A stretch of DNA of 64,000 nucleotides, taken from Paracyclopina nana (lineage: Eukaryota; Arthropoda; Copepoda; Cyclopoida; Cyclopettidae). The notes beneath the pieces are model-generated. The model saw only the letters and a list, made by a program, of their open reading frames with translations. It did not search any database and had not been told where the DNA came from. The translations under genes were made by a program, and so were the position numbers. The stretch is taken from positions 4,836,001-4,900,000 of the forward strand of contig JAGUCH010000003.1 in the NCBI GenBank assembly GCA_019096065.1, given 5' to 3'. Below are positions 1-64,000 of the stretch, piece by piece (positions within the stretch are counted from its first letter, which is position 1; every line of letters begins with the position of its first letter).

Positions 1-150
1 AGAAAGTTAGAAAAGCTAGAAAGAAAGTTTACCCATGTACCTCAAATTTAGAATCAAGTGCCTTGCCTCTAGACCACAGATGTCCCACTCTAAGTTGGGC
101 TTTTTCAGCTATAATATTGTGCAGAAGATACTCTAGATGGAGCTAGCTTC
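1..150 (-). repeat. tRNA-derived SINE-like repeat, copy 1 (truncated)
   Basis: This stretch matches 21,561-21,729 almost base for base over its second half, including the 3' boundary GGAGCTAGCTT. Read on the minus strand, the family has an A-box-like segment (GTGGTCTAGAGGCAAGGC) and, in copy 2, a B-box-like GGTTCGAGTCC, so it looks like a tRNA-derived SINE. Copy 1 lacks the B-box part. It is cut by the window edge. Confidence 0.6.
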
Positions 151-522
151 AATAAGTAATCGATGGTTATTTGATATACTTCTTGATTGTTAAATAATTC
201 GAACTCCGATCCGTGACGATCAAATGTAGTCTTCACTTGAATATTAACTGACAAAACAACAAATAATCGACAATGATTATTTATCGAATCAAAATTTTGA
301 AAGAGTCGAGAACTATTCGTGTTCGAATCGAGAATCAAACTTCGCGTTGCGATGGCTTCAACTACACGCAGATATTTATTACGTTGAGAATAGATGAAAG
401 CTATTTTTTCAGATACGAATCAACGAAATTATGCCATTAGCAGCCAGTAGTATGTACTAAGACTTAGTTCCATTTCTGCTATACTTTTGATACGTTGCTC
501 GTGTTTTCCCCTGCTCTGCATC
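151..522. other. intergenic, decayed repeat
   Basis: No gene is seen. The segment near 300-345 (TTCGTGTTCGAATCGAGAAT) resembles 22,395-22,420 (TTCGTTCTCGAATCGGGAAT), so the repeat that begins with the SINE-like head probably extends through here in degenerate form. The last part is the 3' flank of the NECAP gene. Confidence 0.4.
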
Positions 523-1300
523 TTAAAACTTGATCCAAGTTTGATTGGTAGGCCTGTTGGGTGGTGCTGTCAGCTTGGGTGCAGAGGGGGCAGCAAACGG
601 GTTAGATGGGGGCGTGGCAGAAGGGGGAAGAATGCCAGCGGCCACTGCGGCTGCTGAAGGGGGAGGAAGAATGCCTGAGGATGGCGCTGCAGGGGATCTG
701 CTACGCTCCCTGTTTCCCTTTCGAGGAATGTTGATGTTAACCTTGATGGTCTGACCCTCTTTCAGAGCCAGGTCGAGTTGTTCTCGCGGCTCTTCGCTTT
801 CTTTGGCAATCTCAGCGTCGATTCTGAGAGACTTGAAGTGCTCGTTGAGCGCCATGTTCATGTCGAAGCTGTCAGCCCTATCAGCGAATCCCAGTCCTAA
901 ATGAGGGCCTTCGATGGGTTTGATGACAAAGTACCGGCTGCTGTCTGACACACTCTGCACGCATGGTCCAGGGTATGTGTCAACATTTACCTAGGTATAA
1001 AGATAGCATGAATACTGGCATAATAAGTTACCTATAAATGTAACCTACAATCGCGTACGGTTTCGTTGAACCCCGCTCCTCCAATTTGATGCTGCAATCC
1101 GTACCCTTTGACACCAGCTTCATTTTGCCTGTCCAGTCAGGCTTGTCCAAATTCCAGCCCTTGGCAATCCAACCAGCAGTCTCATCTGTAGGAACTTGGC
1201 CTGCAGGAATTTTATAGACAAATGCTTCTTGCTTGAGTAGCAGCACCCTCTCAATCATCGGGTCCATCTCATGGCTACCCACCGCAACGTACTCGGCCAT
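523..1300 (-). CDS. NECAP: NECAP endocytosis-associated protein (adaptin-ear-binding coat protein)
   Basis: NECAP proteins regulate clathrin/AP-2 coats in endocytosis at the plasma membrane. Two exons are supported: 1049-1300 and 523-990, giving 239 aa (family about 260-280). The PH-like PHear fold starts at residue 10 or so; WNLDKPDWTGKMKLVSKG and SDSSRYFVIKP are family signatures. The low-complexity Pro/Ala tail ends in WIKF, a WxxF motif that binds the AP-2 alpha ear. I chose the donor ATT|GTAGGT rather than the downstream AG|GTAACT because only the first keeps the frame through the exon 2 start (VNVDTYPG). The gene is head to head with FAM91A, 311 bp between starts. The first Met is well placed for the family. 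Confidence 0.9.
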
Positions 1301-1611
1301 TTTCAGATGTTCAGCGTCTTTCTTCTATCGCATCAGCTACTTCTGAGGGTTTCTGCTTTGCTGCACATAGTCATAGTGCACGTGACCGTTTGGTTCTCTT
1401 CCTTCTTTCTGCGACAGCCACAAAGACCCGACTTTCTAAAATGTGGTACACATTTTTCCGCGCAAAGATTTTCCGCCAAAATGACCAACCTCTCGTAAAC
1501 AAATCAACAGCTGACTCATTCTTCGTTCTGAAACTCTCGAAAATCAGTTGACAGGTGTCAGGACCAGAGCTGTAATGGCTGAGCTCCAGTGAAAGCTGAA
1601 GAAGCACGAAA
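1301..1611. promoter_or_regulatory. shared head-to-head upstream region NECAP/FAM91A
   Basis: The 311 bp separate two divergent start codons and so must carry both promoters and 5' UTRs. I see no clear TATA box; the content is not CpG-rich. This is a position-based inference. Confidence 0.45.
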
Positions 1612-4486
1612 ATGAACTCGGAGGAGGTTGAGTCGTATGTCCGCAAAAATGTGGCTTGGCCGCAATTGCCGTCGTCGGTGAAACAGGTGAGAAAAATTGC
1701 CGCCATTGACGGTACGGCTGCTCTAAAACAACTATTTTATCATCGTAGCAACTTGGTAATTCTTCGAAAGAATACGATAAATGCGTGGTCCAATTAAGTT
1801 TGAAGAACCAATTGCGATATAAGGGAAGCTTAGGTGATATTGGCTGTTGTTTCAATCTAAACTTTTGCTAAAATCATTGGTTATAGTGCAAAAAATAAGA
1901 AAAGATGAGGTCAAATACTATGAAGACTTGCTCGAGTTCGGATGGAAAAACTTGCTTCTGTTTCCGTATCACCTATCCGACGTGATCATAAAGAGGATCG
2001 CCACGACCCCGTTCCATTACTACATCAACATGTTGGACAATCAAATGGCCCAAGAAAAGAGCTATGACTCATTGCCCAATTTTACGGCAGCAGATTGTAA
2101 CATGATCGTAGAGTGATTAATCATTTTCTCAATCGATACGTTTTAGGTCTCCGACTGATTGGCGTGGGTCGCAATCAGTACATTGATCTGATGAACTCTT
2201 GCCGTTCCAACAAGAGATTCGGATTATTCAGAAAAAGTGGACGAGAGCTTCTACCCAAAGAACCACTCGAAACAGTTACAATGCTACCTTGGTGGTATGT
2301 GCAGATAGCCTACATTACAGAAGACGATATGAAAGTATGGCGAATTTCCCTCAGTTTTAACCAAATTCTTATGAATTCCTTTTGTTCAGCAGTCCGTGGA
2401 CAAAGCCGAACATTGTCTGATTGACCAAATCATTGACAACGGAAGTTGTCCAGCGGGATACTTGAATTTTCAGACTGTGAAGCAGCTGTACAAAAAGGGT
2501 TTTATCTATTTTGATGTTCCCATTGATGACGAAGACTATGTTGTCGTTCCTCCATTGGAGGGCTTCGTTATGAATCGTGTCCAAGGTGACTTCTTTGAAA
2601 CATTGCTTTACAAAATTTTTGTTTCAATTGACGAAAATACGAATGTATCTGAGGTAAGTGAATCATCTCAGCAACGCTGCCAACTTGGTTAAATCGTACA
2701 ATTTTTCAGCTGGCCAAGATCCTTGAGGTTGACTTATCACATGTGAAAAACGCAGTCTCTCTTTATTGTCGATTGGGTTTTGCAAAGAAGAAAAATAGCG
2801 AAATGGACTCAAATGACATTCACCCATCTTGGTACTCAAACGCTGCCTCTATACCCCCTGTGAAAACGGCTCCTCGGACAATCTCTGTTAGCTCTGATGA
2901 GGATGACTCTCTCTTAAAAGAGTTGAACCAGGCTCTTGAAGTGGACGATGAAGACATTTCATCTGCAATGGGAATTGAGATAATTAAACCCTCTGAGGCT
3001 GCAGAGAGTGGACAAGTTTTTGGGACCTCGTCCACGTCACAGAAAAAGATTGGATTTTTATTTGACTCAACGCTCACTGCATATCTTATGATGGGCAACT
3101 TATCCGTGGGCTTGAAAACGCATGCAGTGACCATGTTTGAAGTGGGAAAACTTTCTGATGAGAGTTTGGACAGTCTGGTCTCCGAATTGGACAGGGTATC
3201 CACAGAGGATGGAGAAGGAGAGGCTGCCAGATACTATTTTCATGCTAGGAACTTGAAGCAGACTATCCAGTTCTTACGATCAAACTCATCTTTCAAATCA
3301 ACTGCTGAGGGCAAAAGTAGCATGTGCTTGCCACTTGACCTTATTCGCTGCGAAAGCCTTCAAAGTTTGGATTCTGGCACAACATCACGGCTTTTGAGCA
3401 AAAATTATGCGTAATGATCTCATGAATTTGCTAAGCTAAGCTGAAATTCTGAAATTGAGTTACTTATTTTTAGATTATTGGTATCGATGGCACCACTAGT
3501 TAACGAAGTCAGACCACTGCAAGGATGTTTTCCTCCTCACTTGGGACCCGTCACTCCAGAAGTTTCATCCATTTGGTTCAAGTTGTTCTTGTACAAAACA
3601 TGCGGTGTAGGTCCACCATCATTGCTGCTTCCCAAAGGATACAAGATCCACAGATTGCCTCCAATATTTGATCAATATAGTCGATTGCTGGTGACCACTT
3701 GGGGTCATGATCCTAGTGAAATTCCCATATCTGGTGCCCTTCCCTTGTTGATGGAAGCCCTTTTGCACTCGGCTGTCTTGGTACAAGCATATGCCTCTCA
3801 AGATGCGACTGAGCCTGAAACGAAGCACATCCCATTTCCTTTTTCAACTCAGGACCAAGGTGAGAGTTGCTTGTTCACAATTTGGTGCTTTCTATTAAAC
3901 CTTGAACTTTGTAGACCTACTAGAGCAGGATTTGCCTTGGTGGAAGACCCGGAATGGATTCAAGGTATTGCCCCCTGCAATTGATGTCCGAAATTGCTGC
4001 GGATATGTAACTCTCATCAAGCTCAATATGGGCTATGATAATGACCAAATCGGACCCAAAAATGGCGATATGAATGATGACGACGCTAACCTTTTAAGGG
4101 AAGAGGTCGACAGCATTCCTGATCCCCCGGGTGGGGGAATCAGGCCTAGGCCTACTATTTTGCAAACTCCTGAAACAAATGGCAAGTGGATCTTGCTGGA
4201 TGTCAAATTCGGCATGCCACTTTTCGATTCGTCTCTGAACAAGGAAATTTGCCAGAGAATCACCATTAACTCGCTTTGGGATAGCGAGAGTCTTGCCAAC
4301 CTAGAAAGATCAGGAAAAGAGTTGAGCAAATTGCTCGACACCTTTATAGAAGAGCAGCAAGATTTACCCTTCAAAGATGCCAGTGACAAAATTTGGATGA
4401 CCCCTGAGGAGAGGAAGAAATCTCCGGTGCCACTGCCTACAAGGGCTCTTTTCTATGATGGAACGACCCTCTTGAATGGCTGGTAG
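1612..4486 (+). CDS. FAM91A1: FAM91A family protein (Golgi vesicle tethering partner)
   Basis: FAM91A1 works with TBC1D23 and the WDR11 complex in capture of endosome-derived vesicles at the trans-Golgi. Eight exons with consistent phases: 1612-1686, 1749-1833, 1887-2096, 2147-2334, 2390-2653, 2710-3410, 3474-3859, 3915-4486; total 826 aa, very close to the vertebrate protein. Conserved blocks include KSYDSLPNFTAADC, GVGRNQYIDLMNSCRS, PPLEGFVMNRVQGD, FDSTLTAYLMMGNLS and LVSMAPLVNEVRP. The exon 3 donor T|GTAACA was chosen because it rebuilds the conserved ADCLRL-GVGRNQ junction. Introns are 50-65 bp. The 3' end faces ZNG1 with only 82 bp between stops. The C-terminus ends in LLNGW. Confidence 0.93.
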
Positions 4487-4568
4487 CAAACTGCAATTAT
4501 CCGTTGGTTTGATCTGTGATTTATGTACATTCCAATATAATAGATAAAACAATAGCCTCAATAAATGA
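4487..4568 (+). terminator. convergent 3' ends; AATAAA poly(A) signal for FAM91A
   Basis: An AATAAA lies at 4560-4565, next to the stop of the opposing ZNG1 gene at 4569. The 3' UTR of FAM91A therefore probably overlaps the ZNG1 coding end in antisense. Confidence 0.5.
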
Positions 4569-5687
4569 TTACTTCAGTGATGACAATATCACCTCCCTCA
4601 ATTTTGAGGGATCAATTGACTTGCCAATAATCACAAAAACAGATTCTGTCCTGCATCCTTCTTCTCCTTTATCAAAAATATCATAAGTGTCATTGACGCC
4701 TTGGACCAGGAGATTAGTTTTCCTGTTCGAATCATGAAAAATGTTGACTGAAGCTTTGAGTCTGACAATTTTCAGTGGTAGAAACGTATCCTCCCAGAGG
4801 AGACATTGAAGAAGCTTTTCGACCTTTTCTCTGGTCGTAGAAAATTCGAAAGTCACTGTCAGAGTTCCAATGTCTGTGTCAATATGAGAGACATTAGTAT
4901 TCTCAGAGGGAAATTTAGTGGGTAGGTTGCCCCTCCCATCATAGGCATGGAGATCAAGAATCATTTCCAGATCCACTTTGCTGTACTCAGTTTCTATCAG
5001 GCTGGCAGTTGAGTTGATGCTGGATATAGCTTGTCTGATGCCCATTTTCTGTCCGTCATCAGCCACGTCCAATTTATTGAGCAAGATCATGTCAGCCAAA
5101 GCTATTTGCTTCATGGCGGTATTCATGGGAGTGGTAGTGTCTTCATAGTTTTGAGTGTCAGGGGCTGTCGAGGCTGCTATCAATGACGGATCATTCAGCT
5201 GCTCAAGTCCATACTTGGCATCCACAACGGTGACAATGCCGTCTAAATAAATGTCACTGCCGAGCTCATCATCCAGCCAAAACATGGATGCGATTGGTCC
5301 AGGATCAGCAAGTCCTGTGGTCTCAAGTAGAATGTAGTCAAATTTCCCTTTCTTGTTCATCAGAGTTTCAATGGCTTTCACACCATTGTCTTTGACTGAA
5401 CAGCACAAGCAGCCATTTCTTAGCTCAAGCCACTCTTCAACTAGCTCGCCATTGCTTCCGACGTTTACTGTTCGCTCGTCAATGACTCCTTCCCCGAATT
5501 CATTTAGAATTACGGCTATCTTCTTTGAGTGTTGCTCCACAAGAATGTAATTGAGCAAGGTTGATTTTCCCGACCCGAGCTGACCGGTGATGATTGTTAC
5601 AGGCACTTTTGTAGCTGCAGAAATGGTCGGTGGAATTTCCACGAGAGTTGGAGGACAGTTGTCATCATCATCACTAAAACTGTCCAT
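4569..5687 (-). CDS. ZNG1: zinc-regulated GTPase metalloprotein activator (CBWD/COBW family)
   Basis: This 372-aa single-exon gene encodes a G3E-family GTPase that delivers zinc, with methionine aminopeptidase 1 as the known client of the family. The N-terminal [10 protein letters not shown] at residues 11-20 corresponds to the CPxLV client-binding motif. The Walker A is GQLGSGKST (about 35-43), the metal-binding motif is CLCC (about 93-96), and the G4 motif is NKLD. A COBW C-terminal domain follows. Length is typical for the family. No intron is needed. It is convergent with FAM91A. Confidence 0.93.
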
Positions 5688-6500
5688 TTTGGCAATTTCG
5701 CAACTTAGTCGAATTTTGTTTACGATTTACATGCATGCATTCGCAACTTTTTGCCAAATTTAATTTCACGCAACCTTCTCCCTAGAAATGCACACTAATT
5801 TTGCGGAAAAAGGAGGTGCAGCAGATCGTAAGCAACTTATATGCCTATTTATTCCGCTTTTTGAAGTAAATTGAATCTGTGTACACTGCATAGAAATTGC
5901 ACCAGTTTAAGACTGGCACAAGATCTTTAGAAGGTCTTCGAGAACATATCTTAATTTAGAGCGTTCTTACACTACAGCAATAGTGGGTGCCTGTAATAAG
6001 ATCGAATTAACCAGGGCTTTTAAGTTTATAAAGGTAGGAGAGTTGACTCTCCAGAGGCTATTGCTGGTTATCTTCCTTTTAAAAGAGTTAAAATTACCCT
6101 AGTTTTAAAGATCGAACCAAAAAATGCCTATAGAGAATCTGTCATTGCCAAAACAGCCTTATTTTTGAGATTTCGACCTTAGAAACCGGAATCCTGTAAA
6201 CCTTCGACCTCATAATCCCCCTGTCAAATCTGCTGTAAGAATTTCGATCTTATTACTGTTTCCCATCCTTTAGCAGTTTTTGCTAGTAGGGCGCTTTTTC
6301 TGTGCTTTTTTATAGGGTTACTAGATGCACTGTATAGCGTAGTTTTTTATCTCGTGTACAACCTGTTCCTTGTTCATATGTTTGGCCAAGATAATAATGT
6401 GCATATTCAAATGCAGAAAGATTACCTGCGTTGCAGATTGCCGCTTGACTTCAGCACTCGCCTTAATCAGTTTGCGAATTGAGTTCCATGAAAGAACAGC
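5688..6500. other. intergenic region, no gene seen
   Basis: AT-rich sequence between the ZNG1 start and the next gene. It must hold the ZNG1 promoter and the 5' region of the membrane-protein gene. Short open frames around 6370-6573 do not connect in phase to the following exon. Confidence 0.4.
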
Positions 6501-7207
6501 ATGTGGTCGACAATATTATTTTGTCTGGAGCTTTACCACTTTGTCACTCATGTCCTCGTTCTATTTGGTATAAGAATGCTTCCCAGGTGATTCTCAATTG
6601 ATATCTGCATTGACGGTAAATGAATGCATAATGTTTTTGGTGTTTTTTCAGAAAGGATTTGGTAAAGCAACGCATATATTTTCTGATTGATTTGGTTTGT
6701 GCTTCCCTGAGTTTTGCCATCCATAGAAAGTTCCTGTCCCTGATAATCCTACAAAACATCCAGCACGCATTTTATTTCCTCACGTGGGAGAAAAGGTATC
6801 GCAAAATTATGTTATTCACGCAACTTTTCCGATATAAGGCAAATTTATTTACTAGTTGGTTGGCTAAAAGGGTAGTGTCATGGTCATCTTTAGATTGGGA
6901 CAGAGACCGCTGGATTCAGGTTGATTTGGTCTTGGGGACATTTTTCGATGTGGCAATTCACGCCATGAACGTGATTCTCCTGTTTCCCTATGTTCCTTCC
7001 ACTGGTGTACTGGTTCTCGGACTCATGGTTGATCTCATTCTGATTCTTGTCGTCATTTTCAACCCTAAATTTGCTTGGGCGAATCCTTCTCACATTCCAT
7101 CATGGATAAGGAGACGGTTAAAGCCGCTGTCAGCAGATGAAAGGCAAGAGATTATGCCCATCGAGAGAATCAACACTCAATTGTTCAAATCTGCCAATAG
7201 CAAGTAA
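6501..7207 (+). CDS. unrecognised multi-pass membrane protein, 213 aa
   Basis: I do not recognise this family. Two exons fit in phase: 6501-6586 (from ATG, MWSTILFCLELYHF) and 6652-7207, with donor CCAG|GTGATT and acceptor TTTTTTCAG. Hydrophobic stretches, likely membrane spans, lie at about residues 3-25, 34-50, 54-70, 114-134 and 138-160. Between them is a basic, Trp-rich loop (SWSSLDWDRDRWIQVD). The polar C-terminal tail runs from about residue 165 to SANSK. A frame 6370-6573 also looks hydrophobic but ends before the splice, so I prefer the shorter first exon. More upstream exons cannot be excluded. Confidence 0.6.
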
Positions 7208-7589
7208 ACGAGTATTGTCTTCTAATGAGCTCATTAGCAATAAAGGTGTACATAGTATATGCATTATGGTATATTACATGTTAATTCAGGATTAGCATTT
7301 ATTATCATGTTATGATGCATGCACAGTTCAATATTTGCGGGATGAGCTTATCCATGATATGACAATTATTAGAGCAGTGTAGCCTAGATTTTAAGAGAAT
7401 TGGAGCTAAATAAGTTTGACAATGAAGGCGAAAGGCTACAGTAGAACTACCTATTCAACTTGCTTAAAAGAGGGCGTACAAAAAGCCAATAGGTGGTATC
7501 CTGCATTGAGTTATGTGTTATTGACAGCCTTTTGCTAATTTCTCGAAGCTATGCAACAATTTTGACGATGATCCTGGCCAATCGTTTTC
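7208..7589. other. intergenic, 3' flanks of two convergent genes
   Basis: AT-rich sequence with no open frame of note. An AATAAA-like CAATAAAGG lies near 7238 and could serve as poly(A) signal for the upstream membrane-protein gene. Confidence 0.4.
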
Positions 7590-10500
7590 TCAAATGTGCT
7601 GTTGCATCAAATTGCAAATTAGTAGGAGCAGAAATGCAGTCGTTGACAATTGAGTCGGATCTGAGTTGGAAAAATCAGAATTTTTCCTACCCTTCTCCGA
7701 CTCATTGCTGTAATACTCTTGGAAATTGTAACTAGGCGGTGTGGCAAAACTGTTGAAAAATTTCGTCGTTCTCCGCGTCGAACTTGTCCACTCGATCCAA
7801 TCCTCTTTTCTGCTGTCTGACGACGGGTTTTTAGCGTTGTTGGAGTGATACCTATTATTTTTTCGGTCAGGATACGAGTCCTCTTCTATTATCATAGTTG
7901 GCATTGTTGTCACTTTAATTGGCTCACTCATCCCTGAATACGGAAAGAAAGCTGTTAACGAGCACAGCACCACCACATTTATGCACAAATTATTCCAATT
8001 ACGCACCATCGAGAGATATGGATCCCCTGACGGTCCCATAGCTGTTTCTGGCTCCGCACGAATAATTCCCGAGGTCCTGCATGCGCACTTCAGAGATGGT
8101 CAAGGAGATTTTGTACGAGTAGATGGATTCCACTTCCTCCCTCAATTTGTACCGACCGGATGGGTTATTTATGGATACTTCTGCAAAGTGCAATATGTTC
8201 ACGCATACATACAGCAAGTGTGTAGCCTGCATAGTGTGTCATAGTCACCTCCTTGTCCCGGCTCGTTGCTTTGCTTGGTCCAAAAATGCACTGATTTCGG
8301 CGATGCCTCAACGCTGCATTGCAAGGTCACTTTGGAGCCAAGCCGAGTGGTGACCAGCTGATCTTGCACCTTTATCAACGGATGAACTGCGCGGGGAGAA
8401 AGTATTAAAAAATATGGAAAGCGCATGACAATTTGGCTTACAGTGAACATGGAGCATGATTCGTTTGGAGACGGGCGAAGGAATTCCGTTTGAGGCGATG
8501 CACAAATAAGCTCCCATGTCCGATCGTGTGACTCCGTTGAGAATCAATTCATTATCCTCCACAGCTTGCACTGTAAATAAAAAATGATTCTGCGGCTGCT
8601 TACTACTGGCAATTTTATTGCTCGCGAGTATGGTTCCCAGTCGCTGCGATCACATCAAGTAATGCTGCTGGCGAGATGAGAATACAAATCAGGCCAATAA
8701 AAGCTTTCCCTACTTGCTCTTTAAAGATCTTGCGACAGTCATTGCTTTTTTGCGCGAGGGTGTGAACGCATTCTCGAGAGCTCAACCAACCATCCATTTT
8801 ATATTGAATAACCTGGATTTCACCAGAACAGGGGAATAATTATCATCGAGTTCAACGCAATTGACTATTTGCTTACACTTGCACTTGCTATATGTTTGTT
8901 TTGCAAAATTGACCTCCATGTCCTGAATACAATCTGAGGCGTAATTAGGGGGGCTCGAAAATGTGTACGTACACTCACGTGCACTGCTAAAAAGGACTGA
9001 AACGTGTTTGTCGGAGATAATTTTTTGCTGCTCTGAATATGTGCTGCGTACTGGTACAATCAGGATTAAAATATGAAGGTGGTGTTTTTAGGGGTAGCCC
9101 TTCAAAGTGGAGCTTGCTATAAAGAGAAGAAGGCTCAAAATGTGAGAGATGGTTACTGCAAGCTAAATGGCGCATGACACACACCTAAAATTTCTCGTAG
9201 CTTTCTTAACTAAAGTGATGTCTGGCAGACTCTTGTTCAATGAAAATTGGATGAAAACAGACACCCCATATGTGTCCCACATTCCAGAAAGTTTCTACAA
9301 CATTCAAAAAATTATAATTGTTTACAAAGCTTAATTCTATGGAAAAGTCTGTTGCTAAGAACTTTTTTGAGGTGATTCATTGTACGTGTGATGTTTTGGT
9401 GAGATTAGGCTATTTTCTCCTTGTAAGTTGATAAAGTAATTTGATGCATCTGGGGTCATAGACCAGCAGCAGATGGGAAATGACAGCCATTTTTTCCGTC
9501 GCAACCTTTAAAAAAAGCAACACGACATTTTTCATGCAGTAGTGCTATGCATGAAACGGGTGACAAAGGTGACTTTTCTTCCTTATTTTGAAATAATGCA
9601 CATCCTTTTTTACAGCTAGCTCTTTCGATCGGGTGGAAATGATTCCAAGAAATTCCATTACTTTGAAAGGTTTTGCAGTATTGTAGTAGTATAGCGCACC
9701 CTTGGGTGACCGGAATCACGCAGTTTCAGAGTCAACAAAACAAGTGCTTTTTGGCTTTTTCAAATGATCAACGTGGCTTAATCTAATTGGTGTAGATCTA
9801 ATTAATTGGCTGTGGTACTAGCACACCCCATAGCGTTGTGGGATCAAGATCAGAGGTGCCAGAAACATAATAGGAAAGATGAAAAGAGAAAACCAATCAC
9901 AGTTAAGGGCTTGTTGGACAATGGCTCTCATGGCTTTCACCTCCAAACAATGATGATGATTTTGGTGAGAGCAGCTAACTTCCACTCATCCTCTCTAGAA
10001 AACGAGAAAAAGAGGAACCCCCCAAAAGTGCCAAAACTCCATCATCTAGTACTGGACGGAAATGCAACAGGGCATTTATATTCATAATTTGAAAGCAAGC
10101 TTGCCTAGAACATTCAAATTGATTGAAATATTGAATTTGTGTAATCAGGTGGCCAATTTTGATCATCATTTGGCAACTTAGTTTATCAACACCTGCATCT
10201 TAAATGCAAGGTTGATGTGATAGCAAATGTGCTTCAACTACGGGAACTCAATGTTTGTAAGCGTAGTTAGCCGTGAAGTCCAGGAAGTGTTATTGGCATC
10301 CTGAAATTAGTCCGAGAGGAGAGGATAAGGACATGTCAAAAATCACACCCAGAAGAACAATCTTGGAGCCAGTGAAAGCCAGAAACTTTCCCTTGCTTTT
10401 AGAAAGTTCCAATTTGGGGCAACAACGATCCCTGCTCAGCAGGTGCCTAATCCCGCAGTAAACAAATTTGCATGCCATGTACGATTCCTCTAAATCTTAA

Positions 10501-12411
10501 CTTAGCTTCTACGTACTATTTGTCATCAAGAAGATAATTGAAAATAATTTTTCCTCGTATAGGTTTTTTAAGAAAGTTTAGGGTGCGATTTCGCCACCGC
10601 GCGGCGCTTCTTGAGCTTTTTCTGGCTGGCGAGCCTGGCGAATTGGGCAGGTGGTAGAATTCAAGCGCCACCTAGCGAATAAATGCGTAACTATGACATA
10701 ACGTTACTTACATCTTGTTGGATTCTGATTGTTTCTGAGCACAATGGGAGCTCCATCTTCCCTCTTCCATGTGACCGTTGGCTCAGGATAACCTCTGGCC
10801 TCACATCTGAGGCTCACAGAGGCCCCCTCAGCCACAATTGTGTCATTAGATGTCTCGTTGTACAAAATATCAGGAGCCTCAACCACATTTAGCACACCGA
10901 CCTGAAAAATTGAATGGCAACAAATCTCGCATTTCAGGTTGTAAATATCAAAGCACACAAGGAGGTACAGTTAACCCACTGACAATAAAGCAATATCTTG
11001 GAGGATAAACAGCGGCTGTTATAGTCATGCAGGGATTGACCTCATTCATTGGAGACGGGTTAGTTTTTGAAAGTAATATTTTACTTTTCCCTATGTGAAC
11101 CACACCAACCAGGGTAGGAATGATGGCTGTTCAGTGAAGGGAAACCAATGCTTTTAAGGGACTGCCATCAATAACCTGCAGTGTGAGATCCACTGAGGGA
11201 ATGTGCGGGCGAAAAAGCCCTCCTGGGTGACATGTGTGTCCTCACGTGATTTCATAATAAAGCCCTCGAGGAACTTTGGCCAAACTAGAGCATCTCTCCA
11301 AGACCGCTTAACCCAGTGTGCTGATTTTTCGGTCAAGAAAGCAACACCCTTTTTTAGAAAGCATACGTTTATGACACATTCCCCTTTAAATACTTCGAGC
11401 TGTCTGAACATCTAGCCTTGCGCTATCAACTTCCATATCTGGGTGCAGCCGCGAAAATTGAACATGATTGCATTTCAGCAATGCTGTAGTCCTGATCTTG
11501 TGAATGGCGATGCGCATGAATATTTGACAGGTGCGCTATTTTATCAGGATTTCTGTTTGAGCCAGCCCCCCGCCTACATAGGGAATAAATTGTAAATCTA
11601 CTAGCTCCGCAAAGAAAAAGACACGCTGTACGGTGTCAAAAGGAAATAATGCCCCAGCTTCTAATGCTGCGTACGTTTCTCGGGTAGACTTGGAAACTTG
11701 TTTCACGTTGTCACATCCAAGAGAGCCATTTTTCAGTCCTCTAATTTTATTTCCGCTGCTGCTGCTGCTCCGACAAATGTGGAGCAACAATGCACGGAAT
11801 TCCAGTAATTGGCCAGCAAAGACTGCTCGCAAAGCTTGCAAACTTTGCTCAGATATAGTATATTCTGCGTACAGCACGGCATAATTGATTGTCCTTACTT
11901 GGCTGGTCATTGGCTCCGTGTTGATCTGACACATGTACAAGCCGCTGTCATTGCGCTGGACAACATCGATGGTGAGAGTCCACGAGTTGTGGCCGTTGTG
12001 GCTCACGCTCATGCGAGGATTGTTGGTGACCATATGTGTGTGTATCGCCAAAATGGCTTTCGAATCGGATCTCAGCCAGGCCACCTGTTTTGAAAAGCAG
12101 TCATTAACATAGTCAGGAATTCGACCATTTCCAAGTACCTTGTGGCCTCCCAAGTGCTTGACCACGCAGGTGAATTGCGCGGATCTGCCCGCGGCCACCG
12201 TGGTGTTCTCGAGGGGCGAAATGAAGCCTGGCTCAAAGCCGGTGACTGAAACAGGCAGGGACAATTGTCCAATAACGAGGAGGAAGAGTTGATTGTGTCG
12301 TGTGTTATTATGCTCACCCAAGCGCGGCATCTGACATAAGACGGCAAAAATGAGTAGAGTCATGGCCGTAAAAGCCGAATGACCAAGATCGTGCTCGCCG
12401 CTCCCTTTCAT
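7590..12411 (-). CDS. DIP/lachesin-type cell adhesion protein, three Ig domains, GPI-like tail
   Basis: These proteins sit on neuronal surfaces and bind Dpr partners or like molecules to guide synaptic pairing. Exons, all in phase: 12318-12411 (signal peptide, MTLLIFAVLCQ core), 12139-12245, 11899-12084, 10712-10901, 8442-8570, 8249-8386, 8007-8180, 7590-7933; 453 aa. Ig1 runs from FTCVVKHLGGHKVAWL to DSGLYMCQINT, Ig2 from SLRCEARGYPEPTVTW to GAYLCIASNG, Ig3 from LQCSVEASPKSV to NYSCGARNSYG. The signature TEPMTSQVGVLNVVEAPDI is diagnostic. The C-terminus ends in a hydrophobic stretch, STTAFLLLLICNLM, fitting a GPI signal. The exact subtype (DIP versus lachesin) is not resolved. Confidence 0.9.
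8571..10711 (-). other. large intron of the DIP/lachesin gene
   Basis: This 2.1-kb intron splits Ig2 from its second half. No other gene is supported inside it; the open frames present lack domain features. It ends with a strong acceptor (TTTATTTACAG) at 8571-8576. Confidence 0.6.
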
Positions 12412-14534
12412 CGTTATTGGTAGCAGTCGTAATTGTGATGACTGAAATAACAAGGGCGAAAATACTACAGCCTGATTAGGGATTACAATAGCTGCAAATC
12501 TTGATTGCGCACATTGTGAGCCATGCTGCGGACCATTACGTAAAAAGGACGCTTTGCATTGACAATGTGCCATTCTCATCAACATGTGGAAATTGTGCCT
12601 TAAGAAACTTTGAATCCAGATAACATTGTTTCGCAAACTTTCTTGCGCGCGCGCGCAGAGTTGCAATAAGCCATTCTGCTCAGTATTCAAGGCTTGTTTT
12701 GGAAAGTCACTTTGGATTCAATTTTTAAGTTGAGTCACGTTTCGTCGTTCGAATCGACATCGAGAAATATATACCCCCGGCTACTGAAGGCACTGTGTGG
12801 CGAACAACTCAAAACGCTCATAGCATGCTTCTTTTTTGCTCGCGCGGATTCATCGCTCCTTATGGGGCTCATTATAAATGCGCGAGCCACCTTTTCCCCC
12901 CACTGTGTCCCCATACACTGCTGAAAGGGATATTGCCTTTGAACTTATCACTTCACCTCACGAAGGGGAGCACAGTCACCCAAAAAGGGCCTCTTTAGAT
13001 CGATGCACATCAAGCTTTTTCCCACTGTGTGCTAAATTGGTGCTAAGCTCACTCTATGGAAAATCAGCCCGCTCACTGTACTAAATTACCAGGGTGGAAA
13101 TTGACTCTAAAATGTGGAAATTACTCTCCTTCTCCAGTTGCCATCGCTTAAAAGCGCCGTATTACGTGTATTGGCACAATCAGTCGGAAAACAGTGAAAG
13201 GTTGGCAAGAAAGTAAATGTTGCCCTAATGATCTGGGTGTTGCTTTGAACAAATGCTTTTTGACCATCTTGCACCAGATCAGCAGCGGCGTGAATTAACT
13301 GGAGCGTGCGGGTGAGCACAGCAAACGCCAGGAAATCGTCGATCCACCGCCGAGAAAGGCAAACTTCCTGGTATCTTTACAACCATGTCTATTAGCCAGC
13401 GGATTTCATTAGGGGAGCAAACATCACAAGCTGGACGCAATTGTAAGCTAAAAAATGCTTCTGATGCGGAAAGCACCCCCGTCAAAAAAAAAAGAACAAA
13501 AAGAAAAGAAAAGGAAAAAAATTCCGTAATTTTGCGAGCTAGTGAAGCTTACAAATAATATCTTTCAACATGTATAAGTTAAAAGCAGTAATCAAAAATT
13601 TTAATAGCTGCATTTGGCAGACAAAAGATGGGGCATTCAAGGAAATATATAGAATGTATAAAAAGTCCGCATGCATTGAATAATTGCAGGATAAATCTTA
13701 CCAGGTTTCCTCGGGGTTCAGTGAAGCAAATGTGGTTTGAATACGACGGCAGCGAATGCTTCCGTTCAAGTTGCGCCGCCGCCACCACCATCAAGTCTGG
13801 CGCAAAATACCAGCAAATAATGCTCCCGACTTTCCCGCTTTCTCCTCCACTTCCACGGTTACAGCTTTTACTTCCATTGCGGAACTTTTCGTCGTCACTC
13901 GAGAAGATGTCGACACATTGCATTGCTAATATATTTCTGGATAATGCACTATTAACACGAATTCTTCAAATACAAATGGTTTTGTATTTTAAAGTTGCTT
14001 GAGATAGTTACGACAAACAAATCTAATTTTTAAAGGGTTGGTTGCAGATACTTGAGCATATACTATATTTATTGGTGCATTCAACACAATCGACTTAGCA
14101 ACGCAACGAATGGGAGCAAAAAATTATCTATCTTTCCAAACATAACAGTTACGTCAAATCCACGATGCTAAAATAATAATTACGAAAATAATGCAATAAC
14201 CAAGATTATTCTAGTTAGATGTCCAAGGCTTGGGAGCGGTACTTTCATCACCTTAGATTATTGAAACGGAGCATTGTTCATTCGAGAATTAAGCGAGTTC
14301 CTAGAGTGCACTGTGAAAAGTGCCACTTATGCCCTGTTCATCTGCTCAACTTTTTCGTAACTTTCTTGTCTTACCTTACGAAAAAAGTTGTCGTAACAGA
14401 ATTTCTATTTGCTGACGTAGCTTTTACGGAAGGGTATGAACACTTAGAAGGGTATTATCTTTTCGGTGCCGCTTGGATTGACTAAACTAATTTAACTTAG
14501 GAAAGAATCCCGCTAAATGATAGATATATTTAAA
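12412..14534. other. intergenic, no gene seen
   Basis: Two kilobases upstream of the DIP/lachesin signal exon. It holds an A-rich low-complexity run at 13,485-13,520 and several unsupported open frames. The 5' UTR or an untranslated first exon of the DIP gene may lie here. Confidence 0.4.
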
Positions 14535-15480
14535 TTAGTACCGGAGGTCAAGCTGACTGCACTAGATGGCACTATGGCGATCCCATATTCGAATTTTTTT
14601 GTCAAGTTACGTTGCTACAACAGCAACCTTGCTTGATCAGTTAAGTTCAGCTTGTTATAGCCTAGTTCGGTTCATGTTCAGTTGACCGCTGAGCTGACAC
14701 GCCAACACGTTGTACGTACATCAGCAGCTGATGAGAAAAGTTAGCTTTTCTCAATTATGCGAGCTTCAGTTACTACGCATATGAGAACACTTTTTGTAGC
14801 TAAGTTCAGTCGCCAAACTGAACTTAGCTAGGTAAGCAAGCTAGTACTACATAAAATCAAGCAAAGTTAAGTTCAACCTACATAACTATCTGGGAACTGA
14901 ACTGAACTAAACTTAACTTTCTACCTAACTTAACTTGACCATCAGGCCAATACGGGAACGCCCTACTGAGTTTAGGCGGCTTGACGTCATCAGTGCGCGC
15001 GCGTAGTTGACCCGTTAAACATAAAATCTACTTGATGTAAACTATAGTAAAAAGTCAAAAAGAGCCATCTTCCTCTAATAAAAAAGCCAATTTAACTAAT
15101 TGTGCCAATCTGGCTACACTTTTGATTAGAGCTCTAGCTTGCCCGTAAGCCAGCCCAAAGGCCGGCCTGGAATTTGAGGAAAAGATGAACTAAAAAGATG
15201 GAAATAGTAATAATGGAAATAATACTAAATATAGTAAGATTTAAATATAATTTGTCTATTTGAATCTTGGATACTACTTAAGCTTGTAAAAATTATACCT
15301 TGCCAAAAAGAATCAAGAAAATGAGGCATTTATGCTTATTCAGACGGCGGCGCTGCGCAGGCAGTGATCAGCCGTCTGAAATCTTATGAGATCGCCGGTA
15401 GGGTAAATATGGTATAGTTTACGGTTTCCTGAGTTCAGACGGCTTGACGCCATAAGTGCGCGCGCTTAGTTGACACGTTC
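14535..15480 (+). repeat. dispersed repeat family, copy A
   Basis: Segments match copy B (37,400-37,890) on the opposite strand. Shared blocks include CAAGCTGACTGCACTAGATG, CGGCTTGACGTCATCAG, GCCAGCCCAAAGGCC and CAGCCGTCTGAAATCTTATG. A second CGGCTTGACGCCATAAG block at about 15,440 suggests two partial units end to end. Contains GCGCGCGC runs. Interrupted by a small inverted-repeat element. Confidence 0.7.
14574..14964. mobile_element. MITE-like element with terminal inverted repeats and 3-bp target duplication
   Basis: The left end is ATGGCGATCCCATATT; the right end, read in reverse, is AGGGCGTTCCCGTATT (13 of 16 match), and similarity resumes further in (GTCAAGTTACGTT versus GTCAAGTTAAGTT). 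It is flanked by ACT (14,571-14,573 and 14,965-14,967). Copy B of the surrounding repeat has GGCACTGAG at this spot, the empty site. It is 391 bp and has no coding capacity. Confidence 0.75.
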
Positions 15481-16173
15481 AACAAATGAACTACTAGATG
15501 AGGTTTGCCACGAATTTCGAATTTGTGCAAATACATTTATATTTTTCAGACCTAGGAGTTATCTGCTTTTCATTATAATTCCTGATTGACATTTTGCGGC
15601 TTTTAAAACAATCCATTTTAAATATCCTTTTCATTAGACGGTTTACGCACGACAAATGATTTACAACGGCAAATCTATCGACCGAAAATCTCAGATGTTG
15701 GGCGACTATGAGAACTGGTCATTATACCAAAATTTCGGAGTAATAAGCCCCCGCAGAAATGCACTCTCAATCGCGCATTTACTTATGAATATCATTGCTC
15801 AATGGAACGGCCTTGGGGATTTCCATGTAAGACTATATCCACAAACTTATCAAAAAGGTACCCTTTTTAAGCATACACAATTGTAGGAAGTGTTCTTTTA
15901 ACAACAATTACAACAGTGGCCCTCTTCCACGATTTATTGCTTTCATTGCTTTCAAAACGTGCATTAAGAATCAATGCATTGAAGCCATAACGTAAGTGGA
16001 GCAAAATGAATCGGACTGGAAATCAAGAATTTATGCGTCAGAAACAATTATATTCAATATGTGCCATGCTTTAAATATCGACCTGCAAAATCCGTCCATC
16101 ACCTTTCAACAGATCATCAAAAAACAAGAGGAAAATTGTACCTGAGGAGAGCAAGGAGCATAAAAAGGAGTTT
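15481..16173. other. intergenic, no gene seen
   Basis: AT-rich 3' flank of the kinesin gene. A 76-codon open frame at 15,656 has no recognisable features and I do not call it. Confidence 0.4.
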
Positions 16174-18624
16174 TCATGAGAGAGCAATCTGGTGAGTTTT
16201 GATGAATTTGTTGAAAAACGACTTTTGAAGGCCAGGAATCTCCTTAATTGCCTCAATCGATTCAAGCTGGCCGTGCAGTTCTCTGTGTCGATGGATGATA
16301 AAAGCTGCTTTTGGTCCAATAACAGGGATCTTTTGTAGCATCTGAAGATTGGCAGTGTTAAGCATTGTCAAAATGTTGTTGTTGTGCTTTTGTTGGTCGA
16401 AAACCTGCCAGTTGGTTTTTACTTCTAGAGGGTTTTCGAATTTTTTCATGGCTTCAAGACGAGAGCTGCGTCTGCGGTTAGAACCCAAATTTAGCGATTG
16501 ATTCAGTTCACTGGGCAACATTGTGGTTCGTCGGGCCGATCTTTTTGCCTTTGAAACTGTTGCTGGCTTTGGGAAATTACTAGTGTCCTCATCGAACATA
16601 AAAAGGGGCGATTCTATTCCCATTTCTTTTGCCATTTTAGCAACCTGAAAAATAAAATAGTAAAAAATAAAAATTAGGCGGAACACGCTTAAAGCTGTAA
16701 GCTCCTATATAATTAATAAATAGCAACATATTAAAGAAGGCTTGCCAACAAAAAGCCTATGTTTTTAACTTACTTCTTCATTCTCAATTTCCTCCTGAGA
16801 TGGGCCCTTCGAGCACAGATGAGGTGATGCTGTTTTTCCACAATTTGCTTATGCGCACTTTTTCTGCTCAACTTGTCGGCATTTGTGACATCTTTCAGAG
16901 CCAAAAATGGCTTTGAAGAGATAAGGTCATCGGTGCTGAAATCTAGTTTGCTCTCAATCGTCTCGCGCATTTTTTGCCTTGAAACTGAAAAGGCAGGGCC
17001 CGAAATGAGAGTTTCTTCTTTGTCATCATTCCAACTGAGCCTTTGAGATCTTCTGGGAGAGCTGCGATTGGGCGTCATTGTCTTCTTGTTCTTCTTCAGA
17101 GTTTCCTCTAACCTGAGTAAGAATTGGCTTTGCTGCTCAGCAATAACTCGTCTTATCATTGGGCTTAGTATGGAAGCATCCAAAACTGTCATATTTGACT
17201 TTGAAGCTGAGCTTGGAGGATAAATGGAGGAAATTTCGGACAAGGATTCTTCCTCGGTTGATTCTTCGATTCGGTCCAAAGAATCAGATCCAACTTTATT
17301 TGCGGTTGAAAATGCAACTGTGTGATTCATCTTCATGCGCGGAGTTTTTGGTGTCTTGGTTTGGGAGAGAAGTGGACCCACGGTATTATTCATTGTGAAT
17401 CTTGCAAATTTGGCAGGTGTAGGAGGAAACTTGAGGCTGGCCAGTTTCCTCTTTTTGGCTGAAGTTACATTAACTTGCAAGTGCTTGGGTACAGGAGGCT
17501 TTTGTAGATTTTTAGCACTATTCGCGTACCGCAAAGTATTCAATGTTTCAGTCAAATCAGCCTCTGTGGGGCTGATGCAAGCAATCATGGTTGTGTATCC
17601 TTCTCCATGAAGGCATTCTGAAATATCAAAGAATGTCTTCATCCATAGTTAAAGAGAAGATAAACACTACTACCTTTCAATACTTTGGTAAGAGTTGAAT
17701 CTCTGTAAGGGATGTGCATCTTTTTCATGTGAATATCGCTTATGCATTTTCCTAAGGCCAGCAAGCCTTTGTTGATGTTGTTTCCCTCGGCCAGTTGTGT
17801 ACCGACAGCATGAGATTTTTTCACTGACTCGGATCCGGCAAGATCTACAAGGCTGAGCTTAACCTCTCTTCTTTGCTGGAACTCGTCGGTCCTCGCCAAA
17901 GTTATTCGGAAAATGGCATGCGATCTGGACGAAGAGGCATTTGCAGCAGTTGAACCCATAGATCTGGTTTTCAAGCCTCTGTCTAGCAAATCTAAAGACT
18001 CTTTGGATGATTCTGTCCAAATTTGATTAAGTTGAGGCAAATAGAATTCTCCATTGCCTTCTCTAACCAACAGAGGGACCTTGAGTTGGCTCTGGCTGAG
18101 AAGGTCGAACACTTTTTCGTTATGAATCTCGTAAAAAGCGATACCAATGGAGTCGGTGTCTGGATTGGCAAGACAGAATATCTCCTCAATAGCCCGAGGA
18201 ATGATACCATTTTCAACTGTTCCATTATGACCCAACATTGTGTATGTTTTGCCTGGAAAACAATTCCAAATAAATTCCCTGGCTTAATACAAATTTTTGA
18301 AAATATACCTGTTCCTGTTTGTCCGTAGGCCAAAATGGTAGCGTTGAGATTTCCCCCGATAAAAAACTTTTTAACCACATTTGAGGCAACATTTTTATAG
18401 AAGTCCTCTTGAGTATGGTCACTACTATAACATGCGTCAAATGCAAAAGTTTTCTCCAGAGCAACGATCACTTGGCCCTCTGGCTCGTTGAGATCTACGA
18501 CAGACTCGAATTCATCCTTGCCCACTTCATGAGGAAAATTAGGACGGGCTCTTACAACTACTTGCACGGTAGATTTCGAGTTTTCTTGTATATCACACGG
18601 CGATTTGAATTTTGAAGTGTCCAT
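16174..18624 (-). CDS. KIF22: kinesin-10 (KIF22/Kid-like) chromokinesin with apparent 1-nt frame break
   Basis: KIF22-type motors bind chromosome arms and push them to the spindle equator. Exons: 18309-18624, 17674-18252, 16774-17617, 16174-16644. The motor domain holds the P-loop GQTGTGKT (split by intron 1), NASSSRSH and LVDLAGSE. The C-terminus carries a helix-hairpin-helix DNA-binding unit (MLQKIPVIGPKAAFIIHRHR) as in KIF22. Exon lengths sum to 2210, one short of a codon multiple. The upstream frame of exon 3 runs to KQIVEK, but only the -1 frame after a run of five A (plus-strand T at 16,833-16,837) gives SQEEIENEE, which splices in phase to VAKMAKEMG. So this is an assembly error, an allele break or recoding. 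It is head to head with the zinc-finger gene. Confidence 0.88.
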
Positions 18625-19145
18625 TTCGCGGACAAGATCAAACCAATAACTGACAAAAACAAACCGAATTTTTCGAACGTTCGAAAAATAGCCCGAGTAA
18701 TCCCTAGAACTTATTAATATGTATAATCTGAGATAATCAGCAAATATTAATAATAAAAAACATTTACAGGGAAATAAGATACCTTTATCGAATTCCAGTA
18801 AGCACGAAATGAATTTGTCGTCTGAAATTGTGATGTGTATTTAGAGAGTAGGGGCTTCTTTTTCTATGCCCGGTTCTTCCAATCACTTTCTCGCTTTCGT
18901 TGCCAGATATTAGTTTTCAAACTGAGCTATATTTTGGCCTTTTTGTTCAAATATCAACAAAATACAGTTCAAAGTATCTTGAATTGTTAGAACATACTGA
19001 CATCTAATAAAATCGAGTTGAGTCATATGTTCTGACTTCTATGTCACTTCACTCACTTGATGATTACCTAAACATTATTTCCTATCTTCATCAATAACGA
19101 ATGTCATAAAAATGTGTTGAAAGTGAGATTCTGCTAAAAAAGAAG
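18625..19145. promoter_or_regulatory. shared upstream region kinesin/zinc-finger gene
   Basis: 521 bp between divergent starts. It includes TTTTCGAACGTTCGAAAA at about 18,670-18,687, a perfect 18-bp palindrome near the kinesin start, which could be a factor binding site. Function is inferred only from position. Confidence 0.4.
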
Positions 19146-20579
19146 ATGGATGACTTATTCGTGAAATCGGCTACGATCAAAAGTGAACAACCGTCTTCCA
19201 TCTCACTTGAACCTGATTGTGCTTACAAAGATAGCTCATCTTACCCAAGTTTGTGGGACATACTTGTCTCGAGGACTAGGCTAAAGTATGACGTAGACTT
19301 TGGGCATGAGCACCATATTGACCATGCCAAATTATGTGATATTCTTTGCAGTGAAGTGAACATTCTCTTAAAAAAGGTCTTTGGCCTTTTTGAAGAATGT
19401 ACCATTCCTGACAGCAATGGTACTGTTGAAATGCGTCAGCCCCTTTCATTATGCTTAAGTTCTTCAAAAAACATCATTCTCAAATTTAGGTTAAAGGAAA
19501 AACTACCTGCCAATTTCTCGGAAACTTTGTTCAGCCCTTTGACAGACAATTTTGAGATGCCTATAGCATGCACCTTGTCAGTTACCAATGAATTTCTCGA
19601 GCAATCTGACATCAAAGCTGAAACCAATGATTTGGATAAGGAACAGCAATCTACCAAGAGAAAACAAGTTGCAATAAAAGGCTTGAACTATGAAGTTATT
19701 CAACCACAAAGGAAGACGAGAGCAAAGAAAAACGCCAAAGCAAAATTATTTAATTGTGAAAATTGTGGTAAATCTTGGTCCGATAAAAAAGGGGTTGCTT
19801 ATCATAAATCTAAAGGCAAGTGCTCAAATGAGCAAAGGTGGATAAAATGGACCCGTGGTAGACCGATTTGTATACATCCAGACTGCTTGGGGAAGCCAGA
19901 TTCTGAATACACATGTGCATCAATGTTTAAGCACATTATGGATGAACATGCCACTCCTGAGACTTCGGTAATATGGAAAGCCAATTGATAACAACATGCT
20001 AATTTCCTTTTTATTAGCTAATTCAGTGTTCAGATTGCCCAAAGACATTTCCCATGACTGTTATATTAAAACATCACCAAGAAACTGCTCACCAGGTGAA
20101 ATTTTTTTAGTTTTTTTAGTTGGTGAATCTTATATTTTGCGTTGTCACAGGCTTATGCTAAAATGTGTACAATTTGTGGAAAATTATTCAAAGACTTGAG
20201 ACGACACCGCTTAGTCCATTCTGGAGACAGACCTTTCCAGTGTGACAAATGTGAATTCAGGTGTGCCAGAGGATCAACTTTGAAGAGGCATATGTACACA
20301 CATTCAGACTCAACTGAAGGCAGGGTGCACAAATGTGACCTTTGTGAAAAAGCCTTCTACGAGGCATTCACTTTAAAGGAGCACAAATTAACTCATGATA
20401 AATTGAAACCATTTCAATGTAAACTCTGCAGTGATGTGTTCAGCAACTATTCAGGCCATCGACAGCACATGATGAGGGCACATGGGTTAAAGTTAACGTG
20501 TGAAATTTGTGAAAAAGATTCCTATTCCCTACGTGGTCTGAATATCCACAAAAGAGATCATCATGGCATACCATTTTAG
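19146..20579 (+). CDS. C2H2 zinc-finger protein
   Basis: Three exons in phase: 19146-19967, 20018-20095, 20151-20579; 442 aa. The N-terminal 190 residues have no known domain but include a block repeated in the pseudogene downstream (LCDILCSEVNILLKKV). A basic patch (RKTRAKKNAKAK) looks like a nuclear signal. Then come zinc fingers: CENCGKSW...H, a CIHPDC...HIMDEH finger, CSDCPKTF...HHQETAH (its own 26-codon exon), CTICGKLF, CDKCEFRC, CDLCEKAF, CKLCSDVF and CEICEKDS. The small middle exon matters, as it encodes one complete finger. It is likely a DNA-binding transcription factor; the target is unknown. Confidence 0.85.
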
Positions 20580-21560
20580 TCAAAATACTGCCCATAAACC
20601 AACTTAAATCAAAACGAATTAGCAGACTGTGATGACTAGTTTCAATCCTAAATTGAAAAAAAAATGTCAAATAACTCTGCAGTCAGAAATGAAAGAAATT
20701 ATTTTTGATTACAATAATTTAAAAAGTTTTAAAGTTTGGGCAATTATGGAAACCAGCACAGATGATGCTGTAGCTCAACCTGAAAATGGAATGAAAAATG
20801 AGCCAATATCCCTAAACAGCTCTGAAGAAGAAATTGAAGGAATGACTTATTCTGAAGAGAGATCCTCATCAATTGGTCTGTGGACAGATCTTATAATTAG
20901 AGCTAGAGAAGAGTACCAAAAGAGCTTTTACAGTTTACAGAATTCTTTGGGCCAGAACACACTTTGTGATATCTTGTTAAAAGAGGTCAATTGTCTTATT
21001 CAAGAAATCGACACCTTCTTGAAGTACTGTACCACTCCAGATTGTTATGGGTTGATACATGTTTTCAAAGCAGCGTTCATTGAAATTGAAAGTTAAATAG
21101 GTGTTCTCAACCTTTTATGTAGAAACTCTTTTCAGTCCATTGACGGAACACATTGCTATACCCTTGACTTCCGTCGAGTCATATGACCCCACCAGAACTT
21201 TTCCCTTTTTTTCGTTAAATAATCGATTACTTATCATGGTTGATTTTAGTTCTCGATGATTACTTGTCTCGGGAGCAAATCGGTGACGGAATTCAATGCT
21301 GAGAAATCAATTTGCTAATGAAAAGTAACTGATATTCAAAGTTGATTATTTCCTGATCATTTCTTATGCTTGGTCACTTTCAGCAGATTATTCAAGAACT
21401 TTTCAGGAACTTTCCAAGAATTGAGTTCAGTTAGTATTCAAGGACTTGATTTCAGCTATTATTCAAGGACCTCCCAAAAATTAATTTTTTTGCAGCTTTC
21501 TAGCTTTTTGATTAGGTTTACTCATACTTTAAACAATGATATGGGTTATTACTGAAGGAA

Positions 21561-21729
21561 AGTAAGTTAGAAAAGCCAATATGAAAGTTTACCCAGGGTG
21601 GACTCGAACCCATGAACCTCAGCTTTGGAATCCAGTGCCTTGCCTCTAGACCACAGATGTCTCACTCTGATTTGGGCTTTTTTTAGCTATAATATTGTGC
21701 AGAACATACTCTAGATGGAGCTAGCTTTA
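21561..21729 (-). repeat. tRNA-derived SINE-like repeat, copy 2
   Basis: Fuller copy of the repeat at 1-150. On the minus strand it reads GTGGTCTAGAGGCAAGGC (A-box-like), then GGTTCGAGTCC (B-box-like), spaced as in a tRNA gene. It lies inside the decayed zinc-finger copy, so it inserted after or during its decay. Confidence 0.65.
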
Positions 21730-22235
21730 ATTTTTAGAGCACTTGGACATATTTTTTAAGTCCAGATGTCACTGAATAGCTCTTGACTGCTCAAGAAGCA
21801 TACATAATTGAAAGATTGCTGAAATTAAAAGTTCATAAGTAGCTCTTGAAACTGTGAAAAAGTATTTATAATGAATAGTTCTCGAGCAAAAGTATGTGAA
21901 TAGTTCTTGAACTAAGAAAAAATGATCATTCTTGAAAAGTTATTGACATGAACAGTCCTGAATTGTTATTGAATATTCAAGTTTGATTCATTATTGAAAA
22001 GCTACTGAACATAAGCTCTTGCATACTTCTAGAATTGTCAAGAAGCTTATGTTGTTGAAAAGTTGCTGAAATGAACATCACTGAATAGTTCTTGAAAAAT
22101 AAAGCATAATTTATTGTTGACAAGTTGATGATTAAAAGTTCTTGAATAGTTTTTGAATTATCAAAAAGTATTCATTCTTGAAAAGTTGTTGAATTGAACA
22201 TTACTGAATAGTTCTTGAATAGTCAAGTAATATTC
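21730..22235 (+). repeat. degenerate tandem repeat, unit about 55-60 bp
   Basis: Recurrent phrases GAATAGTTCTTGAA, GAAAAGTTGCTGAA and CAAGAAGC occur every 55-60 bp with drift, about eight to nine units. A similar phrase (TTCAAGGAC) precedes it at 21,400-21,480. It is non-coding and sits in the pseudogene. Confidence 0.6.
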
Positions 22236-23869
22236 ATCAAAGAATGTTTATCGAGATTTGTGTTAAAGATTCTTTGCCAAGAATTCGAGTAATAATCATC
22301 ACTGATTATTTCTTTGAGTCAAATTAACCGACTAATCGAGACAAAATCGTAGAACGATTCTTTACCGAATATGTACTCTGGAGGAATCGTGTAACATTCG
22401 TTCTCGAATCGGGAATCAAAGTTCTGGTGGGGGATGAAGGCACCATTAAGCTATTCAAAGAAGCAGCTGGTGATCAAAAGCAAAAGAATGCACATAAAAA
22501 GAAAAATTCCAAAAAAGAAGAGCCAAAACGTTCAGCTGTGATAACTGTGGACAATCTTGGGCAAGTAGAAGTAGACTTGAACATCATAAGTCAAAGGAAA
22601 AGTGCAAAAATGAGCAAAAGTGGATTCGATAGACTCGCTGTTGACCTATTTGCATTCATCCTGATTGCTTAGCTAAACTTGATATTACACACACTTACAC
22701 TGGTATAATGAAGCACATCATGGAGGAGCATGCATCTCCAGAGACATGTGTAAGTATGAGATTGAGTCCCAATTGAGTACTTTTACTTTTTACATCTGCT
22801 TTAGAATGTGCAATGTCCCGAGTGCCCATTGAGATTTCCCATGTCAGCAATTTTGAAGTACCACAAGGAATCAATGCATTACAGAGACAATTTAAAAAAA
22901 TAATTCTTCTGAAATTATCATTTTCCACATTTTCCTCACAGGCACATTTCAAGCTATGTCCAGTGTGTGGCAAACAGTTCAAAAATATAGAAATGCAAAT
23001 CATAACAATAACATTTGCTATGCAGCTTCCTTTCGGCGGTCACGGGCAAAACTTACAATGAAACGGACATTGAGACATAGCTACCAGATAAAGATAGTTT
23101 CTCAATATTATATCTAAAAAAAGGCTGCTTTTACTAATTTCTGGCAATTTGCAAGTTAGGTTGCACAGGGCACATTGGTTTGACGCTTGCTGGTTTTTTT
23201 TGTTTGTGTTTAAGTCAGCCTATAAGGCATAGATCGAAACAACCCCCGCCTAACACTTTTTAGCAAAGTGTAATGATTTTTATATGATGACAATTCGTGG
23301 ATTGAAACAATAATGATTATTTAAATTATTTTTAAGATGAGAATTGAAGAAACTTTGGCATTCTTTTACTCAGTAAGCTCATACAGGATGCTCAAAAGTT
23401 TTTTTTGCCTCAAATTAAGTTAAACGATTTTAAAACAAATTGGGGGTCAGCTTCCGTTTACCAGTAAATGTTTCCCGCATTTGATCGCAAGTAGGCGTTG
23501 TATTGTTATGATTTGCCTTTCTATGCGAAATCATCTAATAACACACACTGGTGAAAAGCCTTTCCAGTGTGATAAATCTGAATTTAGGTGTGCTAGGGGA
23601 TCAACTTTAAAGATGCACCTTTATACACACTGACTCTAATGAGGGAAGAGTTCACAAGTTCAGCAATTATTCTGGCCACAGACAGCACATGATGAGAGCA
23701 CACGGTCAGAAATTCACCTGTGAAATATGTCAAAAGGATTCATTCAGCCTTCGCGGCCTAAACATTCACAGGAGAGATCATCATGGTATCCCCATTTAAT
23801 TGATGCTGCATACAAAAGATAGTAGAAACACTGGCAAAGATGATAAGCATACTTTATATATGAGCTATG

Positions 23870-24724
23870 TCACTTCAGCAAGAGCTGTGGATGCTCATTC
23901 CAAAAGGCATCTCCAATCAAGTCTTGGTGCAACTCAAGGATGTCTAGCTTTCCATTTTGTGGACTGGGATTCTTTATAAGAGTGGTGCCTTTCTTGAACT
24001 GTTCTGGCTCATCATTGTAATTGATCCCAAACTCGCTGAACAAAATTTCATTTTTGTCTTTGGAAAATGTTCCATTCAGCTTTTTTTGAGCTTCTTGATT
24101 GCTAAGTCCCCCCTTTTGAATTAGAGTCCAAAATGTAGTGTTGTACAAGTTATTGATATGACAATCAGCTTGCCTCCAGCTCAAGTAGTCCCTTAACACA
24201 GCGTCATTAGGATATAGCACTGCCCTAGCATCAAAGGCAGGAATTAGCTTAGGCCTCTCTTCGCCTGGAAAATACGAAGGCCAGTTGTATGTATAAGCCG
24301 CAGCAAATAAGCTTGCAATGTTTGTGGTGATTTTGGCACTTCTTCTAGAAAAAAGAGTAGTACTTTTCTTCAGCACAAAGCTGTACTCGTCACTTTGACC
24401 ATAGGCAAGAACGATGTCATTGATTTCTTTGATGACAGTTTTCGCACTACAATTCATCAAATCGAGAGCTCTTTTGTCGTTCGGTTTGGTAAATTTGTGC
24501 ACGTCGGAGAACTTGGAGAACCCTTTCCCATCGAGCCTGACGACGATCCAACAATTGAGTAAGAGTTTGTCGTCAAGTTCAAACTTTTTGACATACTCAA
24601 ATCGGCTTAAGGCCATTTTTAACGGTTCAGTGCTCAAGCTGCGGCCAGTGGTCACACTAATCCGGGATTTCAACCGAATAATTGAGTTCATCCGTGAAAA
24701 CTGATTACCCGGCGCCAGCACCAA
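23870..24724 (-). CDS. THG1: tRNA-His guanylyltransferase
   Basis: THG1 adds G(-1) to the 5' end of tRNA-His in a reverse-polarity reaction, which the histidyl-tRNA synthetase needs. Single exon, 284 aa from the first Met; the conserved part starts at the internal MALSRFEYVKKFE (about residue 37), so the first 36 residues may be a mitochondrial-type leader or untranslated. Catalytic metal ligands are in VVRLDGKGFSKF and SDEYSF; the signature DYLSWRQADCHINNLYNT and NEILFSEFGINYN are present. The end (GDAFWNEHPQLL) matches the family C-terminus. It is head to head with the cryptochrome gene. Confidence 0.95.
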   Translation of the reverse strand: MVLAPGNQFSRMNSIIRLKSRISVTTGRSLSTEPLKMALSRFEYVKKFELDDKLLLNCWIVVRLDGKGFSKFSDVHKFTKPNDKRALDLMNCSAKTVIKEINDIVLAYGQSDEYSFVLKKSTTLFSRRSAKITTNIASLFAAAYTYNWPSYFPGEERPKLIPAFDARAVLYPNDAVLRDYLSWRQADCHINNLYNTTFWTLIQKGGLSNQEAQKKLNGTFSKDKNEILFSEFGINYNDEPEQFKKGTTLIKNPSPQNGKLDILELHQDLIGDAFWNEHPQLLLK

Positions 24725-25105
24725 TCGGAAATTATCGGATCTGTTTTGTTTTGGTTTTTGAGAACTTTATATTAAAAAAAAACAGATCGAATTTTGAGTC
24801 AAGAGAGAGTGATCTTAAAGTCGTCAATGATAAGATATGCCAATTGAAATCTTTTTCAGCTAAGTATTAACGTCCTTAAAATGACTCTGCCGCAAAATGC
24901 GCAGTGAGATCAGTTACCACCATCATACAATAGCCTGATCGATATTTGTTACATAATCGTTTTGCCTTAATTTTCGTAACTCACTTCGTAGATATCGTCC
25001 AATGGCATCAGTTGATTACATAACTATAAACCAGAGAAATAGTTTCGGAGAAGGCAGACGGCAACGGTTGAGAGTGCTATTTTACAAGAGTTCGTAAACG
25101 AAAAT
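24725..25105. promoter_or_regulatory. shared upstream region THG1/cryptochrome
   Basis: 381 bp between divergent starts; no E-box (CACGTG) is visible. The sequence is AT-rich. Promoter function is inferred from position. Confidence 0.4.
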
Positions 25106-26879
25106 ATGGATTCCGAAATCGATGATCGGAAAAAGCTCTCAATATTGTGGTTCCGCCATGGGTTACGTCTTCATGATAATCCCTCACTGCATGAAGCTGT
25201 TACGGCTTCCAATGCTCGTTTGCTGCCAATTTTCATATTTGATGGGGAGAGCGCCGGGACTTGGATGTGTGGATATAACCGGTTTACTTATTTGCTTGAA
25301 TGTCTTTCCGAGCTGGATGAAAAGTTCCGAGCTCTCGGATCAAGGCTTCACATTTTCAAGTAACGATATGCCCTACTTTGCTTGCATTTTAATTCGTTTA
25401 TTTATTTTATTTATTTTTTGACTAGGTCTGGCCCCGTTGAAGTGTTTTCGAAACTGCATGCAAAATATGGAATTGAGCGTCTGTGTTTCGAGCAAGACTG
25501 CGAACCCATCTGGAAGAAAAGGGACGAAGCTGTGAAAAAATGGTGCACTGAAAATGGCATTTCGTGCATTGAAAAGGTGGGACATACCCTATGGAATCCT
25601 CATGAAGTCATTGCCTTGAATGGCGGATCTCCACCTGTGACATTTGCCATGTTCAACCATGTTATCTCTTCGATTGGTCTGCCACCAAGGCCGCTCCCTG
25701 ATGTGGACTTAACGAACGTGTCATTCGCTTTTCTGCCTCCCGATCCTCAAATGGGGCTTCTCGAGCACATGCCAAACTGCGAGGATCTCGGAGTTCCAAG
25801 GGAAAAGCACGAAGTTGCCAAAGTGTACATAGGTGGAGAGAGTCATGCTCTGAACCACCTGAAAAAGAGGCTGACAACCGAATTTCGAGCTTTCTTAGAA
25901 AACAGCTTTTTGCCAAATAGACGTAACCCCGAGCTTCTTTGTCCGCCAAAAAGTCTGAGTCCAGACCTTAAGTTTGGCTCGCTCTCCGTCAGAAAATTTT
26001 ATTGGGGTGTCATGGATGCGTACAAGAAATCTCAGCAGGGAGTGGACAAGCCTTTCAACCCTCAGATTGTCATCCAGCTTCTCTGGAGAGAGTTCTTCTA
26101 CACCATGTCCGTCAATAATGAACACTACGCAGAGATGGAGACTAATGAAATTTGCATTAATATCCCATGGTATCCTCTTGATGCCAATGGAAATGATGTC
26201 AATGGACACTTTAAAGCCTACTGCGAGGGTAAAACTGGATATCCATTTATTGACGCAGGAGTGCGTCAATTGATTAGAGAGGGCTGGATTCATCACATCA
26301 TCCGGAATGCTTTGGCCTGCTTTCTCACTAGAGGAGATCTATGGCTCAACTGGGTGGATGGGGCTAACTTTTTCCTCTACCACCTCATTGACGGGGATTG
26401 GTCTGTCAACGCTGGCAACTGGATGTGGATTTCCAGCTCGGCTTTTGAAGATGCACTTAACTGTGCTTCCTGCATTGACCCCGCTACATATGGGAGGAGA
26501 GCTGACCCATGGGGCGACTACGTGAAGAAGTTCGTGCCCGAATTGGCCAACTATCCTGTGGAGTACATTTATGAGCCTTGGAAGGCTGACCTGTCTGTGC
26601 AGGAGGCAGCTGGATGCGTTGTGGGTAAAGACTATCCCGAGAGGATTGTCATTCACGAGGAGGCCAGTGTGAAAAACATCAAGATGATGAACGAAATCAA
26701 GCAGAGGCTGTTGAAAGAAATGCAGGGAGGGGTAAGTGGCTTGCGATACGCACTCGATGGGATTTTAAATGCCTTTGTATTCACAGCTACCAGATCATGT
26801 CATGCCCTCTAGCGAAGAGGAGACAAGGAGGTACTTGGTTCTTCCTGATGAGACTTGTACGAGCCACTCTCACGGATAA
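25106..26879 (+). CDS. cry1: type I (Drosophila-like) cryptochrome, circadian blue-light receptor
   Basis: Insect-type CRY1 binds FAD and on blue light binds TIMELESS to reset the clock. Exons 25106-25359, 25426-26731, 26787-26879; 550 aa. The photolyase-like alpha/beta domain starts at SILWFRHGLRLHDNP, with VFIFDGESAGT-type sequence; the FAD domain holds LLWREFFYTMSVNN, CEGKTGYPFIDAGVRQL and DGDWSVNAGNWMW, including the Trp chain. It is closer to Drosophila CRY than to mammalian-type CRY2 or photolyases. The tail EEETRRYLVLPDETC aligns with the region that in fly CRY holds the FFW motif, but here the Trp is Val. Two residues (ID) look inserted after the Cys near the flavin (SCIDPATYGRR). No photolyase activity can be read from the sequence. 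Confidence 0.95.
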
Positions 26880-27030
26880 ATGTCAACAATAATTCTCGAA
26901 CGCACTATTGATGTATTTTTTTGAATCTCCCAATCATATTGTACTTACTTAATCAAAATGGCATTCAAAAAGTCGTATACTGCCGATTCCAACTATTGTG
27001 GAACGAGTGGAATAATGGTATGATAGTATA
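26880..27030. terminator. convergent 3' ends cryptochrome/VWA gene
   Basis: The gap of 151 bp holds both 3' UTRs. No perfect AATAAA is seen on the plus strand. Confidence 0.35.
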
Positions 27031-28660
27031 TTATGTAAGGTCCGATTGGATCAGCTGGTCCCTGTCTCTGGTTCTAGAAACATCATCCCTCATTTTCTTC
27101 ACTTGCCTCATATTATGCATCTGGTTGGAGGAGACATAGTAAGATGCTTGAGCTGACCTCATTTTTTTAGACATGAGCTCGTCATTCTCTTCAGGTGACA
27201 AGGCATCACTGCATATTTTCAAGCCACTGTCTACAGCCCGTGAAAGCTGCTCAATCTCTCGATCCCCTGCGTACAATCTGGCCCTCTCCTTTGCCCGCTT
27301 GTTACTGGCGAGTACATTTTCAAGGATTGGCTGCAATTCGTGGCGAACCTTTTCAGTGACTCGCTTCATGCCGTCAGATGAGCAATCGTTAGTCATATCA
27401 GCCATTTTAGAGGTGATCATATTTAAGACAGCCCGCAACTTCCGAAATTGAACGGAGACATCATTCTTGTCGGGTGATGCTGGGCTGATTACTTTAAGTG
27501 ACCTGATAGTCCCTCCAGTTAGGGGGCTAGTAGAGCGCAAATCTTGCCTCAGGAATATGCTCAATTTCAAATCAGCAGGATTTTGAACGTTGGAGCTGAC
27601 TAGCACAAACTTTGACGCTTCAATTGTGGATGATGACTCTCCGGCTTGCATGAAACCATGGACAGCAACTTGAGTTTTGCCATCACCAATCCAGTCCCCC
27701 AGGAATTTATGCCCAGAGCTTGGGTCAAATTGTAGCTCTACAAAGGCTGACTTCCCAACCATATTTGTTGCGCCCTCGACAAGTTCAATGAGTCTTCTCT
27801 CCAAAGCCTCATCTTTGGAGTCTTCTGAAATATAGTTGTAGCTGCCATCAGAAGTCCCCATCAAGGAGAGGGACTCCAAAAACTGTTCGTCATGGCTGCT
27901 GGAAAATCCCAATACGTGAACAATCACCTCTGCGCCATAAGCTGCCATTGCAGTCTAAAATAAGAGGATAGGTTAAGTAACCACATAAATAATGCTTCAA
28001 AATTACCTGAAGTTGTTCCCTAGCTTTGGAAATATCTTTGTTTTGATTGACAGTGTCCTCACCATCTGTCATGAACAAGATGAACAATTTCTTTGGTTTG
28101 GACACTAATGGCTGAACCGATGGTTTACCAGCAACACCTGAATTCTATGTCATTATAATTCATTATTGCGAGTAATTTGTGGGATAGTCACCTTTTTGAG
28201 GGTTCAGCTTGTCTTTAAGACTTTTCAGGTGCTCTTCAATCTTGGTGAAAGAAGCAATGAAATTGGTGCTCCCACCAGATCTGAGATCTTGAATAGCAGC
28301 CTCGGTAGTGAACGTTGCGTTCGAGCTGTAAACCATAAAGTTGACTCCAACTCTTTTGCAGTTGCTCACAATCTGCGACATCTTGTGAGCCGCTCTCTGC
28401 ACTTGCTTCCATGGCCGCCCATCCATAGATCCAGACTTGTCCAAGACGACTAAAAACTCGACCATTTCATTGCAGACATCCTTCAACCATGGCAGCCTTG
28501 CGTTGCTTATTTCACTTTTAACAGTCAGCAAGTATTCATCTTGACTTTCAGTTTTCCCAGGGAAGAGGTGAAAGCTGTCATTGGCAATACTTGACTTGTG
28601 AAGGGTCACCGTGAATCCCACCTCTGATCCAAGATCGATCCAGCTGTTTTTCGCAAACAT
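27031..28660 (-). CDS. von Willebrand factor A domain protein, family not recognised
   Basis: Exons 28192-28660, 28007-28137, 27031-27954 sum to 507 aa in phase. A VWA domain starts near residue 54 (VEFLVVLDKSGSMDG); the MIDAS site is complete: DKSGS, the Thr in GGSTNF, and the Asp in MTDGED. After the domain come a beta-rich region and a helical, probably coiled-coil C-terminus rich in Lys, Arg and Asp (about residues 380-507). No signal peptide or membrane span is seen, so it is probably cytosolic. Start at 28660 is the first Met of the frame; an open stretch a few codons upstream follows an AG, so an extra 5' exon is possible. Confidence 0.75.
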
Positions 28661-29063
28661 CGTAGGTGCTACTAGCAAATAATGTTACAATCATATGAAG
28701 GCAAGCTAACTATTTTGTTTTCCGCCTTCAACGTGGCAAGACTGCGCTCAAGAATAGTTACCTATTCCGTATCGATTCCTTATCACAGCGTTGCTAGCAA
28801 TCGCTAATTTTTTCACACTCGGCGTTTCTATGTAAACCTAACAACGACACAAAGGTAGATGCAGGTAACGGCATGATTTATACTTATGTGCACACACTAC
28901 TTTGACTCATACATTCATGCACCTATTCGCCGCTTGTCGACAATGTATACTATGCATTGCTATTCTGAAATCCGGACCACTCCTTTATGGCAGATTCTGT
29001 AATGGCAATACATGTTAAGGAATCAATGAAATACAGGGCTGGTGTTACAATTTAGTACATTTT
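28661..29063. other. intergenic, no gene seen
   Basis: Promoter region of the VWA gene and 3' flank of TopBP1. No repeat or RNA gene is recognised. Confidence 0.4.
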
Positions 29064-32000
29064 TCAATGATCATATCTCTTCCAAAAGGGCTTATACTCA
29101 TCAATGATGTGTTCATCAACTTTAGGGGGTGGATTTTGAACTAGGTATTCATTGATGTAAAGAGGACCCACAACGGCCACGCCTTGTTCAGCCAAAGCTT
29201 CGTAGTTAATGGTCTGATTGGGCAGCTTCCTAGGCTCGGCTAAGCAATGAGATGCACCTTGAGCATCGGTGTAGGGTGGCCTTGCTTTTTCCAACACTGT
29301 GCCACACCCCAAACGCAAAAGGCGAACAAATGCATTTTTTCTCGAGTCAACTGTGTGGATTATGGCTCGGATGCCACTAAAGGCTCCTTTACTTGGCCCC
29401 TTGGCAATTACTTTTCGCCATCGAAATGCAGCAGATGCCAACTCACGGTCTTGATCCCTAAGCCCCTCAAGAAAGCCATTTTCTGGGTTGCCCCACTCAA
29501 AGTCTTCAATGTTAGGCAAGAGGACTTTTGCTCTTAGGCACTCCTCCAAGTAAGACACATGTAAAATCCACTTGCCCGAGGCTATTGCACCTAGCATCTT
29601 TTCTGACCTACTCATCTTTTGAGCGATAATGTGAGTGGCATTGGGGTCGCACACTTGGTCCATGGACACCGAGGCTCCATGAGCTTTGATAAAGGAAGAA
29701 AACTTATCCTTTGCCTCTTCCCCTAGACTAGACATCATAAAAACTGCGCTAGTCATGTCTGGCTCATTTTTCTCATGCGACAGAGAATTCTCCTTGTTCT
29801 CGAGCATCTGCTCCGTCAGATTGTCGGGTATTTCCATGGTGTCAAAAGTTGGCTGTGACTCGATTTGCATTTTTTCTGCCAGTCGCTTCCTCTCCAGCTC
29901 CTCGTTTGGGTCCAGCCACATGATTTGGCTTTTTTCACCAAGCACAGGCTTCGGGTCATCAATATGGCTTCACACACACAAAAAAACACTTTTAAAAACA
30001 TAACTTTTCTAATTAGACATTATAATATTCTTACCAAGTTGAGTCTTTAGATCTGTCCGGCGTGGCCTCAACAGAGGAGAGCCGCATTTTGATGCTGCTT
30101 CTTCTTCTATTTATAGAGTCCTCTTCTGCCAATGGAACATCAGAGGCTAGTTCCTCAATTTTAGCCAAGTCCATAGTGGACTGTTCCGCAGCCTCATTGC
30201 TTGCTGCAGGATCAGACTTGGTGGATTTTTTGCTCGCATTACTTCGCGGCTTTTTCTCACTTGCTATTGAAATGTTCAATGACATTTTGGGGTTGTAGCT
30301 GTGGGGAAATAGGACCTCCTCCACTCTTCTCCTCTCTTCATGACACATCTTTACCCAATCCGGACTCACTACGAACTTTCCATCGTCTCGAGCAGCTCTG
30401 AACTCCTTAGTGAGATCATTATTTTTGCCGCTGAATATAACATGTGTGACCTCGTTGGGGCTGTAATGAACCCGAATTTGTCCTCCCAACCCACTGACCA
30501 TTTTGTGAATTTCAGACTGCAGTGCTTCCAGCTTCTTTGTTACATAAACCACTACACCGCTCAAAGGCCCGGGAGACTTTTCAATCGGCTGAGACAACCT
30601 GCTCACCAACTTGATCTTGCGACCCGGAATTTTCCATGACAAGCCCATCTTGTTGGCTTTTTCCTCCATAATATCACTAAACCTTCGTTTTTCCCGCTCA
30701 AGAACCACCACGCCTTTTGCCTCAAGATCATCCTTCCATTTCTCTCTCACAGGAGTGGGCACTCCAGGCTCAAATTCCATGCTTACATTTGCGGGTGCTC
30801 CCTTGGGAGTTGCAGATGCATTTTCGCACTCTATTTTGGCTCTTTTCGCTTGGACTTCTTCATCGGGCAATGCATATTTGCCCATTTCATCGTGGAGCCG
30901 CTTGTAGTACTTTCTCGTGGCAGGGCTTGGATTAGGGCCACTAATAAAAGCACCATAAGGTGTTTCGGGGGTTGCCATTCCCCGGAGGAAAAAGTCATCC
31001 GAATTTTTTCGCTTGGAGCCAGAGGGCGGCTGTTGGGTGTTGGCAAAGCTTGGCTCAGACCCAGCAGCCCACTTTGAAGGGCTGGTGTCCTTGCTGATGT
31101 CCAGGTCCATGTTGAACTTCTTTGGCCGAAACTTTTCCAGATCAACGTCTGGGGTCTCCATGGTTAGCCGTGTCGATCTCTTGTTAATTTGGTTGACAGG
31201 TGTCTTCAGGTCTTGCTTATTAGGCTGAGTCTTCCTGAGGATTATCTCCTCGTCCTCATCCTCTTGCTCTTCAGGCACACACTCCCTTTCTACTTCACTT
31301 GGTAAAGGTTTACCAGGGGTCACAATGTCAGAGTCCCCAACCAAAAATGGTCGCTCAGAGACAAAAGTTTTGTGAGCTAAGCAACTGAGCAGCCAATCTT
31401 TGTTTACCACAGGCAGCTTCCACCTAAGTGCAGCCACGTACTTTTGGCTGTCAGTCGTGTTGCACACCAAGTGAGTACTCTTTTTGGCACCTTTATTGTC
31501 GTTTTTTGCGAACATCTCTTGAGCCACCATTCCAAGGCTCTCGGCCAATTGGGTGATGAATAGTCGCTCATTGCCTGAATAGCTAGACACGCCAATCACA
31601 ACACCCTGACAAGGCTTAAGGTTGAGGTCAAATTTGATGGGGTGATGGTAATATTCATAATCCAGGGTTTTGCCAGCATCTAGACAATCCTCAAGCCATA
31701 GGTAAGTAACTGTTTGGGCAGCCTTCATCTTCTTCTTTTCCGAATCAAAGACGAGCCCGGTAACTAAGTAGTCCACTGCTTGACTATAATCCATGCTCAC
31801 AACTTCGCCTCCAGCTTCAACGATCCAGTCCATAAGTTCCACCTCTTTCTCACTCTCAATGCCTGAAAATCAATTCATTATGTGAAAGGGATGAACGCAG
31901 GCACGGGAAATAATTAAGCAATCCATGCATTAGCTCGGTATCATTTACCTGTTAGGTAAAGTTTTTTGCCAACAAGAAATTTGACAACTTCGGTGTCATC

Positions 32001-33624
32001 CTCCGTATTTTCACCAGCTTGGTCCTTTTCTTCATCAGGCTGGGCGAGTTGCTCTTTCGGAGGGGCCTGACCTCTATATTGAGCCATCAAGTCATCTTCA
32101 AATTGCGTTTCCTCTTCAGCCAGACTCTTCTTGGGCTCTTCGTAGCCTTTGCCAGCGTAGGAGAAGTCCTCCTCGTTCACGGGTCTGCCCATCAGCATAG
32201 ATTCCACTATCCATTGCTGAGTAACCTTATAGGGCTTTAGGTCATGTTCCAACATAATCTTGAAGTGTTCATTCACGTGGCTCTTTATGACCATGTGGCT
32301 CACCGAGGGTGTCAATTGGCTCAAGCACTTGCCGCCAGCAGTTTGAACGAGAAGCCTTAGCTTGCCCAGTTCATTGTCAGGGAACCCACTGAGAAAAAGC
32401 CTGCAGTCCTCCAAAAAGCAGCCTGCTCTTTTCACTCTTTCAATATCGAAAATAATGTCCTCGTTAGCCTTCCCGATGGTTGTCTTATTGGCATTTGCTG
32501 CAGTGATATTGAAAGTCTCGTTAACTTTAACGGTGCTTGTCGTTTCATCGTTAGGATGCAAAATTGTGCTACACATGGACACTTCTTGCAGCTTGGCAAC
32601 CGTCATGTCATTTTTAGTGGGAGTAGAAACCTTTTCATGCCCTATCAGATTTTCAACCTTGTATTTTTCAGTCGGCATGGCAAATCCTTTTTCAATGCTA
32701 TCGAATACCCAATCAGACGTCACACAGGGAATTTTCCACTTTTTGGCATACTTGTACTTGTCCCCTTCAGGTTTGGGTAAAACCAGTAGCATAGTGGAGT
32801 CCATGTCAAGAGTTCCAGAGTAGGTACCACCGTGGCTTTCAATTGATTTCTTGATCAATTCCCTGTCCTTCTTGCCCAACTGTGAGACAGTGATGGTGAG
32901 GCCTAACAGAGCAGGACACTTGTACCTTGAAAACTGGGGGTCAGTCGCATGCACGTTGTCATTTTGACTCTTCTCCCACACTTTGATAATCCACTCAGCA
33001 GTCATGATAGGAACTTCTTTCGAAACTGCAACCTCGTACTTTCTCGACCTGTAAATTGACGCAGAGTTAGGGGTAAATAGTCATTTACAGCGCATTGAAA
33101 ATTTACTTTGCCATTTGAGCAACCAGATGGGTGACGCCATCGTGGAATGCATTAGAATAAATACCACCCATCCTCTCCACCTTTTGCTGCAGATCAGACT
33201 TCAATTCTTTATCGAACCCAGTTGAGGTTACCACTAGATTACGCATGGAAGCTGTGAACATTGGATATGGCAAATCCGGCACTGGCTCTCCCTTGAGCAG
33301 ACATGTCAGCAAACATCGAGGTCCAACTATGGTGCATTTGAAACGAGTCAAATGCTCGAACCCCACACCCTCAAACGGGTCAGCGACAAACACATCCTGT
33401 AATCAAATATGGTCAGAAAAAACAAAAACGGAACTCAGCTATCTCATTACCGTCTTCGAAGGAGTTTTGCTCAAGGTTTGGTCGGTGGTTATCCAAATTG
33501 GACTAAGGCCGTTTTCCTGAGACTGATCGAACGCATCAGACAAATCTTCGGAGCAGGTTTCCTTACTTTTACCCCGGGGCAAAAGGAAATAGATGCTGAC
33601 CCCAGAAGACGCTCCTTCCTCCAT
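29064..33624 (-). CDS. TOPBP1: TopBP1 (DNA topoisomerase 2-binding protein 1), multi-BRCT checkpoint scaffold
   Basis: TopBP1 (fly mus101) reads phosphoproteins at replication forks and activates ATR. Exons 33451-33624, 33107-33396, 31949-33048, 30035-31862, 29064-29967 sum to 1431 aa (vertebrate about 1520). BRCT repeats are seen in order, for example CPALLGLTITVSQLGKKD, AKKWKIPCVTSDWVFDSIEKGF, GCFLEDCRLFLSGFP, KYVAALRWKLPVVNKDWLLSC, GVVVYVTKKLEALQSEI and LGAIASGKWILHVSYLEEC. A Ser/Thr/Pro-rich linker lies between the middle and last BRCTs and could hold the ATR-activating region. Introns are all short. It is head to head with CSN9. Confidence 0.94.
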
Positions 33625-34108
33625 TTTGATATAAAGAATTTGTGGCTCGGAATTTTGAATCTTCTCAAAATGGACCGAGGGGGCGAGGTGCGAACATCAG
33701 CAGGCAGCAGCAGCGCTGATTTTTGAACTGAGTTGACTTGCCGCAAAAAATGAGTTTAGAAGAGTACCAAGTTTTGTAAGCCATAAATTGCTTATCGATA
33801 ATAAATATATGCTGAAGAATATCTTTTAAACAAAAAAATTACAAAAAAATCATAGATGTATACTTAAATTGGAAAAATTCTTATATCAGAACTTTGTTGT
33901 CTATATTTATGTCTTACAAAAAGTGTAAGTTCGAATTTATATTTCAATTTGTCTTAGAAAATCGATCCATCTTCTGTATGAAAGTTATGGAACAGCTGTT
34001 AGAGAAGTGAGAATTGATTCCATTCGATTCAATCTATTGAATTCCGCTGCACGCTTGCCTTGAGATAAAAGGCTGAAAGTAAAAAATTGAAGTTTTGCCA
34101 GCTTTGAC
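33625..34108. promoter_or_regulatory. shared upstream region TopBP1/CSN9
   Basis: 484 bp between divergent starts, AT-rich in its middle (33,790-33,960). Promoter role is inferred from position. Confidence 0.4.
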
Positions 34109-34333
34109 ATGGCTGCAATAAGCGGAATTCAGAGGCAAGATTCGCCAATGGTTGATGAAATGCTTGATGGGATGCAAATGGACATCACAGACAGTGAAGA
34201 CTCAGTTTTGGCCTCTTCAGGTCAGGCGGGTTCAAATCTTTTGAGCGAGTTGACAGCCAACGATAGGACCATTCACAATGACTTCCAAAGCAAATTCAAC
34301 ATTGACTTTTTCGACGACATGGATCTGAAGTAA
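34109..34333 (+). CDS. COPS9: COP9 signalosome subunit 9 (acidic small subunit)
   Basis: CSN9 is the smallest, acidic subunit of the COP9 signalosome, which removes NEDD8 from cullins. The 74-aa single-exon frame has the family signature: VDEM near the N-terminus, LLSELTANDRTIHNDF in the middle, and an acidic aromatic end, FFDDMDLK. Vertebrate CSN9 is 57 aa; this one has about 15 extra N-terminal residues and a Ser/Asp stretch. An ATTAAA at about 34,440 is a candidate poly(A) signal. Confidence 0.85.
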   Translation: MAAISGIQRQDSPMVDEMLDGMQMDITDSEDSVLASSGQAGSNLLSELTANDRTIHNDFQSKFNIDFFDDMDLK

Positions 34334-34559
34334 TTTTTACCCTGGTAAATGGGATTCGCTTATGAAGAACGGCTGTGAGGATGTTCCTTTAAAAGTTATC
34401 TTTGAATGCATGATGCTTCTACGTAACGCTTCATAAAAGAGATTAAAAGTAGGTAAATTTGTTCTATTATCGTGTAATTTATTTATGAGATGCAAACAAA
34501 ACAAACACGGCAACATGAAGTTGAGCAAGCAATGCACTAATAAATTATATTAACAACAC

Positions 34560-36138
34560 TCATGATTTAGTAAGCACACTTTGGTCTTGGGGCTTTGCCG
34601 CGGAAGCAGCCCTCTTCTTCCTTTGCTGATATCCACAATAAATGTTAAGAAAGGTAGCTGAAAATACAACTACAACTCCTAATCCTCCAATCACAGTAAC
34701 TTCGTGTCCATAAATGTAGCATGAAAGCAATATGGCAATCGCTTGTCGTAGTGTCATTATTATAATGAATACCACTGGACCTGTAACAGAGGCAGAAGTG
34801 CTGTGAACAAATAAGGTTAGAAAGTTGTTTTCCAGTTCATACCAAATACTTTGATGGTGTGATAGATGAACAGCTGGCCGAATGCAGAGCAGAATGACAG
34901 AATGACACAGTCAAAGGTGAACTTTGGAAATTGAGACATGAAAACCAATGAGTCAAAAAAGGCACCCTGCTGCAGCAATGACACAGAGGTAAGTAGGCAA
35001 GAAAATAGGTTGACTCCGCACATGGCTTGGAAGGGGCTGATGTTGTACACATCAAATAGCTCTTTTTGCCAATTTGAGGTAAAAGCATCACATGACATAT
35101 AACCCAGGAGAAGGAGAAATCCTGAGAAGGTTGTTGTCGAGCTCGAGTTGGTGGCAATTGATCCACTGCTGCCAGACAGGAAGAGAAACATGCCAACAGA
35201 AATGAGGAGAGCCACAGCATATTCATATTTTTCATAGGTTTTCTTCGAGATAATCCATCCCATAGCCATAACAGGAATAATCTTTGATGCCTTGGCTAAT
35301 ACTTGGGTAGGGAAGCTTATGAACTTGAGCGCTTCGTACTGACACCAACTACTCAGAATGTTGGACATGGAGCAATAGGAGTACTTGTACAAAGGAGCCT
35401 TGTGCCGTGGCTGCTTAGAGACAGTGATATAGAGAAGGGCCACAGCAAACGCCATGATTCGATTGACAAACACAAGGAATTGGGAGTCTTTGAACTGTCC
35501 AATATTGCCTGTTGAATCTTCATACTGTCGGGTTATGATTTTCTCCTGGAGGACGCCCCAGGTGAGATATGACACGTGGAGGCCGAGAAAGCAAGACATG
35601 AGGTGCAAGGCTCGTTTCCATTCTGAAGGGGGCCTGGCAGCCTCTTCAACCAGCTTTTGCGAATCTGAAATACATGGTTAATGAGAAAATAGTTTCACCT
35701 TACGTTGGGCAAAGTTAGCGCACCTGCAACAGATTCATCGATGGAGTCGTCATTGTTGCCAAAAAAGCAGAGCCTTATGGCGGGTCCTAAACACTTGGGC
35801 TGTGGCCCAGAGTCGAGGAAGTTGGTCTTGGTGACATACTTGAGCACCAACAAGCCTGGCACAAATATAGCACTGTAGCTGACAAGATTGAAAATCAAGC
35901 TAGCCACCCAGTTTTGTTCCTTGAATGATTTCAGTGGGGAGTCCAGAAGGGCAACAGTGACAAAAATGCAGAGGAATGAGGATCCAGCCAGGGTGAATAC
36001 AGTCCAGTCCTGAGGCTTGGGAGAGTGCATATTTCGGCAACACCTGCCTCTCAGGCTGAAGGCAAAGGCTAGGGGAAGACGAGTAGGTGAGCATAGAGCA
36101 CCAGTAAGCCAAACCCAAGAAAATCGAACTGCACTCAT
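34560..36138 (-). CDS. SLC35B2: PAPS transporter 1 (SLC35B2/slalom), Golgi
   Basis: PAPST1 carries 3'-phosphoadenosine 5'-phosphosulfate into the Golgi for sulfation of proteoglycans. Exons 35724-36138, 34843-35664, 34560-34780 sum to 485 aa, near the fly length. About ten hydrophobic spans are visible; conserved blocks include [42 protein letters not shown] and [14 protein letters not shown]. The C-terminal tail is basic (QQRKKRAA). The start is uncertain: an internal Met at MHSPKPQDW may be used, and an acceptor-like TTTGCCTTCAG occurs just before it. It is convergent with CSN9. Confidence 0.93.
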
Positions 36139-37399
36139 GTCCAGTCAAAAGTGTGCGACACACAAACTAAAAAGGTGCTGTGATGTGGTTCATCATCTTG
36201 ACACTTACTTGCAACTGGCAGTTTCTGTAGAATTTGTGCTCTGTAACAGTTCTCTCCCTCTTGCCTTCAGGTCCTCGTTGCCTTTGACATGTTGGCAAGT
36301 TTTTGTGTCAGCGTGTTTACACGGTCAAAAGTGCTACCAGGTGTTTTTGAGAAGTGATTGATCAAGGTAAAGACCGACTCTGTGGATGGAACAAATTTCT
36401 GCCACTCGCACTCTTCGAAAGTGCTCTCAAAACTTGGTACACAAACTAACCAACTTGGTAATTGGCTCGTCATTAACTTCAACGGTTTGCTGTATTTTGA
36501 CAGAAGAAAAAATGTGAGCGTGACAAAGCGTGCACTTGTGTACGTGTGTTTACCTTGCCTTTTATCCTTTATCTCGGAAAAACATCTATCATCTACTAGC
36601 CTCAAACTAAGCAAATATGGTAAATGTGTTTCTATTGTGCTCCATTTCTTTTACAGAACACGATTTTTAATCTTCCTTTTACTGCTTCCTCCGCCCCCTA
36701 CACTCAGATGGATTTTTTAGGCTGGAGTAGTTGATTGACTTTTTTCTGAAAAATGAGTGAATGGTGAAACTGCCTTTTTGTGAATTGTTGTTTGCTGTCA
36801 CAGACTTAAAAATTATAAGTCCCTGGTTGATCCCGCTATCAAAAATTGCCATCAAATGAGCTAAGCTTAATTTTGGGCTGTTATGAAAAAATAGAATCTT
36901 CCATAACTTTTGATTCCAAACGAATCCAATAGAGTGACCAAGTCAGGGAAGTCAAACTTACAGCATAGATTGATTATCCACCAGAATTGGTTGCTCTTAC
37001 TTGCTCTCCCGGGTGCGGGTGCCAGGATGCAATATTTTTAGCTTACGGCCAATAAGAAATGGTGCTACGTTACTTTCGCGAGTTTTTTCCTTGCGCGTGA
37101 AATTGGCTAACAAACCTAGAGCTCTAAATAAATCCACTGTGCATGCGGTAATTCATCCCTACCCATTTGGGAGCCTGAAATCTAGCTACTACGATGTTAC
37201 GAGCCATATAACCTGTGGAGTATATTTTGGCAAAGGAAAAGTCCACTTCCAAGTGCCTGTAATTCCTGATTCTGACGCTTGAGCATCAACCCAGCTTAGA
37301 CCTCGACATTGGTAATATGTACATTTTAGCAGTTGACATTAGCAAAAATTAGATGTTGGTAATCTCTCCCTTCTACTCCTTTTATTACTCCCAATATAG
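36139..37399. other. intergenic, no gene supported
   Basis: Upstream flank of SLC35B2 and AT-rich filler. Frames at 36,358 and 37,001 lack domain features and codon character, so I leave them out. Confidence 0.4.
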
Positions 37400-37890
37400 G
37401 GAACCGTAAACGGTACCATATTTATCCTACCGGCGAGCTCATAAGATTTCAGACGGCTGATCGCTGCTCACGCTACGCCGTCTGAATTAACAAAATGCCT
37501 CATTTTCTTGATTATTTTTCGCAAGGTGTAATTTTCACAAGCTTAAGTAGAGCCTAAGTTTCAAACAGACCAATTATATTTACATCTCACTATATTGAGA
37601 GTGGTATATTTCCTGAAATTCCATCTTTTCCTAAAATTCCAGGCTGGCCTTTGGGCTGGCTTACGGGCAAGCTAGAGCACTAATTAAAAGTGCTCCCAGA
37701 TTGACACACTGAATTAAAGTGGCTTTTTTATAATAGGAAACTGGCTCTTTTTGACTATTTTGTACAGCTCACATCTAGTAGCTCATTTGTTGAACGTGTC
37801 AACTACGCTCGCGCGCTGATGACGTCAAGCCGTCTGAACTCAGTGCCATCTAGTGCAGTCAGCTTGACTTCGGGTTCCTATAACCAGTAG
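37400..37890 (-). repeat. dispersed repeat family, copy B (opposite orientation to copy A)
   Basis: Reverse complement shares several blocks with copy A, in the same order. It carries GGCACTGAGTTCAGACGGC, the uninterrupted form of the MITE insertion point in copy A. Length is about half of copy A because copy A contains the inserted MITE and extra sequence. Confidence 0.7.
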
Positions 37891-38150
37891 GCAGGCCCAA
37901 AGATACGAGCAGAGCTGCCTCAGTAAATCCTTCTAGAATGTCCACATGAAACAGCGGAGAATGGTATTCAGTATCATGATGATGTAATTGACGCTGAAAT
38001 GACTTCATGATGGGTAAAAATCCTCAATTTTTATGGTGTAGAGCGGATTATGGTCTTAATTGATGTTATTCACCATTTATTTTGGTCTATGCTATTTATC
38101 AGTATCCTCATTACTTGCACTACATTGCTCTGGTCTTCTTTCGGTCTCAA

Positions 38151-38399
38151 GACTTTTGCCCCTAGCCGTTTACCCCTGATATGTTTGCCCCTAAGATCTT
38201 TGTCCTTAGAGACAGTCACCCCCAAGACATTTGCCCTTTGGATTTTTGCCCCTAGACAAGTTTGCCCCAAGGATTTTTGCCCCTGAAGACACTTGCCCCT
38301 TAGATGTTTGCCCCTGTATATATTTGCCCCTTGGATTTTTGCCCCTTGGTTTTTTGCCCCTTGGTTTTTTGCCCCTTGGATTTTTGCCCCTCGGATTTT
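38151..38399 (+). repeat. left arm of foldback element, TTTTGCCCC minisatellite
   Basis: About fifteen short units with core TTTGCCCCT(T/A)GGAT, the last ones nearly identical (TTTTTGCCCCTTGG). Interrupted at 38,399/38,400 by LTR element 1. Confidence 0.8.
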
Positions 38400-38594
38400 T
38401 GTAGCAGGAACACGGGTATACGGGTGTGTTCTGTGGGCGCCTGCGAGCGCCCCGTCCCGGTGAAACGAATTGTACAGCAGTTAATAAACGGACGCACTCG
38501 AGTAAACATCTCGACTAGTTTCAGTAGCAAGTTCTTCTATCGCTACCCGCGGGCGCGCGTGTCATCCTCGGGGGGTCTATACGAACCTCCTACA
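38400..38594 (+). repeat. 5' LTR of element 1
   Basis: 195 bp, identical to 48,560-48,754. It contains AATAAA in TTAATAAACGG, a candidate poly(A) signal. No TATA box is evident. Confidence 0.95.
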
Positions 38595-40096
38595 AGTTGG
38601 CTCGGTGCTGAGGACAACTCCCCGAGTTATCGACACCTTCGCCCCAACAAACCCGCAAATAAGGGACAGCAATATGGCTGAGCAAATAGCCAGATGGGAC
38701 CAAAAGGGGCGTGGCAAGGAGCCACACCCGTAGGCCAACACCACAGTCCAAGCAAGACACCGGTGACACCGGCAGCGAGTCGTCACCCTTGCGCCAGTCA
38801 AGCATTCGTGCCAGAATGACCAGAGCACAGCATCCACCCCAGGCCGAGGTCGGGCGCGTCCCTTGAGGCCGTATGCCCGGATCGCATGGAGGTGTTGTGG
38901 CAGTAGGCATCGCGACACTATAGCAGAAAATCGCGAATACGCTGTCAGCCGGCTATCGTACGCCGAGCAAGCTTGTCCTCGGCTGAGGCCGCCACAGAGA
39001 ATGGCGAGCATCACCAGGAGAGCACGGGCCCTCAGGCAGCAAGATCGCTGGACACCTGAGTCGCTAGAATCACCTCGCTTGTCCTCGGCTGAGGCTGCGC
39101 CACAGAGAATGGCGGGCATCACCAGGAGAGCACGGGCCCTCAGGCAGCAAGATCGCTGGACACCTGAGTCGCCATCACAGCCTCGCCCTCGCAACAAGGC
39201 CACCATCGAAACCTTGGCAGGGAGGCCGCGTTACTCTGCAGAAAAACGCGCATTTGTCAGAACGATTCATGTTAATGATTGCATTAAGATCAATAAACAA
39301 CAACTAACTACACGCTCCCAAATACTGCGCGCGCGCGCAGCCAGAAAGAAATCAGGCCACGACTATCGATTACCCCCGAGAAGTATACCTCGGGAAGCCG
39401 TCAGGCGGACCCCAGCGGCGGGCCGCCAGGCGAAGGCCGGAAAAGGCTTGGCTCTTGAGGATCAGTCAGGATCACTGAGCAATGTATTAATAGGGAAGTT
39501 AATCCCTTGACCCGTAGATGGGTCGGCTCAACCGCTTATCGCTAATCCGCTCACGGTCACTTTCGAGATTGGATCAGGCACAAAATATGGCCATAAATGG
39601 TCACTCGGAGACCGGCATTGTGTCGCGCAAATACGGTCGCAAATAGACCAAGCCGCTGGCCTCTTTATGGCCCCATTCCCAAGGTTACTCCTAGTAACAG
39701 GGGAGATCGACTGCTGTTGCAGCTGCAAGAAGTTGTAAACTAAATCTCGCATCCTGTTGCTAATGAAGCTTCGCTAATAGCTAAATAGCTAAAATTGGCC
39801 GCCTAAATCACCGGTCGTAAACCAGATCTTGTAAACAATCTTGAGAGAGAGTCGTTTCAAAACAATTTATCAGAGGGGCCAGAATTCCCCTGCTGGCCAT
39901 GAGAGCGGCCGTTGCGCTGATCTGGTGACAATAAAAAGAGAGCTGATCGGGGGGTCGAGCCCAGTTCTTTGGAAGCTCCCAAGGCTATTACACCCCCAAT
40001 CTTCTCGCTTTGCACCATTTCACCGCTGGTAAAACGCAACACTTTCAATTGCTTGTACGCTTAAGCTAACTCCTTCTGTATAGCACAGTAGACATC
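38595..40096 (+). other. 5' leader of element 1 with 106-bp tandem duplication
   Basis: The leader begins AGTTGGCTCGGTGCTGAGGA, the primer-binding position; I could not match it to a tRNA by eye. A unit beginning CTTGTCCTCGGCTGAGG and ending GGACACCTGAGTCGC is repeated at about 38,970-39,065 and 39,076-39,172. A 215-codon frame (38,863-39,510) is open over the duplication, rich in Arg, with no homologous frame noted in element 2, so I do not call it a gene. Confidence 0.6.
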
Positions 40097-41440
40097 ATGA
40101 TGCTTCGATCACCAAAGCAACGCCCATCTTCCGCTGACGAAGACCCCGATAATCTCTCCGATCCTGGCCACCTCGCCGGCTCGCGCCGGGAGGAGGTCGA
40201 GGTCCTCGCGCCCTTCGGGGTTGGCGGGGCCCAAGGGGGCAACCCCCTCGGGGTTGGCGGGGCCCAAGGAGGCAATCCACTTGGGGCCCAGGGCGGGACC
40301 CACCCACGATCGGGCACGCCCACAGGGGGAAGCGGCGGCGCCGCTGGCGGGCTTCCGCCGCCCCAATTGGCCGGGCCGAGCAACGCACCCCCGGCGTCAG
40401 GAGACATGCAAGCCATGATGCTCCAACTCCTTCGCGGGTTCGAAGCCCAACGGAACGCCGACCTCGAGACCAGACAGAGGGAGGCCGAGTTGCGACAAGT
40501 GGAGGCGGAAGCCCGGCGCCTCGAGGCCGAGGCCGCCGCGGCTCGCGCCGGTCGCAAGCGGAAACTTGAGAAGTTTGAGGACACAGAGGCCGATAAATGG
40601 CTCACCTTCCGCCTGGATGTAGAGGCCACCTTCTTGGGTTCAACGGCCTCGGAGGCCACCAAGAAAATGGAGATCAAGCACGCCATGGTCGGGGTGGCGC
40701 TCCGGACGGTCAACGAGGTCGACCTCCGACTGGGTGACGAAGCCTTCACCTTCATGCACCTGCTGGATGCGTACGAGAGGTTCTTCGTCACCGCCACGTC
40801 CTCTCAGGTGGCCCGTATTGCCTTGGAGACTGCCCAGCAGAAGGCAGATGAGGCTATTCCGCAATGGCATGCCCGCCTGAGGAGCATCTTTGTTCGAGCC
40901 AGACCGGAGCTCGCCAAGGAGGTCGAGACCTACCCTGACCTCATCCGCATCTTCGTCACCAAGATGCACCGCAAAGACGTAGTAATGGGCCTCGCCGGGC
41001 ACAAGTTCGCCACCATGGCCGATGCCCTGGAGGCCGCTTGCCAAGCCGAGTGTTGGATGACGATCGGGCAAAGCAAAGGCCGAGTAGCCGCCCTGCATTC
41101 CTCGGATGCCGATGCCGACATCACTTGTTTCTACTGCGAGAGGAAAGGCCATCGCCGGGCCGAGTGCCGCGCCCTCGAGCGGGACAAGCGCAACAACCCC
41201 AAGATCAACAAGTGGCACAAAGCTGCAAGCCAACTGCAGCAACGCTCTTCGTCCGCCTCGGGCAAGTGGGGGTCGGGCCAGCCTTCGGACCGGAAGCGGT
41301 CCTCCGATTCCAACCAGTCCAGCGGCAAGCAGTCCGCCGGCAAGCGGCCCAAGGTCAACGAGATCAGTGAGGCCGGCCCTGAGGCCGAGTCGGAAGCTTC
41401 CGGGAATACGCCGGCGGGAAACGACCCGACCCGGTTGTAG
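40097..41440 (+). CDS. gag: gag polyprotein of element 1 (intact)
   Basis: 447 aa. The N-terminus is Gly/Pro-rich with near-repeats (GVGGAQGGNPL twice), then a charged helical part (about 120-150) and a capsid-like region (KFEDTEADKWLTFRLDVEAT onward). A CCHC zinc knuckle, CFYCERKGHRRAEC, lies at about residues 343-356, followed by a basic Ser-rich tail. It ends at the TAG that follows the frameshift signal. It is about 65-70% similar to the element 2 gag by eye. Confidence 0.93.
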   Translation: MMLRSPKQRPSSADEDPDNLSDPGHLAGSRREEVEVLAPFGVGGAQGGNPLGVGGAQGGNPLGAQGGTHPRSGTPTGGSGGAAGGLPPPQLAGPSNAPPASGDMQAMMLQLLRGFEAQRNADLETRQREAELRQVEAEARRLEAEAAAARAGRKRKLEKFEDTEADKWLTFRLDVEATFLGSTASEATKKMEIKHAMVGVALRTVNEVDLRLGDEAFTFMHLLDAYERFFVTATSSQVARIALETAQQKADEAIPQWHARLRSIFVRARPELAKEVETYPDLIRIFVTKMHRKDVVMGLAGHKFATMADALEAACQAECWMTIGQSKGRVAALHSSDADADITCFYCERKGHRRAECRALERDKRNNPKINKWHKAASQLQQRSSSASGKWGSGQPSDRKRSSDSNQSSGKQSAGKRPKVNEISEAGPEAESEASGNTPAGNDPTRL

Positions 41441-41457
41441 AGGGCTCCGCCCGGGTC
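41416..41457 (+). promoter_or_regulatory. -1 ribosomal frameshift signal, gag-pol of element 1
   Basis: The heptamer GGGAAAC at 41,416-41,422 is in the phase X XXY YYZ of gag. A 5-nt spacer follows, then a 7-bp stem, GACCCGG at 41,428-41,434 with CCGGGTC at 41,451-41,457, enclosing the gag stop TAG (41,438-41,440). The pol frame is the -1 frame and is open from here. The same layout occurs in element 2. Confidence 0.85.
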
Positions 41458-44400
41458 ACGCCAGCATCCCTCATCTTGGCCGCATTAGACCACATCACAC
41501 AGCATAAACAATTTTTAACCCAAGTGCCAGTGCACATCGGCCGCATCAAGACGCGAGCCTTAGTGGACAGCGGAAACAGCTGGCGCACTTGCATCTCTGA
41601 GGACTTCGCTAAGCGACTGGGAGTCCTCCCCCACGGGTTGCGACCCCTGGAGGACATGACCGCTGTGGGCACGGCCCACGCCCGCCATCGGCTGCAAGTG
41701 TTGGGGGAACTCAAGCAGCCTCTACGGGTGCAGTTCGGGGAGCACCCTCACGTGTTCTCCATCCGCCCGGCAGTGGTGCGCAATTTGTCTATGGACTTCA
41801 ACCTCTCGGGGCCCTTCTTGAGCCACCACCGCATCGACCAGCTCCACTCGCGGGGTGCCCTGAGAATTCACGGCCAATGTGTTCCGCTGGTTGGGGCCCT
41901 GTCGGCCTCCAGCCAGCCTTCCCCGGGGGAATACCCAATATGTGTCCTCCGGCCGGCCACTGTCCCGCCACGCAGCACTGCTCTCGTCGCGGCCGTTGCC
42001 GCTCTATGGCCTCACGGCGATGCAAAGCCCGCAGTTCTGGAGGCTGAAGGGCAGTTCGCTGAAGAAACCCAGCTGGCTCCTTGGCTGAACGCCGTGGTGC
42101 GACCCTCCGCAGGAGGCCACCTGCTGGTGGGAATGCTGAACCCACTGGATCACCCCTTGCAAGTAAAGGGGGGCACTCTTTACGGTGTGCTAAGGGAGTA
42201 CGAGCCCATGGAGGCCGCTGCCCTCGCTGCATCCGCACCACACCTCCAAGCTATCCGGGCCGCGGAGCCGCCGGGGCTGCCCCTGATGCCAGCCCACAGG
42301 AGAAGATCGAGTTCACGATTCAAGCATTCGGATTGAAAGAAAACGACCTCCTTCGCCGGCATCCCGAACGCCTGAGGGCGGCCGCGTCCCTGCTGGCCGC
42401 GTACCTGGGCGCCTTCTCCTTCGATGGTCGCACTGGGCAGACCAAGTTGGTGGAGCATGCGATAGATCTCAAGCCTGGCGCCCGACCGATCAACATTAGG
42501 CGGAGGCCAATCAACCCCAACCTGGAGTCCTCCTTGAAGGAGCAGATCCATAAGTGGTTGGAAGAAGAGGTCATCACTCCGATCTCATCCCCGTGGTCAG
42601 CCCCACTGGTCCCCGTGCGCAAGAAGGACGGCAGTCTCCGTTGGTGCGTGGATTATCGTGAGCTCAACAAAATAACGGTGGTCGATTCCCACCCCATCGG
42701 GGACGTGAGGGACAACCTGCGCCGGCTAGCCCGCTCCACCGTGTTCTCCACCCGGGACGCGGTGGGAGCCTTCAACGTAGTGCCGATTCGCGCTGAGGAC
42801 GTGGAGAAGACTACGTTCTCCACTGGGGATGGCTCGTATGCCTTCTTGAAGATGCCTTTCGGGCTCACGAATGCCCCTAAGACATACAGCCGCTTGAACC
42901 GCCTGGTATTAGAGGGCGTGCCATGGAACGTGGCCCTGCCCTACCTGGACGACTGCTTGGTTCACTCCCGATTTCGATTCGCACTTGCAAAACCTCAAGA
43001 TCGTCCTCCAGGCCCATCAGAAGGCAGGCCTGTTGCTCAAGCCCACCAAGTGCCACCTCTTCCAGACCAGGGTGACTTACCTCGGGCATGTTGTCACCCC
43101 GAAAGGGCTGGAAGTCATGCCAGCTTACATAGATCTCATTCGCAAGTGGCCGCTACCCAACACTCGCAAACTCCTTCGCATCTTCATGGGCAAGGCCAAT
43201 TACTACCGGGCCTTCATCGAGAAATACCAACACATCGCCGCGCCACTGACTGCTCGGCTATCCAAGGATGATGGGACTTCTGATACTCAGACCTTCGAAC
43301 CGTCGCAGGAGTATCGTGATGCTTTCGAGGAGATCAAAAGGCGGCTCGTGTCGGCCCCGGTCCTTGCGTATCCCGACTTCGCGTCCCCAAACCCGTTCAT
43401 CTTGGACACCGACTTCTCCCAAGAGAACAGGGCAGTAGGGGCGGTCTTGTCCCAGGTGCAGAGAGGCAAGGAGCGAGTCATCTTGTACGGAGCAAAGAAG
43501 TTGACCTCGGCCCAGAGCAATTATTCCGCCAACCAGGGAGAGCTGGTCGCTGTTATTATCTTCATCAAGCAATTCAAATACTACTTGCAGCATCGAAGGT
43601 TCATCCTCCGGACCGACCACCGGGCTCTGCTATGGATTCGCTCCATGGAGGCTCCGACGGGCATGTTGGCCAGGTGGCTCGACACCATCTCCAACTACGA
43701 CTTCGAGGTCGTCCATCGGGCAGGCACCAAGCACGGCAATGCCGATTCCCTCAGTCGGGCGCCTCATTTGGACCAAGCAGGAGACCACATTAGCGCTGAA
43801 GTTTCCGATGACGACTTCTTCCGCGTGGCCAGCCTGAAGCTCATTCCCACCAAACCGGAGTTATGGGCCGAAGCTCAGGAGGAGGATGACGACCTGGTGA
43901 CGCTGCGCCAATTGGTCAAACTCCAGCAAGCTCCCTCCAGAGCCCACCTCGATGCTGCCTCCGCCCGAGGGCGGGTACTCATGGAACAATTCAACAGCCT
44001 ATGCCTGGACCAGCAAGGAGCTCTCCGGCTGCGTGACCCGCAAGGCCGGCCCTCGACTCGGCTCATCGTACCTCGCAAGTGGGAGGAGGCCAGTCTGAGG
44101 CACGTGCACGAAACCATGGGACACCAGGGTCGAGACAACCTGATCCATCGGGCAGCTCAACACTTCTACTTCCCAAACATGGCTAGAGTGGCCGATGAGG
44201 TCGTAAAGTCCTGCTTGCTGTGTCAGAAATCTAAACCCGCAACCTCGGATCAGCGGCACACCCTGGTACCACGCCATGCTGGATTTCCGTTCCAGGTGCT
44301 CAGCCTTGACTATGTGGGCCCGTTCAAGCCCACGTCAAACCAGCACCGGTACCTATTCACGGCCAAGTGTGTGTTCAGTAAGTGGATCGAAGCCTTCCCA

Positions 44401-45858
44401 TGCCGATCCAATGATGCCGAGACAGCGGTACGATTCCTCACGACGGAAATCATCCCCCGTTTTGGACTGCCGGAGCGCCTGCACACCGACCAAGGTACTC
44501 ACTTCACAGCACACCTCATGAGGGAAGTATGCTCGGCTTTAGGCATCAAGGCCACCACCACGCCGTCATACAACCCAAAGAGCAACCCAGTAGAGCGGGC
44601 CCACCGTGACCTTAACGAGCTCATACGTAAGATGATCAAGGGACACTATTCTAAATGGGCCGAAGTAGTGCCGTTTGCATTATTCATCTTGCGTACCACA
44701 AAGAATCGATCCACGGGGCTGGCTCCCTATGAAATGGTGTTCGGCAGGCAACCTACCACCAACCTCGATCTCATCTTTGGGGACCCGCAGCCGGCAGTGC
44801 ATAAGGCAACCGAAGCTGGCCGTTTCGCCAAGCAGCTGCGGGAACGGATACAACTCGCGCATGAGTGGGCTCGCAAGAACATTTCTGCATCCATTGAACG
44901 GCAAAGACGGGCCTATCATATGGATAAGCAAGCCTTCTCCCCAGGCCAGAAAGTGTGGCTGTTCACGCCAAGAATCGTGCGGTCAATATCCAAAAAGTTG
45001 CAAACTTTCTGGACCGGCCCTTGGACCATCGAGAAAAGAATCAACGAGCTCACGTACGAAATCTCGCCAGACCCATCATGGCCGCTAACCAAGAAGCAGG
45101 TTGTCTCCGTGGACCGACTGAAACGGTACATCGAACCGTCAGATCCACAAGCCGAGACCATCACATCGCCTCCCACGGAAAACATGGACTTCGACATGCC
45201 GGGAGATGAATCTGCGGAGCATATGCACGCCCCCGACCCAGCCTCCGATGAACAGCCCAGCGAAACTACACATGCGTTCGAATATGCAGTAGCACCAACG
45301 GATCGCGAATATGGATTCCCACATGCGAAGGATGACACTATTCCGCCATTCAACGACGATCCAACCATTCCAGAATATGACTGCACCATGTTTGAACACA
45401 TGTCACAGGACGATAATGACACCCCTCCGAATGAAGGTGAGCAGCAGGACCAAATCTCACCCGATGATTACGGCCACAACTCGCCGCCGCCATCACCAAC
45501 ACCTCGGCCACCACCGAGGAAAAGAAGAACGGCAGCAGAAATGTTGCAGGAATATTCACAGCAAATATTAGGAGGCCAAGACAAGCTCGCAGAGACCTCG
45601 CGCTCCAGAACGAGAAGCGGCGACAAGCAAGCAAGTCGCGACGATGCACTGCTGCCCCTGCAACAAGCACCAACCGCACAAGCTCTGCCTGAAACAACGA
45701 GGTATCTGCTGCCACCGCTAGAACCGCGGCCACCACCAATAAGACCGTCAATACCATCAACCATCCCAGAAGCGTCGCGATCACAAACATCATCATCATC
45801 ATCACAAGGGCAAAATTCTACCATATCAACACCGAATTCTGATAATGTATTTGATTAA
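41423..45858 (+). pseudogene. pol: pol of element 1, broken by two frame changes
   Basis: The pol region codes for protease (LVDSGNSWRTC), reverse transcriptase (YLDD), RNase H and integrase with a zinc-binding HHCC region and DDE core, plus a long Pro/Ser-rich C-terminal tail. It runs in three frames: to about 42,290, then to about 42,970, then to 45,858. The second break falls a few residues after the YLDD active site of RT. The RT block that reads STLDAVGAF in element 2 is STRDAVGAF here. As it stands no full Pol can be made; the 3' frame (42,985-45,858) is open from RT to the end. Confidence 0.9.
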
Positions 45859-45879
45859 TGCGCATATTGCTGCCCTCAT

Positions 45880-45900
45880 ACAAAAGTTTGGGGGGGTGGC
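45880..45900 (+). promoter_or_regulatory. conserved G-run after pol, element 1
   Basis: AAAGTTTGGGGGGGTG occurs just after the pol stop; element 2 has the same string at 58,540-58,562 although flanking sequence differs. Candidate internal polypurine tract or G-rich splicing element. Confidence 0.4.
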
Positions 45901-45987
45901 AACACGCGCGCACGCAAAAACAGCAAAAACAGTAAAACTTCAAAACTTTCGCATTCTGGCCGCAAAATTATGACAGCTCAATAATTT

Positions 45988-46005
45988 ACTATTCCTCTCT
46001 TCCAG
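45988..46005 (+). promoter_or_regulatory. probable 3' splice site for env mRNA, element 1
   Basis: TATTCCTCTCTTCCAG is followed by TTCTGAG, 66 bp before the env ATG. Element 2 has CTTCTCTCTTGCAG followed by TCTGAG at the same place. Env of retroviruses and errantiviruses is made from spliced RNA. The matching 5' splice site was not identified. Confidence 0.65.
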
Positions 46006-46070
46006 TTCTGAGTACCAGTGCTAATCTAATTTGCGACCATACAAACTCATAACCCACAAATCAACAAATC

Positions 46071-48551
46071 ATGACGCCAGTAAGCTGCTTTCTTTGGCCC
46101 TCTATGTACTTGATGGCCTTCTTTGTGTATGCCTACTGGATCCTGTTCAGTGAACTGGCCCAGGCGGCCGTGGTCCCGGGGACGTCACCCCGGAGCCGCG
46201 TCGCTGATCTTTACACCCCGGACGCAAAGGTCACGTCATTCACCACCTACGACTGCGCGCACCCCGATGCCATCCACGAAGCCATCGACCTGAGTCAGCC
46301 AGAGCTCTGCGAGGACATTCGGAGCGCATATCAGGCCCCCGTCAATATCACAGTCCAGGTGCTCCAGACCGCGTCGACCCTCTCGATCAAGGCCTTCCGG
46401 TGCAGGGTGCATTTGTCCCGACAAGTGACAAGATGTGGATACGATAGCATCAGTTATGGCAGTCAAATGACTGATGTCAACCGGCCCTACTTGGTAACCC
46501 CACAAGCGTGTCGGGAGGCCGCGGAGAAGCATTACCTGATAGTGGAGAACAAGAAGGTGGAGGTAGCTCTCAATAATCCGACCTCGCTCTCTTATTTCTC
46601 CAAAGGAGGATTGGATAAGGACCACAAGTGCACCACCACCACTTTCACCAGCGGAGGTGTCACGTTCTACAAATCATACGAGACCACCACCATCCATGCG
46701 CTGGTAGAGCCAATTTACGGGAAGCTGAATACGGCCAACGGGCGGGTGGTGTTCTCCAACCACTTGACGGCGAATTTCCAGGACCTCATCGTGCAAGACG
46801 ATGCGGAAGGTACTATTGTGTGGCCCAAGCGGAAGTCACCTCGCTGCGAGGACGAGCTTAGTGAGGTGTATCGAGGGCCTGCCGTGCTCTATCCTCACCG
46901 GAACGCCACCAGCCTCATGGGAGGAGCTGGACATCTTGGCGATCTCCTCCTGCTAGCCCATGAGGAGGAGTCAAGGTTCGCGGGGTTCGTCCTCAAAGGA
47001 GTACAATCCATGTGTCAGCGGAAGCTGTTCACCACCCAGCTGAGGGACTTTGCCATCCTCTTGGTGGGGCCCGGGGAAGGGCCCCTGCAAGCCAAGTACC
47101 TGCACCCAGAGGACATGGACGGAGCGAACATCCAGACGCAGCTCGCGTTTGTACACTCACAACATGCGCTGCACATTCAGGATCGGTTTAAATTCTTACA
47201 AGAACTGATTTGCAAAAATGAGCGCGCAATCTTACACTCCAAGTTGCAGAGCATGGCCTCCGGATCATCGTCATACGCCACCCTGGACAGCCACGGACCC
47301 GGCCATCTCGTCACGAGGGCGGGGGCCGTGGCCTACGTGACGTCCTGCTACCCTGTACAGGCGGTCACCCGGTCCATCGACAATTGCACCCAGGAAATCC
47401 CCGTGCTGGTCAACAACGAGACCCGGTTTGCGGACCCGCTGTCGTTTATCTTGACCGACCGGCCGAGCGTGGTCCCGTGCGACTCGATCACGCCCATCAA
47501 GTGGCGCATACACAATCAATGGATGTGCGCCACGCCCCAGATCCACGCTTGCATCGCTCCATCCCAGCTCAATCCGATGTCCGACGCCGCTCCGCGCAGC
47601 CATCAGTACGACATTAGCCGCGGATTGGGTGGTGGCGTGTTCTCTGCGGAGCAACGGGCCAACCACATTTTGTACCTCCACCTCTTCAGCAGCCGGGAGG
47701 CGGTGGTCAACACGATCACCAGCAACGTCCTCCACAACTCCCTGATTACGGGTAGCCGCTCTACCACCTTCTGGTCCCAGGAGGACATTGACCAAATGGT
47801 GGACCACGTGGGGAGTGCGATCATTCCCTTCTTCAGTTCGGTGGGGAAGTACTACTCGTACTTCACTGGGTTCCTCATCACCGTGGGCCTCCTGAAGTTG
47901 ATCCTGGGAGCCCTACTCCGTATGATCATCCTCTACCGACGACGCGGCTTCGGATGGTGGATGTTGTTGGCAATCTGGCACACGGCGTTCCTGATGGTGG
48001 AGATGCCGTGGAGGATGGTGACCAACCTAGGGCAGGATCAGATCCTGTTCCCCGGGGGCGACAGCGATGATGAACGGCCCTCTCGCCGAGGACGCCGCCA
48101 CCCCGGGGGTGGGACCACCCAAGCATTCCGCCTGGCCAACCTGGGCAGCTCCGACGACGACGACGACGACGAGGAGGACGCACCGCCCAAGTATGCGACG
48201 GCCGCAGCCGGCGCCGCGGGCGTGGAAGAGGATGAGGCCGCGCCCCGCACTAGACGTGGATTTCGCCAGCGGCTGCGAGAGGCCCTCTCCCAAGAACAGG
48301 ACTCGGTCTACAAAAACCTGCAGGCCCAGGTGGACGTGCTGGCCCGGCAAAACGAGTCAATGCATAATTACCTGATGACCGTGCTACCGGCAGCTACAGT
48401 GCCTACGGTGCCCTCTGCCACGTCCACTCCGCTCAAGCCGTTCCCGGAAGTCGCGGTTTCACCGGCCCCACCGATCTCCCCGGTTCGGCCTGCTACGCCC
48501 AGACAACGGACCGTGGGCCCCCGTCGTGAGGACACGACAACCCTTCAGTAG
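46071..48551 (+). CDS. env: env-like membrane glycoprotein of element 1 (open)
   Basis: 826 aa. An N-terminal hydrophobic segment (about 8-30) is a signal peptide ending near AQAA. The long ectodomain has about 16 Cys and several N-glycosylation sites (VNIT, RNAT, DNCT, NNET). A membrane span lies near 595-624, then a second hydrophobic stretch near 629-650, so the tail may cross or lie along the membrane. The tail is very acidic (a run of Asp), carries PPKY at residues 705-708 and a helical segment (LQAQVDVLARQNESMHNYL). The ectodomain layout resembles chuvirus-like glycoproteins known as captured genes in arthropod retroelements; that assignment is from memory of the family and is tentative. 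No furin-type site is obvious. Confidence 0.8.
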   Translation: MTPVSCFLWPSMYLMAFFVYAYWILFSELAQAAVVPGTSPRSRVADLYTPDAKVTSFTTYDCAHPDAIHEAIDLSQPELCEDIRSAYQAPVNITVQVLQTASTLSIKAFRCRVHLSRQVTRCGYDSISYGSQMTDVNRPYLVTPQACREAAEKHYLIVENKKVEVALNNPTSLSYFSKGGLDKDHKCTTTTFTSGGVTFYKSYETTTIHALVEPIYGKLNTANGRVVFSNHLTANFQDLIVQDDAEGTIVWPKRKSPRCEDELSEVYRGPAVLYPHRNATSLMGGAGHLGDLLLLAHEEESRFAGFVLKGVQSMCQRKLFTTQLRDFAILLVGPGEGPLQAKYLHPEDMDGANIQTQLAFVHSQHALHIQDRFKFLQELICKNERAILHSKLQSMASGSSSYATLDSHGPGHLVTRAGAVAYVTSCYPVQAVTRSIDNCTQEIPVLVNNETRFADPLSFILTDRPSVVPCDSITPIKWRIHNQWMCATPQIHACIAPSQLNPMSDAAPRSHQYDISRGLGGGVFSAEQRANHILYLHLFSSREAVVNTITSNVLHNSLITGSRSTTFWSQEDIDQMVDHVGSAIIPFFSSVGKYYSYFTGFLITVGLLKLILGALLRMIILYRRRGFGWWMLLAIWHTAFLMVEMPWRMVTNLGQDQILFPGGDSDDERPSRRGRRHPGGGTTQAFRLANLGSSDDDDDDEEDAPPKYATAAAGAAGVEEDEAAPRTRRGFRQRLREALSQEQDSVYKNLQAQVDVLARQNESMHNYLMTVLPAATVPTVPSATSTPLKPFPEVAVSPAPPISPVRPATPRQRTVGPRREDTTTLQ

Positions 48552-48558
48552 GGGGAAG
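48550..48558 (+). promoter_or_regulatory. polypurine tract of element 1
   Basis: AGGGGGAAG directly before the 3' LTR; primes plus-strand DNA in LTR elements. Confidence 0.8.
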
Positions 48559-48559
48559 T

Positions 48560-48754
48560 TGTAGCAGGAACACGGGTATACGGGTGTGTTCTGTGGGCGC
48601 CTGCGAGCGCCCCGTCCCGGTGAAACGAATTGTACAGCAGTTAATAAACGGACGCACTCGAGTAAACATCTCGACTAGTTTCAGTAGCAAGTTCTTCTAT
48701 CGCTACCCGCGGGCGCGCGTGTCATCCTCGGGGGGTCTATACGAACCTCCTACA
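48560..48754 (+). repeat. 3' LTR of element 1
   Basis: Identical to the 5' LTR over 195 bp. Confidence 0.95.
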
Positions 48755-49210
48755 TTTTTGCCCATTGGATTTTTGTCCATTGGATTTTTGCCCCTTGGAT
48801 TTTTACCCCTAGGGATGTTGCCTCAGGCACTTTTGCCCCAAGTACCAGTAAAATTTTGCCCTTAGGAATTTTGCCCTGGGAAATTTTGCTCATGGGTAGG
48901 TTGCTACTGCACTGTTGACTCGAGTTGACAATTTGTCCAATTTGAAATTAACTTTCAGCACCAATTGGACTATAAAAATTCCTAAAATAAGTCATTTTAG
49001 GGATAAGATTATATATTGCCTCAATCCAATCAGCTTATTAAAAAATTTATAAAACTATTTATTGTAAAAAGAGGAAAAATGGTTTTTTTGGATTAGGTCA
49101 GGTTAGGGTAATTTAGGATTCCGGTTAAAGAAGGTTTTGTTATGTAAAATTATTATAAAATGCAAATCATCATGAAATAATGAAGTGAAAATATTGTGGG
49201 CAACCATCTT

Positions 49211-49557
49211 GGAGGCAAAAGTTCAAGGGGAAAAAGTTCAAGGGGCAAAAGTCCAAGGGGCAAAAGTCCTAGGGGCAAAAGTCTTAGGGGCAAAAGTCCT
49301 AGGGGCAAAAGTCCTAGGGGCAAAAGTCCTTGGGGCAAAAGTAGTACAAGGGGCAAAAGTACAAGGGGAAAATATATCCAGGGGCAAACATCTAAGGGGC
49401 AAGCGTCTTCAGGGGCAAAAATTCCAGGGGCAAACATGTCTAGGGGCAAATGTGTCTAAGGGAAAATGTCTTGGGGGCAAAAGTCTTTAGGGGCAAAAAT
49501 CTTAGGGGCAAACATGCTAGGGGTAAATGGCTAGGGGCAAACGGCTAGGGGCAAAGT
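49211..49557 (+). repeat. right arm of foldback element, GGGGCAAAAGT minisatellite
   Basis: Tandem units such as CTAGGGGCAAAAGTC (15 bp) give open frames that read (GAKVL)n by chance; it is the inverted form of the left arm. Confidence 0.8.
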
Positions 49558-51105
49558 GCACGCAGCCGTTTTTTGGAACTGAGTTTTGAGAACGATCTAC
49601 TCTTCAAAATCTAGAGCTCTAGGCTGCTTTAACCAGCGCACTGCTGGCTCAGCTTCAGTTTCACCTACTCCAAGCTGAAATAACCAGTGTTGGGCTGAAT
49701 TATCTGGAGTTTTCTCATCCAAAGCTTCGTTTCTCTTCAGCATAATTCTATAGCATTTTTGCCAGTCCTTTTGGGAATTCTCTTCAGCCTCATTCAACCT
49801 TTTTGGGGAATCGAGCCTTTTAGTGCAAAGTAAGCTCCACACTGTTAGCAATTTTTCTTGTCTGCAGCACTTTAGCGGTATTATTCTAGATGGTACATCT
49901 GTTGAAATCCGTGTCCGCAAAAATCCGTGCCGTTATATTCCATTCCGTTATATTCCGTTCCGTAAAAATCCGTTCAGTCAAAATCATCTCAATTAAAAAC
50001 CATTCAATATATTTTAATGAACGTTGCCTTTTAGTTGAAATAATATTTGTTTCATCCATGTATGTCAAATCTTGATTTTTCCGTTTTTTACCAGAATTTC
50101 TCAGATTGGCTACTTTGAAGAGCAAGGATAAAATCAGTAGTGCTTTCTGGCAATGTATCAATGTATTCTAGATGACTGACTTAATGGCACTACTTTTGGC
50201 CTATGCCATGGATTTCCTGGCAGGGTAGAAACTGGATCCCTCCATTCTGAGGTAAGGGGTTAGGGTCATGAATGACCTCATGGCTGCCCTTGCCTACCTC
50301 CATGACAATTCAATCATGATTGTGGCATCAAAATTAATTGTTGGTTACATTACAAATTATGATAACTATTAACGGAAATTTGCGATTCGCTCAAATGTTC
50401 CGCGAAAAGGGGATCCTGAAGTTAAGCTATTTTTGATCATTTTCAAATATTAATTTGCTCGTTAGCCCTCAAAAGTTCTCAACAATTTTTGCATGAAACA
50501 ATCAGTTCATTACCTGAAATCATTATGACAAAGTTTTATTTGCGCATTTTGGCCCCATTTTGAGATATCACAGTTTTCCCTGAGCCCATTTTGCCGACTT
50601 CAGCAGCCCTTTTTCAATTTTCAAAACAATAACAAACTCAATAATAGCTGACAAAACCGTTTTCAATGCACTTTTCTATGAAAAATCATCAATTCAAGCC
50701 AAAAAATTTGAAAACTAGGCCTTAAATCTCTGTTTGAAAGGCCTACGGCATTAAGTACTAGAATATTTCACTTTGCCCCCAAACGCCACTTTTCGCATAG
50801 AGATGACCCCACTGTGCATGGTTTGGAAGGTCAGGTCCAGTGGCTTGTTTTTGACAGCCTCCTTGCCCTTGGCTTGGCCTTCAGGTCCATCAGAGGCCAC
50901 AATGGCATGATGGTGGACTCGGTCCGGCCTCTGAGGCTCAGCCTGAGAAGGGCCTTACCAGTGCACAGTGGGTTCTGGAGCGGCCAAAAACTAGCATCAA
51001 AAAATGTCGTCAAAGTAACGACTTCTGGATTTTCTAAAAAAAACAGCTATTTTTAAAGCTAAGAATTATCATGATAATCATTATTAATTCAAAAAATTTC
51101 AATAA
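49558..51105. other. region between elements, no gene seen
   Basis: AT-rich. Contains a short tandem array at about 49,905-49,990 built from AAAAATCCGT and TATTCCGTTCCG phrases. Open frames at 49,597 and 50,814 have no recognisable features. Confidence 0.4.
49905..49990 (+). repeat. short tandem repeat, TCCGT phrases
   Basis: Units such as GCAAAAATCCGT and TATATTCCGTTCCG recur about seven times with variation. Confidence 0.55.
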
Positions 51106-51113
51106 TGTAACAA

Positions 51114-51257
51114 TACTATCCTGATGACGAGTCCATATAGGGTTTTTCGCTCATGAGTAGTCAAATGAAAGATCACCGAGTGGCGAAGCCACGAGTGATC
51201 TGGAATTTTACTACGAATGAGCGAAAAACCCTATATGGACGAGTCATCAGGACAGTA
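51114..51257. repeat. 144-bp near-perfect palindrome, copy 1
   Basis: Arms of 41 bp (ATATAGGGTTTTTCGCTCAT at the inner end and its complement) enclose further nested inverted pairs GTAGT/ACTAC, GATCAC/GTGATC and GTGGC/GCCAC around a GAA loop. The whole can fold into one hairpin. A second copy of the same length is at 62,378-62,521. Flanks are also shared, so the palindrome is part of a larger repeat unit. Confidence 0.8.
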
Positions 51258-51298
51258 TTGACATTTTTGTCAGCTTCGTGACGGTTAAAAGTCCCAAT

Positions 51299-51498
51299 TG
51301 TAGCAGGATCCCGAGCCTGCGCACCTGCGCTCTCGCCTCCTTCTCGTGCGGTAGCACTACAATTGTACGGCAGTAAATAAACGACTATGCGCGAGCAAAC
51401 AGCTCGACGACATATATCCTTCCAACTAAGATGGAGTCTTATAAGCTATAAGTTAGTAAGGTGTAACGCGTAGGTCTCAGAGTGTTCGAACCCCTACA
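51299..51498 (+). repeat. 5' LTR of element 2
   Basis: 200 bp, identical to 61,283-61,482. Contains AATAAA within GTAAATAAACGAC. Confidence 0.95.
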
Positions 51499-52697
51499 AA
51501 TTGGCGCGGTCGGTAGGACAACTCTTCGAGTACCGCAAAACACGCGACACCTTCGCTCCCGCCTCCATCCCTGGGGAAGTCATTGTTTCCGACAACGACC
51601 AAATAAGACCGGGAAGAGGAAGCAACAATATTAGTGCGTTCCGGCTGAAAGTATGCCACGAACATCAACCTCACCCTCGCTGAGGCTACGGTGGCTGAGG
51701 CTACCAAAAGCTCACGAGAGGGAGCAACTTGGGCAGCAGATCCCGCCACCCGCGTCGTCCCCCGAGACACCGAGTGCGGATGCTGTGCCCCCTGGGTCCA
51801 AACACCAGGACCGTTTCCGCGTCGAGGCCGGGGTGCCCTTGAGAAGAGGCCATCTACCCCGGACCACCGGAAGCGCGCTACATAGTCGGCGCCGCATCAC
51901 TCTGCAGAAGGATGTAACAAGCCACTAGTAATAATCGGTCACTGTACACGCATCGCGAATGCCAATAAACCAAATGTGACTAAGTTGATCAATATATCGC
52001 TCATTCATGCTCCCAACTTAATTCGAATACCGCGCAGCGAACTGCCGGTCGGCCACGCTCACGCACGATCATTGGCCCGAGGCCGCGGCCTCCGGCCGCC
52101 CGGGCGGGTCACAACCCCCCTCAGGGCAGAGACCCAAATCACTGCAATCCAAGGCACTAAATGCTGCTCTGCTCCAATGCATTCCACGCGTAATTGCCGT
52201 GGTGAATAGAGAAGCATTGGCCATCCTGCATCAAAGCAAGAGAGCAGTACAAGCAAGCCATAAACTGGCCCCTTTATGGGGGCTGCATGTTGCGCTTCAC
52301 ATGTGCAGAGCAATTAGCGGATTGTCTGTCAACGCACTAAAAGCCATCACGCTCAAATGCGCAGCATTCGCTCCAAACAACCTTCTTGTTAACGATCGTA
52401 AAACATCTCCTATCGGGGACCGGATCGCACAAACAATTCTAAATTGCTACGCTAAAACGATCCCCGAGGGTCGGAGAATTACAACGGATGCTGCGGGTGA
52501 GCGGCCGCTGCATAGGGGACAAGAGAGGCTATAAAGATCGAGTACCAGGGGAAAAGTCACAGTTCTTTGGATTCGCTCCAAGTTGCTACACCCTGCTCTC
52601 GCGCTTTTTACGCCATTCTTGGTAATTATTCCTCTATTTGCTACGCTAGGGCATTGAAATCAACCTCTTTCACTTATGCAGCCGTCGCTCGCTCATC
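51499..52697 (+). other. 5' leader of element 2
   Basis: Starts AATTGGCGCGGTCGGTAGGA at the primer-binding position; the following GGACAAC is shared with element 1. The tRNA primer is not identified by eye. No convincing ORF. Confidence 0.6.
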
Positions 52698-54068
52698 ATG
52701 CCTGTCGAACGATCTCCTCCTCACACCTCCGCAAACGAGGAGCTCGGGGCGTCCCCAGACAGCCACGAGTTGGGGCCACACCCCGCTGGGCTCCAACAAC
52801 GCTTCGAAGCCGATTTAAGCACCCTCGGGGCCCACGGGGCCGCCGCTGGGAGCCGTCCTGGCCTAGACCCTCTTGGGTTTCCGCGGAACCAAGGATCGGC
52901 CGCTGAGGCCGCCACTGGGGCCAGGCCTCGCCCCGGGTCCGGGGCTAGGGCGGATCCACCAAACCAACCAACTGAAACCGACCCGGCTGGCGCCAACCCC
53001 GACACTGAGGGGCTGTCGCAGTCGATGCTGCTGCAATTCCTGAAGTCCATGGAGGCCCAGCGGCAGGCGGATGCACAGGCCCGCAAACAGGAGGCCGAGC
53101 TACGGCTCCTGGAGATCAACACCCGCCGTCTCGAGGCTGAAAACGCCGCTGCTCGTTCCGGGCGCAAGCGCAAACTCGAAAAGTTCGAGGACACGGAAGC
53201 CGACAAGTGGCTCACCTTCCGCCTTCATGTGGAGGCCACCTTCTTGGGGTCCAAGGACACCGAGGCCACCAAGAAACTGGAGGTTAAGCATGCCATGGTG
53301 GGCGCAGCACTTCGTACTATCAATGAGGTAGATCTGTTCCTGACGGACGAAAGCTTCACCCTCAAGCACCTGCTCGACGCCTACGAGAGGTTCTTCGTCA
53401 CCGCTACGTCGTCCCAGGTGGCCCGCATAGCCCTCGAAACGGCCCATCAGCGCTCTGATGAAGGGATTCCCCAATGGCACGCTAGACTGCGCAGCATCTT
53501 CGTCCGCGCCAAGCCTGAGCTGGCCAAGGAGGTCGAGACCTACCCCGACTTGATCCGTATGTTTGTGACCAAGCTTCACCGCAAGGATGTGGTCATGGGC
53601 ATCGCCGGGCACAAATTCACCACCATGGCCGACGCCTTGGAAGCTGCCAGTCAAGCTGAATGTTGGTTGTCGTTGGGGCAAGGTAAAGGCCGCGTCGCCG
53701 CCATGATTCCCGGAGCCGGCGACGACTCCACGATCGTATGCTTCTACTGCGAGCGTAAGGGCCACCGCAAGAGCGAATGCAGGACCCTCGACTCCGACAA
53801 GCGTAATGGCCGCTACGACTCCAAGATCGACAAGTGGGCTCACGCAGCTTCCCTCAACAAGGACCAGGCGGGTCGAGGGCAGAGTTCCCGAGGTCGAGGA
53901 CGAAGGCGCGCCTCCGACCAGAAAAGGACCTCCGATCGGCAAGGCTCGTCGGGCAAGACCAACAAAAAGGCTCGAGTCAATGAAATCTACGAGGCCAAGC
54001 CCAAGGAAGAACCCGAATCCGAGGCCTCGGATGATTCGGCACCGGGAAACGACTCGACCCGGTTGTAG
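52698..54068 (+). CDS. gag: gag polyprotein of element 2 (intact)
   Basis: 456 aa, same layout as element 1: Pro/Gly-rich N-terminus, charged helical stretch, capsid-like core starting KLEKFEDTEADKWLTF, zinc knuckle CFYCERKGHRKSEC at about 350-363 and a basic tail. Ends at TAG 54,066-54,068, inside the frameshift stem-loop. Confidence 0.93.
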   Translation: MPVERSPPHTSANEELGASPDSHELGPHPAGLQQRFEADLSTLGAHGAAAGSRPGLDPLGFPRNQGSAAEAATGARPRPGSGARADPPNQPTETDPAGANPDTEGLSQSMLLQFLKSMEAQRQADAQARKQEAELRLLEINTRRLEAENAAARSGRKRKLEKFEDTEADKWLTFRLHVEATFLGSKDTEATKKLEVKHAMVGAALRTINEVDLFLTDESFTLKHLLDAYERFFVTATSSQVARIALETAHQRSDEGIPQWHARLRSIFVRAKPELAKEVETYPDLIRMFVTKLHRKDVVMGIAGHKFTTMADALEAASQAECWLSLGQGKGRVAAMIPGAGDDSTIVCFYCERKGHRKSECRTLDSDKRNGRYDSKIDKWAHAASLNKDQAGRGQSSRGRGRRRASDQKRTSDRQGSSGKTNKKARVNEIYEAKPKEEPESEASDDSAPGNDSTRL

Positions 54069-54085
54069 AGAGCTCCAGCCGGGTC
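54044..54085 (+). promoter_or_regulatory. -1 ribosomal frameshift signal, gag-pol of element 2
   Basis: GGGAAAC at 54,044-54,050 in the correct codon phase, 5-nt spacer, stem GACCCGG 54,056-54,062 with CCGGGTC 54,079-54,085, gag stop within the loop. The pol frame is exactly -1 (54,143 minus 54,044 is 99). Confidence 0.88.
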
Positions 54086-57000
54086 CCCTCACCTTCCTCC
54101 ATATTAGAAGCTCTCGACTACATCGCCAGCCATCAACGATTCATGGCCCAAGTCCCGATTCGCATCGGCAAGATCAAAGCCCGGGCCCTGGTCGACAGCG
54201 GCAACAGCTGGCGCACGTGCATCTCCGAGAATTTTGCCCGCCGACTTGGAGTTCTTCCACACGGTCTCCGGCCCATGCTCGACATGCCCGCGGTGGGCAC
54301 CGCCCACGCACAGCAACGCCTCCAGGTCCTGGGGGAGTTACGGCAGCCACTGCGAGTGCAGCTGGGTAATCACCCTCACTCCTTCTCTATCCGACCCGCA
54401 GTGGTACGGAACCTCTCCATGGATTTCAACTTGTCAGGGCCCTTCTTGAGCCACCACCGCATCGACCAGCTCCACTCCCAAGGGACCCTGCGCGTGCACG
54501 GGAAGCAGATCCCGCTGGTGGGCGCCCTCCAACCCGCTGAGGATCAGGAAGAGTACGAAATCCGGATTCTGCGGCCCGTCAATATTCCAGCCCGCACTGT
54601 CACCCTGGTGGCCGCCGTAGCCCCTCACTGGCCCCACGGGTCCACGCGGGCCGCCGCCCTCGAGGCAGAGCCCCAGTTTGCCGCGCAGACGCAGCTGGCG
54701 CCCTGGAACATTGCATTAGTCCAGCCGCGGGCCGGCGGCAGCCTGGCAGTTGGGGTGCTGAACCCCCTGGATCACCCGCTCCGCCTTAAGGGCGGAGTGA
54801 CCTACGGCACCCTCCGTGTCTACGAAGAAAACGAGGGCCCCAGCGGAACCGAGGCTACTCCCTCGGTGCACGCGGTGCGCACGCCGGTCACCACCCGCAG
54901 TACCAGCCGAAAGCAGTCGGAGTCCGATGCCAAGCGCCGTTACGAGCAAGCCAACCTTATCATTGACACCTTCAAGCTGAACGAGAACGACATGCTCAAG
55001 GAGAACCCCAAGCGGCTGGCTCAAGCCGCCACCCTGCTCGCGGCCCACATCGGAGCCTTTTCATTCGACGGCCGCACGGGGCAGACCACACTGGTCGAGC
55101 ACGCCATAGACCTCAAGCCTGGGACAAAGCCCATCAACATCCGTCGGCGACCCATCAATCCGAACCTCGAGGCGTCCCTGAAGGAACAGATCCAGAAGTG
55201 GTTGGATGAAGAAGTCACCACGCCCATCACTTCGCCGTGGTCCGCGCCTCTCGTTCCCGTCCGCAAGAAGGATGGCACGCTGCGATGGTGCGTAGATTAT
55301 AGGGAACTCAACAAGGCCACTGTAGTCGACTCACACCCCATCGGAGACGTCAGGGACAACCTCAGCCGACTGGCCCGCTCCACAGTATTTTCAACGTTGG
55401 ACGCGGTGGGTGCCTTTAACGTGGTTCCCATTCGGGCAGAGGACGTGGAGAAGACCACCTTTTCCACAGGAGACGGCTCATACGCCTTCCTCAAGATGCC
55501 CTTCGGCCTCACCAATGCGCCCAAGACATACAGCCGCCTCAATAGGATGGTTCTGGAGGGCATATCATGGGACGTTGCCCTGCCATACCTCGACGATTGC
55601 TTAGTCCATTCAACCGACTTCGAGTCCCACCTCCGCAACTTGCGCCTGGTGCTGCAGGCCCACGAGAAAGCAGGACTCCTGCTGAAGCCGTCCAAATGTC
55701 ACCTGTTCCAATCCAGAGTGACATACTTGGGGCATGTTGTCACTCCTCAGGGCCTCGAGGTCATGCCAGCCTACATTGACCTCATCCGTGAATGGCCCTT
55801 GCCTAACACCAGGAAGCAGCTGCGTATCTTCCTTGGCAAGGCCAATTATTACCGATCCTTCATTGAGAAATACCAACATGTCGCGGCGCCCCTGTCGGAC
55901 AAGCTCTCCAAGGACGACGGCACCAGCGACAACCATGTTTTTCAACCCAGCCCGGAGTTCCGGGCCGCTTTCGACGAGCTCAAGAAGAGGCTGACCTCTG
56001 CGCCTGTACTGGCCTATCCGGACTTCTCCTCGCCTAACCCCTTCATCCTGGACACGGATTTCTCACAAGAAAACAGGGCTGTTGGGGGGGTCCTTTCCCA
56101 AGTCCAAGATCGCAAGGAAAGAGTCATCTTATACGGCGCCAAGAAGCTGAACGCCGCTCAAAGCAACTATTCCGCTAATCAGGGCGAGCTGGTGGCCGTA
56201 ATAATTTTCATCAAGCAATTCAAGTATTACCTGCAACACCGCCGTTTCATCTTGCGCACTGACCATCGGGCCCTCCTCTGGATCCGCTCCATGGAAGCGC
56301 CCACGGGAATGCTGGGCCGATGGCTCGACACCATCTCCAACTACGACTTCGAAGTGGTGCACCGGGCAGGAGTGAAGCACGGCAACGCCGATTCCCTCAG
56401 CCGAGCGCCCCACCTGGCACAGCGGGGTGACCATATCAGCTCAGACGTCTCTGATGATGACTTTTTCCGGGTGGCTAATCTCAAGCTGATTCCCACGAAG
56501 CCGGAAGCGTGGGCTGCGGCCCAGGAGGAGGACGATGACCTGGTCCTTTTGAGACAGCTAGTCCGACTGAAACAATCGCCCTCGCAGGAGAACCTCAACG
56601 CCGCATCACCTCGAGGTCGCGTGCTACTGGAACAACTAAGTTCCATGACCATGGATCGGCAAGGTGCTCTTCGCTTGCTGGATCGGAAGAGGCAAACCTC
56701 GCGACTGGTGGTGCCCCGCCAGTGGCAGGAAGCCAGCCTCCGCCACGTACACGACACCATGGGACACCAAGGGCGCGACTCCGTGGTCCACAGGGCAGCT
56801 CAGCACTTCTACTTCCCAGGCATGACGCGTCTGGCCGATGAAGTCGTCAAGTCCTGCCTCCTTTGCCAGCGGTCCAAGCCGGGCCAGAAAAATCAATTGC
56901 ACACCCTCAAATCGCATTACGCGGGCTACCCGTTCCAGATCTTGAGCCTCGACTACGTAGGGCCGTTCCAGCCTTCGTCGAACCGTCACCGCTACTTGTT

Positions 57001-58492
57001 CACTGCTAAGTGCGTCTTCACCAAATGGATCGAAGCTTTCCCGTGCGGTTCCAATGATGCTGAAACAGCCGTGCGGTTTTTGACGACCGAAATCATCCCT
57101 AGATTTGGCCTTCCAGAGAGACTACACACCGATCAAGGGACTCATTTCACGGCCCATCTCATGCGGGAAGTATGCGCGGCCCTTGGGATACAAGCCACCA
57201 CTACTCCTTCATACAACCCGCGCAGCAACCCGGTCGAACGGGCGCATCGGGATCTCAACGAGCTCATCAGGAAGATGGTCAAGGGTCGATACGCGGACTG
57301 GGCCGAGGTCGTTCCCTTCGCCCTCTTCGTCCTCCGTACCACCAAAAACCGCTCCACGGGCATGGCACCATATGAAATGGTTTTCGGTCGCCAACCGTCG
57401 ACCAACCTGGACTTGATCTTTGGGGACCCGCAGCCGGCTGTAGCAAAGGCCACGCAAGCAGGCCGATTTGCCAAGCAGCTGAAGGAGCGAATACAACTGG
57501 CGCACGAATGGGCACGGAAAAACATCTCAAACTCGATCGAGCGACAACGACGGGCCTACCACATGGACAAGCGTGCGTTCATAGTGGGACAGAAAGTGTG
57601 GCTGTTCACCCCGAAGGTTATTCCACGCATCTCTAAAAAGCTACAAACCTTCTGGACGGGACCTTGGACAATTGAAAAACGAGTGAACGAGCTCACTTAC
57701 GAAATAGCACCAGACCCGTCTTGGGCTCGAGCTCGAAACCAGGTCGTCTCGGTAGACCGCCTTAAGTTGTACATCCCACCTGACCAAGATCAAGGCAACG
57801 TGTCTACTGCACCACCGGCCGAGGATCTGGATCTGTCCATGTTAGGCGACGAATCCGCCGAATTCCTCGCGGACCCACAACATGAAGTCGCGGCGGAGCC
57901 CGCTAATGACCTCGCTGTGCCTTATGAATATGCGGTGGCCCCGACGGACAGAGAATATGGGTTCCCAGAAGCCCGAGATGACCCCATCCCGGCCTTCAAC
58001 GACGACCCCACGATACCTGAATATGACTGCACCCGGTATCCATCCGATCCGGATGAACGCCCATCCACACCGGATAATGAGTCTCCACAGAATACTCCGC
58101 GACTGCCAAGCCCTCCTACAGACGATGATGAGCCCAGGCGCACTAGCACAGTGGTGAAAAGGAAACGACGATCAAATGCAGAAATGTTGCAGGCTGACAC
58201 CGAGCGATTCTTAGGCGGACCAGAGGCGGTCACCAAACGGTCTAGATCCAAAACACGCAGCGGTGACAGGAAAAGCACGACCGATGAGGATACGTTGCCA
58301 CTGCAGCATTTGCAGGCCAACCCGCCAACCGTGCATCAAGCAACTAGGTATCTGCTCCCACCGCTAGAACCGCGGCCACTACCTCTTCGACCGACCATTC
58401 CGTCACCAATCAAAGAGGCCTCTCACTCAACATCATCGTCGGCACCGTCAGCAGCTACCGCAGAAACGTGCGACGACGTGTTCCAGGACTAA
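54051..58492 (+). CDS. pol: pol polyprotein of element 2 (intact)
   Basis: Made by -1 frameshift from gag; about 1480 codons from the slip site (1449 from the first internal ATG 54,143). Protease: ALVDSGNSWRTC. RT: from PINIRRRPINPNLEASLKEQ through TLDAVGAF and YLDDCLVHS. RNase H: ILDTDFSQENRAVG, YSANQGELVAV, RTDHRALLW. Integrase: zinc-binding His/Cys (HDTMGH...CLLC) and DDE (SLDYVGPF, TDQGTHFTA, NPVERAHRDLNE). A roughly 250-residue C-terminal tail is Pro/Ser/acid-rich with a KRKRR-type basic patch and a conserved TRYLLPPLEPRP. No stops or frame breaks seen, so this copy could supply Pol. Confidence 0.95.
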
Positions 58493-58539
58493 TACAAACC
58501 AAGTGTAAAAAGACTATAATACGCACCAATATTGCTCCC

Positions 58540-58562
58540 TCATGACAAAGTTTGGGGGGGTG
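58540..58562 (+). promoter_or_regulatory. conserved G-run after pol, element 2
   Basis: AAAGTTTGGGGGGGTG, same string as in element 1. Confidence 0.4.
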
Positions 58563-58703
58563 CACACACATTTATGCCACATTCATGCCATATTTCATAT
58601 CACATATGTATCATAACTGCATTATTAACACATGCTCATGCTATATAAACCATGACATTCGGGCGCAAACACTAACAAGACAAACAAGCGTATAATAATC
58701 ATT

Positions 58704-58720
58704 TACCTTCTCTCTTGCAG
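58704..58720 (+). promoter_or_regulatory. probable 3' splice site for env mRNA, element 2
   Basis: ACCTTCTCTCTTGCAG before TCTGAG, 92 bp before the env ATG at 58,813 (context CCACCATGC). Confidence 0.65.
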
Positions 58721-58812
58721 TCTGAGTTAATAACCAACTACCTCCTAGCGAAGGGAATTTATAAAGTGTTTATAAAGTGTACACTAGCTCACCACTACGT
58801 ACTACGTCCACC

Positions 58813-61274
58813 ATGCATCCAGGTCATTGTTTGTGCAGTCCCACGCTGATGCTCCTCGTCTTCTTTGGATACAGCTACTGGATCCTCCTCAACGAGGTGG
58901 CCCAAGCAGCAGCCTTCCCGGGGCAGTCACCACGACCAGCCGATTTGTACACCCCAGACGCCAAGGTGACCTCGTTCACCACCTATGACTGCGTGCATCC
59001 AGATGCCATGCACGAAGCTATCGACCTGAGCCAGCCTGAACTCTGTGAAGATATTCGCAGCTCTTACCAGTCGCCGGTTAATATCACGATTCAGGTACTG
59101 CAGACGGCCTCGACCCTCTCCGTCAAGGCATACCGGTGCCGAGTGCACATATCGCGGGAAGTTACCCGCTGTGGATACGATAGCATCAGTTATGGGAGTC
59201 AAATGACGGATGTAAATAGGCCCTACCTGGTAACGCCGCAAGCCTGCCGAGACGCCGCCGAGAAACGCTTCCTGCTGGTGGAAAATAAGAAGGTCCAAGT
59301 CACGCTCAATACCCCCGTGTCCCTGTCGTACTTCTCCAAGGGTGGGCTCGATAAGGATCACAAGTGCACGACGACTACTTTCACCAGTGGGGGCGTGACA
59401 TTCTACAAATCGTATGAAACCACCACGATCCACGCGTTGGTGGAACCGATCTACGGGAAGCTAAACACGGCCAATGGGCGGGTGGTCTTCTCCAACCACC
59501 TTACAGCCAACTTCCAGGACTTGATCGTGCAGGACGACGCCGAAGGCACCATTGTGTGGCCTAAGCGCAAGACCCCCCGCTGCGAAGATGAACTGAGCGA
59601 AGTATACAAGGGGCCGGCCGTTCTGTACCCTCACCGCAACTCGTCCAGCTTCAGCGGCAACGCGGGTCACCTAGGAGACCTGCTCCTCCTCGCCCACGAA
59701 GAAGAATCGCGGTTCGCGGGATTCGTCCTCAAGGGCGTGCAGTCCATGTGCCAGCGGCGGCTGTTCACCACTCAGCTCCGCGACTTCGCTGTCTTGATCG
59801 TGGGACCCGGGGATGGACCCCTCCAAGCCAAGTACCTTCACCCGGAGGACATGGGACGGTGCGAATATACAGACACAGCTGGCATTCGTGCATTCGCAGC
59901 ATGCGCTGCATATCCAGGACAGATTCAAGTTCCTCCAGGAACTTATCTGCAAGAACGAACGATCGATCCTGCACTCCAAGCTTCAGAGTATGGCTTCCGG
60001 CTCCTCATCGTACGCCACCCTTGATAGCCACGGACCAGGCCATCTAGTCACCCGTGCCGGGGCTGTAGCCTATGTTACCTCCTGCTACCCGGTGCAAGCT
60101 GTCACCAGGTCTATTGCGAACTGCACACAGGAGATTCCCGTGCTGGTGAACAACGAGACACGATTCGCGGACCCTCTCTCCTTTGTGCTGACTGACCGGC
60201 CCAGCGTGGTCCCATGCGATTCCATCACCCCGATTAAATGGAAGATCCACAATCAGTGGATGTGTGCCACCCCCAGATCCACGCCTGTATTGCCCCTACG
60301 CAACTCAACCCCATGTCGGACGTGGCTCCCCGGAGCGGACATTACGACATCAGTCGAGGACTAGGGGTGGAGTGTTCTCGGCGGAACAGCGGGCCAACCA
60401 TATCCTCTACCTCCACTTGTTTAGCAGTCGGGAGGCCGTGGTGAACACTATCACTAGTAACGTGCTCCACAACTCGCTTATCACGGGCAGCAGGTCGACT
60501 ACGCTATGGACGCAGGAAGACATTGATCAAATGGTGGATCATGTTGGCAGCGCAATTATTCCTTTCTTCAGCTCAGTAGGGAAGTATTATTCCTACTTCA
60601 CAGGGACTCTCATCACCATTGGCCTGATCAAGTTGATCCTCGGAGCCGTCATCCGGATGATCATCCTGTACCGACGGCGCGGACTGGGTTGGTGGATGTT
60701 CTTGGCTCTGTGGCATACAGCCTTCCTTATGGTCGAAATGCCGTGGCGGATGCTTACCAACCTTGGGCACGACCAGATTCTGTTCCCTGGCGGGGACGAC
60801 GATGACGAGGATCAACCCCCGACACGCGGCAGGCGCCGACCTCGAAACCGGGAAGGACCCGAGGCGTACCCCCTGGCCGCCCTCAGCGACGGAGACGAAG
60901 AAGATGACGACGAGGCACCCCCTAAGTACGGGATCGCAGAACCGGGAGAAACCGATGGACCCCGCCGGTCTGGATTCCGCCAACGCATGAAGGAGGCTCT
61001 ATTTAAAGAACAAGACGGCCTCTACCGGAACCTGCAGGCACAGGTCGACGCGCTGGCGAGGCAGAACGAGACCATGCATAACTACATTATGGCTGTGCTC
61101 CCCTCGGCTCCTGCGCCCAACACTGTGGCCTCCGCGACCTCGACGCCCCTGAAGTCACCGATGGAAGGAGGAGCGACCACCGGTCCACCTATCTCCCCTG
61201 TACCTCCGGCCACGGGATCCCCCCGACATAGGGTGCCAGCATTGCGCCGTGAGGACACGGCCACGCTTCAATAG
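58813..61274 (+). pseudogene. env: env-like glycoprotein of element 2, broken
   Basis: Homologous over its whole length to the element 1 env. The frame changes near 59,850, 60,277 and 60,366, so no full glycoprotein can be made. The parts kept are the signal peptide (GYSYWILLNEVAQAA), most of the Cys-rich ectodomain, the membrane spans, the acidic tail and PPKY (60,918-60,929). The frame start at 58,813 has a good start context and matches the element 1 start better than the GTG-led extension upstream. Confidence 0.88.
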
Positions 61275-61281
61275 GGGGAAA
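61273..61281 (+). promoter_or_regulatory. polypurine tract of element 2
   Basis: AGGGGGAAA one base before the 3' LTR. Confidence 0.8.
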
Positions 61282-61282
61282 T

Positions 61283-61482
61283 TGTAGCAGGATCCCGAGC
61301 CTGCGCACCTGCGCTCTCGCCTCCTTCTCGTGCGGTAGCACTACAATTGTACGGCAGTAAATAAACGACTATGCGCGAGCAAACAGCTCGACGACATATA
61401 TCCTTCCAACTAAGATGGAGTCTTATAAGCTATAAGTTAGTAAGGTGTAACGCGTAGGTCTCAGAGTGTTCGAACCCCTACA
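61283..61482 (+). repeat. 3' LTR of element 2
   Basis: Identical to the 5' LTR over 200 bp. Confidence 0.95.
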
Positions 61483-62100
61483 CAATAGTACTGTTAAATG
61501 CTAAAAATTGATTAATTTACCTATTAAATCGGCCTTAAAAAAGATAGCTCGTTTGCAGGTAAAACTTTGCGGTCAATCGCGCGCGCGCATCTCCATCAAA
61601 AGCTCAGCACTTGCAGGGTAACCAGATATTTAGGGGAATATTTCGCCGGAATATTTTCAAAAAGCACCAAAATGACGAATTTGGCTATTTAGAAAGATCA
61701 ATTAAAGTTTTTTTGCAAAGAAATCTCGAAAAAAATTTGATTTTTGCAGACTTTTTGTTAAAAAAAATCTTTGGAAGACTTCTCAAAAAAAGATCTTTGG
61801 AAGACTTTTCTCAAATGAGAATGTTTTAGAAGACTGTTTTTATTATTTATTAGGAGTTACAAGGAAGACTTTCTTAGAATGAAAAGTCATAATTTTTTAT
61901 AATATGCCAGAATGTGCAATGAAATTTGTGAATTCAATTAGTACATTGGGATAGTGCATACCTTTCACTCAGCAGACCCAAGTTCGAATCCCGGTTAAGT
62001 CTTTTTTTTAATTGAAGAAGAACTATCAAGTTGCCAACTGTACAATAATGAGCATTATTTCTTCACATGTGACGAAAAAATCCATTATTGTACGGTGGAT
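61483..62100 (+). repeat. repeat unit, copy 1 (right part; left part at about 51,106-51,298)
   Basis: Matches 62,553-63,100. Includes GTTTGCAGGTAAAACTTTGC, a GCGCGCGCGC run, an AAGACTTT-rich part, and a tRNA-like segment with anticodon-loop-like CCTTTCACTC and B-box-like GTTCGAATCCCGG ending in a T run (61,945-62,010). LTR element 2 split this unit. Confidence 0.75.
61945..62010 (+). repeat. degenerate tRNA-Glu-like segment in repeat, copy 1
   Basis: CTTTCACTCAG resembles the anticodon arm of tRNA-Glu(UUC) and AAGTTCGAATCCCGG the T arm, followed by eight T. The acceptor and T stems do not pair well, so it is a tRNA-derived repeat head, not a working tRNA. Confidence 0.5.
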
Positions 62101-62190
62101 GCGAGCGCACGCCAAATCTCAGCAAAATACAGGGATTTTCGCTTCACTGCCGTATGTAGTGAACCCACCACCAAGTTGACAAAAATGAAC
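62030..62190 (+). repeat. dispersed repeat segment, copy 1
   Basis: ATGCGAGCGCACGCCAAATC, CAGCAAAATACAGGGATTTT and GCCGTATGTAGTGAACCCAC recur at 63,797-63,930 with a few differences. Confidence 0.75.
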
Positions 62191-62377
62191 TTTTTTCTGG
62201 ATTAAAAACTTGGATTATTTTCCTGAATATTATATTTTGTCAAATGAACTTGTGTTTCTAATGGGCCACAGAAGTCTTCGAATTTTTAACAGTTTTCAAA
62301 TATTGATATCTCCCAAGGCCCCTTACTGCCCCAAACAAAATTAAGCTATTATGATAAAGGTAATATTAATGTAACAA

Positions 62378-62521
62378 TACTGTCCTGATGACGAGTCCAT
62401 ATAGGGTTTTTCACTCATGAGTAGTCAAATGAAAGATCACCGAGTGGCGAAGCCACGAGTGATCTGGAATTTTACTACAAATGAGCGAAAAACCCTATAT
62501 GGACTAGTCATCAGGACAGTA
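62378..62521. repeat. 144-bp near-perfect palindrome, copy 2
   Basis: Same length and nearly identical to 51,114-51,257. Several differences fall within the arms (for example GGACTAG here, GGACGAG in copy 1). Confidence 0.8.
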
Positions 62522-62552
62522 TAGACATTTATGTCAGCTTCGTGACGGTTAA

Positions 62553-63100
62553 AAGTCCCAATGGCACTGTTAAGTGCTAAAAATTGATTAATTTACAAAT
62601 TAGATTGTCCTTAAAAATGATAGCTCGTTTGCAGGTAAAACTTTGCGGTCAATCGCGCGCGCGCATCTCCAGCAAGAACTAAGCACTTGAAGGGTAACCA
62701 GATATTTAGAGGGATATTTAGCCAAAACAAATTCCAAAAAGCACCAAAATGACGCTTGATATTTATAAGAAGTTCCTTATGCTTCGATTTTTTTAGCAAG
62801 ACCAATTTAAGTTTTTTGCAAAGTAAACTTGAAAAAAATTGGTCTTCTGCAGACTTTGCTTAAATAAAAGGTATTTTGGAAGACTTTTCTAAAATGAGAA
62901 TAAGGAGTTTATTGGGAAGGCTACCTTGAAATGGAAAGTAATCATTTTTTAAAATGCTAGAAACTGCTGTTTAGTATGTGAATTCTGATAGTACAATGGT
63001 AGCATGCAGACCTTTCACTCAGAAGACCCAGGTTCGAATCCCGGTCAAGACTATTTTTAAATTGAAGAAGGAATTCTCAAGTTGCCAACTGCACAATAAT
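62553..63100 (+). repeat. repeat unit, copy 2 (uninterrupted)
   Basis: Same unit as around LTR element 2, without the insertion: GTCCCAATGGCACTGTTAAG continues directly. Holds a second tRNA-Glu-like segment at about 62,985-63,052 (CCTTTCACTCAGAAGACCC, GGTTCGAATCCCGG). Confidence 0.75.
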
Positions 63101-63283
63101 GGATATTACTATTAGCTGAGACGGCTGAGCAGTACATAAGCTCCGACCATATAATTTCCATGATTTTTCATTGTTGTTTGATGTAGAGGAGGATAATGAA
63201 CATTATGCATCTACAAGTGGATAATGATCATTATGCCTCACTTGATCCTTGCGCCATCTATCATAGAAAAAAAGGAAGGTGGC

Positions 63284-63352
63284 AGTAAGAATCGAACCAC
63301 AGTCACTCGGGTAGCAGGCCGACGCTCTACCTCTGAGCCATCAATTTGATTA
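63284..63352 (-). repeat. tRNA-like segment (pseudogene or SINE head)
   Basis: The minus strand reads TGGCTCAGAGGTAGAGCG (A-box-like) and GTGGTTCGATTCTTAC (B-box-like) with a possible anticodon arm between. Acceptor arms do not pair, so I do not call a functional tRNA. Confidence 0.5.
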
Positions 63353-63429
63353 TGAAGAATGCTTATGAGCAAGCGCTTAAAAAAGATGGCCAGACGGGCC
63401 GGCGCGGCATGGCCGCAAGACGCAACGGC

Positions 63430-63560
63430 AACAAGCGCTTGGTGAAGGCTAGACTGCTGGGTCAGCTTTGATGAGCTCATGCTCCCTGTGCAGTGTGCAG
63501 CAGGCACTAGCTAGCGCGGCCGGTGCAAGCTAGACCGCTGGGTCAACTTTGATGAGCTGT
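63430..63560 (+). repeat. imperfect direct repeat
   Basis: GCTAGACTGCTGGGTCAGCT at about 63,448 and GCTAGACCGCTGGGTCAACT at about 63,529, each followed by TTGATGAGCT. Confidence 0.6.
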
Positions 63561-63676
63561 CTGCAATAAAGCGAACCCCAAAATTTAAGGCATATCTAGC
63601 AAAAAAATGAGCAAGAAGAGCACTTCTTAATTGACTTTCAGGCATTGCTTGAAATGTTGGGGTAGCTAATAGTAAT

Positions 63677-63793
63677 AGGATTATACACCTCTAGGCTGTC
63701 GGATAACACTCATTATTTTTTAGTGTCGCGTGACACTTGACACTAAAAAATAATTCGTGTTATCCTCCAGCCTAGAGGTGTATAATCCTATAT
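63677..63793. repeat. long hairpin (inverted repeat, about 117 bp)
   Basis: AGGATTATACACCTCTAGGC is mirrored by GCCTAGAGGTGTATAATCCT, and the arms continue inwards (AGTGTC / GACACT) to a short loop. It splits sequence that resembles the 62,030 repeat from its left part, so it looks like a foldback MITE. Confidence 0.7.
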
Positions 63794-63796
63794 TAT

Positions 63797-63930
63797 TTCT
63801 TCACATGTGACGAAATAAAAGTCATTATTGTACGGTAGATGCGAGCGCACGCCAAATCTCAGCAAAATACAGGGATTTTCACTTCACTGCCGTATGTAGT
63901 GAACCCACCGCCAAGTTGACAAAAATGCAA
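63797..63930 (+). repeat. dispersed repeat segment, copy 2
   Basis: Matches 62,050-62,190; begins ATTTCTTCACATGTGACG. Confidence 0.75.
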
Positions 63931-64000
63931 ATTATCACCAAACCATTTTTGCATCCATTGGCTCCATTTTGAGAAATCGCCAATTTTGTAGACAGAGTTT

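What the first reader, a model, noticed from the sequence alone, without database searches (positions are those of the whole stretch)
38400..61482. Two neighbouring env-bearing retroelements with reciprocal defects
Element 1 keeps open gag and env but its pol is broken twice. Element 2 keeps open gag and pol but its env is broken three times. Each pair of LTRs is identical, so both are young, and they lie 2.5 kb apart in the same orientation. Seen directly: frames, LTR identity, order. Inference: the products of the pair could in principle complement each other in trans, and the locus may be an active or recently active endogenous-retrovirus-like site.
Basis: partly seen in the sequence, partly recalled or inferred. 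Interest (0 to 1): 0.85.

Follow-up and report, generated by a model that had tools for sequence, protein, structure and literature searches.

The report
Two young env-bearing Ty3/gypsy retroelements
Two neighbouring virus-like jumping elements in an animal genome carry an envelope gene related to those of chuviruses; they belong to two old, separate families with many young copies, and their seemingly matching defects look like coincidence and probably partly sequence-assembly error.

Summary
Element 1 (38400-48754) and element 2 (51299-61482) are complete LTR elements with identical LTR pairs and 4-bp target duplications. Element 1's pol changes frame twice, element 2's env three times.

Both are Ty3/gypsy-type (PR-RT-RH-IN, gag-pol overlap with a GGGAAAC slip site). 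Their env is a class III fusion glycoprotein of the chuvirus/gB type. They are not copies of one family: synonymous sites are near or beyond saturation, while env pieces have the lowest dN/dS.

The 92-Mb host genome holds many young copies of both. At least five element-1-type copies have pol and env both open, so nothing depends on this pair. Frame changes differ from copy to copy; recurring ones mostly do not follow SNP groups (a weak test in element 1), as run-length errors would.

Among element-2 copies env is strongly purified (w 0.06-0.09) although LTR pairs are nearly identical. This suggests young insertions from an older replicating pool in which Env was needed, and argues against long-term rescue of env-dead copies in trans. 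I file it as a new member of a known kind; raw reads would decide the breaks.

The parts
38400..38594 (+). Element 1 5' LTR, 195 bp, TG...CA
   Evidence: identical to 48560-48754
38595..38620 (+). Element 1 putative primer binding site (TGG a few bases after the LTR)
   Evidence: position by inspection; primer tRNA not identified
40070..41437 (+). Element 1 gag open frame, 456 aa, one CCHC knuckle, weak PNMA-type match
   Evidence: Pfam, below curated cut-offs
41416..41422 (+). GGGAAAC slip heptamer in the gag/pol overlap, in the frame for -1 frameshifting, hairpin downstream
41383..42333 (+). Element 1 pol piece A (aspartyl protease), frame 1
   Evidence: Pfam weak, below cut-off; 61% aa identity to element 2
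42063..43268 (+). Element 1 pol piece B (N-terminal part of RT), frame 3; a frame change at each end
   Evidence: RVT_1 4.5e-13, profile 1-161
42913..45855 (+). Element 1 pol piece C (end of RT, RNase H, integrase), frame 1
   Evidence: Pfam
46053..48548 (+). Element 1 env, open, 832 aa: class III fusion glycoprotein of chuvirus/gB type
   Evidence: PF24664 1.9e-76; fold matches
48550..48559 (+). Element 1 polypurine tract
   Evidence: by inspection
48560..48754 (+). Element 1 3' LTR
51299..51498 (+). Element 2 5' LTR, 200 bp
   Evidence: identical to 61283-61482
51499..51525 (+). Element 2 putative primer binding site
   Evidence: by inspection; primer tRNA not identified
52650..54065 (+). 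Element 2 gag open frame, 472 aa
   Evidence: Pfam CCHC and weak PNMA, below cut-offs
54044..54050 (+). GGGAAAC slip heptamer in the gag/pol overlap
54035..58489 (+). Element 2 pol, open, 1,485 aa: PR (DSG), RT (YLDD), RNase H, integrase (HHCC, D-D-E)
58765..60021 (+). Element 2 env piece 1 (frame 1)
   Evidence: PF24664 4e-29
59798..60361 (+). Element 2 env piece 2 (frame 2)
   Evidence: PF24664 1.5e-22
60271..60366 (+). Element 2 env piece 3 (short, frame 1)
60192..61271 (+). Element 2 env piece 4 (frame 3)
   Evidence: PF24664 2.5e-11
61273..61282 (+). Element 2 polypurine tract
   Evidence: by inspection
61283..61482 (+). Element 2 3' LTR

Best explanation
These are two young insertions of two distinct, anciently separated families of Ty3/gypsy-type endogenous retroviruses with a chuvirus-type class III envelope protein. 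Shown from sequence: LTRs, gag, an in-frame -1 slip site feeding pol, a Ty3-like pol, a third gene of the Monjiviricetes/gB fusion-protein type, integration with 4-bp duplications, and many sibling copies. Inferred: the RNA is copied by the usual LTR route, Gag-Pol is made by -1 frameshifting, and Env lets particles enter cells, so that the lineages that persist are those with a working Env. The breaks in this window are copy-level noise, probably part assembly error at base runs and part recent decay; they are not a selected complementary pair.
For: Element structure. pol is closest by sequence to Ty3 among solved chains (7q5b, 5e-100; next other kinds 8r0s 'Enzymatic polyprotein' 3.1e-41 and 8wus 'Gag-Pol' 2.3e-33). 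Env: PF24664; best BFVD matches are chu-like and other negative-strand virus glycoproteins (1.2e-42), best PDB matches herpesvirus gB (2.3e-13). Slip heptamer in 17 of 19 other element-1 and 10 of 12 other element-2 copies. Element 1 against element 2: dS 1.27 to saturated; w 0.04 and 0.08 in two env pieces, 0.12-0.21 in gag and the two pol pieces where it could be computed. Genome copies: 20 element-1 and 13 element-2 LTR pairs among the LTRs scored; open env and open pol in many copies. Among 12 element-2 copies env w is 0.06 (shared) and 0.09 (private); their env differs by 2.5% on average while the LTR pairs of 10 of them differ by 3 in 1,995 bp.
Against: Private substitutions in element-1 pol are far less purified (w 0.53) and rich in transversions, so post-insertion change or error is also present. 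By amino-acid identity one pol piece (82%) exceeds one env piece (76%), so 'env most constrained' rests on w and on two of the three env pieces compared. Copies ranked by open env or by LTR similarity are biased samples. TM-scores of the fold matches are low. No expression, particle or infection data. No tree of RT or env with named references was built.
Confidence: 0.8

Rival explanations
1. One reading: a young pair with reciprocal defects whose products complement each other in trans.
For: The frame pattern is real; LTR pairs are identical; same strand, 2.5 kb apart.
Against: Different lineages with near-saturated dS and different LTRs. At least five element-1-type copies have pol and env both open, so complementation by this pair is not needed. 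Env is under purifying selection among element-2 copies. Break patterns vary freely from copy to copy.
Confidence: 0.07
2. All or nearly all breaks in the window are assembly errors and both elements are intact in the animal.
For: Of 49 frame-changing indel sites in the pol stretch of 19 element-1 copies, 41 are 1 nt and 21 touch a run of 4 or more, while about 4% of bases lie in such runs. Recurring sites mostly do not follow SNP groups; one is present in 9 of 19 copies. In element-2 env 12 copies show 29 minority frame-changing occurrences at 16 sites, against roughly 20 substitutions expected from the LTR-pair rate (my arithmetic from 3 differences, so with a wide error), far above usual indel:substitution ratios (recalled).
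Against: No frame change was seen inside the Pfam-matched stretches of 11 host open frames totalling 10.7 kb, so the error would have to be specific to repeats. One of the two breaks in element 1 pol is private to this copy and 2 nt long. Two recurring element-1 sites come near to following SNP groups (p 0.07). Real decay of some copies is evident (L037; L046; L060).
Confidence: 0.35
3. Ordinary decayed LTR retrotransposons whose env is a passenger without function.
For: Most copies sampled through their LTRs have at least one frame change in the gene examined.
Against: Env pieces have the lowest w between element 1 and 2, and env is about as constrained as pol, or more, among element-2 copies (env w 0.06/0.09, pol 0.07/0.18).
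Confidence: 0.05

Closest known systems
Env-carrying Ty3/gypsy elements of metazoans (Chary and Hayashi 2025, eLife RP108449)
   Same: Ty3/gypsy gag-pol with an envelope gene; reported as widespread in metazoans
   Different: The paper is not held, so its env types and clades could not be compared; seen only as cited in PMC13172572 and PMC12859917 (passages). My recollection is that it includes gB-like env; unverified.
Anakin (BEL/Pao element with chuvirus glycoprotein, mosquitoes; Dezordi 2020, PMC7642597, passages)
   Same: Chuvirus-type glycoprotein captured as env by an LTR element
   Different: Anakin pol is BEL/Pao; here pol is closest to Ty3. The 2023 follow-up (PMC10084718, passages) found Gypsy fragments next to such glycoproteins but no clear capture by Gypsy.
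Insect errantiviruses (PMC12992720, passages)
   Same: Metaviridae with an env gene that makes them infectious
   Different: Their env is F-type, related to baculovirus envelope proteins; here it is class III/chuvirus type
TelKA of bdelloid rotifers (PMC5408684, passages)
   Same: LTR element with env taken from a negative-strand RNA virus
   Different: Paramyxovirus F-type env; a dUTPase domain; env/ORF3 variation within the genome described as mostly neutral, unlike here

Membership tests
Metaviridae (Ty3/gypsy) | Domain order PR-RT-RNase H-integrase | tested here: met
   (protease match below cut-off; DSG motif)
Metaviridae (Ty3/gypsy) | pol closer to Ty3 than to other reverse-transcribing viruses | tested here: met
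   7q5b 5e-100; next kinds 3.1e-41 and 2.3e-33; ranking of solved chains only, no tree
Metaviridae (Ty3/gypsy) | LTRs TG...CA and 4-6 bp target duplications | tested here: met
   range of duplications from PMC12440569
Metaviridae (Ty3/gypsy) | tRNA-complementary primer binding site | tested here: inconclusive
   TGG close to the LTR end; matching tRNA not sought in the genome
Errantivirus | F-type (baculovirus-like) env | tested here: not met
   PF24664 and gB-like fold
Retroviridae | pol within the retroviral clade | tested here: inconclusive
   the ranking of solved chains speaks against it; no tree
Anakin / BEL-Pao with chuvirus G | BEL/Pao pol | tested here: inconclusive
   Ty3 ranks first by far, but no BEL/Pao reference was compared directly
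Anakin / BEL-Pao with chuvirus G | chuvirus-type glycoprotein as env | tested here: met
Chuviridae endogenous element (non-retroviral) | glycoprotein outside a retroelement, or with other chuvirus genes | tested here: not met
   env sits between pol and the 3' LTR; no polymerase or nucleoprotein of an RNA virus among the frames scanned
Troyka | CG...CG LTR ends and 3-bp duplications | tested here: not met
   TG...CA, 4 bp; definition from PMC12440569 (abstract and passages)

The most novel reading that the evidence does not exclude
Two co-circulating lineages of Ty3/gypsy retroviruses with a chuvirus-type class III envelope are still spreading in this species as infectious agents. New copies come from a diverse pool, replicating partly outside the germ line or between animals, in which Env is required at each cycle.
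Probability: 0.3. Interest if true: 0.7.

Novelty: new member of a known kind. Interest (0 to 1): 0.42.

Why it matters
LTR elements have become retrovirus-like several times by taking env genes from unrelated viruses. A young, many-copy Ty3/gypsy system with a chuvirus-type envelope under strong purifying selection is a good natural case for asking whether such elements spread as viruses or as transposons. It also warns that apparent gene breaks in multi-copy elements of a single assembly need reads before any story is built on them.

Tried and rejected
Viral contig scans with element-1 env, element-2 pol and the env alignment found no relative; phage records none with env. Linking env and pol relatives in the protein database by equal longest-contig length (10,331 and 9,985 bp occur in both lists, the latter showing 120 of 688 hits) is only suggestive and was not used. 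A conserved leader gene before gag was looked for; only scattered weak matches were found. Rfam at gathering thresholds found nothing in the window. The host could not be named: a cryptochrome whose best solved relatives are 'Cryptochrome-1' chains (that the top one is from Drosophila is recalled) and introns of about 50 bp (my reading) do not settle it. An env selection test on 20 more diverse element-1 copies was not possible.

Rows dropped before counts: degenerate copy L037 from the element-1 pol alignment; L046 from the element-2 env selection, SNP and divergence tests; L050 and L051 (three-LTR locus on C9) from the element-2 env counts; L060 from the element-2 pol selection test; one of ten env-chosen LTR pairs (5' LTR not found). 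LTR pairs were tested for 10 of the 12 other element-2 copies.
Full report
OBSERVATION. The two elements are as described. Element 1 spans 38400-48754 with 195-bp LTRs, element 2 spans 51299-61482 with 200-bp LTRs. Each pair has no difference, all LTRs are TG...CA, and the flanks carry 4-bp duplications TTTT and CAAT. Element 1 sits in an array of 15-bp repeats. Element 2 sits in one copy of a tandem unit of about 1,076 bp whose neighbour shows the empty site (the unit length is my arithmetic). Stop-to-stop frames and tblastn pieces confirm two frame changes in element 1 pol and three in element 2 env; gag is open in both, element 1 env for 832 aa and element 2 pol for 1,485 aa. Local DNA alignments show indels of 1 or 2 bases at four of the five places; the first place in element 1 pol lies in a stretch too diverged between the elements to see it that way, and comparison with sibling copies shows a 1-base difference there.

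WHAT THEY ENCODE. Pfam finds a CCHC knuckle and a weak PNMA-type match in gag and a weak aspartyl protease (all below curated cut-offs), then RT, RNase H and integrase in that order, and as third gene the Monjiviricetes fusion glycoprotein PF24664 (1.9e-76 for the open env of element 1). The open pol of element 2 is closest by sequence to Ty3 among solved chains (5e-100; the next kinds are 8r0s 'Enzymatic polyprotein' 3.1e-41 and 8wus 'Gag-Pol' 2.3e-33), and has YLDD, DSG, HHCC and a D-D-E triad. gag and pol overlap in the -1 frame, and the only two GGGAAAC heptamers on the + strand of the two elements lie in these overlaps in the frame needed for slipping, with a hairpin after them. The fold of the 96 bases from just after the heptamer is not significant for element 1 (z -0.16) and modest for element 2 (z -1.85). 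The heptamer is kept in 17 of 19 other element-1 and 10 of 12 other element-2 copies. That GGGAAAC is a retroviral slip site is recalled, not looked up.

ENV. A model of element 1 Env made with 22 homologues has mean pLDDT 72, mostly 80-95 in the ectodomain, and pTM 0.42. Foldseek's best viral matches are glycoproteins of chu-like and other negative-strand viruses (1.2e-42), and the best solved structures are herpesvirus gB (2.3e-13); TM-scores are low (0.2-0.4 among the top matches), so this is a family-level match, not a close one. The 22 database relatives, 23-42% identical over the alignment, all carry PF24664.

TWO OLD LINEAGES. Between the elements synonymous divergence is 1.27 to saturated in the eight pieces compared, with w 0.21 in gag, 0.19 and 0.12 in two pol pieces, and 0.04 and 0.08 in two env pieces; one env piece and two pol pieces could not be computed because synonymous sites are saturated, and the short env piece was not compared. 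Amino-acid identity is 63% in gag, 70-82% in pol pieces and 76-89% in env pieces. So these are not two copies of one element, and env is on the whole the most constrained gene. The breaks came long after the split.

THE GENOME. The host assembly has 91.95 Mb in 10 contigs. With the element-1 LTR, 40 of 135 candidates were scored: 33 at 100% and 7 at 99%, forming 20 pairs 9.7-10.2 kb apart. With the element-2 LTR, 40 of 107 were scored, at 97-100%; 26 form 13 pairs about 9.9-10.0 kb apart, three form one locus, 11 are unpaired in the list. The env search scored 54 of 475 candidates and the pol search 31 of 997. Crossing the two lists by position, at least five element-1-type copies have pol and env both open without a stop; none is named here and their gag was not checked. 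Among the 20 LTR-chosen element-1 copies (window included) pol is open in 3, one of them about 46 codons short, and env in at least 7 (five of the 20 are not in the scored list). Among 13 element-2 copies (window included) pol is open in 4 and env in 1. Given such frequencies, a neighbouring pair with opposite defects is unremarkable. With 33 to about 120 full-length copies in 92 Mb I estimate 0.03 to 0.4 neighbour pairs within 2.6 kb by chance (my arithmetic, assuming random placement and, for 120, that all LTR candidates are real and paired).

ARE THE BREAKS REAL? In the pol stretch of 19 element-1 copies there are 222 substitution columns (192 private) and 49 frame-changing indel sites, 41 of them of 1 nt; 21 of the 49 touch a run of four or more, a context holding about 4% of bases. 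The run measure takes the longest run in any copy and so leans upward. I tested the 11 indel groups that recur in two or more element-1 copies, one present in 9 of 19; none reached p 0.05 for following shared SNPs, though two came to p 0.07 and one pair is nested in one SNP group; with only 24 shared SNP columns and mostly pairs this test is weak. In element-2 env, with 84 shared SNP columns and clear groups, five groups tested at four sites gave p 0.35-0.65 and no exact SNP group. Of the window's two pol breaks, the first recurs in one other copy of 19 and the second is private. Of its three env breaks, one is in 2 of 13 copies, one in 7 of 13, and one in 13 of 13 LTR-chosen copies. One of these 13 nevertheless has env open in one frame, by my reading because other indels nearby restore the frame, and two more element-2-type env genes outside the 13 are open (typed by identity). 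So that shared site may be a systematic run-length error or an inherited change that some copies compensate; I cannot tell. Against a general error, 11 host open frames of the window (10.7 kb) show no frame change inside their Pfam-matched stretches; FAM91 and the kinesin are spread over several frames, which I read as introns of about 50 bp without proof. A repeat-specific polishing error, mixed with real decay, fits best; only reads can decide.

SELECTION AND AGE. Among 12 element-2 copies env substitutions give w 0.06 (shared: 58 S, 11 N) and 0.09 (private: 101 S, 28 N); pol of 12 copies gives 0.07 and 0.18. Env of 8 near-identical element-1 copies gives 0.16 for private changes (18 S, 8 N, 1 stop) and 3 S, 0 N shared, but these were the best-scoring copies, all but one without a stop. 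Element-1 pol private changes are different: w 0.53 and slightly more transversions than transitions (99 to 89), as error or neutral decay would give; its few shared changes give w 0.17. Env of the element-2 copies differs by 2.5% on average (0.2-5.7%), while LTR pairs of 10 of them are identical in 8 cases, with 3 differences in 1,995 bp, and all 10 have matching 4-bp duplications. So most divergence is older than the insertions and happened while Env was being selected. Ten element-1-type copies chosen by env, not by LTR, look somewhat older: 5 of 9 usable pairs identical, 6 mismatches and 2 gap columns. The inference that env selection across copies means reinfection follows an argument used for mammalian ERVs (recalled); in bdelloid elements the authors instead describe mostly neutral variation of ORF3 (PMC5408684, passages).

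MECHANISM. Most likely: transcription from the LTR, -1 frameshifting for Gag-Pol, reverse transcription primed near the LTR end (primer unknown), integration with 4-bp duplication, and Env-mediated entry by a class III fusion protein. Shown: the genes, signals, copies and selection. Inferred: expression, particles and infection.

KNOWN OR NEW. Env-carrying gypsy elements are reported as widespread in metazoans (Chary and Hayashi 2025, not held; seen as cited). Capture of a chuvirus glycoprotein is known in BEL/Pao (Anakin, PMC7642597, passages), and a 2023 survey saw no clear capture by Gypsy (PMC10084718, passages). My searches around chuvirus-type env and gypsy elements listed no paper whose title or abstract start describes this case, but I saw mostly listings, and the main paper could not be read. 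I therefore file it as a new member of a known kind.

Noticed in passing
window 51111-51260 and 62377-62522: Foldback repeats with 64-66 nt arms 86-88% complementary, part of a tandem unit of about 1,076 bp into one copy of which element 2 inserted.
   Followed up: partly
window 38230-38401 and 48754-49555: Arrays of a 15-bp unit of the type TTTTTGCCCCTTGGA flank element 1 on both sides; further downstream the units are in reverse orientation.
   Followed up: no
window 38971-39172: A 108-bp tandem duplication in the leader of element 1; no tandem array was reported in the leader of element 2.
   Followed up: no
G000 contig C9, about 2036471-2054721: Three element-2-type LTRs in a row, 8.5 and 9.5 kb apart, as from recombination between copies or a nested pair.
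   Followed up: partly
window 25364-26809 and surroundings: A cryptochrome closest to 'Cryptochrome-1' chains among solved structures; nearby frames match THG1, FAM91, CobW, BRCT, kinesin and UAA transporter families.
   Followed up: partly
protein database hits P0003/P0114 and P0019/P0056: Env and pol relatives whose longest contigs have the same length and source, hinting that the same gene pairing exists in other organisms.
   Followed up: no
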